From Agelas oroides (taxonomy: Eukaryota; Porifera; Demospongiae; Agelasida; Agelasidae): a DNA stretch of 64,000 nucleotides. Position numbers and translations under genes: made by a program. The stretch is from the NCBI GenBank assembly GCA_949130485.1, contig OX422196.1, positions 8,320,297-8,384,296 on the forward strand, read 5' to 3'. Under the pieces are notes generated by a model, which searched no databases, was not told where the DNA came from, and saw only the letters and a program-made list of their open reading frames with translations. The number at the start of each line of letters is the position of its first letter. Position 1 is the first letter of the stretch. This document shows positions 1-64,000 of the stretch, piece after piece.

Positions 1-664
1 TTGCGAGAGATAAAGAGGAACTGCCCCACCTGCATCCCCCACCCTGAGAGAGAAAGAGAGAGTAGTGAGGACAGACTTAAGACTGCATGCATGTGCTAAA
101 CAGTAGCTGTATGGAGCAACTCTTGCTTCTCACCAAACCCTGGGACCCTCTTCAGCGAGGACTTCAGAATGATCTTGTGTCGTGGGGGGTCGCCTAGCCT
201 GATTATGAAGCACCAGAGAAACAACCAGTCAAATCGTGTCCGGTGGTTCATAACGATGATGCAGGGTCCCTTCAATGGCTTCAGATCTCCACAGACCTTC
301 ACCTTGACTCCAAAGACAACCTCTAAAGAAAATCACCATAAGGATGCAGATGAAATGATGCACACTCAAAACTAAGAAGAAGAAAGCACCTTACCGAGCA
401 AAGCCTGAAAGTTTGTGTTTCCAAAGAAGACAGATATGAAAAGCAGAAATATAATGAATGACATTGTCATGCAAAGATAGGTTGAACCCTCACAGGAACA
501 AACTTGAGAAAGTTGGCGATGCTCTGGTCATTGATCTTCCGGTAGAGAGCCAGGGAGAAGGGGAGAGCCAGGATGGCTGGGGGCATGAGAATGAGGCTCC
601 CAAAGAAGGTCACAACTGCCAGGATCAGCACAAACACAACCCCCTAGCCCTTGAGAGAGATCAT
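1..664 (-). CDS. LCLAT1: LCLAT1/AGPAT-family lysophospholipid acyltransferase, 5' part; possibly disrupted
   Basis: This is the 5' end of an acyltransferase that transfers a fatty acyl group to a lysophospholipid in ER or mitochondria-associated membranes. Exons on the minus strand are 664-494, 320-134 and 43 to beyond base 1; phases 0 and 1 are consistent. Exon 1 encodes a hydrophobic N-terminal segment, exon 2 contains NHRTRFDW (the HX4D acyltransferase motif) followed by LKSSLKRVPGFG, and exon 3 begins with a GMQVGQFLFISR-like stretch, all matching the LCLAT1 order. The oddity is in exon 1. The ATG at 664-662 is followed by five codons resembling the family start (MISLKG) and then an in-frame TAG at 646-644. 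Either the real start lies elsewhere (the TAG could also be a splice acceptor ending at 645), or this allele or assembly is broken. The 3' part lies outside the window. Confidence 0.75.
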
Positions 665-1162
665 CTTGAACAGGAAGTAGCCTCGTTCCCAGGCCAGCCT
701 GTGGGCTACTCGGGGCATGCCAATTCCCAGGAGTACTGCCAAAGGCAATGTAGCCCGGTAGAGCAGTACGTGGGGGGGGGGGGGGGGGGGGGGGGGTATT
801 AAATAAGAACTGTAACTATGAACTCATCATTGTGCAACGAGAAACTTGTGCACAGTCATGAGACATGCAATAAATGTGCTTGGTGTCGACATGTCAACGA
901 CGCTGTTTCCCACCGTTGCCACGGTGCTGACCTCACTCATAAAAGGCATTGAACAATCTTTAGTTAAGTAGTAGTAACCTTTCTTTTCCTTTTTTTTTTT
1001 TTGCTACCGACTCTCTGATAGGCTATATATAGGCTATAATACAGGCGCGGCGGGGGGTATTAAAAGCGCGCGTATTTGTACGTGAGGAGTTTTCGTGTGC
1101 GCTCGCGAGGGTGAGCACAAACTTATGGAAAAGCTGGCCGATGAGCATTGTAAGCTGCTTTT
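665..1162. other. Upstream region of the LCLAT1-like gene, no gene seen
   Basis: A foldback-element end lies at 678-697, 14 bp upstream of the LCLAT1-like ATG. A run of about 22 G residues ends near 796. The rest has no ORF with recognisable protein similarity. The GC-rich stretch around 1040-1110 could be promoter, but nothing specific can be assigned. Confidence 0.4.
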
Positions 1163-2234
1163 GGATCAATCGTACTTGACGGACCAAGCGCGCTACGAAG
1201 TCCGGAAGCCATACAAATGCTAGTGGCCACACCCACATCCCTTGTGACGTGTCACGTGACCCAATTATTGACCTGCAGTACGTAGCGAGTGACAGCTTTT
1301 CGATAGTACTATCTGTTGGACAGCATAGAGTTGTGAATCACAGTCTTCATTCTGTAGACCCGGCCCAGCTACTGGTGTTCACACCCAGCATGCCGAGTCC
1401 TACTGGAACCGGAGTAAGACAAAGTTTAATCAAGCGAATGAAAGTCCACGAGACCCGATGATGCTACCCTCGTACCTGGACGAGTTCATGTGGCGGGAAC
1501 GTCATGAAAGTACCGCTTCCACAGCTCTGGCAAGTCTGTGTCGAGACATTGCCCTCAAGTTTCCTGATTGGTGAACGTAGGATTCCGCGTTGCACCGTCG
1601 GCCATCTACTGGTTTTTTTTGAGAAGGAATGTGCACAGGTTGAAAAGAACAAAAGTATAAAACATGAAAACAAAATAGTAAGGAGTTTTAGGAAGTCTAA
1701 AGTTGGAGTAATTCTATTGAATGAGGAGACCCTCCGCAGTGGCAAGGGTGATGTCGATCTCACATCTTGGGCGATGGTAGGATGATCGGCTGCCCCTGAT
1801 GCACATGATGGCTGATCGTAGAATGGCGAATGAGAGTCGGCACCTTAGCCAGCACATGACGTTGGAGTAGTGTTTCTGTTGTTTCGAACTAATGAGATCT
1901 GCCAAGCGTTTGTAGAAAGTTGTGGCTTCACTGCCAAGACCTCCAGTTGTGGATAGCACTAGAGGGGGGCCATCTACTGGTCCACATCTCCGACAGTTTT
2001 GCTTTTGTGTTAAAAAAACAAGTTTCGAAAAGCTGTCACTCGGCTATGTACACAGTAAATTTTGTACGGCCTAGCTGTAACGAGTTTGTGCACAATCCGT
2101 TACAGACCCGTGGATATTTTGCAGGTCAATAATTGGGTCACGTGACACGTCACAAGGGATGTGGGTGTGGCCACTAGCATTTGTATGGCTTCCGGACTTC
2201 GTAGCGCGCTTGGTCCGTCAAGTACGATTGATCC
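1163..2234. mobile_element. Non-autonomous DNA transposon, 114-bp TIRs, 8-bp target duplication
   Basis: Bases 1163-1276 and 2121-2234 are almost perfect inverted repeats. The outer ends read GGATCAATCGTACTTGACGG. The copy is flanked on both sides by the identical 8-bp direct repeat CTGCTTTT (1155-1162 and 2235-2242), which is a target-site duplication. A second pair of inverted segments (around 1283-1304 and 2026-2046) lies further in. No transposase-like ORF is seen inside, so the element is non-autonomous. An 8-bp duplication fits the hAT, P or Merlin superfamilies; the terminal bases do not let me choose. Confidence 0.85.
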
Positions 2235-2242
2235 CTGCTTTT

Positions 2243-2790
2243 CTACAAATCACGACCTTTGTCATGTGTAAGTGCGGTCCAGGAGAGCCGGGGTGAGGAG
2301 AGTTACGAGTCTCACGAGCTAGGTCTCATCACATCCAAGGTCACCTGCCTACAGGAAGGAGTGGGTTTAAATTCCTTGGTGGTATCTTCTGGAGTCCCAC
2401 TTACGAAGGATTACCACGCCAGGCTAGGGTCTAGCACCTTACATAGCAGCCAAATTCATGGTGAGCCATCACTTGTCGAGTTATAACCTAATAGTGTCAC
2501 AGTGATTTTTAAATTGAAATCAGATAGTGAATTGCCACATTTTACGTACTGTGTATGTATGTGGGGAGGTACCACCATAGATCTATTATCTATGGTACCA
2601 CATATTCATGGACTGAGCTGCAGTGTGAGATAGGCTGGGTATGATCTCAGAATGCAGTAGGTGATAGCTGGTAACTTATCCCTCTAACACAATTAGTTGA
2701 AAAGTGCAACCCAACATGACAGCTGCCATGATGTACTCATAAACCACATGACTAGGACTACTACTATCCCTAATAAATCATCCCCTGTTA
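2243..2790. other. Intergenic or 5' region of the TPR-CHAT gene, no gene assigned
   Basis: A 75-codon ORF (2259-2486) shows no family features. A short inverted repeat around TACCACCATAGATC (2569-2598) can form a hairpin. The 5' exon of the TPR-CHAT gene may lie here, because the long exon appears to start with a splice acceptor at 2824. Confidence 0.3.
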
Positions 2791-5700
2791 GTGTATATGA
2801 CTTTTGTCAATTTGCATTGTGTAGGTCATTTCCTGGAGAAAGGGAAAAGGGTAACCCCTGATGATTCCTCACCAGTGCCAAAACATAGCCAAACTGGACC
2901 AAGCAATAACAATGGCAGTAGTCAGTCAGACTCATCTAAGCATGATGGACAGACTGGACACACACATAGTAAATCACCCAATTCAGACAATGAAACACAG
3001 ACTCATCCAAGACTGGACCCACTCATAGTAAAACACACTGAAAGTACTCCACCAAATACAGATACACCTCCACAAACCCTTACCCAGACACAACAGCAGC
3101 AAGCCCCCAGAATGGCCATTGATAACAGCAGTAGCAACAGTAGTGATCGCTCCATTTCCATGAATGTAGAGTCCACCCCTATCCACTCACCAACGCTTGA
3201 GCACAACACACAGTTGCCTCCTTCTGAGCCCTCTCTACCCAGAATATCACAACGTAGTTGGTTAGAGGACCACTCTGACGTGATTCCCAGTGAGATTGAT
3301 CGGGAATACATCTTAATTGCAGCCGAATGTCTGCATGCACAAGATTGCACCAAGATGATCCAAATTCTCTCTCATGTTCAGAACATGGAACACACATATA
3401 CTGTCATTTGTGTTGAGTTTGGCCTCAGCTTAGCACACTTTAAGCTGAAACGATATCCTGATACCAGAGAACACCTGCAAAAACTAGAGCAGCTCAGCAA
3501 ACCACACCCACGCTATGTTGGAAATGCTTCCCTGGCCCACTATTACCTTGGAGAGGTTGACTTCACGCAAGCAAAATATGCAGATGCCGCCAGACACTAC
3601 ACACAAGCTATCATGTACTTCTCTACCAAGACAGTAGCCGAGCAATTTCGAGTGATACCCCCCTCTCGGTCCATGATTCATACCAGACGAGCCGGAGCCC
3701 TGAGGAACAACTCAAAGATTATGGATGCAGTACATGCATACAGACAAGCTATAGCCACAGCTGACTCCAAGAAGGATGAGCTCTCGGCTCACACGAGTCT
3801 GGGGAACCTCTTTCAGAGTGTAGGAGAGAATGCAAGTGCCCTGGCAGAATATGAACACTCAATCAAGCTGTCAAAAGAGTTGCGAGATTATGTCTCCCTT
3901 GGCTGGGCACACGGGAACATGGGTAATGCCTACCTCGGCCTCTACCAGCGAGACAAAGGTCTCTATCACTTGGAGAAGGCATTAGACCTGACAGTTGAGC
4001 ATGAACCAATGCCACAAGCTATTGGCAGAGCCTACAACAATCTTGGTACTGCGTATCAGGCCTTGAATGAGCTAGACAAAGCTCAAGACAATTATGACTT
4101 GGCTTTGAGCCAGGCCATATATGGTAATGACGTCGCTGGTCAAGCTCGCGTCTATGGCAACATTGGCAATCTGCTGATGTTGCAGAAGAAGTTTGGGGCG
4201 GCCATTGCGCACTATTCTGAGACTCTGACCATCACCAGTGACAAGTCAACTCGGTCTACAGCCTACCACAATCGTGGGTGTGCAGAGTATGAGAAAGCCG
4301 AGAGTGAGAAGCAAAGCTTGACAGAGAGATCTGACAGCGCCATTTCTCAGGGAAAGTTTGAAGTTCAGTTTCATGGGCCAGATTTCCAAGATATTGAATT
4401 TGAACACCAACCCTTACTACTTCCTGATTCCATACTGCAACAGTACCGCCACGCCAGCCAGGATTTGAGCAAGGTGGTATCCTACCATGAAGAAACATTC
4501 CAAACCATCAAGGGCTCCTCGAAAGGGCTGACACTCTCCGTCTCTCTCTTTGAGACCAACTCCAGGACCTTCCACCGGCTGCAAGACTGCCTCTACAATC
4601 TTGGTGAGTGGCACCAGGCCCTCTGCTACGCTGAGCAAAGCAGAGCGCGCTCACTGGGGGAACTTATGCTGCAGAAGAAAGGAGGCCTGTTGGACCACAA
4701 GTTCACTTCCCCCCTCACAATCGACCAGATCATCGAGATTGTCAAAGCCGAGGAGGTAGACGTAGTCTTCTTGTCGTACACCGGAGCCAGGCTTCTTGTC
4801 TGGGTCTTGAGTCCCATCGAAGATAGTGTGTCCATCAACATGTTCCATGTGGCACTTGAAGACAACCAATTTGAGGGGAAGTCCCTAGATTACTACGTTC
4901 GTTACTCGCTACAAGATATTCTGATTGAGAAGAATGTCGAGATGTATGCCTCCTGCAGCTACAGTCAACCCTCACCCATCACACTCCTCCACAACCTCAT
5001 TGCCCAGCCGCTGATGAAGATCTTTAAAGCCGTAAGAGATCCTGAGAGTACGAGATGTGTAAGAGACGTCATTCTCATTCCCGACAGCTATACACACCTC
5101 ATCCCAATTGTGGCTTTGCTTGATTTGACAAATGGTGGAAATTTTCTTGGTGATCTCTATCGTTTCCGCACCATGCCCTCACTGCTGACAATGGGCATCA
5201 TGAAGCAGCTCCCCCAAGTGGTGGTCAATGTTCCGGAAGATAGTCAGAAGTTTTGTGTTGTCGGCAACCCCACCATACCCCAGTTCATGCTACAAGATGA
5301 GACGTGGAACCTAGGCAAGCTGCCATTTGCGACAGAGGAAGCAGAATGGGTGGCACACATCCTCAAGTGCACTCCGACACTGCACGAGCAGGCGACCAAG
5401 ATGCTGGTTCTGAGCATGATCTCAAATTCAAAGGTAGTCCACCTCGCAACACATGGAAGTGCAGCAGCTGGGTTTCTCGCATTTGCAAGCATGGGCTCTA
5501 GCCGAAGGGGACAACCTCCAGACGAAAAGTTGGTCCTGATATACCCTGAGGACATTGAGCGACTAAGCATCTCCCCAGCCCTCGTGGTCCTCAGCAGTTG
5601 TGACAGTGCAAGAGGGACGGTGAAAGCAGACGGGATTCTTGGCATGGCTCGGGCGTTCATCCTCGCTGGTGCCCAGTCAGTTCTCACCACCCTCTGGCGG

Positions 5701-8094
5701 GTGCCAGACGAGTCTGCCTCTGTCTTCATGCAGTTCTTCTACCAATACCTGATGGAGGGGCACAGAGCATCTATATCCCTCCAGAAGGCCATCCTGAGTG
5801 TGCGCTGCTTCCTGAAGTACTCACAGTACATTCACTGGAGTGGGTACCAGCTCACCGGGAGAGAGATCCAGTTCCGAGTGGGCGTGAGCCCAGGAGCCAG
5901 ATTGGTGCAGATGAGGGTTGGGCCGGGTGCCACGTTCCCCCGCCTTAAGATTGTGAAGCGGTTTGAGACTGTGTTTGTAAGAGAGCCACAGCGACCCACG
6001 GATGTCCAGGTACTTGTTTTACCAATAAAGAGGGATACCTGCGTGGGCTGATACCTGAATTATGGCAATGTGTTTGTCTATAACCAGCCAGATATCCTCT
6101 GGTTTGTTTACTGTAATCCTTATGTCTGGACATGTACATTGACATTATTGGCAGTGATAAGCATGGTTGCATCAGACAAACTTTGAACTATTGTAGCTTC
6201 TCATGTATACACACAGCTCCTGCATGGGTTCCTAAACTTAACTGTTGTACCTTCTCATGTCTACACACAGCTCCTGCATGGCTCTCATGGCCTTCAACCT
6301 ACTGAACCGGTGATTGACTTCATCAGCAGATACCACACCCACTTCCCAGGTGGTGTGTTCTGGGTGAATGGCATGTGTCCTGAGCTCATTTTGGGAGCAG
6401 CTGAGTGTATAAGACATGTGAGGGAATGATCTGTGTGCTGTGTCATGTTAGGTGCCGTGTCATCTTTGGTGATGTGTGTCATTCCATTCAGCCCTAATTG
6501 ATTTACACATCTGTGAATACTGTCAAATAAGTGTAATCATTGCACACTTGGAAGGTGTGAAGCATGGCTTGTCCTTTTATGGTTTGTTACCTACTCCCTT
6601 GGGTATTTGCACAGTCCACTAGTCACCTGCACTGGGTGACTCTGCATTTCCTACTCTCTTGGGTATTTCATCACACTGCAGCAGAGGTCACCCAGCATAT
6701 TTTGCTGATGAAGCCTGGCTTGGTGTATTGTCTGAAACATAGTGGGTGGCTAGTGGTAGAACGTCCATTGCCTTCAAGGAAATGTAGTTCATTGACTGTT
6801 CAATGTGTTGATTGTTCTGTTTTGAATGCAACATAAATTTGGCCTCATCCCCAGGCTCTGCCCAGCTTTCTGTGGGGAGAACCTGGGAACTAGGCTAGGG
6901 TCTATTCTAATTTAGTTCACTTTCCATCATAACTCTGTCATCTCCCTCTCCCAGGCCCTTCCTGCCACTGTCTCCCAACCCATGCTGGTTGTCCTCGACA
7001 ACATCCAGTCCCTCCCCACCAACTCAGAGTACCTCATGGCCCTCCTCGGCAACCACCACACACACATCATTGTGACCCTCAACTCTTCGGTGCCACCCGA
7101 CTCGATGGTAAGGGAGATTGATCACCATCTCCTGAGGGGCACCAGCCTTGTCCAAGTGAGGCCTCTCTCCACCCTCCACACCACACAGAGAATGGTACAC
7201 GCCATCCTCAGCGGCAGCCACTTCACACCACACAACCGAGAGCAGAGGATTCTGGCTCAGTTGGCCGAGAAGACTTGCGGCTCTCCAGAAATTGTTGACA
7301 TCACTTCATCCCTGTTGCAACAGTGCCTGGAGGAGAGTGAGGAGGAGGAGGGAGAAGGAGAGGGGGGATTTTTAGAGCGGTTTATCAGCAAGATCCAGGA
7401 ACCTGTGGAAGGGGAGTCGCCCATCTCGTCTGAACCCCCCTCTCCCCCTCCTCCTTCATCTGATGAAGCAGCCACTGTAGAACAGGAGGTCCTTGGTGAA
7501 TTCACAGACACCCAGTTCACCTTACAGCTCATCAATGCCTGTGACCTGCCGCACACAGACTACTTTCTCCTCTGTGTCCTCTCCACGTTTGGTCCGGTCC
7601 CTGTGCCCAGGGACATGGTGGAGACGGTGCAGTCGCTTGTGGTGACAGCAAAGTTCGGCAAGCAATCCCAAGCCAGAAACACCCCACTTGCCAACCTCCT
7701 GGCCCACAAACTGGTGCGTGTGTACCCTTCTACAATCATAGCAGCTCCCTTGGGTGTACAAGAAATGGAACATGCCGGGGATAAGAGTTTGGAGTCAGAG
7801 TTCTACTATGTTCCGCAGCTGGTCTCTGATGCTTTGGACACAAGGATGGAACAAGTGGACAAAGTGTTTTCAATCACAACTGCCTACCGAGCGTTGCTTC
7901 AGTTCAGCGAAGAGCTCATGGCCGGAGCACAGCTTTACTTTGCTGCAGGGTTGCTGAACATTATTGTAAAACTATGTGATAGAAATGCTTCCGTAATTGA
8001 TATGAACTGCTACCGTGAAGCTTACCGTCTGTATGTCTCATGCAAAGCTAGGCTATCCCAGGACACACTAGAACAGCCCCACGCCAGTTTATGA
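2791..8094 (+). CDS. TPR-CHAT protein with degenerate NB-ARC/STAND-like C-terminal region
   Basis: Three coding exons: about 2825 (or ATG 2791) to 6009, 6271-6417 and 6955-8094, all joined in phase 0; about 1500 aa. From Met 2791, residues about 10-165 are Ser/Thr/Gln/Pro-rich and probably disordered. About 165-500 are TPR repeats. A CHAT (caspase-HetF) protease-like domain follows, with the expected dyad His888 in HLATHG and Cys937 in LSSCDSA, then a typical GMARAFILAGAQSVLTTLWR block. After the first intron, a GSHGLQPTEP segment sits where STAND NTPases carry a P-loop, followed by FPGGVFWVNG, a Walker-B-like LVVLDN, a sensor-like HIIVTLNSS, an acidic linker and a winged-helix-like region. 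The P-loop lysine is absent, so NTP hydrolysis is doubtful. CHAT-TPR proteins act as peptidases or scaffolds in death, defence or mitotic roles; the role here is unknown. A start upstream of 2791 is possible. Confidence 0.8.
6191..6282 (+). repeat. 54-bp tandem duplication carrying a second splice acceptor
   Basis: Two 38-bp near-identical copies (6191-6228 and 6245-6282) each contain ACACACAG followed by CTCCTGCATGG. The downstream acceptor is the one used in the TPR-CHAT model (exon from 6271). The upstream one would start the exon at 6217 and add 18 codons in frame without a stop. Confidence 0.75.
6840..6897. mobile_element. Foldback MITE copy in TPR-CHAT intron 2
   Basis: A short element with arms GGCCTCATCCCCAGG and CCTGGGAACTAGGCTA, belonging to the TAGCCTCGTTCCC family found throughout the window. 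No clear target duplication. Confidence 0.6.
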
Positions 8095-8447
8095 TTGACA
8101 CTGCTGCTGTGATTAGGAGCCAATTGTAGGATTTTCCAATTATCTGAATATTTATTGCTAGTAAAATTTTTTATCATATCGATCATTCATTATGCAAATT
8201 ATTGGAACATATATTAAACAGGCATATTCATTTTTTAATCGCATCCCTCATTATCCAATTATTATATCCAGACAGTATATATCACAACAATCGTATTTCA
8301 TTCTCATGTACTGATTTTTGAAATTGCTCATATGCTGAACGAGTAAACCGCTTCCACTCGAATCGTCTAAATATGCGTAAGCTTGTGTTGCCTCAGCATA
8401 GCACGTGCTTCCAAGAAATATTGAAAAAAGATTGTTTGCCGCTTGAC
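8095..8447. other. Intergenic spacer between the TPR-CHAT gene and CLPTM1
   Basis: AT-rich sequence holding the TPR-CHAT 3' UTR and the CLPTM1 promoter or 5' UTR. No ORF or clear regulatory motif was recognised. Confidence 0.4.
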
Positions 8448-11400
8448 ATGATGTCTTCACAGGGAAGCAGTGACCAGGGACAAGTGCCAGCCTCCCCACA
8501 GGAAGGGGCAGGTCAGCAGCAGCAGCAGCGAGCACAACCAAGGCCCTCGTGGTGGCAGATCGGACGTTCTGTGCTGTTCCAAATCATGATCTTTTACTTC
8601 ATCAGCAGCTTCCTCCGCGGTCGCCAGCAGCCCCAGCAGACCCCCGATGGCGCCCCGCCCACCGCAGGACACAATCTGTTCCCTAAAGGACAGAAGATGG
8701 TGGGCGTGGCAGATTGTGTATAAATCGTACCATTACAATCCTTGGCCTGTTCAGTTCTGGGTCTGTAAATTCCAGACCCTTCATGCATTAATGAGAGTAG
8801 CCCAACCCTTACATCATCCAACACTAGCCTCATTCCCAGACCTCTCCTGACTCCAGTTTTTGATCGTTTGCAGTATGCAAAAACTGAGCACAAAGGGAAG
8901 GGAAGGCTTGGGAACAAGGCTAGTCCAAAACTATGCAGCTATGGTTACATCATTCCTGCTCTCAAACTTGTAAATAGCTCTAAACGTGAGCTGCTAGCAA
9001 GATGCTTTCTGGCAGCATAGTCACATTCACTGTCAATTGTTTCACAGACTTGATACAACACATTGCATATCGTCTGTATGAAGTAAGACTGCGCTCACAC
9101 TGTGTGAGTTGGTGAATGGGTGAATAGTCAAAAGAGCTATTGAAGAAGCGTTAAACAAAGTGGAAGCTTTGTTACTAGGCCTCCTCTCTGTGTTTGTATT
9201 CGCAATAATGCAGGGAAGCCTTGTCCCCAGACCTGCCCCACTCTACTCTCCCACTCGTGTTCACCACTCTTCCACTTCTGTGCATTTTCGTTGATGCAAA
9301 CGGAAGAGTAAAAACGGGGCAGGCTTGGGAACGAGGCTAAATAAAGGATGGCCTGGATTGAACAAAAGGTGTCTCTTCTCCATCCATGTGCTCTAGGATT
9401 TGTACGTGTATCTAACAGAAAGTGAAGAGTTCAGGTTTCCACAGGACCAGTCCTGGCTGGTCTGGAGGGAGGAACTGGAGTATGGGAACTGGAATGACGG
9501 CCCACTGAGAGATGGGACTCGGCAGAAGACCACCAATGTAGATGTGCCAGAGGTAAATTGACTTGTCTGTCTGTAGAACTCTGCTGTTGGTCTCCCTAGC
9601 AGCCTATGCATACACACACCGCTGCACCCTCCATGCAGACTATATACCTTCACACAAACACACCTACACCCACCCACCCACCTTCACACATGCACACTAC
9701 CTACACCCACCCACCTTCACACATGCACACTATGTACCTTCACACAAACACACATGCACACTACCTACACCCACCCACCTTCACACATGCACACCTACAC
9801 CCACTCACCTTCACACATGCACACTTACATGTATGTACCTTCACACATACACACCTACACCCACCTTCACACATGCACACTATGTACCTTCACACAAACA
9901 CACCTACACCCACCCACCTTCACACATGCACACTACCTACACCCACTCACCTTCACACACGCACACCCTCACACATACTCTCACACCATCACTAGAATGT
10001 TCAGCACAATGGTACATGGTACATTCATGTACTGCTGGTGAAGTTGGGCTACCCTCTGGACCCAGAGGAAGATGGATACTCTCAACAAGCTATTATCCAT
10101 AAGACCAGCTGTGAGTCAGTAGATCATACGCCTTCCCATCCAGCTAGAGTGAGGATGGGGGTGGGGGGGGGCTGGCTCGTTAGACTGAAGAGTGCATGGA
10201 GGATCTCTCTTTCTCTCAGTGTTGAACAAGTACCGCAAACGGAGGGTGCACAATACAGCCAATCTGCTTACTGGAGAGTCAGACGTCGCTCCAGGATCTA
10301 TCAAGGTTAGGGGGGAAGCCTCATTCCCAGACTAGTGAAGGTGGTCTGGGAATGAGCCTATATGCACAACATCCTGCCCCATACTTAGCCCAGGCTGTTC
10401 CCGCCTCCAGTGTTTGATCGCTTGCAGTAAGGTGAAGGCCTGGGAGAAGAGTCACATGTGTGATGTCAGGTAGACGTGAGGGGGGCGGTGCCCGACAAAG
10501 AATCTTGAGGTCCTTCTTGTAATATCTTGTCCAAGAACTTGAGACTGTAACATTCGAAAGACAGCGTCAATACAGCTCATTGTTTGGTAGACTCGAGGCT
10601 GATCAACGCAAAGTTTGTGAATTACAACGATCGGGCACCGCCCCCCTCACGTCTACCTGACATCACGCACGTGACTTTCTCCCAGGCCTTCCCCCTCCAT
10701 TTTATACTGCAAGCAATCAAAAACTGGAGGCGGGAATGACCTGGGAACGAGGCTACCCCATACTCTCATGCCCATGCAGTGAGTATACGTAATTCCATAG
10801 TGGCTGCCATGGCCAATGTAGACAGGTGGCTGGCTGTTTTGGATGGGATCTCTGAACAGTCCAGGGCATACTATATTTTCCAAATTGGTTACTAGAATGA
10901 ATTTGCTGTTAGCCTCTGTTACTTCTTGTTCCCCGCTCTCTCTCATGAAGGTGCCGCAGGGTAGCAGTGATGTGACTCCAGACATCATCTCCTACTACCA
11001 CCCAAACATCACGGTTAATCTGGTGGACGACCACACCCAGTGGGTGAAAGGATCAGTACCACAGCCCATGGACAAGTGTGAGGGGGGAAGCAGGAGAAAG
11101 GGAATTGGAGGGGGAGGGGAGGAGGTGGAGGGGAGGAGATGGAGGGGAGGAGGTGGAATGCTGATGAGAAGGTTTCAATTATACCATACATAAAACAGAC
11201 CTGCAGTTTGACCCAGAGAAAGGAGGCTATTTTCCGATCCTCTACCTCAATAACTACTGGAACCTGGCCCAGGACTACCTTCCCATCAACGAAACCACAC
11301 CGTGAGCAAGATTACAGTGCTGTGTATGTAATTAGATTATGTGCAATAATTGCTATCTCTGTTCCCTCCTCCTTCCCCATCTCCCATCTTCCTTCCTACA

Positions 11401-12313
11401 CACACACAAGGGAGATCACTCTTAGCATGGTGTTTGCGCCGCTCTCCATGTTCAAGTTCAACATGTATGCAGCCATGACACGAGACAACCCGTGGTCACA
11501 GATGATGGGAGGGGCAGACCCCAGTGACGAGGAGCAGGACACAGTCAAGGTCTGAACACACATGATGCTCACATGATGCTCACGTGATGCTCACGTGGTG
11601 ATCACATGCTGCTCACGTGATGCTCACATGGTGCTCATGTGATCACATGATGTTCACATGATGCTCACATGACTTCATCATAGAGACCACAGAGGTTTCC
11701 AAACATCGTGTTAGTAATAATAGTCTATTCTCTCCAACTACAGCAAACGCTGATGGATACTAATCCCTATCTCCTTGGACTAACCGTCTTTGTCAGCATT
11801 CTACACAGCGTGTTTGAGTTCTTGGCCTTCAAGAATGGTGAGACGGTCTTCTAATGTATCCATGTACAAGATTGTGAGGAGGAAGTTGGTTATCTCAATC
11901 TAACACACACCACAATACACACATACACATAGATGTCCAGTTCTGGCGGAGTCGCAAGTCTCTGGAGGGTCTCTCTGTTCGTTCTGTCTTCTTCAATGTC
12001 TTCCAATCTTTCATCGTCCTGCTCTACATTCTCGACAACGAGACCAACAAAATCATCATCATTAGCGTCTTTGTGGGTGAGGAGGAGACGCACTGTAGTC
12101 TGATGCTCTGCTCTCCCTGCCATGGCTTTGTACAACACTTGTAATTTGTCTACCTAACCAGAATCACCAAAACCCATCAGCATTTCGAGCATGATGCACC
12201 GTATACATATATATAAGCCCCTGACTGCCTTCCTGTTTGCTGGAGCTACTGTCAGCTACAGTGCACTGACAAGGCTGAAATAGTATGTTGTTTACACACG
12301 CATGCGCACGTAT

Positions 12314-12351
<38 letters not shown>

Positions 12352-14407
12352 GACTGTGCATTGAGCTGTGGAAGGTGACGAAGGTGGTATCGATCCAGGT
12401 TGACTGGGAGAACAGGATTGCTGGAGTCTTCCCCAGACTCTCCTACGTTGACCGGCCGTCCTACGAGTCCTCCACCAAAGAGTATGATATGGTAAGTGGT
12501 GTTTCCCTCAAGGATGATAAGCCTGCAAGTTGAACACTCTCCCAAAGCTACACTGCAGCCTTAATTGTTTCAAGTGGTAGCTTTTGTTCACTATCTTGTA
12601 TGTACCATGTACCTTCCCCTTCTTCCTCTTTGTGTTCCTTCTTGTTTGAATGCCTGCTCCTCTCTTTCCCCTCCCCCTTCTCCCCTTCCTTCTTCTCCCC
12701 CCTCTTCCTCCCTCCTTCCCTCTCTTCCTCCCCCTCTTCCTCCCTCTCCTCCTCCTCCTCTTCCTCCCTCCTTCCTAGCTTGCATTCAAGTACCTTGGTT
12801 GGGTCTTGTTCCCTCTCTTCCTCTGCTACGGTGTCTACTCGCTGCTCTACCACGAGCACAGAGGATGGTACTCCTTCATCCTCAGTATGTCCTATGGCTT
12901 CTTACTCACATTTGGTAAGCCCACTGGTATGTGTCCCCCTCATTTGGTAAGCCCACTGGTGTGTGTCCCCCTCATGAGACTTGTTGTCTTGTTAAAATAC
13001 TATTCTGTAGAGCAGTAAGATTTCCAGGTCGGAGTAAGTGATAAAATTGTTTTGAGAAGACTACACTTTGTAGCAGTAAAATTTCCAGGTCACAAAGTAG
13101 GCTTCCTGCTCATGTTTGGTAATGGTACACATGACTGTCTTCTGCAAAGAATATGTGGACAGCTGTGAACAACAACAATCATTTCTGAAGAAGTTGAGTA
13201 AATACCACTGGTGGGATGTTCAACCAAGCATGACTGCCTTGATAGTAGCTTTTTGTTCATAACCTTTCCTCCCTCTTTTCCCTCTTCTTCCCCCCCTCCT
13301 CCCCCTTCCCTCCCCTCCCTCCCCTCCCTCCCCTCCCTCCCCTCCCTCCCCTCCCTCCCCTCCCTCCCCTCCCTCCCCTCCCTCCCCTCCCTCCCCTCCC
13401 TCCCCTCCTCTCCCTCTCTTTCTTCCCCCCTCTTTTTCTTCCTCCCTTTCTTCCCCCCTCTCTCCTCCCTCTCCTCTCCCTACTTCTCCCTCTTCCTTCC
13501 TCCCCCCACAAAGGCTTCATCACAATGACTCCACAGCTGTTCATCAACTACAAGCTCAAGTCGGTCGCCCACCTCCCCTGGAGAATGCTCACATACAAGG
13601 CACTCAACACTTTCATCGATGACATGTTTGCCTTTGTCATCAAGATGCCAACCATGTATCGGATCGGCTGCTTCAGAGATGGTAAGTGGACCTGACCTGC
13701 ACCCTGTTACCCAATGGCTAGTGACAACATAGGTGGACTCTACCTACGTCCTATGTTGCTGACAGTGGTTAATGAGAGAGATTGGTATGACAGGAACACT
13801 GTTCAAGATGGTAGATGGACCTTGTGTTGCTGACACAATAGCTGAACATTGTGTCAACACTGGCTTGAGTAAACACAGTCAGTTATCCAAACCAAAATAC
13901 TTACAGTTAGTTAATACTTTTGTTTTGTACTCCCTCTACGTCAGCTACCTATGTCCTATGTTGCTGACAGTGGCTAGTGATAAAGGAACATTATGTCAAC
14001 ACCTGTCCCACTTGAGTAAACAGTCAATGCTTCCACTTGAGATAACTGTTGTGTTTTGTCCTCCTCTTCATCTCATGCGGTGCCATCCAAACTTAATGCT
14101 TACAAATTGTTTCCATTACTTCTACTGCTGCATAGCAGACATGTTTGTGAGAAAACCAGAGCTATTAGTGGAGTTCTTCTAGCCTCTTCTCTCTCCCCTT
14201 GCAGACATTGTCTTCTTCATTTTCCTCTACCAGCGATGGATCTACCGGGTGGATCTCAAGCGAGTCAACGAATACGGCACTTCTGGGGAGGATGAGTTCA
14301 GTCGGAGTCAAGGTGGAGCTACAGGAGACAGAGTTGCAACAGCTAACAGAGCTGAGCTTTGCACAGACGGGGAGATCAAGTCACCAGCGGAGAAGAAGAA
14401 CGATTAA
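8448..14407 (+). CDS. CLPTM1: Cleft lip and palate transmembrane protein 1 (CLPTM1)
   Basis: Thirteen exons: 8448-8699, 9397-9552, 9996-10110, 10220-10305, 10951-11077, 11199-11301, 11411-11549, 11744-11837, 11933-12076, 12352-12491, 12779-12914, 13514-13681, 14205-14407. The summed length gives 620 aa and all phases match. The N-terminus is Gln-rich, then a membrane segment and NLFPKGQKM; a second ATG directly follows the first. Diagnostic family blocks include LLTGES, HPNITVNLVDDHTQWVKGSV, LSMFKFNMYAAM, TNPYLLGLTVFVSILHSVFE, VTKVVSIQ, SSTKEYD, GFITMTPQLFINYKLKSVAH, FAFVIKMPTMYRIGC and YQRWIYRVD. CLPTM1 is a multipass ER membrane protein; in vertebrates it retains GABA-A receptor subunits in the ER, and its relatives include the lipid scramblase CLPTM1L. 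The C-terminal tail is shorter and less Pro/Ala-rich than in vertebrates. The introns carry minisatellites and foldback elements. Confidence 0.95.
8825..8922. mobile_element. Foldback MITE copy (CLPTM1 intron 1)
   Basis: Arms TAGCCTCATTCCCAG and TTGGGAACAAGGCTA bound a 98-bp element. Flanks ATCCAACAC and GTCCAAAAC match at 7 of 9 positions, an aged target duplication. Confidence 0.7.
9218..9339. mobile_element. Foldback MITE copy (CLPTM1 intron 1)
   Basis: Arms AGCCTTGTCCCCAGACCTGCCCC and GGGGCAGGCTTGGGAACGAGGCT pair over more than 20 bp; the loop is about 75 bp. Confidence 0.7.
9655..9990. repeat. CA-rich minisatellite in CLPTM1 intron 2
   Basis: Imperfect tandem copies of CACCCACCTTCACACATGCACAC with interspersed TACCTTCACACAAACACAC units. 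It produces spurious His/Thr/Pro ORFs in several frames. Confidence 0.85.
10317..10360. mobile_element. Minimal 44-bp foldback (CLPTM1 intron 4)
   Basis: AGCCTCATTCCCAGAC and GTCTGGGAATGAGCCT are nearly adjacent inverted arms. This is the smallest form of the foldback family, little more than the two ends. Confidence 0.6.
10386..10755. mobile_element. 370-bp foldback element with exact 9-bp target duplication
   Basis: Ends TAGCCCAGG and GACCTGGGAACGAGGCTA; both flanks read CCCCATACT (10377-10385 and 10756-10764). The interior carries a second inverted block (GTAGACGTGAGGGGGGCGGTGC near 10470 against its complement near 10640). The element at 20442-20869 is a diverged sister copy. Confidence 0.85.
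11553..11672. repeat. Short minisatellite (CACATGATGCT units) in CLPTM1 intron 7
   Basis: About ten degenerate copies of an 11-12 bp unit CTCACATGATG / CTCACGTGATG in tandem. Confidence 0.75.
13260..13505. repeat. Polypyrimidine (CCCTCCC)n tract in CLPTM1 intron 11
   Basis: About 240 bp of C/T on the plus strand, with a regular CCTCCCTCC core at 13310-13410. It ends in the exon 12 acceptor, so it extends the polypyrimidine tract. Confidence 0.85.
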
Positions 14408-14912
14408 GACCATAGCAATTTGTGGAGTATATTTATGCTCTTAAATGTCTGGAGTCTAGAAATGCCCTTCCTTTCTATCACTCTGTGCATTATTGCTTCC
14501 ACTACATCTTGAAACTGAAAATGGTGCGAGACTGCTTGTGCAATGCCGAAATGCAGTAAATGACACTGCACTAATATACCTTGTTCGTCAGTCGACCAGG
14601 ATAATATAATAACTTAGGTAATTACACAGGAAGTGCATGTGGCGCCAGCCAACTCTATAGCAGCACCGAACGTGACAGCAACGTGAAACTAACCGAGCTA
14701 GCACGAGTAAGCTGCATGCTAGATCATGGGATAGCTACTTGGGGGGGGTTACGCATTAAATGTAATTGTTATAGTACATTCGCTGTGTTATAATAGCTTA
14801 CTAAGAGTATACACATTTAATATAGGCTAGTGTAAATGTGTAGTATTAATACTAAGCTAGGCTGGTCCTCAGCATGCAAACATAGCTAGACCTAAATTGA
14901 GAAGAAACAAAA
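14408..14912. other. Spacer between CLPTM1 and gene A
   Basis: AT-rich, with no ORF of note. It contains the CLPTM1 3' UTR and presumably the promoter of gene A; a G8 run lies near 14740. Confidence 0.4.
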
Positions 14913-16630
14913 ATGGAACAAGTCGTAAGCCCTGACAAAGCCATAGTGCATGTGGCTGATGCAGTAAATGACACCAAACAGGACAGACGTCATGGACATG
15001 GTGTCACACAACATCCTGAGGACTCCCAGGACACACTCACTACTAGTGAGTATGTATAATTCATTATGCAGTGTAGACCCCCACCCCCAGAGGAGGTCGG
15101 ACACAGTTGAACTTTAGTAATTAAAATTAAAATGGCTGAGGTCACACTAATTAAGATTTTTCGTATCTCAACAGACTAGCTCTCGACTTTTACTGATGTG
15201 GGGCCCCAGTTTTCCCATCAAGATTCAAGGCTGGGGCCAGTCATAGAAAAAGCTCAAAAGCTTTCTACCTTGCAAGATCAATTAGTGTGACCTCAGCCAT
15301 TTTAATTAGTAAAGTTCAACCGTGTCCAACTTCCTCTGCCCCACCCCCATTGACCCAGAATTACAGGAAATTAGCTACAAAGGGCTGCCCCTGTGATTGT
15401 GCATTTTCATTTTGTCTTCCCCCACAATCTGCTTGTCTTTGGTGTGGTAACAAGTATCACCATAGCCGTTACTAGCAGGTGGGCTATCCAACCCTGGTTC
15501 GGTACAAAAACAAGAGCATGTGATGACATCATTTGTTATTGTGAAATAAAATACCCTAGCTTTCCCACCAAATGAATGTTCCACATGCAAACATTAATTG
15601 CAATTAATATAACATTTTTAGAGCCTTTTCAGGCTACTACACCAGACACTGGTGGTAGTGCGACCTGGCAGACAGATGTTGGAGAGAAACAAGTGAAAAC
15701 AGCAGAAGTGAAAGAGTACATTTGTACTGCGACTCAAAACGAGCAGCAGGATGGGACAGGAGAGGTGAGGAGAATTAACTCTTGAAGTTACCCAGTCATT
15801 ATTTTAGTTGATGTTATTTATTCTGCAGTTGACATCCGGCAGGATGAGCTGGCGTGTAAAGGCAAGCCAAGGTGGTGCTGAACTGTGGTAAGAGTCAATG
15901 CATTGCTTCCTTAAAAATATTTACAGTAACAATTAACAGCATGTAACATCAGGTGTTTTGCTTATGTGTAATACCAACAAAAGTTGTCCCTCAGGCCCCG
16001 CACACCTATCGTGTCCCTCAGGCCACGCACACCTATCGTGTCCCTCAGGCCACGCACACCTATCGTGTCCCTCAGGCCACGCACACCTATCGTGTCCCTC
16101 AGGCCATGCACACCTATCATGTCCCATGAGCGGTATACATACCTACATGTTATCATGATATGAGTTGAATAACTTTACCTGATGGCATATCTTAGCCTCA
16201 TTCCCAGGCCTCCCCCATTTTTTGTTCTTTGGTTTGCATTCAGTGTAATATACGGAAGCGGAAGTGCGGCGAAAAATCACCACTCTTCCACTTCCGTGAA
16301 GAACAAAAAACGGGGGAGGCCTGGGAACGAGGCATATCTATCACTCTTCACTGCTATGAAGATACAGATTATTGTCTATGCATGGAATTATGCAATAGGG
16401 TACTTAGTAAGTAAACCAGGATACTGGTTTTGAACGGTGGCTTGTACCTGTTGAATAGTGTGTATCTACAGTCAAAGAGCAAAAAGTCCAGTTTCGAGTG
16501 TGGTCAGTTGGCTGGTACAGTGACACTCCCCTACACTACACATACATGTAAGCCAGCATGCATAATGTGGACTAGAAGGTACTTTGTGATGCTTTACTCA
16601 TTTCTCTGCAGGAACTGCTTCATGCTGTAA
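14913..16630 (+). CDS. Gene A: unrecognised 117-aa protein, first member of a local paralogous cluster
   Basis: Unrecognised. Four exons (14913-15045, 15622-15764, 15829-15887, 16612-16630) with consensus splice sites join to a continuous 354-nt frame starting MEQVVSPDKAIVHVADAV and ending ELWNCFML. The protein is hydrophilic and Gln/Glu/Thr-rich, with no signal peptide or membrane segment. Its third exon begins in phase 0 and ends in phase 2 and encodes LTSGRMSWRVKASQGGAELW. That exon resembles, in length, phase and pattern, exons of genes B, C and D downstream, and the junction DGTGE|L parallels gene D's DGRGE|L. I infer a tandemly duplicated family of unknown function. Confidence 0.5.
15088..15345. 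mobile_element. Inverted-repeat element in gene A intron 1
   Basis: About 65-bp arms: CACAGTTGAACTTTAGTAAT...GGCTGAGGTCACACTAATT on the left and the complement AATTAGTGTGACCTCAGCC...AAAGTTCAACCGTGTCC on the right, about 120 bp apart. No ORF. This family differs from the TAGCCTCG foldbacks. Confidence 0.75.
15986..16122. repeat. 27-bp minisatellite, about 5 copies
   Basis: Tandem unit TGTCCCTCAGGCCACGCACA plus CCTATCG, with single-base variants, in gene A intron 3. It creates spurious in-frame repeat ORFs on both strands. Confidence 0.9.
16193..16335. mobile_element. 143-bp foldback MITE (gene A intron 3)
   Basis: TAGCCTCATTCCCAGGCCTC on the left pairs with GAGGCCTGGGAACGAGGC on the right; the arms continue through CCCCCATTTTTTGTTCTT against AAGAACAAAAAACGGGGG. 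The left flank GGCATATCT recurs at the right end, overlapping the terminal bases, as a probable target duplication. Confidence 0.8.
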
Positions 16631-17317
16631 AGTTATTCATGACTGAGATATCATATCATCTCCCACAAAGAGATATTGCGCAATCCCTTTATATATCCCA
16701 TTATCCTTTAACCATCCCATTCTTCCTTTAACTGGGATATTGCACAATCTTTGGCATGTATTGTATTGTGCAATGTGTTTGCAATGTGTTGTGCAATCAG
16801 TGTTTTGTTTTATCTTTGGTTTTACAAAATGACTCATTTCCAGGACATGCACCAGTCAGGGTGGGATTCGGGCCCTCTTTGACCTAGCTTCTCCAAAAAA
16901 CACATTGCAACATCTGTATTGGGACTGTTAGGTGGAGTTTAGAATGGCATCATGAGTACATGGAGCAACTGGACTTGGGTGAGATTATGTGGCCACCTTT
17001 TAGCAGCAAGATGGAGGGTGTGCAGCTGGACTGCCAACATCCAATCCTCCCCTCAAGCACACAGAGCATCTCCCTGTGAGGTATAAATTAACGCACACCC
17101 TCACCAGCGGGTGTAAGCGTTTACGTACGTGTACGTACGTAAAGTATCTTCTTCCTTTACATGAACGAATATAACCGGGGGCAGAACGGGTTTTAACATA
17201 TCTTCTGGAATCTTCTGGAACTTTTGGATATAAATATCACCGCTTACATATCATTTTCAGTTGGGCTGCCGTGGCGTCGAAGTCTCGGTAGTATCTACTT
17301 ATGTTTACTTCTGCTGA
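16631..17317. other. Spacer between genes A and B
   Basis: No gene recognised. Contains dispersed GTGCAATGTGTT motifs near 16770 and a CGTACGTACGT palindrome near 17125, in the presumed promoter of gene B. Confidence 0.35.
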
Positions 17318-20300
17318 ATGTCGCTACAAGGGACCCTGGAGGAAGCGATAAGAATGAGTGAACGTGGTATTCGCGATCGAATTCCTTCAGGTGGCGGTAT
17401 AAACAGCAGATCTCATGTTGAGAAGGCGTTTCTCGCTGAGTTTAAACCTGATGTCCGGCTCCAAAAGGCGGTGGAGAATCCCTGCGAAGCAACGAGCAGG
17501 GTGAGTCTAGCATATTAAATTTGTCACAAGACGCAAACACCCGAGCAGGTGTCGTTTGATGTGCCTCTCAGGATGCCATTGTTTTCCTCCAGGGCATGAT
17601 TCTTTGACTGCAAACATACTATAAACACCCTAAGGCATGTAGCTGATAGGTACACTGATTCAACTCATGCTGAACTTGTTTCTATAGATTGTGATGCCTA
17701 ACGGTAGCTTCGGTGTTACAGACGCTGGCGAGTGAGTTGATATGCCAACTGGCAAGAGAGGTTTACTATCTCACTTTCTATAGAGGAATTGCATTTACGC
17801 ACATACGCAGTAGAACCAGGGGGCAGTTGCCCCCATAAATTCTAAGGCATTGGAGCATAGCACCTACAATCCGTCAATCGTTCATCGTTCACAGCAAATT
17901 AATGTAGAATGACAGCCCTTTTACTAGTCTCGTGCCCAGACAACTTTTCACCGAGCGGGAAAGTAGTCTGGTGAACTGCCTATACCGTTTTGGTTCCAAT
18001 ATTTTGAAACTACCGTGACGTCACGTCAACTGGATTGTAAATTCAAAAGCGCTCTAGTAAACAGCGAACTCCTAGACAGCCTACTCGTGCTCCTTTCGAT
18101 AGATACAATAGCCTAGTCTACTCACGGCAGCTAGGGTTGCCCGATCAATGTCCATTTCGCTAGTAGATCGTTGGCACGCAATATGGAATGCAATCTTCGA
18201 TGACGTCAAGCATTAAATTAGAAAAGAACAATGCGCCAGCATTCCGGCGCACTTGAACGAAAACGGAATAGGCAGTTCACCAGACCCTTTTTTCCGGCGG
18301 GCGCGCGCGAAAAATGCGGTCTGGGAACGAGACTACCCTTTTACTGTCTTTGCTGATACAACCCTCCCACCTGACACTGCAGTAGCAGCAAGGTTACAGG
18401 TCAACTAAGCATAGGTAGTGGACTCACTGTATGTATGCTAGCTAGCAGACAGTTTAGTTCTGTCTTAAAATAAGTTAGCTCTTGTGTGGTGAACCTTTAG
18501 CCCAGGGTTCTCGCTAGAAATTACTTCCAAATGGTGCATAGTACAATAGGCAGGTGTGAAGCACCCTCTCTACTAGCCTCGTACCCAGGCCACGTGGGAG
18601 GAGGGAAAAGTGGCCTGGTATCCACTGTTTGCGCATGCGTGAACAATTCCGGAAATCTTCGCGAACGAGTCCGATTATGGACAAGTTACACGTGGTTGTT
18701 ATGCGGAGAAATAACCAAACTAGATATACGGCTTGCAGTGTGGCAGCTGTGTTTACGCGGCGATGGCTTCCATTATCAGAGCACATGGGGTGACACGACA
18801 AGGACTACGTTACAACTACCGCCAGTTCCACCGTCACTGTGCTTGTAGTTGAAAACAAACGGCAGAGTCTCGTAGCAGATGGACTTACCAAATCCCGTGG
18901 GTAGCCACGTAGATACATTTGATCGCATCCAGCTGCTCTGCTTTCAACGTGAAATCTCCATTTCCAATACAACAAAGAGCAAACTTGAGCGCTTTATCAA
19001 AGTCCTCGCTTTTACCTGCCCTGTTTGCAAGATAAGCTCGAGACGGACGTGCTTCAGAGCTATACGGTAAAGATTAATGGTTCTTAAACGATGGTATACG
19101 ATACCCGTGGGGTTTTTCGTGCATGCGCAAACAGTGGATATCAGGCCACTTTTCCCTCCTCCCACATGGCCTGGGTACAGGGCTACCTCTCTACACACAG
19201 CTATTGAAGTGGGAAGCCAGGATAGTAATTGCTATGGGCAGGGTTTAGGAAGTGATCCAAATGGTGCTCTTACCTAAATTTACCACATCCAAGCAGTGCT
19301 GCAATTAACCAAATGGTGCAAAACCATCCGCTAAAGGCCTAGCGAGAACCCTGCTTCAGCCCCTAGGTAACCTCGTTCCCAGGCCCTCGCCCAGCTTCCC
19401 GTCGCTTGCAGTACGGTAAAGCGGGAGAGGGCCCAGTACATTTCCTCACGTGAGTGATGTTATGGGTAGAAAGATGGTAGAAAGACTTTAATTGAATGTG
19501 GGTGAGCACGACTAAATTGTTGTTGTGTGTCTTCACTGTCTTGGTAAAACTCTCTGTCCTTCCGACTGTCTCGTGAAGAGCGGCATAAAAGTGCCTTCGT
19601 GCACTGCCATCTTTCGACTTGGAATAGTCGTGCTCCAGTGCGTGCGTGCGGGCGAAGATTTTTGCGGTTTACATGGCGCCCACGTTCGCAAATTTGCCTT
19701 GTCCATGACGTCACTCACGTGAGGAAATGTACCAGGCCCTCTCCCGCTTTACCGTACTGCAAGCGACGGGAAGCTGGGCGAGGGCCTGGGAACGAGGCTA
19801 GCCCCTAGGAGTCTGCAATCACAAAGCACCACACTCACCTAGGTATGACTTAAGGAGAGATACAAGTGCCGTGTTAGGACCAAAACTGGTCTCAAAGGTG
19901 ATCTCGGGACATCTAGTTCGCAACATCTTCTCAGGGAAGCATGACCCCAAATTTCCTAGTTGCTTGTACATCCCACCCTCCACTGAGATTGTTTTCCACC
20001 GCCTTTCATAATGTCATGTACCATTCAAATTGACAACTACTATAAGTTTGAGTAGCATTCCTTTCTTTAAGGGTACTTCTTACTAGCCCTTGACACAATC
20101 TGAAACACAGACCAACCTCGCAATACAATTTTTCTTATTTATTTGCTTTTCCAAACACCAAGCCGTATGCAGAAATACGCAAAAGTGTGGCAGCAATGCT
20201 ATCAAAAAATTCCTCTATTGGTTTTGAGTTTGTAAACTCACAATGGTTTAGAGTAGATTTACTACAGTTGTTACAAGTGACTGGTAGTAATGGGGGAATC

Positions 20301-22754
20301 ACACTCTGACTGTGACCTGTTCCCTCCCTGTAGGGTCCACCTCCATCAGAATGAGAGAAAGTATGCGAGTCAAAGGGGTAGAATGCTCGAAGCGAATAGT
20401 GAGGTAATGAATGAACCCATAGTTACCTCCTACATACTGACTAGCCTCCTTCTCAGGCCTTCGCCACTGTCCAGATTTTGATCACTTACAAGCAGAGGGG
20501 GGAAGGCCTGGGGGATATCACATGTGATACAATGATAGGTAGCCTCATACTGCACGCTGGGTGCGAGGCTGAATGATGGGTAGACGTGAGGGGGGCAGTG
20601 CCTGACAAAGAATCTCAAAGTCCTTTCTGTCATATCTTGTCCAAGGACTGGAGACTGGAGACTGGAATGCTCAAAAGGTTGTGTCAGTACAGCTTGTTGT
20701 TTGGTAAGACTTGAGGCTGATCAATGCAAAGTTATAATGGTTAGTCATCACCCCTCATGTCTGCCCTACCTGACGTCATCGCATGTGACTAAATCTCCCA
20801 GGCCTTCCTTCCCCTTCCATCTGCAAGCGACCAAAAGCTGGAGTCAGGGAACGCCTGGGAACAAGGCTACGTACTGACCTCTGTTCATAACTGAGGAGCA
20901 TGAAGAGCATGAAATTTGTTTTGACTGTACATGACATGATTACGTTACTGTGGGTTGGATCTGTTTTGACTATATAGCACCTTGGACGCATGCTACTATA
21001 TGTGTGTGTAAACAGCAGCTGGTTTTGTAGGTGGGTGTAAGTGGGTACCTACAATGGGACAGTCCAGCAGTGCCTGTTAGATGTGCTGACTCTCTCCATT
21101 GGTTAAATGTAGCTGGTTTTGTAGGTGAACTGAGGGTGAAGATGTGTATCCATCAGTAACAGTCCCTGTTCAATACATATACCTTATTACACGAGTTAGC
21201 GTGCAATATCGCGAGTTATTGCACGAGTGGGCGTGGTATTTTCACGAGCCGAAGGCGAGTGAAAATGCAGCCCACGAGTGCAATAACCGCGATATGCACG
21301 CTAACGAGTGTAATAAAGTATTTATTATCCATTACCACAACAGCGTCGTGTCTCTTCTCACCAAGTCCCGAGTAACTCGCCGTTCGAACGCACTGGTTCT
21401 AATTAAAGCGCACGCTGGTTGCTAGGATATCGCGCGTATATAGCCTCAGGGCCCGTGCAATAACTACCCGTGCAATAACTACCCGTGCAATATCGTGTGA
21501 TATTGCACGGCACGGGAATAGGAAAATACTGTTGTAGAAATATGAACTGGATAATAAATGGTCTTTGTCTCTCTATTAGGTGGTAATAAATGGCAATGCC
21601 TGGTGTGTTACAGCTGATGGAAAGTGAGTTCAGTGACTCCTTAACAACAACAAAAGAAGGCACATTTAATGCTGTTTGTTCACCTGCAGTGTGCGCTCAA
21701 TGAGTGGATTTGGTCACTTTGAGGAGTCTACTAGTCAAAAGAGGCCACCAGTAGTGACGGTCCATACCTCTCCCTATAAAACTACTCATGAGTGTACAGG
21801 GGGTGAGAATGTGTACTCATGAGTGTACAGGGGGTGAGAATGTGTACTCATGAGTGTACAGGGGGTGAGAATGTGTACTCATGAGTGTACAGGGGGTGAG
21901 AATGTGTACTCATGAGTGTACAGGGGGTGAGAATGTGTACTCATGAGTGTACAGGGGGTGAGAATGTGTACTCATGAGTGTACAGGGGGTGAGAATGTGT
22001 ACTCATGAGTGTACAGGGGGTGAGAATGTGTACTCATGAGTGTACAGGGGGTGAGAATGTGTGTATCCATACTGACGTCTGTCTTCATGTTGACTAACCG
22101 GTTATCTATGCATCTGTTTGTGCTGTTTGAATTTAAGGTGGCAATAATGACAATAGTGTTGTGGAAATTCTTGCAACATTGAACACTTTCCTTTGGCTTT
22201 TCACATCCGGATATGACACATCCATGTCACACGCTAGCTAACCAATTCTAATATTATCAGGCAGCCTAATAACTCTGTTCGTGCACATTTCTATGGCTTT
22301 GTTTTTATATAAATAAAATCAGATGATTTTCTAGTGGGGGAGAATAAGCAAGGAGTCTTCAGGCCTAGGCAAAGAGGCTATGAATAGTATGACTAGGACC
22401 AATGGGGGACATTATACTCCTGTAGCCTGTTGTGGGACATTATACTCCTGTAGCCTGTTGTGGGACATTATACTCCTGTAGCCTGTTGTGGGACATTATA
22501 CTCCTGTTGTGACCATGGCATGTCATGAAACCATGCACACAAGCTAGTGCAATCACTGAAAGTTGCATTTTTGCTTCATGCAATGTTCAAAATGGCAACG
22601 TAGTATCCGGATTTCTGTCCACTGTCCATTTCACATTTGGTTACATGAGGTATTGTGTAAGGTCTATAACAACATAAGATTTTTTTTCACTAAGCTTCAC
22701 AGGATAACCAAGTGTTGCTCTTCCCTTACAGATGTGGCTGAGGGTGCTCAGTGA
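17318..22754 (+). CDS. Gene B: unrecognised 158-aa protein with two copies of the shared small exon
   Basis: Unrecognised. Six exons (17318-17500, 17688-17731, 20334-20403, 21580-21623, 21690-21802, 22732-22754) have consistent phases and sum to 477 nt. It starts MSLQGTLEEAIRMSERG and is basic, with no membrane segment. Exons 2 and 4 are both exactly 44 nt, phase 0 to 2, and encode IVMPNGSFGVTDAG and VVINGNAWCVTADG; they look like an internal exon duplication and belong to the class also seen in genes A, C and D. The donor of exon 5 (at 21803) sits in the first unit of a 31-bp minisatellite whose every unit repeats GGGGGTGAGA. Intron 2 (2.6 kb) is packed with foldback elements. The function is unknown and the model is a hand prediction. 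Confidence 0.45.
17925..18335. mobile_element. 411-bp foldback element, TAGTCTC subfamily, exact 9-bp target duplication
   Basis: Ends TAGTCTCGTGCCCAGAC and GTCTGGGAACGAGACTA, flanked on both sides by CCCTTTTAC (17916-17924 and 18336-18344). Within gene B intron 2. No transposase ORF. Confidence 0.85.
18574..19185. mobile_element. 612-bp foldback element with about 75-bp arms and exact 9-bp target duplication
   Basis: The left arm starts TAGCCTCGTACCCAGGCCAC and the right arm ends ATGGCCTGGGTACAGGGCTA. The arms extend through GCGCATGCGTGAAC and its complement. Flanks are both CCTCTCTAC. Both arms carry the variant GTACCC/GGGTAC rather than GTTCCC/GGGAAC. Confidence 0.9.
19368..19800. mobile_element. 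433-bp foldback element with about 95-bp arms and exact 9-bp target duplication
   Basis: The left arm TAACCTCGTTCCCAGGCCCT is complementary to the right terminus AGGGCCTGGGAACGAGGCTA; pairing continues through the GCTTGCAGTACGGTAAAGCG block to CTCACGTGAG. Flanks GCCCCTAGG are identical (19359-19367 and 19801-19809). Confidence 0.9.
20442..20869. mobile_element. 428-bp foldback element, sister of the 10386 copy
   Basis: TAGCCTCCTTCTCAGGCC and CGCCTGGGAACAAGGCTA ends. Flanks CATACTGAC and CGTACTGAC differ at one base. The interior shares GTAGACGTGAGGGGGGC and CATATCTTGTCCAAG blocks with the element at 10386-10755, and a small foldback is nested near 20540. Confidence 0.8.
21184..21320. mobile_element. 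Foldback element with ACACGAGTTAGCGTGCAATA arms
   Basis: Inverted arms of about 55 bp, read from ACGAGTTAGCGTGCAATATC on the left and GCACGCTAACGAGTGTAATA on the right, surround a short GC-rich centre. Further CCCGTGCAATA motifs at 21460-21515 repeat part of the arm. Distinct from the TAGCCTCG family; probably a separate short transposon. Confidence 0.7.
21784..22063. repeat. 31-bp minisatellite, 9 units, each with a splice-donor-like core
   Basis: The unit is ACTCATGAGTGTACAGGGGG plus TGAGAATGTGT, repeated nine times with essentially no divergence, inside gene B. Each unit contains GGG|GTGAGA, a good 5' splice-site match. The first unit supplies the exon 5 donor in the gene B model. Confidence 0.9.
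22398..22508. repeat. 28-bp minisatellite, 4 copies
   Basis: Unit GGGACATTATACTCCTGTAG plus CCTGTTGT in tandem, in gene B intron 5; the last copy is truncated. Confidence 0.9.
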
Positions 22755-23267
22755 AGATTATTATTTTATACTACTGACCATTTTGTATTGATGAATGAAT
22801 GATTTGGTTGAGTGTGAGTCCAGTGTGTACAGGCAGTGTGCCGCTCCGGCCTGGCTCTGGTTCCACATGTACACGGTGCATGCACCGTGATCGTACGTGT
22901 CATGTCATCAGACGATAATGTGATGGAGCTATCCCGAAGTACTTTTCAAAGCTTTAACCCTATTGGTCAATTGTATTATACACATTTATAAGCACCGTTG
23001 CCCTAACAACACCCTAAATTAACCCTAACCCACTTTGAAATGCAGGTGTCACGTGCCCGCCCCCCCCCCCCCCCCCCTCCCGCGCCGCCCAGGCCAGGCC
23101 ACGCCACGGAATTAAACGTCACTAGCACACTTGCTGTCGATGTCACTGCTGCGAGCTTTACTGTAGTCTGTAGCTGAAAAGGGGAGTGCTGATTAGATAC
23201 TAAGTTAGATAGGCTATATTACGACTAGCAAGCTAAGTTATCTAATATAGCATAATCGTTCCTCAAA
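22755..23267. other. Spacer before gene C, no gene
   Basis: Contains the palindromic TACACGGTGCATGCACCGTG (22870-22889) and a run of about 17 C residues near 23060. The gene C promoter and 5' end presumably lie here; its initiating ATG could not be fixed. Confidence 0.35.
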
Positions 23268-24621
23268 GTTCTCGACACGGACATCCAGGAACAAGATCAA
23301 GGTCCCAAGTCGACTACCCCCAGCCCTCCTGTTCGGGAGGATGGTGAGGGTGGATCGCCAGTTGAGAATGGAGAGGATCGGAGTAGTGATGAAGTACTTG
23401 GTAAGCGAAAGTCTACAGCGCATGAACTGGAGTCCTGAGTCCTGTCGGTATCAACTACACTGTTCTCTTCTGCTGCAGACCAGTGCCAGCCTGGCGACGA
23501 AAGCTCAAGGCCAAAGGAGTTTCATAGCCTTGCTCCTTCTGGATCCAATGTTGGTGGAGGGGAGGAGGATCGTGAGGGAGACTCACCAGTTGAGAATGGC
23601 GATAATCAGAGCAGCAGTGAAGTCATTGGTAAGTGTCTAAGTACCCTAAGTGCCACATGTATTAAACCATTGTTCTGTCAACCACATCTTCTACTGCAGA
23701 CCTTGTTCCCAGGTCTGGTGGTGAAAGCTCAACGCCGGAAGAGTTTCATGACCTTGCCTCTCCTAGATTCAATGCTGGTGAAAAGGAAGTCATGAGTCCT
23801 GACATTGTGCTGGAAGGCAGTGATACCACCATGGTGAGTCTGACATTTTGTTTCTGTTGCTTACTGAGGTCAGGTAGGAAGATCACTCAGGCAACTAATT
23901 TGTTCAGTGGAGAATTGCACACAAACTTCGGTATTGTGTATACACTGTAGTAATGTCTATCCTACTTATGTAGAAACCGAATAGGAAACCAAATTGTATT
24001 TAAGGGAGAATATCCATGGAAAATTCCGCGCAATAAAATGTCATAGCTGTCCATCTAAAATGGTCACCACTGATATCCACTGAGTGGGTTTTGCTATTCA
24101 GTATGGGTCGCTCTGGTTGGCTGTATGATTACGTTATTCATATCACACTCTAATTATTATATAGGGCCCTAACCTCCTCTGGTAGGAAGGTATCCTTAGT
24201 TAATGGAAATGTGGGTTAGGGATAACTTGTATGTGCAGGTACAAAGCCTATTTCGTTTGTTTTAATTATCAACAGGACAACATTTCACTTACAACTCCAG
24301 TCCAAGCCGTTGATAACAAAGGGCCTTCCAAGGTACGTAGCACGTAGTCTGACACGAGGTGAAAGCTTTAGTATCCTATTTCTTCTATGCAGCTGGTCCT
24401 TGGTAGCAACTGCAATCATCCCAACAAGGATAAGTGTCCATTCTCACACTGCCAAGAGTGGATTGTTGGTGAAGGGATGAGGTGAGCAACAACCTAATAT
24501 AAGCAACACAACCCCTGTATTGCATCATACAGATTGCAAGCTATGAATATCCAATTTTATTTTACAACTCAACAGCTTCCAGTCAGCCATGTTTCCTTGT
24601 GTGGTTGTGACCACTGAATGA
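23268..24621 (+). CDS. Gene C: unrecognised protein with duplicated acidic exons and a Cys/His-rich exon; 5' end open
   Basis: Unrecognised. Exons about 23268-23400, 23479-23628, 23700-23833, 24276-24332, 24393-24481 and 24576-24621 join in frame to a TGA. The start is not located. Exons 1-3 are internal duplicates: GGSPVENGEDRSSDEVLG and GDSPVENGDNQSSSEVIG end exons 1 and 2, and ESSRPKEFHSLAP and ESSTPEEFHDLAS recur in exons 2 and 3. The protein is acidic and probably disordered. Exon 5 (phase 0 to 2, like the shared exon of A, B and D) encodes LVLGSNCNHPNKDKCPFSHC followed by QEWIVGEGM; the C/H pattern resembles a degenerate CCCH zinc finger. I infer membership of the A-D cluster. Confidence 0.45.
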
Positions 24622-25106
24622 AACCTTTTGACTCCAATAACATCTTATGATGTATATACATACTCCCCCTTATTTTCAAGAGACACATTTTCAATGGTTT
24701 GTGTACACATCCCTGGGGATGCAGCAACTGTTTTTTAACACTGCATTTTGTAAGCCCATGGGCTCTACTTTATGATTGCATTATGCCAAGTATATTGTAC
24801 ATCATTGTATGATTGCTCTATGCAGCATTGATACTTTATATCTTTTACATTGTGTAAAATGATTTTGTTTCACATCATGGCAATGTTCTGTTTTCTCTTG
24901 AAGGGGACTGTTTTCGTTCTCGACTGGCATTTTTAAGTTTGCTTTTTATGCGAAGGTTGGTTGTTTACGATCTGAAGGAACATAAGATATAGACCTTACA
25001 TGTAGCTATAGCTATCTCGGTTTGGGTACGAGAACCAGCACGTGAGTTCCCAGTCCGTCAGCCAGCGAACGAAAACCCGGGAACAAGCCTGTGCGTATAT
25101 AGGTAC
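24622..25106. other. Spacer between gene C and a TIR element
   Basis: AT-rich and without ORFs; presumably the gene C 3' UTR and intergenic DNA. Confidence 0.35.
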
Positions 25107-25768
25107 ACGTTGGGGGGTCACTCTAAAAGGAGGAACGAGAAATGGGAAACGAGGAAATGGGGAAATGGAACGGCAACGCGTAAGGACAGTGGAGTGTACA
25201 TGTTGTGCAAAGCAGCTAAAGTCGTGATTAGCTAGAGAAGGTAGGCCTATAGAATGCTTCTAGAGAGAAAAGCAGGAAGAATAAATCAGTACTAACAAGT
25301 AGCATGGCAATAGAACTGGAGTGTGTGCATATAGCTATCTACAACAGTAAATAGAATTGTCTCTACATTTCCTCCTCCACTCAGTGCATGCAAACTATAA
25401 TTCACACACAGTAATTATATTCTCTACAGAGCCGGTGTGAGTATCCACTGAAGAATGACTGCAAAGAGGCATTTTGTGAACTTCTATTTCAGAGCATTAA
25501 ATTTGAATAGTCATGCTAATGATAGTGCTGTATGTGGAGTTACTCTTCGTGTAACTGTCTGTATTACTGTCAGGCAAAGACGATATCTCTGAGTCCATGC
25601 ATGGACATTGACTTTCTCATCACATTTGATGACTGCAGAAGCAAAATATCAGCAGTTTGCTGAGTGAAATGCAATGTACCTTCTTCCCATTTCCCCATTT
25701 CCTCATTTCCCATTTCCCATTTCTCATTTCTTCGTTCCTACTTTTAGAGTGACCCCAAGTTGGGTGCA
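25107..25768. mobile_element. About 660-bp inverted-repeat element
   Basis: The left arm GGGGTCACTCTAAAAGGAGG, followed by A/G-rich ACGAGAAATGGGAAACGAGG, is complementary to the right arm that ends TTCGTTCCTACTTTTAGAGTGACCCC. The arms are about 70-90 bp, with looser similarity outside. No coding capacity seen. Confidence 0.75.
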
Positions 25769-25783
25769 GACCTACAAGTTGTG

Positions 25784-25859
25784 TAGCCTCGTTCCCAGGC
25801 CTTCCCCGGCTCGCTTGCGATCAAAAACTGGAGCCGGGGAAGGCCTGGGAACGAGGCTA
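25784..25859. mobile_element. 76-bp near-perfect palindromic MITE with exact 9-bp target duplication
   Basis: Left arm TAGCCTCGTTCCCAGGCCTT, right arm AAGGCCTGGGAACGAGGCTA, with the arms continuing through CCCCGGCTC/GAGCCGGGG. Flanks CAAGTTGTG are identical (25775-25783 and 25860-25868). It ends 13 bp before the gene D ATG at 25873. Confidence 0.95.
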
Positions 25860-25872
25860 CAAGTTGTGTGCA

Positions 25873-26931
25873 ATGCCAATGCCGGCAATGGCGGACAACA
25901 ATTTTCTGGCCAATGGAGAATCCGAAAGTGGCACCCCGGGCCAACGGCCTCTTTCGCCTGTCGTATCCCCTTCCCTGCCGGTCCCGGATACAGACAGCGA
26001 GAGGGAAGACACGAGCAGGGAAACGATAGATGATGCAATCCCAGTCAGATCCACTTCCCTAGAGAGCGTGGCCAGAGATCAAGGTATAGTCGCTACACTA
26101 GGTCCTCCTAACGCGCTTTTGTTTAGTTTATGGCCATGGTAGTGAGACAGTAGAGTAGTAGTACTACATTAATTTTTATATAGTAGTGCTAGTTGGCAAA
26201 TAAATGAATTATGACATCATGGTAACCTTTTTGCTTCTGTATGTCGTACCATAGATAGTACATATTTAGCTGTCTCCATATGCATAGTATAGACCATGTC
26301 AGTAGTTTGTTTATTTACACAGATGATCATTGCTCAGTAGACAGTATGTCTTATTTCAGTGAGCCATGTGCACAAAAAGCTGTTGGGTTCACCACTGCAT
26401 GGGTTCAACCCTCCACATGGGCCAAAAGACAGCACTAGTGGCACTCACTACGCGCAACCGGTGGTGAATGATGGCAGGGGAGAGGTAAATGCAATATCTT
26501 GGCAATTCATTTTGTTGTCATGATGTAAATTACCTCATTGTTTTTCCCTTCCTTTCTCTCTTTCCCTCCCTTTCAGCTGGTTCTACATAAGGGATGGTGG
26601 GTGGAGACGACAGACAATGGGGCTTCAATGTGGTGGGTTTCATTGCAATGTCAAGTGTTTCATTTTGATCCTAACACTGTTCCCAGGAGAGTATGCATGA
26701 ACAAGGTCCCCTTGGTAACCTGCATGTTATATATTCAAACCAGGGTACTATATACCAGTACCTAATTTAATTTACTCAGTGGAAGGTTATGTTCAGTGTT
26801 GAGCATATTTATGGGCCATTAGATGATTGGTGGGCTTCAACAGGAAACAATGAAGAAGCAATGAAGTGAGTGCTTTGTTTCCTCGTTGTAGCTCTTGCAG
26901 ATCGGAGCCGGAGGAATTGCTTACAAATTGA
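25873..26931 (+). CDS. Gene D: unrecognised protein, paralogue of gene A; 3' end uncertain
   Basis: Unrecognised. Exons 25873-26083, 26360-26484 and 26577-26632 join in frame. The N-terminal part is acidic, Ser/Pro-rich and probably disordered, and begins MPMPAMADNNFLANGESES; ATG 25888 is an alternative start. Exon 3 (phase 0 to 2) encodes LVLHKGWWVETTDNGASM and is the clearest example of the exon class shared with genes A-C. A fourth exon is most simply 26892-26931 (ending EELLTN and TGA). An acceptor at 26912 would instead give WNCLQ, which resembles gene A's WNCFML ending but continues longer. A foldback MITE and a larger inverted-repeat element lie immediately upstream. Function unknown. 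Confidence 0.45.
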
Positions 26932-27547
26932 AGTGTCTGAATCCCCTAAATTAGTGCTGGCTATGGCTTTGTTCTGGATCCCCAACCAGCTTGCAAGTGA
27001 CAAAAAGCTAGTGGGGGGTCTAAGGAACAAGAATAGCCCAGGAAACACAAACCGTTCTCCCAAAGTCAAGTTTTGTTTACAACAGGTTGCTGAGGGAAGC
27101 ATCAGATGGCACCATCCAGCGCAGAGATGTTTCTGACATCTTCATGCACTAATTTCAGAACTGGAAATTTGCTTTTATGCTTCATCCTGGGAGTGAACTT
27201 AACAATGTTGGTCTTACTAAGACATTCACAATGATTATTGCGTAATTGTCAGTTTATCCTGTTGGATACATTTTAACCCCATCTGCGTACATGTGCAATT
27301 TTTGCTTCTGTTCTGTGTACATTCCATTCTACCCCTAGACAGCATTGCTGTACCCAATTTTGTGCTTCAGTGGGACATTGACCAAGCTGTTTCCCCCTTA
27401 TTTTTGTATGATGTGTTCATTTATTTAGCTATGTTGTTCCCAGATATGTTGTGACTTATCATTGTAGTTGAAATAGATTTTGAGAATGTGATATAACTAC
27501 AACAGAATGTCATGCCATCCCAGACACTGGATGTGAGAATTGTGAGA
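26932..27547. other. Spacer between gene D and RRP36 (convergent ends)
   Basis: The 3' UTRs of two convergent genes; no further gene recognised. An ORF covering 26870-27136 may extend gene D if the alternative acceptor is used. Confidence 0.35.
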
Positions 27548-28978
27548 CTAGTGTTTTCTCTTGAAGGGCAGCTGCTTCCGGTCTCTGCTGGCATTCTTCT
27601 TCCTCTTTTTGTTGAGGAACTTCTCCAGTTTGCCTGCCCTCTTCAGCTCTCGGTACTTCTGGGCCAACTCAATCTGCTTCCGGGTGGCTGGAAGGGAAGG
27701 GGAAGAGTATGTGAGGATGGAGGTGTCAGTAACAAGAGCACTAACAGCTCCTACATTTCTTGATGAAGAAGGGCTTCTTGCCCTGTTTCACAAGTTCTCT
27801 CTCTGCCTTCCTGTGCTCCCTCAGCAATGCTCTCCTCTCCTCCTCACACTTCTCGGCAGCTTCACGAGACTCCTACGGAGAAAGGATCCAATATACTTAC
27901 TTGCTTCACAACAAGGCACACAAACCAGCAACCCTGGGAACAAGACTAATGGTGAGCAGACCGTTCCCCCTCTTCATAACATCACAGTCATTTATCCTAA
28001 GTACCACTTACCATTTGCTGAATGAGTGTCTGTAACTGTGCCCTCTTCTCTGGGTTCCTAGCCCTCCTGGCCTCTTTCTGAACCACCTGTTTCTCACTCT
28101 TCTTCATGTTGTCCAGAAATGCATACGACTTCTTAAAGAGACTCTCGTTAAATGACCCTGCCCTCTCATCAAACCGAGGGTCTCTGATCTCCCCATGTTT
28201 CTTAACTGGGACGACATCTCGAAACCTTGGCACCGGCTTCTTGGAAGAGACCTCTTGAGGCCTGAGAGGACGATATGGGAAAAGCATGTCAGGCCATGTA
28301 CTGGTATATGCCAAGAAGAGGGCACGTCTGTGTAGTCTTGTGACCCAACCAGCATCTGGCCACATGAGACTAACATCTGTGGACAGTATGTACCTGTTCT
28401 TGTTTGCTCTCTTGAAAGTACCCCTCCTCTTGACATCTCTCTCTTCCCTGGCCTTTTGCAGAGCAGCATCAAATCTAAAGAAGACCGTTCACACAAACAT
28501 CAAACTAGCCTCATTGCTGGGTCTTCCATGCCTTCACTTTTTGACTACTTGCAGTGGGAACGAGATTACATCAAACCAAATATTAGCAATACATGTAGCC
28601 ATCTTCTAGCTAGTACACCCCACAGTGGTAGCAATTAAACTGCAGGTTTTGGTTGTTATTTTTCAACCCCATTTTTCACATTCTGCATTTCTGCTGTATT
28701 CAGTTACTCCTGGAGACACCCATCACTTACTTTTTACTGCCCACTTTCTCACGAAGCTTCTGCAACTCTCCGAGTGGGATTTCAGAGAGCTCTGTGGGAT
28801 TGTAAGGATAACACTCCAATTAAAGCCCAGCTCTACACGTGGCCCAAGAGTCTAAAAGACGATTGCACGGTCCCAGCTCATTTCTGTTACCTTTCCTAAT
28901 CACATCTTCCGTAGAGCTCTCGTCAGAGTCGCTTTCATAGGACGGCAGCTCTCTGCTACTGGTTGCAGCTGCAGCCAT
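27548..28978 (-). CDS. RRP36: Ribosomal RNA processing protein 36 (RRP36)
   Basis: Six exons on the minus strand: 28978-28891, 28791-28731, 28474-28394, 28261-28012, 27872-27755, 27687-27548; 738 nt, 245 aa. Family blocks are [59 protein letters not shown] and the basic C-terminus [12 protein letters not shown]. The N-terminus is acidic with Ser (ESDSDESS). RRP36 is a nucleolar component of the 90S pre-ribosome needed for early 18S rRNA processing. Its start lies 66 bp beyond the end of ALKBH1, so the promoter overlaps the ALKBH1 3' end. The neighbouring upstream gene is on the same strand. Confidence 0.95.
28505..28568. mobile_element. Foldback MITE copy in RRP36 intron 2
   Basis: TAGCCTCATTGCTGGG and AGTGGGAACGAGATTA ends; diverged, with no clear target duplication. 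Confidence 0.5.
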
Positions 28979-28991
28979 TACCATGCATGCC

Positions 28992-29015
28992 TCACGTGAT
29001 CACTTGTATCACGTG
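28992..29015. promoter_or_regulatory. Two E-boxes in the RRP36 promoter
   Basis: TCACGTGA (28992-28999) and TCACGTG (29009-29015) lie 14-37 bp upstream of the RRP36 ATG. CACGTG is the MYC/USF-type E-box, which is plausible for a ribosome-biogenesis gene. Binding is inferred. Confidence 0.5.
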
Positions 29016-29044
29016 TGGGTGGGGCTAAATGGAATACAGGTTTT

Positions 29045-31780
29045 TCAGAACTTGTGCTTTTCTGAGACAACCTGTCGCACATTGACATTGATACGAGACA
29101 CAGAGAGGTACTGCACAAACTGAGGCCAGTCAGAGACAAGCTGCTGGCACGAGGGGCAGCCAGTGTCCGTCTCAGGAGGGCCACAACAGGGAGGAGGGCT
29201 CATGTGTGTTCTACTATCACACAAGTCAGTATCATCACAGTGATGGTCAGTATGCTTGTGGATAGCTGCTTCCATTGCTGCAGTAAGGCTTCCTGAACCA
29301 GTTATCAATCGTCGCTCTCCTGCACCTTCTTCTGTAGCCGCCACACTTTGGCTCAGCTGACTAGACAGATCTCTGAACTCTGGTCTTGAGTCCCACTTTG
29401 CTCCACAAATGCAGCAGCTGTGCTCCACCTCCTGCTGCTGCCGCTCAAGAGCTGCAAGAGAAAGACACTCTGGTACTGGACTCTCGGAGGGAGGAGGGAG
29501 CACCCTCGGGACACCATGGAACGCCAGCCGAGACTCCCCTGACATGATGACAATATCTCCACTGTGCAGCAGCAGTGCCTTTGGTTTAACCTGCTTGGTC
29601 CTGCCGCCAACCAGGAAAATAGCAGACTGCCCAAAACTGCAAAAGAAGGAGACAGCCATAAAATGTCATATCCACTCTAAGACTGCCTGGTGCTTCATAC
29701 CTACAACCTAAACAATCACTATAAATTGCTTCAAGCCACAGTAATGTATCATTGGAGATAGTATGCCGTCTAACCTGACAGAGAGGAGAGGGATGGAGAG
29801 ATCTTTTTCAGAGTGGTCAGTGTGCCCAGAGAGGGTTGAGTCCAGGTGATAGTAGTTCACTATAGCAGCCTCCGGAACAAACCTGAAGACACACACAATC
29901 CTACACTGCCACACTAGCTTGTGAGAACTTGCCTCTTTCCCAGGCCTTCAATACCACTGTAAGCTTTTGGTCAATGCAAAACAGAGGAGTTAGGGGCAAA
30001 AACTGGGACAGTGGAGAGGCCTGAGAATGGAGTGTTACATCAAGCTGGGACAGTGGAGAGGCCTGAGAATGGAGTGTTACATCAAGCTGGGACAGTGGAG
30101 AGGCCTGAGAATGGAGTGTTACATCAAGCTGGGACAGTGGAGAGGCCTGAGAATGGAGTGTTACATCAAGCTGGGACAGTGGAGAGGCCTGAGAATGGAG
30201 TGTTACATCAAGCTGGGACAGTGGAGAGGCCTGAGAATGGAGTGTTACATCAAGCTGGGACAGTGGAGAGGCCTGAGAATGGAGTGTTACATCAAGCTGG
30301 GACAGTGGAGAGGCCTGAGAATGGAGTGTTACATCAAGCTGGGACAGTGGAGAGGCCTGAGAATGGAGTGTTACATCAAGCTGGGACAGTGGAGAGGCCT
30401 GAGAATGGAGTGTTACATCAAGCTGGGACAGTGGAGAGGCCTGAGAATGGAGTGTTACATCAAGCTGGGACAGTGGAGAGGCCTGAGAATGGAGTGTTAC
30501 ATCTAGCTGCTTACTTTGAGAACCCAGCTACTTCCAGAATGAATGCGGACAGTCTTGCAAGATCTTCAGGAAATGGAGACCTGCAGTCACTATAGTACTC
30601 CTGTGGCGTGCGGCGAGAGCAAGAGGATGATTGTACCAAACTAATGACGGGGGAAAAACAATTACTGTAGTAGCCTCGTCCCCAGGTTCCCACCCAGTTG
30701 TCTGTCACTTGTAGTACAACTGTACTGTACAACTGTACTGCAACTAGGCAGGGGGCCTGGGAACAAGGCTACTACATGATATGATTCTGTAGTAATCCAC
30801 ACATGCTACTGTACAATGCAAGGGAAATCCCCTCCTCCCTCTCAACCAACACAATACCTTAGTGTTCCAGTCGTAGTGGTACCCGAGGGTCACCCAACGC
30901 AGCTTGTATAGCAGACTATTCTTTGAGAACCCCTTCAAACCATCACTAGAATACAGACACGATACTTGCTCATCAGTAAGTGATCGTACCCGGGTTACAA
31001 TGCTAAACATACCTAGCTACATCAGCTACCTCCTCCTCTGTTGGCCAGATCCTTCCCTCTCCACTCCTCTCCACATGTGCATCCAGGTTACACAAGTTAG
31101 GTCGGCAAGGATAGCTCACCAGACACTGCCGCACCCACCGATGCTGGCAGCCAGACAGAAAGGGATCAGAGACCACTATTAGCCCTGCAAGAGAAGGGGG
31201 TGCTATGAAATCAACTGAAGAGCTATCCAAGTTGGTAGTAAGGCTGACTAGACTGGCACAACTGTTGGTAGTCTGGCGCCATGATTATGTTCATGCTGTT
31301 GCTAGTCTGCTGTGATGACCCCATTTGGAAAAAAAAGAGTCTAGTGATCTGGGCATGAGACTAGGCTGTAACTAATCGTCTTCAAGCCAATGAAGACCAG
31401 TCAAAACGTTGCTAGCTGTGGTCAATCCGGCCAATCTTAGTAATTTCCGTTACTATGGTGTCATGTCTCTTAACAGCAACTACCTTGCACTGATGCAACT
31501 CTGTACATCTTCCAGAGTTGTGGAGAGCTCAGACCAAGAGTGGAAGCCCTCAGAGCACCACCCTCTCCCTCTTCATAGCTCACACAAACTGGGACAACCT
31601 AAAGGGCCAAGAAAAGTCTTCCTCACATGCACTGCCATGCACACTAGACTAGCTACTGACCTCTTCAACAAACTGTTCTGGGTGCCTAAAGTCTATGACA
31701 TCTCTGAGGTCTGCAGAACGTTTCTTGTACCGCTTGAATTCCTCCTTGAAGCAGTCCTGCTGCTCACTCTCTGTAGCCAT
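29045..31780 (-). CDS. ALKBH1: Nucleic acid dioxygenase ALKBH1
   Basis: Seven exons on the minus strand: 31780-31661, 31568-31484, 31184-31013, 30945-30858, 30600-30515, 29882-29775, 29636-29045; 1251 nt, 416 aa. The exon 2 acceptor is the least certain boundary. ALKBH1 is an Fe(II)/2-oxoglutarate dioxygenase acting on tRNA (m1A, m5C) and DNA in nucleus and mitochondria. Visible blocks: CNLDAH, KLRWVTLGYHYDWN, PFPEDL, AAIVNYYHLDSTLSGHTDHS (iron ligands His-x-Asp), SFGQSAIFLVGG, HSGDIVIMSG and the third-ligand region FHGVPRVLP, with the end VSRINVNVRQV. An unusual Cys-rich insertion of about 95 aa (CCICG, HHC, CC, CPSC) separates the last two blocks. Intron 5 contains a 12-copy 42-bp satellite. 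Confidence 0.93.
30003..30506. repeat. 42-bp satellite, 12 copies, in ALKBH1 intron 5
   Basis: Unit GGGACAGTGGAGAGGCCTGA plus GAATGGAGTGTTACATCAAG plus CT, twelve nearly identical copies. The length is a multiple of three, giving long repeat ORFs on the plus strand, opposite the gene. The unit contains GAGAGGCCTGAGAATGG, resembling a foldback-MITE arm, and a diverged MITE left end lies just upstream (29930-29950). Confidence 0.95.
30670..30773. mobile_element. 104-bp foldback MITE (ALKBH1 intron 4)
   Basis: TAGCCTCGTCCCCAGGTTCC and GGGGCCTGGGAACAAGGCTA arms around a palindromic ACAACTGTACTGTACAACTG centre. No exact 9-bp duplication seen. Confidence 0.75.
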
Positions 31781-31967
31781 TGCAATAACTGGTCTCATTC
31801 CCAGACTACTGGGTCAGTAGCCTGGGAACGACACCACCTAATAAGCTGGTTAGTGTAAATTGTATGAGCTTCAAAAAGAAAAGTATAATGCACACACCTG
31901 GATGTATATTGCACAAACAATTGACAACATAAGGGGATAAAATAGATTGTAGTTTAGTATAGTCGGT

Positions 31968-33280
31968 TCACTCGACCGCCAGCTCAAACTTGTCCACCTC
32001 TGCAAACTCTGCATTCATCTTCTTGGCCCATGCGTCCACCTCACTAGAACTCTAGAGAAAATACACACAGCAAGTGAACAATTTGAGACACATAGCAATA
32101 TGAGGCGTACACAGCAAGTAATTCGTCCAGTGGTTTGCTTGTATCAAAATAAAACAAAAAGTATTTACAGCAGGGACACCATAAAAAGCACATTTACTCT
32201 TCCATTTCTAGGTCTGTACTCAGGCCACGTGAAAGTTACATGGCTAAGGCCTACCTACATGTGTCTGACATCTGTAAAAAGAAGTCTTGAACAAATTCAT
32301 CAATCATTCACCTGTGCAATTTTCCTCCGTGCCTGCTGCCTCCTAGGTGAGGGCTTACGAATGGGAATGTCATATGTTCCAATTAGCCTACTATAAGAAG
32401 AAGACTTGGTTATCTTCCCCTCTGGGCTTTTGATAGGTGACTCCTGTAGGTAGGGAGTGGATGTGACAGGGGAGAGGGTGAGCGGGGAGTCCAGGGCCTC
32501 AAAACCAAACAGAGAGTGCCGTCTAATGGCATTACGATCAGCTGAACTGGGAGTGGAGTGGCCAAGGGTCGGCTTGGGGATCTTGAAGTCCGGGCTGGAC
32601 AAAGAGGGCTTAGACTTTTGTGCTCTCTTTACAGGAGTACCTTGCAGCCTCGCTCCCCCTCGTGGTACAAGTACTTTTTCTGTTCTTTTGGGGGTCAATT
32701 TAGCTGAAGTCCTTGGTTTCCTCTCCCTTTTAGCTCGGTTTTCTTTGCTCTTGGATTCTTGACTGCCTCTGAAATCAAAAACGTCACTCTTCTCTGCCTC
32801 CATTTCGGCTCCTCTTTGCTCAGATGTTTGCTGGTCACATGTCTCCTCACCATCTTCCCCCTCTTCCACTCGAACAATGTCCAACCCACTGGTCTCCTCC
32901 CCTGATCTCTGAGCCTTGTGCTGTGGGTGGTAAAACAACTAACATCACCCCCTGACCCTTTTTCCAAAGCAAAACTGAACCAATACGGCAATAGCCAACA
33001 ATCCTTACCAAGTATTTTCTTGCTAATCTCTGAATAGTTGATTTTGCCTCCTCCAACTGAGCATCATCGACTGATTCCACTGTTTCTCTCATTTCAACTG
33101 AAACAGTGAGGCAATCAAACATCCAAAAATGGCTACCTATGCTCATGTAAATCAACTAGCATACCCTTTACCATTCTCAGGGGTCCGAACTTCCTTTACA
33201 TGCTCTTCTTCTTCCGTTTTCTTTTCTCTCACAGCAGCTGCTGTCTTGCACCTGCCTTTCACTCTTCTACTGAGCGGCAT
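31968..33280 (-). CDS. CDCA5: Sororin (CDCA5), cohesin-protecting factor
   Basis: Four exons on the minus strand: 33280-33172, 33097-33009, 32920-32312, 32051-31968; 891 nt, 296 aa. Sororin binds PDS5 on acetylated cohesin, antagonises WAPL and protects sister-chromatid cohesion until mitosis. The gene is recognised by mot­ifs in the right order: a KEN box in SKSKENRAK, basic Ser/Thr-Pro-rich linkers (many CDK-like sites), the FGF motif in HSLFGFEALDS, KSSSYSRL, and the conserved C-terminal sororin domain WAKKMNAEFAEVDKFELAVE, which ends the protein. It is slightly longer than human sororin (252 aa). It is divergent from OVCA2 with 132 bp between the ATGs. An E2F-like site lies in that spacer. 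Confidence 0.92.
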
Positions 33281-33412
33281 CGTGCAGCTGTATACGCGTA
33301 CACAAAACCTTCTGTTGAGAACCGTTCACTTGTTGAATTTACCGCCAACTTCTAATTAATGCGCACCTAAACTCTAAATCACGCACACCAACACAGTCTC
33401 ACAGTATACAGA
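33281..33412. promoter_or_regulatory. 132-bp divergent promoter of sororin and OVCA2, with an E2F/CDE-like site
   Basis: Reading toward sororin, GTTGGCGGTAAATTCAA (about 33349-33333) holds TTGGCGG, an E2F/CDE-like core, with TTCAA four bases on, where a CHR would sit. CDE/CHR control is typical of G2/M genes, but TTCAA is not the canonical TTTGAA, so this is only suggestive. Confidence 0.4.
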
Positions 33413-34060
33413 ATGGGCAAATTAAAGGTTCTTTGTCTTCACGGCTACAGACAGAACGAGACCCTGTTCAGAGAGCGGACTGGAGCCCTTAGGAAGTTGA
33501 TGAAGAAGCACATTGACTTTGTGTTCATCTCTGCTCCTCATGGGATCCCAGAACCTGCTAACCTTGCTCGTCCGGAGGGGGAGAGGGAGAGAGGGTGGTG
33601 GTTTTCCCGACCAGAGAAGGCCTACAATGCCTTGGACAAAACTGATATTTGTATAGGATTTGAAGAATCACTCCAGCTTGTCCAGGAGACATTTGAGATG
33701 CAGGGACCCTTTGATGGAGTGCTGGGATTCAGCCAGGGGGCTGCCTTTGTCTCGCTCCTGTGCACCCTCCAAAAGGACCCAGCTAGCCCCATCAGTTTTA
33801 AATTTGCAATTCTGATTGCAGGTTTCAAGTCACTATTAGCACCCCATGCAGACCTCTATAGGGAACCACTGGAGTGTCCAACCTTTCACACCATAGGAGC
33901 CACAGATGCTGTCATCCCAACCCAGTCCAGCGAAGACTTGTTGGCAGTGTGTACATGTGCAATGCCATACAGACACAACGGAGGTCACTATGTCCCAGCC
34001 TCCCCACAACTTAGAACAGCACTGACACAATTTCTTGCACCGTTCATTGATAGTGGGTAA
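33413..34060 (+). CDS. OVCA2: OVCA2-type serine hydrolase (FSH family)
   Basis: A single-exon gene of 215 aa. It starts MGKLKVLCLHGYRQNE, the usual FSH1/OVCA2 beginning with an oxyanion-hole HGYRQN. The catalytic triad is visible: Ser107 in GFSQGA, Asp165 in GATDAVI and His192 in HNGGHYVP. OVCA2 is an alpha/beta-hydrolase esterase that prefers long-chain alkyl esters; its physiological substrate is unclear. The length is typical (human 227 aa). It shares a short divergent promoter with sororin, and its 3' end converges on the SR-protein gene. Confidence 0.93.
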   Translation: MGKLKVLCLHGYRQNETLFRERTGALRKLMKKHIDFVFISAPHGIPEPANLARPEGERERGWWFSRPEKAYNALDKTDICIGFEESLQLVQETFEMQGPFDGVLGFSQGAAFVSLLCTLQKDPASPISFKFAILIAGFKSLLAPHADLYREPLECPTFHTIGATDAVIPTQSSEDLLAVCTCAMPYRHNGGHYVPASPQLRTALTQFLAPFIDSG

Positions 34061-34344
34061 ATAGTCTGTAATTGTATCGATACATCCAGTGCTTATTACA
34101 TGTATTGCAAAATCTTATGAAAACACAAGTGCATGCAGTGCAATAGCTGGGAATAGATACAATAGCAGTAGAATACAAAACCTAAAAGGGCATCGACTAA
34201 AGTTTTCAGTAAAATAGTATGCAGTCTTTTCATTGGAAACCTAGGAGAAAGAGAGGACGCCATTAATGGAGGGGACCTGTTTCAGTAAATAAGATATTTC
34301 CTTGTGTTAAATACCTTCTGGGCCTGATTCCAAAGTTGGGAGGC

Positions 34345-37300
34345 TCAGCTGGACCGAATCGGAGACCGGATCCTGGGCGGGGACTCAGACCGTGACCTAG
34401 TGTGAGACCTGTCGTGAAATTTGCAAGAGGTAGTAGTCAATGAGCACCATGACATGCACAACACCACACCCTCTCTCTCTTTCTCTCTCCCTTGTCCACT
34501 TAAGGACGGCAACAGTCATGAAGTCGTGTTTAGTCGGAGACAAGAACGGGTGGTGGTGTAACCACGGCCTTTCCAACAGCGACTTCAACTTTGCACGATT
34601 CTTGTCAAATTACTTTTCTCTTGTAGCATTGACATTTGTTCTTTCTGTCTATGAACTGGGTTTCCCAGCACGTGTTGACACAACCATTTGGGTGTTTGCA
34701 GGATATGGTGAATGCATTCCAAACATTGCACATAGCTTGTCTTCCATGACAGTGTTTTACGTTCAAACTCTCTGCTTTATGATCAGATACTTTGCTTTCA
34801 ACAATCAAATTGGAATCTTATTATGCACAGAACTTTAGCAATAGCTTTCTAGTTACAGCTGCAGGGAGCATTCGAGATATGAGTTTAATCATTTCGCACA
34901 TTACGGGAGCACATATTCTATTTCCGCTGGTGTTGGCCAACGCTTCCTAATACCTTTTTAGCTTTGCTGTGCCATGTCCCAATTTGCACAGCTCCCTCTA
35001 TGTGCACAAAACTGTGCAACTATCATTCTGTGTGCTGTCATCAACTTTGCTGTTTCACTCTAACTTTTTGGTATTGTGTATTTCTACAACTTTCTATCTT
35101 TCACATTGAGCACTTTACCAGAGGGTGATGTCAGTATATCATTTCTTATGGTTTCTGTGTGCTGAATGAAAATGACATTGTGTGAATGGGAGGCTTTCTT
35201 ATCATGTGACTTCACAGTGGACTTTAAAATGACGTCATGTGACTTCACAATGAACCTTAAAATGACGTCATGTGACTTCACAATAGACCTTAAAATGACG
35301 TCATGTGACTTTAAAGCGATTTTTAGGCATTATTTTCTAACTATACCAGGTACATCACATCTCACACTTCAATATTCCGTTGGATCATGTGATCATAAAG
35401 TGATCTCATATGACTTTAAAATGGTATCGCATGATTTTCTAGGCATGTTTCTCTAACTAGACCACGTCTCACACTCCAGCCCTCAACTTTGTTGACTTTC
35501 TGTTTGATGCAAATCTGTGGGATTATCAACCTTGCAACAACTGTACGTAATTTCCCTTGTGTTATTGTAAAAAAACCATCAATCACCTGTCATGCATCTG
35601 AGGATTGTTTAGGCTAAAAGAAGAGGAAGGGAGATTAGCATATTGGCATTGCTTTGCATGGTCTTCTGTAATATGTACCCTGTGAAAGTGAACTGCTGCA
35701 AAGAGAAGCAACATGAGAGAGAGAGCACACAAATGGAGTCCATTACTACCAACTGACTGACCTCTTCTTTCTGGGGGAGGGGCTATGATGCCTCCGGGAG
35801 GTGGGAGATGACCCCCTGTGCTCGGTATAACGATGATGACGCTCTTTCTCCCTGTGTTCCCGCTCGTAATGCAACTCCCTCTTCTCCTCAAGTTGCACGT
35901 ACCTCTCTCCCTCGTGCTCATCGCTAAACTCAACCTCGCACACCTCTCGCTCCACTGATCCAGGCTTGTCATCTCCCCCCTCATAACTCCGGTGTTCTGG
36001 TGGCTCCGGGTCACTATATTCAATGCAACGTTCCTCTGACGAATACACACGAGTTTCATAGTCGTCCACAACCGCAGGATATTGGTCTACGTGCTCATAA
36101 CTAGTCTGGTCCACATCCTCTGGCGCATGTTCTGAGAACTCAGCGCGAGGGCTGTAGTCGTCGTAGCTACGTTCAATGTACTCTTCTTCGCCACGTTCAG
36201 CTGAACTATCTTCTCTCTCCCTGTAGTGGTGGTCTCCACGATGGTGCCTGTGGGGAGATCGCTCCCGATACTCCTCCTCCTGCCACTGCTCATCACCATA
36301 ATCTCCACTCTGGTAGCCAGAGTACTCCCTCTCCTGCTTGCGATATTCAGACGATCTCTTGGATACTCGATAGTCGTCTTGACTACTAGATGAGTGCCGC
36401 TTGTAGTCGCTTCTGTGCTTATGATACCCATCCTTGCCTCCATATTCTTCTCGATTCGACCTCGCCCGATGTTCGCGGTACTCAAAATCATTACTTCTGC
36501 TTCCGCGGTTTCGTGAATCCTCTTGTGTATAGCCATAGTCAGAATGGTACTCCCTTTCCCTGCCGCGGTTGTAATCCTCCCTCCTCTGGAACTCTCTTCT
36601 TCCACGTGATCCATACCCATGATCCGAAGTGGGTTGTCGCCTCTCATACCCCCCAGAGCCTCCTCTTCCTCCTCCACGGCCTCGGTAGCCCCCCTCCATC
36701 GATCTTTGGGGTTGACGTTCTCCGCTATCATAATATCCTCCCTTGCTGTAATTGGACCGGGAGTAGTCATCTCTGTAGCCTCCACCTCCCTCTCGGTAGC
36801 CACCACGAGAGTATCCCCTTGAGCCTCTTCCTCTTGACGTACTGTAGCTGCTGGAGCGATCTGAATAGTTGTCGTATCCACTCGAGTAATCTCCACTACC
36901 ATAGTCACGTGATGATCCACGGCCCCTTGAACTGTACCCATACTGTCCCCTTCCACCCCCCCTGCCTCTTCCAGAACCATGGGGTGAGTAGGAGGAGTAA
37001 TCGTCCCTCCCTCTCCCACCCCTCCCCCTTCCTCTGTAGTTGCTTCTGTCATAAGAGTAGTCATTGTAATCAGAGCGTGAGTCACGATAGCCAGATCTTC
37101 CACCTCTCCCTTCATGAAAGGAATCTCTTCCTTCGTAAGACGATTGTCGACCTCCCATGGATCCTCCACGGCCACGAGATGAAGATCTGTAATCATTTCG
37201 ACCGTATCCTCCTCCACCACGTCCCCTTCCCCTGTTGAAGTTTCCTGAACGACGTCGGTCTTCAATTGGTGTCAACTCCACACGCACTCTCCCTCCACAC

Positions 37301-37604
37301 AATTTGCTTCCATTCAGATATCGAACAGCAGCCTCTGCATCCTTGAAATTTTCAAAGAAGACATAGGCAAATCCAGGTGGGTCATCAGCCACCCAGACAT
37401 TTGTAAGTGGGCCAAACTTGGAAAAGGCTCTCCTCAGTTCCTCCTTGTCCCCCCGATCTCCAATATCCCTCACACAGACACGTGGCACTGACACTGCACG
37501 AGGAAAAAGGCACGTCACAACATTTTTTGAGCAGCAAAAAAAGCCTCATCCACCCACTTTTCACACTTCATGAAAGGGAACGCCCTTTTCTACAGAAACT
37601 TACT
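34345..37604 (-). CDS. SR/RGG-rich splicing-factor-like protein (SRSF3/7-type RRM), start codon split by an intron
   Basis: Three exons on the minus strand: a leader ending at 37604, 37493-35762, and 34396-34345; about 594 aa. The leader ends in A and the next exon begins TG, so the ATG is formed across the splice junction, giving MSVPRVCVRDIGD. The N-terminal RRM (residues about 5-75) has RNP2 VCVRDI and RNP1 GFAYVFFE; PPGFA and CGGRVRVEL are typical of SRSF3/SRSF7. About 200 residues of R/G/Y/S-rich low-complexity sequence follow, then a long R/E/H/Y/D-rich charged tail. The last exon encodes SRSESPPRIRSPIRSS. This C-terminal tail is far longer than in SRSF3/7 (164-238 aa), so it is a relative rather than an orthologue. 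It probably binds RNA in splicing and may phase-separate. Skipping the last splice would end the protein at SVSW. Confidence 0.85.
35203..35320. repeat. 33-bp minisatellite with a CRE palindrome per unit (SR-gene last intron)
   Basis: About 3.3 copies of ATGACGTCATGTGACTTCAC plus AATGAACCTTAAA. TGACGTCA occurs at 35230-35237, 35263-35270 and 35296-35303, exactly 33 bp apart. Confidence 0.85.
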
Positions 37605-37745
37605 TGATCTTCAAGCTCTGTGAGTAGAATATGCAATGAAGGTGGTTCTTCTTTAAGAGACGGTGCGGACTGCAGCATACAGTGAAGGATTCGCAGACAC
37701 ACTTAATTCCAGGATCTAGGATCTGCGTGCGCAATCGTTGCAGCG

Positions 37746-37781
37746 CACGTGCTTGACGTTTTCGTCACGTGCGTGACGTCA
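37746..37781. promoter_or_regulatory. E-boxes and CRE between the SR gene and TMEM179-like 1
   Basis: CACGTG at 37746-37751 and 37766-37771, and the full CRE palindrome TGACGTCA at 37774-37781, lie 32 bp upstream of the plus-strand ATG and about 140 bp upstream of the minus-strand leader's splice donor. Likely a shared bidirectional promoter; binding is inferred. Confidence 0.5.
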
Positions 37782-37812
37782 CAATAAAAACACGAGTGCG
37801 CAGACAACCACG

Positions 37813-40718
37813 ATGTCCATGTTTCGGAAGAAGGAGGACTCTAGTACTGCAAATTATGGGGGAGTGGACGACTCCAGTTCGAGGAAAAAGAGCGGGATTA
37901 CTGCCGGCAGGGTCATTAATTCCAGCATTGCCATCGATTTTGGTTGCATCCTTGTAGCAGGTCTGATCGTCGTTGGCCTGTTTGCCCACCTCCACAACCA
38001 GGTACAGTAGCAGCTTGTAAGATTGGTAAATAGTAGAGTACTCATCCATATAAGAGCTAATCTATAAATAGATCATATGGTACATGCAGGTCCAATGATG
38101 CGTGTAGCACAAGCTTGTAGTTCAAAGTCTTAAGGTAAAACGGGGTAGGCCTAACTTGGAACGGAAATTAGATTTTGGTACCTGCTGCTCAAGAAAGTTT
38201 TGTTCGAAGTCCGAAATAAAGTTTGTGTGGGAGGCCCATCTGTCTACAGTAAAAGCTAGTAAAAGTTGCTCGACTTTGCTTTTGTATCTTGGGCGCACAG
38301 CTGATCAATTGCTGCAGGTGCAAAAATTAGTAGGTGGGGTAACTTGGAACGCTTCCTGTTTGGGCACGTAGCAACTGTTATACTGCACAGAAACCATGGA
38401 AATACAAGTATTGAGCTCCTTTTAGATGTTAGGCTGTTCATCTGCCTCTAGTTCCTCTCGGTGCATGCCTTGGAGGCATGCTTTGTTTGCAACTTCTTAT
38501 CTATTGAATTTGCATGCAAAAAGTAGCAGATAATATCATGTAATTACCTGTAGCTTTCAAGTACAAGCACCAAACTTTCACAGCAAGTGTAGAAGGCCTA
38601 CCTGACATCTGTAGATGGTAATTTGATGTGCATGGGGCTGTTGTCAGAAGTTTGGAGTCGTCTGATAAATTAATTTGCAAAATTTGATTGCGTAAGGAAT
38701 ACATAATGCCTGCAAAAGACTCTACAAAGCTGGAGTCAGAGACTTGCAACCCACGGTAAGAAAGTGCACTAGTGTACCTTTCAATACCATCCCACGAAGC
38801 TAGTCTAACAGTCTTTGTCCCGGAGTAAGAAGCTGAAGAAAGTGCCGTGTTCCAAGTTACCCCACGTTCCAAGTTACCCCGCCTTACCTTAAAACAAATC
38901 CAGCCGCATATCCCTCACCCTTCTAAACTGAGTTCTTGCTTGACCAATATCCACTAGTACTTGCCTTGTTTCCAGGCCTCTGCTACTTGGCTAGTGGTGG
39001 TATTGTAAACAAGTCTATTGCCAACTTGTCCTGGTATACTGCATGACAGACATAATACCTCTATCCCTTCCTCCCTTTCAGCTGAAAGACTATCCAGATG
39101 ATTCACCAGGGTCGAACCATACTCACTTCTGTGTCCTGTTTGGCACCTGTGATGGAGATCCAACTTGTAACTTCCATTATTCCGAAACCTATGGCTGCGA
39201 GTTTGTCCTTTACTCAACAGTCATCAATGCTGGAGTGGCACTGGTGTTCATCGTCATTAGTATTGTTCGAGTTATAATGGCTTTTGAGTGAGCAGTTAGG
39301 GGGGAGTATGTGTATGCACACACAGTGGGCGGGTCTGGTTGTTGAGACCAGAGTCATCTAGATCTTAAGTTTTGTTGGTAACAGAGAACCCTCTTTACCA
39401 TTTAAGGCAGTAGGAGTCAACTACATTTGTACACAAGTTCTCATAACTAGATAACTGCAGGATACTGGGGTGGAGGTGTTAACTGAAGTGGTTCTCATTA
39501 TTCTGATACAGTGAGAGCTGCTTCTTGCACACTTGGTGTTCAGCCCGCTTGTGGTTAATAGAAGTGTGTTGAACTGCTTGCCAGCTAATTTGGCACACAG
39601 ACAGACTGGCTCTAAGTGCTAGCTTCATGTCGCCCTCAAGCTAAAGAAGATGTGTGTACATTGGTGGCCCCGAACACCTGACAAAAAACTAAACTTCCCA
39701 TACATGAAAATGTGGTCAGTGTGCATGTCAGCAGAATCACTGTAGAATGAAAATGAGTAGTGGAATGCCACTAGAATCCCTTCCAACAATATGATGATGT
39801 TAGAAAAATCAACAGCAATGAGTGAAAATGCAAGGTCGTCAAAAATGTAAGGTACAAAATGACACCAGTGAAGATCACCTTGCATTTTGACCAGTGTCCA
39901 AGTTGTTGTATGCTTGAAGAAGGTCCAGATCGGACCAAAACGGAGTATGAGAGTTTGGTCAATGCAATAGCAAAGTACTGTTCTGGAAGCAACCTATCCA
40001 TGATTTGTACACATTACATCACAGTCTTCAGCCTGAGATACTGGCTGTTGAGGGTTTCGGATTCACAAAACAATGGCGCAGTATATGTACCTATGTTACA
40101 TCTGCATTACACACACATATAGCATCTGGGTGACGGTGATTCCCGAGGTGGTGGTGTTATCAGTGTGTGTGGTCCTGTCCTTTGTTGTTGGTGTCACCAT
40201 CTCCATTGGCCTCCGTGTCACCTGTGACAGCCTCCATCAACAAGATGCAAATCAGACAAGGTATGTGGACGTCATATTCTGGTGGAGAAGCTAGAAGTCA
40301 AACACTGCTCCCAAGATAAATGTGCTCCTCTTCTCCTGAGATGCATTATGAAATGTCAACTATGGGTCCCCTTTTCCCACTCTCAATTTCTATCCAGCTG
40401 TGACCGGGAAATTCCCAAGTATAGTCATGGTATAAAATTCTACAGTTGGATGAACTCGGCTCAGGTATGTTTCTTCTGGCTTGTATATACTTCCATTCCA
40501 TGGTCACATCTCCACCTCCTCCTCACCTCCCCCCCCCCCCCCCCCCCCCTCACTAGGCGGCAGCATGGTTTGTATTCACCTTCCTGACCATAGCTCTGGT
40601 ACTCTTCATCATTCGGTTGGTGATCTTTTGCCGACGGCGTCAGAAAACCCATGAGGATCGAGAGATCTTGACAGCTGAGGACCGCCCACCTGAGGATGAT
40701 GACAGTAAACCAATCTGA
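37813..40718 (+). CDS. TMEM179-like four-pass membrane protein, copy 1
   Basis: Five exons (37813-38001, 39082-39287, 40123-40260, 40398-40464, 40557-40718; phases 0, 2, 2, 0) encode 253 aa. There are four hydrophobic segments: IAIDFGCILVAGLIVVGLF, STVINAGVALVFIVISIV, VVVLSVCVVLSFVVGVTI and AAWFVFTFLTIALVLFIIRL. An extracellular-type loop after TM1 has several Cys and a possible N-glycosylation site (NHT), and a second Cys pair (TCDS...SCDR) precedes FYSWMNSAQAAAWF. This Cys/aromatic pattern matches the TMEM179/TMEM179B family, whose function is poorly known. The C-terminal tail is acidic. Intron 1 contains a TTAA-flanked transposon. The next gene is its tandem paralogue. Confidence 0.65.
38130..38892. 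mobile_element. 763-bp TTAA-bounded element in TMEM179-like 1 intron 1
   Basis: Inverted ends TTAAGGTAAAACGGGGTA and TACCCCGCCTTACCTTAA. TTAA at each end (38130-38133 and 38889-38892) suits piggyBac- or Kolobok-type target duplication. GGGGTAACTTGGAACG recurs internally near 38336 and twice at the right end. No transposase ORF. Confidence 0.75.
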
Positions 40719-41129
40719 GCTAACAAAGGGCAAGTCTCACAAGCTCTTGGTAACACCGCCAACTGCTGAGACTATGCAAACTGAAAGGTTGTGTATATAT
40801 AATGGTTTTGTGAACTCTTTGGTTTCTTTTGTATTCTGACATGGTTATGGTTACAGTAGGTAATGTATTGGTGTCTGTGTTTGTATCAACCGTGTAATGT
40901 GTTTTTTTGAATCACTTAAACAGTTAACGCTCTTGCAACCAGAAGTTGTTAGAAACTCACAACAACCAGGAATTCAAGCACACTGTCCCCAGGGTCTAAT
41001 ATATTTTGCTAGCTACAGTGTGCATAGGGAATGCAGCATGGAACTGGAGCCGACCAACCACCTTGGGAATGAGGCTGCAGCGAGGCGTGCCGCGGGCAGT
41101 TGCGCCAGACTCAGCTCTCCTGATCCAAC
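40719..41129. other. Spacer between the tandem TMEM179-like genes
   Basis: 3' UTR of copy 1 and promoter of copy 2. No other gene. GGAATGAGGCTGC near 41067 is a diverged foldback end. Confidence 0.35.
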
Positions 41130-42436
41130 ATGGACGACCATGTTCCCAGCCAGAATGTGGAGACTACCACCAAGAAGGCAGGGAACGTTTGCTCCAGGCT
41201 GTGCCACTGTCTGATGATCTTCCCTCTTCTCACTGTTGCGGTACTAGCGTCGGTCTCTCTCGCGTTTTTCGTAGACAAACAGGACAAAATTGCTAAAAAC
41301 AGTCATTGCATACTGTATGCCACGTACAACAAAAGAGAAACAATTGATTATGGCGATGATACTGGCTGTAATATCGCCATATGGGGCGAGGTTTCGCTGA
41401 TCGTACTTGGAGTGATCCTGCTCATTTGGATGGTAATCAAGGCGGTTCTAGGAGTCCACGTGTAAGCGAGTTCGTCATAGCCTCGTTCCCAGGCCTTCCC
41501 ACCGTCCAGTTTTTGATCGCTTGTATGCAAAAATGCTGCAAGCGATCAAAAACTGGACGGTGGGAAGGCCTGGGAACGAGGCTAAGTTCGTCAGACAAAA
41601 GGTTTACTTAGAGACTACATCATGTCAATGTCCTCTCCCAGAGGAAACCAAGCTCTACACCCTCTCAAAAAGTATTGATCTAGCACAAAATTATAGTTGA
41701 CCATTCTACTTTTCACCTACCTTGACAGGTTGAAAGGGCTGGTCTTCATTGATCTGTTTGGCTTTGGTGTTGGTCTTGTCGCCAGCGTTGGTTTTGCCCT
41801 TAACATCACCTTTGGTCTCGCCCAGACATGCAATGCATTGGGACAAGAACCTTCTGATAAAGGAAGGTACTGTACAGTCTAAACTCACTCGTGCAATTGC
41901 AGCTTAATCTATTTATGGATTTTTATTTTTCTCTCTTGAAAGCTGCAGCAACTTTTATGACTCCTTTCATATATCAGAGGTGAGTTACTTGAAGCTACCT
42001 CCATGCCCATAGAAGGAGGAGGGGTTAATGCATGCCTTAGCCTTGTTCCCAGGCCTTCGCCAGCACAATTGGCATTTTGCATTCCAGGATAAGAATTACA
42101 TAATGTATATATGGTTTTGTATCAATCAAAGACTGGAGGCAGCGAAGGCCTGGGATGATGCTAGGCTAGTCAGTATTCACACTGTGCAGCACTGTTTTGC
42201 AGGTGACAGCCTGGCTGGCTGCTACAGTTCTGTTCTTGATGTTTGTGGTCTATATCTTCCTGACTATTGCCTACTGTTGCCGATGTGCACTTCGTGAGAA
42301 AGGTCCCAAATACTCCAGTTTTCATGATGCTGCTGCACTGCGTCAATCTAAGAAGAGCCCCTTCCATAGTAACTATGGGACAACTGGAACTGCCGCTGAA
42401 CCTACTAAGTCTACTAACCCTTTTAATGATTCATGA
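41130..42436 (+). CDS. TMEM179-like four-pass membrane protein, copy 2
   Basis: Four exons (41130-41461, 41729-41866, 41943-41979, 42203-42436; phases 2, 2, 0) encode 246 aa. The last three introns of copy 1 have the same phases and positions, so the two genes are tandem duplicates, and copy 2 lacks copy 1's first intron. Four membrane segments are visible (CLMIFPLLTVAVLASVSLAF, EVSLIVLGVILLIWMVI, LFGFGVGLVASVGFALNI, AWLAATVLFLMFVVYIFL). The family pattern TCNAL...SCSNFYDSFHISE precedes TM4. The tail is Ser/Thr/Asn-rich and ends NPFNDS, which contains an NPF motif that can bind EH-domain endocytic proteins. Intron 1 contains a perfect 107-bp palindromic MITE. Confidence 0.65.
41478..41584. 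mobile_element. 107-bp near-perfect palindromic MITE with exact 9-bp target duplication
   Basis: The arms TAGCCTCGTTCCCAGGCCTT and AAGGCCTGGGAACGAGGCTA continue as CCCACCGTCCAGTTTTTGAT against ATCAAAAACTGGACGGTGGG. Only a short centre is unpaired. Flanks AGTTCGTCA are identical (41469-41477 and 41585-41593). Confidence 0.97.
42039..42163. mobile_element. Foldback MITE copy (TMEM179-like 2 intron 3)
   Basis: TAGCCTTGTTCCCAGGCCTTCGC and GCGAAGGCCTGGGATGATGCTA arms, with a loop of about 80 bp. Confidence 0.7.
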
Positions 42437-42817
42437 ACAACAACTTTCCTTTTTGTATTCAATCATTTAACCTTTTCCTTTTGTATACATGTAACTTGTT
42501 GACTCATAGTCAATGGCTATGTGTTTATGGCATGAAATGCTCTTGTTTTGCTAATTGACTTTTTTGCGCTGTATGATTTTTGGTTTTTGTTTTCTTATGA
42601 TGAATATGTGCAATGGAGGATTTTGGAGTTGGGCTTCAGTACTGCAAGCAGAAGAAGAAGAAACTGATTGATGATGAGGAGGAGGGTGCTCATGCAATTA
42701 ATGTCTTAACACAAATTTCCAGGGCACAAGTAAAGCACAGAGAAGAAGCATGACTGTACAGGTCAGAGAGTGAAAGCAGATACAAAAACTAGGCTAGTGT
42801 GTGTGTTCAGTGGCTAC
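42437..42817. other. Spacer between convergent TMEM179-like 2 and CRIPT
   Basis: 3' UTR sequence of both genes; no ORF of interest. Confidence 0.35.
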
Positions 42818-43608
42818 CTATACACTCGACTGTTTATAGTCCTTCACATCTAAGATCTGTTTCCCGCACATGGCACAGATCCCCTTCTTGTACGCACATC
42901 CTGTAACACAGAAGGAGGAAGAGGAAGAGGAAGACCCATTAGTACACAAACACTGCTAGTGTACCCAGGCCATGTGAGAGGAAGGAGGTGAGTATGGTAC
43001 ATACCTTGGCAGTAGTGAGAGCCCGCCTGGTGCACGGTCTGCTTGCATATTTTACATTTGGTGAACTTTGTATAGGGCGTGAACCTAGGGTAAGACAACA
43101 GAAGGTAGCCTATGAGAGACCAGCACTTGTACTGTAGTGGCTAGCCTCGTTCCCCAGCCCACATAGCATTTTGTCACTTGCAGTTTGTGCATGGGGAGAG
43201 CATGGGGATGAAGCTATAAGAAGTCATACTTGTGGCTTGTAGTGTGCACTTTAGCTGATGGTGATTTCATGGCAGTAGTATACCTTGCCTTCTTTGAGGT
43301 AAGTGCCTTGTTCTCTCCAACTGTCCTCCCTCCACTCTCTACAGGAGTTCAGAGAATACTATATCTAACCCCACTATGGCGCACCCACACTTGATGCTAC
43401 ACAGACCAACCTATGGTGTTTCTAGCCCCACTCTTCCAAGGGTCTGGGCAAATCACACGACCAAGCTTCTTTTCACCTGTCACAAGTTACCATGACCATA
43501 TGAATAAACAGTTCCACCAAATGAAACGTGATTTACGTATCGACCAAATTCAGAGAGTCAAAATTACATGTACAGTCTAGTCTTAGACTCACATCTCTTG
43601 CACACCAT
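42818..43608 (-). CDS. CRIPT: Cysteine-rich PDZ-binding protein (CRIPT)
   Basis: Five exons on the minus strand: 43608-43593, 43476-43411, 43338-43284, 43084-43005, 42900-42818. They sum to exactly 300 nt, 99 aa (human 101). All conserved CXXC pairs are visible: MVCKRCEKKL, TKCKICKQTVHQAGSHYC and KKGICAMCGKQILDVKDY. The last residues QSSV form the PDZ-binding C-terminus of the family. CRIPT binds PSD-95-type PDZ domains and is also a minor-spliceosome component. It is divergent from PRPF39, another splicing gene, with only 86 bp between the ATGs. Confidence 0.96.
43141..43217. mobile_element. Foldback MITE copy (CRIPT intron 3)
   Basis: TAGCCTCGTTCCCCAGCCC and GCATGGGGATGAAGCTA ends around TTTGTCACTTGCAGTTTG; diverged. 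Confidence 0.55.
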
Positions 43609-43694
43609 CCTCGACAGGTTACGTAATTACAGTGTTTGCGATGACGTAATGAACGTTGAGCGCACGTGACCTTTAATGACGTAATAAGGGCAGC
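43609..43694. promoter_or_regulatory. 86-bp divergent promoter of CRIPT and PRPF39
   Basis: Contains two TGACGTAAT sites (43642-43650 and 43677-43685), which match the CREB/ATF or bZIP half-palindrome, and a CACGTG E-box (43663-43668). With so little space the two genes are likely co-regulated. Confidence 0.6.
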
Positions 43695-45568
43695 ATGGAC
43701 AAGCAGGAGAGTGCAGAAACAGAAACTGCTGAGCCTAAAGACTCAGGTAAGAAGCAAAATCGTCACTGCTAGAGGGAAGATCATAAAGATATTAATGCAA
43801 TTGTACCATAGCTGTTGTATCTTTTGGATGGTGAGTCTGACATCTGCACAAATGAAGGTACCAAGTGATCAGTGGAGTTCGTTTTTTTTTTTTTAACTTT
43901 GCAGTGGACGTGGTGGATGACACAGCTGGGAGTGGTGAGGCTGGTGATGGTGGGAGTGGTGAAGGGGTGGAGCCTGCAGAGGGAGAGGGTTCAATGCCGA
44001 ACGGGATGGAAATAGAAGAGACGAAGGAACCCTCTCAAGGTGAGGAAGTTATATTGATGAACAATTATTACTAAACAAGTCTCAGAGCATCTCCCTGTTC
44101 AATCCACAGTGGCAAAGTGCCTCTACCTCCCCTCCTTTCTTCCCTCCAGCCCCTCCCCCAGAGACCAATCCTCCTGCTGTTGACGAGGACAAACCCAGCG
44201 AGGCTGAGATCAAGTATTGGTCTGCAGTGAAGGAAACACCGTCAGACTTCAGCAGCTGGACCTGCCTGCTACAACTGGTGGAACAGAAGGTGAGAGGAGG
44301 AGGAGGAACTACGCATCCCAGACAAACTGGTGGCTGTTTTTGCTGTGTATTTCTCCTCAGGGGAAGTTGGATCCAGTCCGTGAGGTTTTTGATGCCTTTC
44401 TGGGGTTATATCCTTACTGCTACGGCTACTGGAAGAAGTATGCTGACCTCGAGAGGAAGCATTCTGGCAACGACACAGCCAGAAAGGCGGGTAACTTCAT
44501 GTTCCTCTCCATCATAGCTGTTTGGTAGCCTCATACCTAGGCCTGGGAACAAGGCTACCTCCACCACACGCACATGCACACGTTTGGTAGCCTCATTCCC
44601 AGGCCCCGCCCAGCTTTCCATCGCTTGCAGTGCTCGCACATGAGGAGAGCCTGGAAACAGGGCTACCATTGGAGTAGGTTGGTGTTGTATGACTGGCTTT
44701 TGACCCTCCAAAACAGGTGTTTAAGCGTGGTGTGGAGGCCATTCCACTGAGTGTGGATCTCTGGATACACTACCTTGGCTTCACCAAGACAGTGCAAGGA
44801 GAGGGGACAGAGGGGACAGAGACCATACGAAGGTTGACACTCCCTTACACTGAGCACTGTATCCCTCTCTCGTTCATGACCCTCAAGAGCTTACCCTCGG
44901 TCCCAGGCTCTCCCGAGGGAGAGAGAAATATTTCAGTTCAGAGAGAGCCTGGGATCATGGAGCTAATGTTGGTTCACTTTATGACCTTATATGGCAATCT
45001 TTGTTTCAGCCGAGAGCTCAGATTTGCTCGACAAGTGTGTAAGTTTTGTGCTCATTCTCTCGCTGCCTCAAAATGACGTATGTGTTTATGAATCTATGCC
45101 ATTTTCTGTTGCGCAATGGCTGGTGTGTGTGGCATGTGGTGCCCGGTAGAGACAGCCAGAAGGTAACACCTGATCTCCACCCCACTTCTGATTCTCTTGT
45201 GAGACGCCCAAAGGAGGCAATTCTGCAAACAGACTTTCCCTTTTAGATGAGACTGGGAAACCTCTGTACAAAGATATGGCCTCTTTGGTTCTCTTACAAG
45301 ACTGAACGATGCTTGGTTTGTGGTTGGATAACCCGGCTCCTTCAAACCACACACCACCCACACGCACACGTCTCATTAGCATGTACTATCGTGCAGTAGA
45401 GGCGTGTGGTATGGACTACAGATCCTCCAAGCTCTGGGACTCGTACCTCGAGTGGGAGAAAGCCAATGGCTCCCCACAGCACCTCATGAGGATCTACGAC
45501 ACCCTCCTTGCCACACCCACCCAACAATATCAGCACTACTTTGAAAGGTGTGTCTGTCTGTCTATGTG

Positions 45569-45602
<34 letters not shown>

Positions 45603-48600
45603 TTGAGGGTGGTTGTTCTCTAGCTTCAAGCAGCTGGTGGAGGCTACGCCCCCCAGTGACCTGCTGAGTGCTGAGGAGAAGGAGGAGCTGTGGAGGGCAG
45701 TGGCATCAGGAGACCAGGAGGTGAGGAGACACTGACCCCGCCAGAGCATGTGTCACACACACTGGTAAAGTTGGCCACATTTCTCTACACACACTCCAGG
45801 AGGCTGCAGTGGAGAAGGCTGTGAGGGAGAAGATCCTGGAGAGGAGAAGTGCAGTGCATGAGAGGTGCAAGACAGAAGTGGAGAAGAGATCCCGATTTGA
45901 AGACGGGGTAAGAGTTATCACCTCGCAGTCAACTCCTCCACCTCTTCTCTCTCCAAACTTTCCTCCCCCTTCTCTCTTTTGTCCTTCTCCCTCACCTTTC
46001 TTCCTCTCTCCCTTACTCTCAGTCCTCCCTCTCCATTCTTCTCTCTTCAGATCAAGCGTCCCTACTTCCATGTGAAGCCCCTGGAACGAGCACAGCTGCG
46101 CAACTGGAGGGAGTACCTCGACTTTGAAATTGCCGAGGGCAACCAGCGGAGGATTCTCATCCTCTTTGAGCGGTGCATGGTCGCATGCGCCCTCTACGAG
46201 GATTTCTGGATTAAGGTACACGCGAGAAGCACTAGCGTAGCCTCGTTACCTGGCTCCTCCCCAGGCAAAATAATGTGACCAACAACCTGGGCAGGAGCCA
46301 GGGACAAGGCTATATAGTGCCAGCTTATGACACAATATTCCACAATCTTGCAACCTATCTCCGATGATACACACACGCACACTCCACCATCAGTTTGCAA
46401 AGTATGCTGAAGACAACTGCCCAGACATGGCTCCGTCTGTCTACACTCGAGCTTGCACAGTCCACCTCCAACAGAAACCAAACATCCACATTCTGTGGGC
46501 AGCCTATGAGGAGAAGAGAGGTGAGGGGGGGGGGGGGGGGGGTGTGTGTGTGTGTACATTCCCACTTCCTTTACTTGTGTTGATGCTTTCAAGTCCATGA
46601 AATCTTTGCAGGAAATGTAGAGAAAGCCCGGGGCATTCTGAAGGGTATCGACTCACTTGTCCCAGGGTTGGTGTTGGTGCGACTGAGGCGGATTGGTCTG
46701 GAGGTGAGGGAGCAGAGGTACGAGGAAGCAGAGGCCCTATACTGTGAGTCCACTACCAGTGCTGAGGATACTGAAGCTAGAAACTTCTATGCCTGGAGAT
46801 ATGCACGGTTTGCTGCCAAGGTGAGGAAGATAGGCTGAAGCTCACAACATGTACATAACCTTCACTCCCTCTCCCCCTTCCCTTCCTCCCTTCCCCTCCC
46901 TCTCCCCCTTCCCTTCCTCCCTTTCCCTCCCTCTCCCCCTTCCCTTCCTCCCTTCTCCCTCCCAGGTGCTAGGTGACAATGAGAAGGCAGTTAAGGTGAT
47001 GAGAGAGGCAATAGACCAGGATACATTAAACCCTACACTTTATTTGCGTCTGCTGGATGTGGCCGCCTCTGGCTGTCCCCCGAATGAGAGTGAGGTGGAG
47101 GCCGTGTTTGCTATGGTACAGCGTAGTGACCTCCCAGAGGAAGTGAAGCAGTCGTTCGCTTTGAGGAGGGCTCAGTTTCTGGAGGAATTTGGGTCCAGTA
47201 TCACCAAGTGAGTGAGACATAAGTAATAATGTGTCATTTCTCAGGAATCGGTTGGTAGGTGCTCAAACACGCAGCCACATAGCAGTACTCTTTGCTCCTC
47301 CTCTCCAAAGGGCCTGGGGACGAGGCTACACACTGGTCATCCTGGAATAGTGTGCAATTCCCTGTACAATAGAGGGCCTAGTTTAATCAAACTCTAAATA
47401 ACTTAGTTACTGAGTATTTCTTAAGAATCTGTTGGCACACAAACCCATACCAATGCCTAACACACACACACACATACTGCCACTTAGCACTCATACTTAA
47501 CAAACACTTACACCTCCTTTTCTATGTAGCCAACATTCTGCCAGGAAGTACATCAGGAAACACACTTGTATTGTTAATTATACATGAGGCACATGACCAG
47601 CTTTAAAGAGATGTGGTTCACGTGTACACACACACACACACACATTGTGTGGTCTTCAGTTTGGTGCGTACAATGTTACGTATGCCTATATATTCTATAT
47701 TGGTTTCGTGACATGTAAACACACGTGCTTTCTATGGTCTTCAATTGAGTATAGTGTTACATATAATGCATTCAACTTCACTGCTTCAGTCTCCACACAC
47801 CTCCCTAACACCCGACTGCACTGCCAGCAGTGTGTTTGCTTGTAGTCACTTGTTTGGGGAGTCTGGCCATGAGGTTACCTCACACATTGCACTGCCAACA
47901 ATGCCAGTGTGTCCGACAGCTTCAGTCTCCCTACACTACAGTCTCGTACCCAGAACCCTTCTTGTTTGAGTAGTCGGCTAGGAAGCAGTGTTGTTTTAGT
48001 TTTATGTTCAGACTAGTAGTTTTATGCCTTACTAAAATGCGTTTTAATTTTGGTTTTAGTAAACTAAAACAACACTGCTGGGAAGACTACCTAACACATT
48101 GCAATGACCCTCGGTGATGCCGCCGTGTCTCACTGCTTCAATGTGTGTCTTGCTGCAGGCTGTTGGAGGTGCAGGAGGAGTGCCAGCAACTGAGAAAGAC
48201 GATTGCTGGTACCAGGAAGAGGGCAGCCAGTGAGGCTGACAGGTTAGCCAGCAGAGACCTCTATTAGCCTCGCACCCAGACCTGGCTTCTATTTGTATAG
48301 TCTCATTCCCAGGCTGCGAGGCTGTGAGATAAAATCTGGGAGTGGCCTGGGAACAAGGAGAGAGTTTGTGTACACTATGACAACCAGAGGAGCCATGATT
48401 ATTGACTCTGTCTCTTCCTTTGTTTTGCCTGCACACACGCTGACAGTGAACCTCCTAAGAAGGCAAAAACGACGGAGCCAAATGCTGTCACCCCCTCGCT
48501 CCCTCAGGATCAGCAACAGCAAGCTCAACAGTGGGCGGCCTACCAACAGCAGTGGGGAGGATACAGCTACGGACAGCAGGTAACATACCTAGAACTGCTA

Positions 48601-49399
48601 AGTGCAGAGAATGTAAAAAAGCTAGTCTTGAATGAAACAGTACACTTTGTATCTCATTGTAGTCTCATGCCCAGACCCCCACCCTGACTTAGCACAACCA
48701 AGAAAGCGCTCAGTGGTCACCAGCCCCTTTTCCTCGTGAGATGAGGGTGGGGTCTGGGCACGAGACTAATCTCATTGCAGACCACTTGTTGGGACGTACC
48801 TAGCTATGCAAATTCCTGCTCCCAGCCCTCCCCCACCCCTAGCTTTCATCAGCAAACAATAAAAGACTTTATCGCTTGCTAATGAAAGCCTGTTCCCAGC
48901 TGGCAATGGAATGAGAAGAGTGGAATGGAGGGAGGATGTGGCAGGAAGACGACCAGTGTGTAAAGTCATGGCCTCTTTGATCACTGGGGTCTTTGATAAA
49001 ATTGCAGTGAAGTCGCGGCCACTTTGATCACTGGGGTCTTTGATAAAATTGCAGTGAAGTCGTGGCCACTTTGATCACTGGGGTCTTTGATAAAATTGTA
49101 GTGAAGTCGTGGCCACTTTGATCACTGGGGTCTTTGATAAAATTGCAGTGAAGTCGTGGCCACTTTGATCACTGGGGTCTTTGATAAAATTGTAGTGAAG
49201 TCGTGGCCACTTTGATCACTATGGCTTGAATAGCCCGCTTACCCACAGGAATGAAGTGAAACTCAATGAGTGTCATTACTACAGACGGTAGTGTGTGCTG
49301 GTGTATGATCCATTCCTCACCCTCTCCTCCCACCTGCAGGGCTACACTGGCTACCAGCAACCGTACTACCAGTACCCATACGGACAACAGACTCAATAG
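43695..49399 (+). CDS. PRPF39: Pre-mRNA-processing factor 39 (PRPF39), U1 snRNP-associated HAT-repeat protein
   Basis: Sixteen exons: 43695-43746, 43905-44039, 44150-44289, 44361-44486, 44717-44832, 45010-45038, 45397-45547, 45624-45720, 45800-45907, 46051-46215, 46394-46520, 46612-46820, 46966-47207, 48159-48242, 48447-48579, 49340-49399; 1974 nt, 657 aa (human 669). The protein is a HAT (half-a-TPR) superhelix that helps U1 snRNP recognise 5' splice sites. Diagnostic blocks: [81 protein letters not shown] and [11 protein letters not shown]. The N-terminus is acidic and the C-terminus Q/Y/G-rich ([15 protein letters not shown]). The exon 4 donor appears to be AAAG|GCGGGT, a GC rather than GT donor, because the GT four bases on breaks the frame. 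Exon 6 is only 29 nt. Confidence 0.94.
44587..44668. mobile_element. Foldback MITE pair in PRPF39 intron 4
   Basis: TAGCCTCATTCCCAGGCCC and GAGAGCCTGGAAACAGGGCTA ends. A second, minimal copy (TAGCCTCATACCTAGGCCTG to GGAACAAGGCTA) sits just before, at 44526-44558. Confidence 0.65.
46239..46313. mobile_element. 75-bp foldback MITE (PRPF39 intron 10)
   Basis: TAGCCTCGTTACCTGGCTCC and GGAGCCAGGGACAAGGCTA arms. The inner arm CTCCTCCCCAGG / CCTGGGCAGGAG is also paired. Confidence 0.75.
47220..48158. other. PRPF39 intron 13 (long intron)
   Basis: Holds a CA repeat near 47465 and 47630, a one-armed foldback end (GGGCCTGGGGACGAGGCTA near 47310-47329) and a palindromic element at 47989-48082. No nested gene seen. 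Confidence 0.4.
47989..48082. mobile_element. Short palindromic element, CAGTGTTGTTTTAGTTT arms
   Basis: CAGTGTTGTTTTAGTTT on the left and AAACTAAAACAACACTGCTG on the right flank about 50 bp of A/T-rich sequence that is itself partly palindromic. The CAGTG start suggests a hAT-like MITE, but no target duplication was found. Confidence 0.6.
48660..48768. mobile_element. 109-bp foldback MITE, TAGTCTC subfamily, exact 9-bp target duplication (PRPF39 intron 15)
   Basis: Ends TAGTCTCATGCCCAGACCCC and GGGGTCTGGGCACGAGACTA, flanked by ATCTCATTG on both sides (48651-48659 and 48769-48777). Both arms share the GCCC/GGGC variant. Confidence 0.93.
48965..49219. repeat. 47-bp minisatellite, about 5.4 copies (PRPF39 intron 15)
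   Basis: Unit AAGTCGTGGCCACTTTGATC plus ACTGGGGTCTTTGATAAAAT plus TGCAGTG. Each full unit contains TTGCAGTG or TTGTAGTG, an acceptor-like AG. Confidence 0.9.
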
Positions 49400-49842
49400 T
49401 ACTTCTCGTCACCCAATGAATGTCTTGTTATCATTTCTGTGAGAAGTTACTACCAAAAGCGCACATCCATAACATTCATGTGATACTTGCTTCCTTTGTT
49501 ATTGGGTTCTCACGTCAAGCCATATACAGTATATAGCCTAGTTTAACAGGAAGTAAGATCAGGGCAATGCTGGCACATTTTGAAACTTTTCACCAAAATT
49601 GTACATAATGACATCATACGTGGTACAATATATACTACCATACCTGGAAGTACGTTGTATCTGTACACTCCATGTACACACACAACTGAATAAGGCATAA
49701 TGTCAGCCTAGGGTCTGGCAGTTGGAGGTAAGTGTTTACAATGATAATTTTATGATCACACGGCACTGATTGGAAAAAAGTAAACCATTACACGAAATCA
49801 CACGTACCAGTACGTTGTGTTTGTGAGGGTTGTGTATATCGG
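49400..49842. other. Spacer between convergent PRPF39 and the PPxY membrane protein
   Basis: 3' UTR sequences; no ORF or strong repeat recognised. Confidence 0.35.
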
Positions 49843-50463
49843 TCATGACTCATTATTCATGTCTAGCTGCACATCATTGTTATGTGACGCCACCTGACTG
49901 TCTACCACGTCATGTGAGTCCACCTGGCTGTCACCCGGTTCTTCCATCACTAACGACACCTCAACCTCCCTCACATGTACACTTTCATTATTCCTAGATG
50001 CCCCTTGTACATTTTCATTGCTACTCTGAGCAACCTCATTGACTGGGGACTCAGGAAGATGGCTCCCATCAACGTGGTTCTCTTCCACAACACCATTTTG
50101 GTTCCACTCCTCAATACGCTCACCCTTCTTCTTTTTTCTTGTTTCCGTGACAATACCGTCCTCAAAGCTCGGGAGTTTCTGTGCCTCACGGTAGGTCGGT
50201 GGTGGGGTACCAGCAATTCGTATAGAATGATGCCAGTCAAAAGTTGCTGGGACAGGCTCAGTTATACTTCCTCTCTGTCTCTCAAAACGTTCTCTCGCCC
50301 GTCTCTGTTGATCTACCTGAGCACGAATGGTGGCCCGTTTTGCCATGAAGGCCAGGCACTGTCTCACCAGGACCACCATGAGGACCATGAATATGATTAC
50401 CAGAACCAGGGTGACAGATGCACCAATGAAGGCGGCTGCAGTGCTGTTCAGCTGATTATCCAT
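49843..50463 (-). CDS. Single-pass membrane protein with a PPxY motif, unrecognised family
   Basis: A single-exon 206-aa ORF. A short N-terminal stretch (MDNQLNSTAAAF, with a possible N-glycosylation site NST) precedes one strong membrane segment, ASVTLVLVIIFMVLMVVLV, at residues about 15-33. The cytoplasmic-type remainder begins with basic residues (RQCLAFMAKRATIR), then PPPTYREAQKLPSFEDG, a PPxY motif that typically binds NEDD4-family WW domains, then a KKKK-containing and finally acidic, Asn/Ser-rich tail. This architecture (short ectodomain, TM, PPxY tail) recalls ubiquitin-ligase adaptors such as PMEPA1, LDLRAD4 or NDFIP-type proteins, but I cannot assign an orthologue. Start chosen at the first ATG upstream of the TM segment. 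Confidence 0.65.
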   Translation of the reverse strand: MDNQLNSTAAAFIGASVTLVLVIIFMVLMVVLVRQCLAFMAKRATIRAQVDQQRRARERFERQRGSITEPVPATFDWHHSIRIAGTPPPTYREAQKLPSFEDGIVTETRKKKKGERIEEWNQNGVVEENHVDGSHLPESPVNEVAQSSNENVQGASRNNESVHVREVEVSLVMEEPGDSQVDSHDVVDSQVASHNNDVQLDMNNES

Positions 50464-50935
50464 CTGGCTTTTTGTACTTTAGTGTTGGCTGATTGGTCAG
50501 TGAATGGAGACTTCAAGGGAGAACCTGTAGGGAAAAATGTGTAGTATCCTCCCACTAATAAACACCTGGCATACGTGGCTGGTGCACGCTAATTGACACT
50601 TGAGGCGGACATGCCCCGCCATTATTATAGCACTTGAGGCGGCAAAACACTTACTTTACGAGCAACGAACTTAGAGCCCTCAGGCTACAGAATCTGGTTT
50701 CTAGTGCTGATGGCGGGAATTGTAGCTACACAAACATGTAGAGATATAAACAAATCCCTAGTCCCACGCACACACACACCGATGGTGTCGAGCCACGAAA
50801 GCTAGGACAAGCACGGGTTACCTTTTCAACTGCTTGGCTGTGAATCAGTCGCTGCGAGCCGCGCTCAATGTTGCAACTTGTACAGAAATAGTTCTACTTC
50901 GCCGTTACGACACTTTTATAATATAACTGACAGGA

Positions 50936-51838
50936 AGTTAATTATACCATGGATAATATAATACACGTAGTGGATAGGAAACGACGTAGTATACGGAGCA
51001 CTTCTGGTTGCCATCCGAGAAACGGCTTTTCCCTGTTAGCTGATCTCAACACCTGAACATCACCAGGTTTTCTTACTATACGTAGTACAGCTGAAGTACA
51101 ATAATGGGTCTACTGGGATAGCAACCATAGAAAGCAGCAGCTCGTCTGTCCCGGGCGTGGATGCTGGAAAACAACACCCGGTACGGGTATACGGGCTGAA
51201 AATTTCCATTTTGGAAACTTCAGACATCTATTGAACGACATTGCTAATATTGAGGTAATTCTTATATAGCTATCCCAGTAGACCAACTACTGTACTCTAT
51301 GATTCCTGCAGCTTTTTATCGTAGCGCTTTCTGTTGCTGAGATCTGCTAACAGGGGATTTGCTCCTAAATGGGGCAAAATTCGGGGTATTCGGCGACTGC
51401 AGACGGTATTGCTAGCACTGAGCCAGCGCTTACATAGCTATCCCAGTACACCAACTACTATACTTCATGAATCCTGCAACTTTTCGCCGTAGCTTCTTCT
51501 GTTGCCTAGATTGCCTAACACAAAGTTTGCTGCCACATGCGGCGAATTTGGCTGTTACAACGGTCAATTCGGAAATTCAGATGTTTATTGAACGACACTG
51601 CCAACACTGAGCGGGTTCTTACATAGCTATCCCAGTACATTCGCTATTATACTTTATGACTCCTGTAGCTTTTAGCTGTAGCTCCTTCTGTTGCCGAGAT
51701 TAGCTAACACAAAACTTAGCACAAAAACGGCATTACCAGATGGGTGAACAATTTTTCCGTGGACTATTCCGTATACTACCTGCGTTTCCTATCCACCTAC
51801 GTGTACTATAAATTATTATCCATGATTATACATAATTA
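50936..51838. mobile_element. About 900-bp inverted-repeat element carrying internal tandem repeats
   Basis: The left end holds CATGGATAATATAATACACG followed by TAGTGGATAGGAAACG and GTAGTATACGGA. The right end, read in complement, gives CATGGATAATAATTTATAGT, then ACACGTAGGTGGATAGGAAACG and GTAGTATACGGAA. The arms are about 60 bp. Three diverged copies of a roughly 175-185 bp unit occupy the interior, starting near 51264, 51431 and 51621, each with ATAGCTATCCCAGTA and TTCTGTTGCC. A further inverted fragment of the unit lies at 51100-51130. No ORF. Confidence 0.75.
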
Positions 51839-51924
51839 TCGCCTGAAATATTTACATTTGCGCAGCATAACAGCAGCTATGTGTTCGGCTATGCAGCCAT
51901 GAATAAATAAACGTTGCTCTCTCA

Positions 51925-54900
51925 TCATAACAGCCTTGCTCCAAAGCCAAAAGTTGCCTTTATGTTCTCAAAAATGTATCTTTTCCATCCCTCCATTGTT
52001 CTCTCCGAATCACTGTTTGGGACTTTGGTTTGTGACAGCTCAAGTTTAGTGCAGTCACACTCTTGCTTCAGCTCAATAGTGACCGTAGAGTAGTGACCTG
52101 GGAGAGGTGGAGGAGGAGAAGTGGAGGAGGAGAGGGAGGAGGAGGAGAAGTGGAGGAGGAGAGGGAGGAGGAGGAGAAGTGGAGGAGGAGAGGGAGGAGG
52201 AGAGGGAGGAGGAAAAGGAGGAGAGGGAGGAGGAGTTGGGAGGAAAAGAAGGTAATGGTGAAGAGACCCACTATCAGTATGAAGCTGATTATTACCATCT
52301 GGCCATGATTTCTCTCGCCATCTCTGCACAATCCTGATTGGCCTCTCCTGAAATAGAAAGTAAACCATAACTTACAAATAACAGTGAAAACTGACAATAT
52401 CAACTACTTACGAGTTCCACAAATTCCCCACTGATTTGTCCACTCAGAATGGAGTATGCGCCTCCCTTCCAGGCCTCCACCTTGGCCTTACTACGGGTAA
52501 AGGCTTCCACGAGCTGGGACAGGAACCACAGAGTCAAGATAACTACACATCAATTCACAACACGACATGTAGATTATTGCACCCACAAATCATACTCATG
52601 ACCCAGGCTTTCTACACTTCAAAATTTATACTGGATTACGTTGATCAGAAGTCAGTCTTTTCCCAAGGCTTCAAAATCTACACCAGATTGTGTGAGTACA
52701 AATCACTCTTGTGTTCCAGGCCTTCTCCCACTTCATTTCGAAGTGAGGAGAGTCTAAAAGAGGCTAAGAAGATTCCGTGGAGACTCCATGATACTCGGCC
52801 AAGTCCTACTGCTGTGTACAAGCCTTATTGCTTCACTTCCAGAGCAACTTGTAAAGGCCCAGTCCCCAGGCAACTCTTCATGTAATCCAGTTGTTCCAAC
52901 ATAAACTCAAGTAGACATTATGTTGTCTGGTGGCTAATAAAGAATAGAACAACACTAGTCTTGTGTTCCAGGCTAAGGCTCCCCACCTCTTGTGATGTAA
53001 GTGCGTTGTAGAGGTCCTCCACCGAGGCCATAAACGTCTCTGTCAGGGACAACTTGGTGGTGCGAATACGACAGCCGATGTCTGATCCTGCAGTTAAGAG
53101 AGAGTGACCACCACATGACACATGGATAATGTAGTTAGCCTCATTCCCATGTCATTCCCTGCCTTTTTGTTTTAGTCAGAAAGTCTGGGAGACTTGACTA
53201 GCTGACTAGTCTCTTAAACCAGACGCTTCATTGTGCCTCAGGGGAGAGTTTTCATTTCCCACATAAAGAAAATCTCAGCTAGCTCCAGGAAAGAGGAAGG
53301 GGAGACCAGTGTGAGTATGAGCCATGTGATCCAGCTCCAGGAAAGAGGAAGGGGGGACAGGAAGGGGAGACCACCAGTGTCTCATGGTTTGAAGTCAAAG
53401 CAACTGTTGTGCCTGGAGGAGACGTCCTAGTCCACACATAATTATGAAATTCCATCCAATCAGTATCCAGGAAAGAGGAGCCAGGAAACCAACATGACCA
53501 GTATAACTACCATGAAGGAAATATACCAAGACACTGGCATACTACCGGCTACTTTCATTGCTAGGCGCACACAAGAGCCTGGGGTAGATACTGATGACAT
53601 GTTACCCTTTACCTGATGGTTTTGAAGCTGGACTAATGGATGTGCTTGTGGGGAGAGAGTTTTCCCGCTTGGTCCTCACACCCACCGTCTTCTGTTGGAC
53701 TGGAGGCTGCTTGGAGCCACGCCGAGGGAGAATCAGCCCCTGAGAGTACTCTGCAGGGAAAGAAGTACACATCAGTACACTAGCCTATTCTCCCCATGAG
53801 TCAGAAAGAGACCAAAGCTTGGTGGGAACAAGGCATAGCCTGAACCCCTCCTTGTAGCGGGGGTACACCCCCAAACTGAGACGGTATTATTGCTATGTAC
53901 AGGTAGGGCTAGAACAATTAGTCTATTACCATAGTTCAGGCACTGCAGGTCAACAGTTCAACTTTCGTACCTTCCTTTAAACATCTGAGGTATTCTTCAA
54001 GTTGTTCTCTGATGATGGAGGGGGCTGTTCTGTGCACCAGCTCTTTAAGCTTCTGGGCTCCTGAAGCGTCTTTCTTCACTGTAACAGTTACCTGTGAAAC
54101 AGATGTGATGTACTCTTGCTAGCACCTAGCCTTGTTCCCAGGGGCCTCCCAAGAATGCTGGAGGACAGGGAAGCCTGGGAACAAGACAAATGTGATTCAA
54201 GTCTCATTCCGAGGCTACCCGAGTTTTTGCTACATAATGTTGGGGAGGGAGGGGGGGGGAGGACCCTGGGAATGATGTTATGTACACCTGGCCCATGGGA
54301 AACATAAGAATGGGGTGGGGGGCAAAACTCACATCTACATCCTCCATCTCGTTTTCATCACTAAGGTTAGGAATCTTTATCTCTCCAGAAAACGTCTCGT
54401 TGTCCAGTGATTTGCCTGCAGCACGAAAATCACACATCTTAAAACACTCTACATGTTCTTAGCCTTAGAGATACCTGCACTGCAGTACTGGTATGTGAGG
54501 CAGGGTGGTCCTCAGAAAGAGTAGATACCCCCCTGCCTGTGCACACCATGTCACCGACCTGTCCATTGTAAGACTATGTTCCACTCATAAAAGAAGAAGA
54601 GTTTTCCCTTTCGGTTGCTATGGAAACAAGAAGAGAGTGACAGTTAACTTCACCCAGACTGAAAAGTTGTTCGTACACTTAACGTACTTTGAAGATGCCT
54701 CTCCTTTGACACTTTCAATCTTGGTCGTCTCGCAACTACCTGTGTGTGTGTGTGTGGGGGGGGGGGGGAGGAGCGGGAAGGAGGAGGAAAAGGGAGAGAG
54801 GGAGGAAGCAGGGGAAGACAGGGAGGGAAGGAAAGGTGTGTGTGGGAGGGGGGGGGAGAGGGAGGGGAGGGGGGGAGCGGGAAGGAGGAAAAGGGAGAGA

Positions 54901-55305
54901 GGGAGGAGAGAAGGAGGGAAAGAAAGGAGAGCAAAATACCAAGGTGTCCATTACACATTGGTACGTACACCAGACCAAGCTATCCACTGTTCTCACACAC
55001 ACATACCTTCTGGTCCCTCAAACACCAGTCCAATTAGCAAGCTGCGTAGCTTGTCCTTTGACCACACGCTTGCATCTTTCTCACTCCTACATTGTGTGCA
55101 TGCGTATGAGGGAGAGAGGAACAAGAAGGTGAAGGACACTGAGGTCGAGGAACACACACACACACACGGGACTAGTTTCAGAAAGCCTAGGAACACAAGG
55201 CGTAGAAGTAAGTATTTGCACTCACCAGTGCCAGTTGTTCACGTTAGTAGCATCAGGTCGTTCTTCCACTATCCAGCGAGGATCTCCCTGGCCCCACTTC
55301 GCCAT
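51925..55305 (-). CDS. AHSA1: Activator of HSP90 ATPase homologue 1 (AHSA1)
   Basis: Eleven exons on the minus strand: 55305-55226, 55086-55007, 54739-54688, 54617-54559, 54415-54333, 54091-53971, 53750-53613, 53087-52987, 52513-52412, 52347-52296, 52097-51925; 1041 nt, 346 aa (human 338). AHSA1 is a cytosolic co-chaperone that stimulates HSP90 ATPase. The N-terminal domain starts MAKWGQGDPRWIVEERPDAT and holds NVNNWHW, GKLFFFYEW and IPNLSDEN. A Ser/Thr/Pro linker follows LILPRRGS, and the C-terminal AHSA1 domain shows KLSLTETFMASVEDLYNALT, GQISGEFVEL, WREKSWPDG and the conserved end MEGWKRYIFENIKATFGFGA. The promoter, shared with TRAPPC6, contains a consensus heat-shock element. Introns are rich in GGA and GGGAG repeats. 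Confidence 0.96.
52098..52250. repeat. (GGAGGA)n purine tract in AHSA1 intron 10
   Basis: About 150 bp of G/A-rich degenerate repeats of GGAGGAGAAGTGGAGGAGGA. On the coding strand it is a long polypyrimidine tract leading to the last exon's acceptor. Confidence 0.85.
54746..54935. repeat. TG and GGGAGG repeats in AHSA1 intron 2
   Basis: A short TG run followed by about 170 bp of G/A-rich sequence; it produces spurious Gly/Arg/Glu ORFs. Confidence 0.8.
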
Positions 55306-55598
55306 ATCGTGATATATGATTTCCAAAAGATGCCCACCCAAAGGCGAAAGCTTGTGAAGTTTGTATAGTGTACTATGAGTGAAAAACTCCTGTCCTTCGC
55401 ACAAGGTTGACACACGGCGGCAGTAGGGCAGAACCAGTTGGCTATGATCTTATGTTCCGGGGCACACCTCACTCTAAAGAAAGTTCTGGAATAAAGGAGT
55501 AGCCAGCTGGTTTCCGCCTACCCCAAACCGCAAGGTACGATCAGGAAACCTGTGAAATTTTACGTCATAGGGAAATCCTCTGATTTGTGTACCTCGAC
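55306..55598. promoter_or_regulatory. Divergent promoter of AHSA1 and TRAPPC6 with a perfect heat-shock element
   Basis: GAAAGTTCTGGAA at 55479-55491 has three alternating 5-bp HSE units (GAA-NN-TTC-NN-GAA). It lies about 175 bp upstream of the AHSA1 ATG. AHSA1 is a known HSF1 target in other animals, so the element is likely functional; this is inferred. Confidence 0.7.
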
Positions 55599-57639
55599 AT
55601 GGCAGTGACTGCGGTGCAGGCGGAGGCCAGTCAGTGTCTGTTTGAGTTCCTCCACATGGAGGTGGTCTCTCACATTTGCGAGGAGCAAAAAGATTCGATG
55701 AAGAAGGTGCTGAGGTGTTTGCCATTGGTTTGAGTGTGGGTCAAAGGTCATGATGCAATGGGTGGAGCTAACTAACCTGCAGCCTCCATACACATGAAAC
55801 TTGTGTGCATGCAATACACACTCACATAGACACACTGCAACACAGTGAACACACACACCACACACACTACACACACTACACACACACACACACCACACAC
55901 TCAATACAACGTGTGTGTGCCGTGCCAGTGCAGGATGACAGTTTGCAGTGTCTGGAAACGTTGGGGAGTCGTGTGGGGAGCAGCTTAGTGGAGAGGACTT
56001 CACGGGACACACCTCGGTTCAAGAATGAGCTGGATGCTGTGGTCTTCATCTGCAAGCAATTCTGGAACCACGCATTCAACAAGCAGATTGACAACCTCAA
56101 GACAAACCATCAGGTACCCTCCACATAGACCTCCATATATGGTCATGATACCTCCCACATAGACGTCTATATATGGTTACAGTAACACACATTCTGCGTC
56201 CTGTAGGACACTTATGTACTATACATGCTATATTGCATCCTATAGGACACTTATGTATTGCACGACTACAACTTCAAACTGCTATCCAATATCTCTCATG
56301 GTGACCAGTACAGGGAGCAAGCTCCACTGGTGAGTGGCCGTTTGGTCAAACCACACTCAACTCCCTTCATGACAACTTCCCACTGCAGTACCTTGCTTTC
56401 ACCTGTGGCCTGCTAGCGGGGGCACTGACTAACCTTGGTATCCGATGTCAGGTCACAGCTGAGGTGACAACAATGCCAGCTTGTGAGTTGACCACACCCC
56501 CTCACCTTCAGCCTTATCACTAGCTCCTAAACATCACCCCAGACCACATGACTCAGACCCCATCCCCAGACCACCCCATCCCCAGACCACATGACTCAGA
56601 TCCCATTCCCAGACCACATGACTCAGACCCCATCCCCAGACCACATGACTCAGACCTCATCCCCAGACCACATGACTCAGACCTCATTCCCTGACCACAT
56701 GACTCAGACCTCATCCCCATGGGCCAGACCACATGACTCAGACCTCATCCCCAGACCACCTCATCCCCAGACCACATGACTCAGACTTCATCCCCATGGG
56801 CCAGACCACATGACTCAGACTTCATCCCCATGGGCCAGACCACATGACTCAGACCTCATCCCCAGACCACATAAAAGTCTTTCCCAAATTTCAATGGGTT
56901 GGTTGTCTGCATAATAAGAATCACCACAACTTATCCTTCTGTGTATAAATCTGATTAATATTACATTCCTGGGCGAATTTTACCCTGTCACACCTCAAAC
57001 TAAATGCTAGCCTCGTACCTTAGTGGACAGGGAGCCTGGGTACAAAGCTAACTAGATGCATGCATCGTCACTCACCCAGGCTCTTGGTGGACAGGGAGCC
57101 TGGGTACAAAGCTAACTAGATGCATGCATCGTCACTCACCCAGGCTCTTGGTGGACAGGGAGCCTGGGTACGAGGCTAACAGTTACTAGATGCATGCATT
57201 CTCACTCACCCAGGCTCTTGGTGGACGGGGAGCCTGGGTACGAGGCTAACTAGATGCATGCATCATCACTCACCCAGGCTGTTAGTGGACGGGGAGCCTG
57301 GGTACGAGGCTAACTAGATGCATGCATCATCACTCACCCAGGCTGTTAGTGGACGGGGAGCCTGGGTACGAGGCTAACTAGATGCATGCATCATCACTCA
57401 CCCAGGCTGTTAGTGGACGGGGAGCCTGGGTACGAGGCTAACTAGATGCATGCATCATCACTCACCCAGGCTGTTAGTGGACGGGGAGCCTGGGTACGAG
57501 GCTAACTAGATGCATGCATCATCACTCACCCAGGCTGTTAGTGGACGGGGAGCCTGGGTACGAGGCTAACTAGATGCATGCATTGTCACAGTTCTTATCT
57601 TCTGTTGCAGGTATATTTCAAATCAAGGTACTGTTATAG
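55599..57639 (+). CDS. TRAPPC6B: Trafficking protein particle complex subunit 6 (TRAPPC6)
   Basis: Five exons (55599-55706, 55934-56113, 56246-56329, 56389-56482, 57611-57639) sum to 495 nt, 164 aa. TRAPPC6 is a small Bet3-family subunit of TRAPP complexes, which are Rab1/Rab11 exchange factors at the ER-Golgi and Golgi. Blocks seen: LFEFLHMEVVSHI, LGSRVGSSLVERTSRDTPRF, ELDAVVFICKQFWNHAFNKQ, IDNLKTNHQ, YLAFTCGLLAGALTNLGI and VTAEVTTMPACIFQIK. Both 6A and 6B of vertebrates are equally possible orthologues. Intron 4 is 1.1 kb and consists mostly of two tandem satellites. The final coding exon is only 29 nt. Confidence 0.93.
56539..56870. repeat. 27-bp satellite in TRAPPC6 intron 4
   Basis: About eleven variants of CCCCAGACCACATGACTCAG plus ACCTCAT, some units with inserted CATGGGCCAGACC. 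Each unit contains CATGACTCAG with an AP-1-like TGACTCAG core. Confidence 0.9.
57006..57588. repeat. 64-bp satellite, about 9 copies, built from a foldback-MITE end
   Basis: Unit CTAACTAGATGCATGCATCA plus TCACTCACCCAGGCTGTTAG plus TGGACGGGGAGCCTGGGTAC plus GAGG. Every unit contains AGCCTGGGTACGAGGCTA, the terminal arm of the GTACCC variant of the foldback family; the array begins with TAGCCTCGTACC, the opposite arm. The later five units are nearly identical, the first ones more diverged. Confidence 0.93.
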
Positions 57640-57773
57640 CCCCTGGAGGCTCACTGTTTTATCATCTCACAGCATGCTCTTTACAATATCCATTTTTGTC
57701 ATGAACAAAAGCATGTATATGGAAGAGATGGGGAGTGCATGATTACAAAAAGAAGACAATGTACACTGTATTG

Positions 57774-62550
<4,777 letters not shown>

Positions 62551-62651
62551 TTCTAAAGATAACATAGCGGAAAGTGTTTCTATGAGGGTGGGGCACATAG
62601 TCATAGAGGGTTAATTAGCGTCTAATTACAGCTCGTGCGATCTGATCTGAG
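62551..62651. promoter_or_regulatory. 101-bp divergent promoter of trehalase and GNPAT
   Basis: Only 101 bp separate the two ATGs, so both promoters and 5' UTRs must overlap. No clear TATA box or known motif was recognised. Confidence 0.5.
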
Positions 62652-63941
62652 ATGGCCAGCGAGCTCGTGCCGCTGGACTTTGTGCAGGGAGATGTGTGCT
62701 ACGCGCTCAAGCGGCATGATCCCGAGCCCGGCAGGCACGCCAAGGACCGCGCGCCGCAGGAGGTCAAAGAAGAGGTGCTCGCGTCGCCAAGGCTGCAGCG
62801 AGTTATGCAAGAGGTGTGATAATCAGCTGATAAATGATGATGAGATGCTTGGAGTAACCAGAGAATCTTTTTCACCCCACATGTGCACAATACACATAGC
62901 TACAGAATGTTATCGTCCATATGCAAGGGGTAGTCACTTATATGTCTCGTGTAGAAGTGTTTGTGACTGGGATCAAAATTGAATCAAGCGATCAAAGCCT
63001 TTTTGGGGGAGCGATCAAGGGATCAAGGTGACCTCCGAACTGCTAAAAAATCAACAATCAAGAACGCACAGCTGCAATTTGACCTTTGACCCTTGACAAT
63101 CAAGCGATCAAGAGCCTCAGAAGGGAACGATCAAGCGATCAAGCACACTTCTTGCTGGTCAAAAACTTGATCACAGTCACAAATGTTTCTACAGGCGACA
63201 TATAAGTGACTACTCCTTGATATGCCATACTGTAACCCACACCCTAACCCATATAAATTAGTGTATAGCTTATGGACGGTAGCGTTCTGTTGCATGCACA
63301 CATAGTCTCTTGCCCATGCAGACTACTTTTCCAGCAGGTGCAAAAAATGCGGTCTGGGAATGAGACTATGCACACACCATCTAGGTAGCTCGCAAGATGA
63401 TAATATTCTTTTGCTAATGGATCGTCATGCACGGAATTGGCCGAAATGCATCCTGCGCAGTGGATGCCTTTGCATAACATCTAGGAATATATTTTTTCTT
63501 CAGGGAGATGTGGTTCGTTGATTGTTCACACACACATGGACATGCACATCATCTAGGTAGCTAGCGAGAGAGAGTGCGAGGTGAAGGAGGTGGAGCAGGA
63601 GGTGAGGACATTGCTGGATGAGATTGGCCACAAGATGGCACTCCCTGCAGTGCGCACCTTAGCGGTCGGGCTCCGGGCCGTCTTTAGGAAGGTCTTACAA
63701 GGAGTGTTTGTCAACAGAGAAGGAATCGAGATGGTGAGGCACACAGCCGTCTTTTTCAGCTGATTCACATGTAATGCAGCTCTGTTGTGTACCTCCCCTC
63801 TTCTTTCTCAGCTCCGCAGGGCTGTGCAGGAATGGCCAGTGGTGCTGCTCCCCTCCCACCGCTCCTACCTGGACTTTATTCTTGTCACCTACATCATGTT
63901 TGAATTCAACATCACCCTGCCATGCATTGCAGCTGGACAAG
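62652..63941 (+). CDS. GNPAT: Dihydroxyacetone-phosphate acyltransferase (GNPAT), 5' part
   Basis: Three exons before the right edge: 62652-62813, about 63565-63733 and 63812-63941. GNPAT acylates dihydroxyacetone phosphate in peroxisomes, the first step of ether-lipid and plasmalogen synthesis. The diagnostic block is FVNREGIEMLRRAVQEWPVV followed by LLPSHRSYLDFI, which carries the HX4D acyltransferase motif, then LPCIAAGQ. The preceding VRTLLDEIGHKMALPAVR region also follows the family. The exon 2 acceptor is weak. In-frame joining needs AG at 63567-63568 (AGCGAG|AGAGAG), or an undetected small exon lies between. The last visible exon ends at a GTGGGT donor, and the gene continues outside the window. 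Confidence 0.88.
63300..63370. mobile_element. Foldback MITE, TAGTCTC subfamily (GNPAT intron 1)
   Basis: TAGTCTCTTGCCCATGCAGAC and GTCTGGGAATGAGACTA ends; ATGCACACA occurs on both sides (the right copy shares the element's last A), consistent with a 9-bp duplication. Confidence 0.75.
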
Positions 63942-64000
63942 GTGGGTGGAGTTCCACGAAGAGTGGGTGTGGCCACAATGCAAAGTGGGTGGGGCTACAG

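Follow-up and report, generated by a model that had tools for sequence, protein, structure and literature searches.

A family of foldback-type MITEs with 9-bp target duplications in the sponge Agelas oroides

The Mutator/Foldback element Tm1 of Meloidogyne has 9-bp target duplications, ends of the foldback type, and a MULE transposase (PMC3169594). Muta1, a MULE from Aedes aegypti, generates duplications of 8–9 bp (PMC5225508), and the Foldback element Tetris/DAIBAM of Drosophila virilis has ends in common with a smaller MITE (PMC4079207). In the current study, we describe a family of short elements from Agelas oroides, recognized in the window (the whole 64-kb stretch of DNA that was analysed), and compare it with these systems.

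Like Tm1, the Agelas family has 9-bp duplications, composite inverted-repeat ends, and mostly MITE-like non-autonomous members; however, asymmetric 7-bp motifs and tandem units of Motif C are present in the ends of Tm1, whereas those of the family are short and include a hairpin. Tm1 is also a low-copy element (61 elements were analysed from two species) and includes a member that encodes a transposase (PMC3169594), in contrast to the tens of thousands of copies in the family, for which no coding member was found. With Muta1 the family shares duplications of 8 or 9 bp, a palindromic terminal motif, and numerous derivatives with variable middles (more than 300 putative ones for Muta1), but the known transposase of Muta1 and its 145-bp ends, in which nine subterminal tandem repeats of 12 bp occur (PMC5225508), have no counterpart seen in the family. 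Tetris/DAIBAM is likewise of the foldback type, and its repeats give rise to satellite arrays, although the array unit in that case is an internal repeat of ~220 bp (PMC4079207), whereas one array unit in the family consists of an entire element plus one 9-bp duplication. A literature search by motif strings and topic listed no paper on the family.

Abundance and target duplications

The inverted-orientation ends common to the family are TAGYCTCGTNCCCAGR, and the exact pattern TAGCCTCGTTCCCAGG occurs 15,889 times in the 259-Mb genome, as against zero for the reversed pattern. With a degenerate end motif (two mismatches or fewer), a 200-kb sample yielded 82 ends versus none for the motif's reverse; extrapolation to the whole genome gives an estimated ~100,000 ends, or about one recognisable end per 2.4 kb, and the density of exact ends in the sample agrees with the genome count (12 seen, 12.3 expected). 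Within the window, 64 matches to TAGCCTCGTTCCCAGG at three mismatches or fewer compare with an expectation of 0.32. The elements have the properties of MITEs, being short and non-coding, with inverted ends, a target duplication, and a high copy number; coding was checked in four long members, with one open frame apiece, and none of these frames matched a Pfam family at up to E 0.1. Recent activity is indicated by a 120-bp arm, the right 120 bp of the window element at 17925..18335, which recurs with 100% identity at 11 or more genomic places, itself included. Viral contigs scanned with 18- and 20-base motifs gave no match. The 18-mer was present in 13 bacterial-genome contigs; in 12 of these it has no second end in opposite orientation and looks like a chance occurrence, the only pair being in L038. 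Taken as a whole, these elements probably form a single superfamily of MITEs (cut-and-paste DNA transposons that are non-autonomous), which is very abundant, has been active recently, and has a MULE-type mover.

The first-pass annotation had described a foldback MITE family with exact 9-bp duplications and proposed a flank test for an excess of that length. Applied to a 343-kb sample rather than the whole genome (138 end pairs, 30–1600 bp apart, with shuffled flanks as controls), the test was positive: 9-bp flanks matched at eight or more of nine positions in 22 of the 138 pairs (0.20 in shuffled flanks) and were exactly equal in 16 (0.02), versus 2 exact pairs at 8 bp, the duplication length of hAT elements, to which the family does not conform. 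Flank lengths of 6–8 and 10–12 bp gave 0–3 matching pairs each among the same 138. The target duplication is 9 bp, occasionally 8 or 10. An empty site was found in one case, in which the element at L058 3775–4097 is flanked on both sides by GGGTCAAAG, while its relative L059, 96.9% identical, has one GGGTCAAAG and no element. These results confirm the family and support its description as a foldback-type MITE family with a 9-bp duplication. Among 45 adjacent short end pairs (160 bp or less), ten have a duplication at eight or more of nine positions, three more match at seven, and one (63303) has an 8-bp repeat; part of the duplication-less pairs, among the 35 without a 9-bp duplication at 8/9 or better, are hairpins within a larger dispersed repeat.

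The duplications reported for individual window elements held up on re-checking. They are exact for the 411-bp TAGTCTC-type element at 17925..18335 (CCCTTTTAC), the 612-bp element at 18574..19185 (CCTCTCTAC), the 433-bp element at 19368..19800 (GCCCCTAGG), the 76-bp single-hairpin element at 25784..25859 (CAAGTTGTG), the 107-bp single-hairpin element at 41478..41584 (AGTTCGTCA), and the 109-bp TAGTCTC element at 48660..48768 (ATCTCATTG). The 370-bp two-arm element at 10386..10755 was missed by the end pattern because its left terminus is rearranged (TAGCCCAGGCTGTTCCC), the right one being canonical; direct reading of the sequence confirmed its duplication, CCCCATACT, at 10377..10385 and 10756..10764. 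Two near-matches also proved as claimed, namely the 428-bp element at 20442..20869 (8/9, CATACTGAC/CGTACTGAC) and the 98-bp single-hairpin element at 8825..8922 (7/9). The 9-bp rule stands in general, with exceptions in the 63-bp element at 28506..28568 and the 66-bp TAGTCTC element at 63303..63368, which show 8-bp repeats (CATCAAAC and TGCACACA, respectively); assigning the final A of the right end to the target brings each to 9 bp.

Hairpin ends and the shortest members

Foldback structure is evident in two long members, with arms of 98 nt (95%) and 73 nt (90%), and in a short one (41478..41584), whose 46-nt arms are 100% complementary. The earlier description of most elements as nearly pure palindromes applies to the short members only, those above ~300 bp consisting of two end arms and an unrelated middle. 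The size range given there (44–612 bp) is exceeded at both ends, since members outside the window extend down to 32 bp and up to 833 bp (L027, duplication 9/9) and 1043 or 1440 bp (L028, 8/9). The ends of longer members tend to comprise ~10 outer bp and, next to these, a short hairpin (CCAGRCC...GGYCTGG). The inner stem of the hairpin varies in sequence among copies, yet its pairing remains above control (0.451 vs. 0.293 ± 0.024 with 3' arms re-dealt; 0/2000; 51 distinct arms). The hairpin was significant at p ≤ 0.05 in 16 and at p ≤ 0.01 in 12 of 28 arms of elements above 250 bp, and non-significant in the other 12; after correction for one double-counted arm of L028, the figures are 15 and 11 of 27 distinct arms. 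At 19368..19800, for example, the right arm hairpin is significant (p 0.000) and the left is not (p 0.12). A simpler count gave 24/87 hairpins against controls of 12, 9, and 3, an excess of about two-fold or more, and was set aside because it included a tandem array that raised its controls, whereas the arm p-values and re-dealing test omit the array.

Short members look like one hairpin carrying both termini. Of 32 of their interiors, 18 match an arm of a long element; four of these lie within the matched element itself, leaving 14 of 28. Such single-hairpin members would result from a deletion that joins the GGYCTGG arm of one end hairpin to the copy of this motif at the opposite end; alternatively, longer members could have arisen when two single-hairpin elements moved together.

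The shortest members, of 32–46 bp, were found at 114 places and are little more than two ends back to back. Among 39 that were read, 25 have a 9-bp duplication at eight or more of nine positions (shuffled mean 0.98), or 20 of 34 after merging of shared flanks, and a few have 8-bp repeats. We put at slightly short of even the probability that they are immobile and derive from longer palindromic insertions by in-place loss of the centre, a process proposed because long palindromes are unstable. Their centres are indeed very variable, the end hairpins of longer members hold short repeats that would drive such deletion, and the flanking duplication would survive it too; against this, an identical 36-mer lies at L067 and L068 in opposite orientations with different flanking duplications (8/9 and 9/9), although the same deletion could also have happened twice. 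More tentatively, we suggest that the substrate of the transposase is a self-contained end of 16 bp together with the adjoining hairpin, such that an interior-less perfect or near-perfect palindrome of 32–46 bp suffices to move, and that ends may be recognized by hairpin structure rather than by a fixed sequence. If these members do move, they would represent a natural, near-minimal form of mobile DNA in an animal and would set a lower bound on the substrate needs of a eukaryotic transposase. Their ends would then be a natural series of variants with which to examine whether it is the hairpin that is read.

The candidate transposase

The usual MULE duplication is 9 bp, within a range of about 8–11 bp that accommodates the family, whereas TAG...CTA ends are not known to be typical of MULEs. 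A MULE-type mover, as first proposed, is compatible with the family, given this duplication length and the MULE and Mutator Pfam matches in the genome (at least 119 to PF10551 and at least 44 to PF20700); such a mover is plausible. A transposase encoded elsewhere, most likely Mutator-like, would recognize the ends and cut the target with a 9-bp stagger. The full-length element with the same ends and a MULE domain that had been suggested was not found in the part searched: stretches around 11 of the 119 PF10551 and 2 of the 44 PF20700 matches held none with the family ends as an element's own, and the same was true of the MULE, Mutator, and Merlin loci read, the element's own ends being delimited at loci other than L030, L054, L055, L056, and L058–L060. 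Among 1001 end pairs more than 800 bp apart in the stretches tested, only those at 833, 1043, and 1440 bp have a duplication of 8/9 or better; five longer pairs reach 7/9, about the number we estimate for chance. Arm searches, in which 40 of 585, 788, and 541 candidates were scored and visually checked against MULE positions, gave no autonomous copy.

One candidate autonomous member, at C1:21931457-21936786 (5,330 bp, perfect 16-bp TAGTCTCG ends, frames with MULE, CXXC, and OTU domains), was dropped because a copy on C20 shows that the coding part is nested, having ends of its own and a duplication of 10 bp. In that copy (L051–L052), the coding element, E0, has GGGATTCGC ends and frames with ALS2CR8, MULE, CXXC, and OTU domains, and lies within a ~380-bp TAGTCTC MITE. 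E0 is a MULE of the same genome that sits inside a family element but differs from the family in its ends and duplication length; its duplication, of 10 bp and not 9, is the only readable one among the MULEs read.

The same MITE family could instead be moved by another superfamily with an 8–9 bp stagger, such as Merlin (IS1016-like), an option favoured by the 23 Merlin-type transposase domains (PF12762) in the genome, the few members with 8-bp repeats, and the lack of a MULE with family ends in the part searched; we consider this unlikely, since the duplication is 9 bp with few exceptions and the one Merlin locus read of the 23 has a duplication of 8 bp and ends (ACGAAGTCCGG) unrelated to those of the family. 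That the motif is no transposon but serves the host as a regulatory or structural hairpin, as its enormous copy number and recurrent hairpin geometry might suggest, is highly improbable and is contradicted for the class as a whole by the insertion signatures (9-bp duplications and an uninterrupted site), although individual copies could have been co-opted.

Position near genes and tandem arrays

The first-pass annotation proposed that the family is a major shaper of introns, and several window members do lie between exon-like frames that share a Pfam family. The segment 10316-10755, which contains the 370-bp element, sits between CLPTM1-like frames at 9397-9558 (a weak Pfam match) and 10942-11079, and two short end pairs without duplication (44526-44557 and 44588-44665, together 44526..44665) sit between PRP39-like frames at 44208-44525 and 44717-45076. 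One family end (59921) likewise falls between exon-like trehalase frames. With ~100,000 ends by our estimate, the family supplies Agelas oroides with a great many small palindromes in genes and in their vicinity.

Recombination or slippage between the two copies of a target duplication would turn some elements into arrays of element plus 9 bp. One array of 12.1 × 49 bp has a unit that is exactly a 40-bp element plus 9 bp (CATGGCAAC), offering a direct view of how one insertion can become a satellite. In the window, a 43-bp element at 57008..57050 (8/9 duplication, ACTAAATGC/ACTAGATGC) heads a tandem array at 57020..57583 (8.7 × 64 bp), the unit of which comprises most of such an element plus flank.

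Target duplication and mobility of the foldback family

The genome searched comprises 259 Mb in 141 contigs. Frames of the window (C14:8320297-8384296) match CLPTM1, PRP39, trehalase, FSH1 and an RRM protein; because several of these gene matches fall into separate exon-like pieces, the window is intron-bearing eukaryotic DNA. The short foldback MITEs form a family that is real, huge, recently active and of a known kind. The 9-bp target duplication ascribed to them in the first-pass annotation was borne out in a 343-kb sample: flanks matched at 8/9 or better in 22 of 138 end pairs (0.20 expected) and exactly in 16 (0.02 expected), in a set that is non-random (exact ends guided the choice of stretches L001-L008, and transposases that of later loci), excludes the window's tandem array, and draws two of its 22 matches from L028, with the left end in common. 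Across the 46 innermost pairs, 9-bp flanks showed 60% identity versus 28% in shuffled flanks, with no rise in mean identity at the other lengths from 2 to 13.

Direct evidence for the duplication is provided by a pair of related sites: on C18, a 323-bp element lies inside a MULE copy with GGGTCAAAG at either side, and the C1 relative of that copy (96.9% identity over 2,160 bp) is uninterrupted and carries a single GGGTCAAAG. One arm type (an arm being one end region of a longer member) is identical over 120 bp at 11 places, one of them in the window, and recent movement follows from this identity. As evidence pointing the other way, only 10/45 adjacent short end pairs displayed the duplication at 8/9 or better; some of those without it lie within a larger dispersed repeat, and others are presumably decayed or wrongly paired. 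This repeat (approximately 300 bp aligned) holds an internal hairpin of about 52 bp of the family end type, with copies at L019:150-450, L025:550-850, L028:5620-5920, L013:4640-4940, L020:5540-5840 and L014:3180-3510, the last with a 32-bp part duplicated.

Abundance and anatomy

The window contains 64 end-motif matches (up to 3 mismatches) versus 0.32 in shuffles, and the genome 15,889 exact copies versus none for the reversed pattern. Density was sampled in twenty 10-kb stretches at hand-picked round coordinates on contigs C1-C5 (200 kb in total), where 12 exact copies were seen versus 12.3 expected from the genome count. Allowing up to 2 mismatches, the sample held 82 ends of TAGYCTCGTNCCCAGR versus 0 for the reversed motif (110 versus 13 with 3 mismatches), which extrapolates to approximately 106,000 ends in the genome; the window lies above average, with 65 such ends (up to 2 mismatches) in 64 kb, its tandem array counted in.

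The unusual traits of the family are its end architecture and its very small members. Members with duplications in the 138-pair set fall into two size classes, 41-137 bp and 323-1440 bp. A typical end of a longer member runs from about 10 outer bases into a hairpin (starting CCAGRCC and closing GGYCTGG) and then into unrelated sequence. Against shuffles with the first 18 bases kept, the arm stem reached p≤0.05 in 16/28 arms and p≤0.01 in 12/28 (15/27 and 11/27, respectively, counting one repeated arm once). For 51 distinct arms, selected only by presence of the closing motif, the seven bases interior to the constant part paired at 0.451 versus 0.293 ± 0.024 with 3' sides reassigned, an excess that counts as support rather than as a probability, related arms being non-independent. 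Short members are single hairpins bearing both termini; their interiors match a long-element arm interior in 18 of the 32 with enough interior, or 14/28 once four trivial matches (short member inside the matched element) are removed. Since some long members carry terminus-like sequence just inside the closing motif (e.g., GGGAACA, or GGAACGAG in L028), long members may alternatively be two short ones moved together as a unit.

Mini-elements and tandem arrays

Two ends separated by 0-14 bases occur at 114 places in the genome, versus none for the reversed pattern. Fifty places were listed, seven of them forming one array, and flanks were read for 39 of the other 43. Among these listed places, the 9-bp duplication was present at 8/9 or better in 25/39 (shuffled mean 0.98; 20/34 with common flanks counted once, one flank recurring in five and another in two) and exactly in 12/39. 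The smallest of the 39 measures 32 bp, is perfectly palindromic and has a direct repeat of 8 bp, GGGGAGGT; the repeat of a 34-mer is exact over 10 bp, and one 36-mer is present at two loci, oppositely oriented and with differing duplications. That mini-elements are longer palindromes shortened in place is a real alternative.

An array on C7 comprises 12.1 copies of 49 bp, each unit being a 40-bp element plus CATGGCAAC, one copy of the 9-bp duplication; the final base is C, not A, in some units. The window array (64 bp × 8.7) likewise involves an element and its duplication, at its start, but its unit includes extra flank and has no left terminus.

Candidate movers and other repeats

Transposase-domain matches in the genome number at least 119 MULE, 44 Mutator and 23 Merlin-type. 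No family ends were found as an element's own in the stretches read around 11 MULE, two Mutator and one Merlin-type matches, a scope within which own ends were left undefined at L030, L054, L055, L056 and L058-L060, nor in 400-base stretches near four further MULEs. The L031/L057 family starts with GGGAGACAATTTA, and copies of the PF20700 family bear inverted repeats of 20 bp whose sequence differs from that of the MITE ends. Our best guess for the mover is a MULE, because of the duplication length and parallels with Tm1 of Meloidogyne (PMC3169594) and Muta1 of Aedes aegypti (PMC5225508).

E0, a MULE nested in a MITE, has 41-bp ends GGGATTCGC and is flanked by a duplication of 10 bp, CTCTGGCAAT. 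Its copies run from L029 433 to L032 1382 (C1) and from L051 1949 to L052 3159 (C20), with 97-99.9% identity over aligned pieces. Its frames match ALS2CR8, MULE, CXXC and OTU (SWIM under its cut-off), a CXXC zinc finger and an OTU protease frame being present in addition to the ALS2CR8-MULE frames; in other proteins, the CXXC zinc finger binds unmethylated CpG. Mutator (PF20700) copies at L061 1650-4301 and in L062 share 98.5% identity over 4 kb and encode an 883-aa frame whose C-terminal part, judged by eye, resembles a YqaJ-type nuclease. A compact Merlin-type element of 1,398 bp (L053 794-2191) has ends ACGAAGTCCGGAAGCC and an exact 8-bp duplication, AGCGCGCT.

Contig L038, binned with a Cycloclasticus symbiont from a poecilosclerid sponge, holds one family element (5800-6175) with an exact 9-bp duplication, GTATGCACC, and its frames give weak immunoglobulin-domain matches under Pfam cut-offs; since it thereby looks like host DNA, the bin is probably contaminated. 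A sponge is the putative host of the family in the window as well. In the window, a long in-frame tandem repeat of about 12 copies (30011-30595) encodes the protein unit ERPENGVLHQAGTV.
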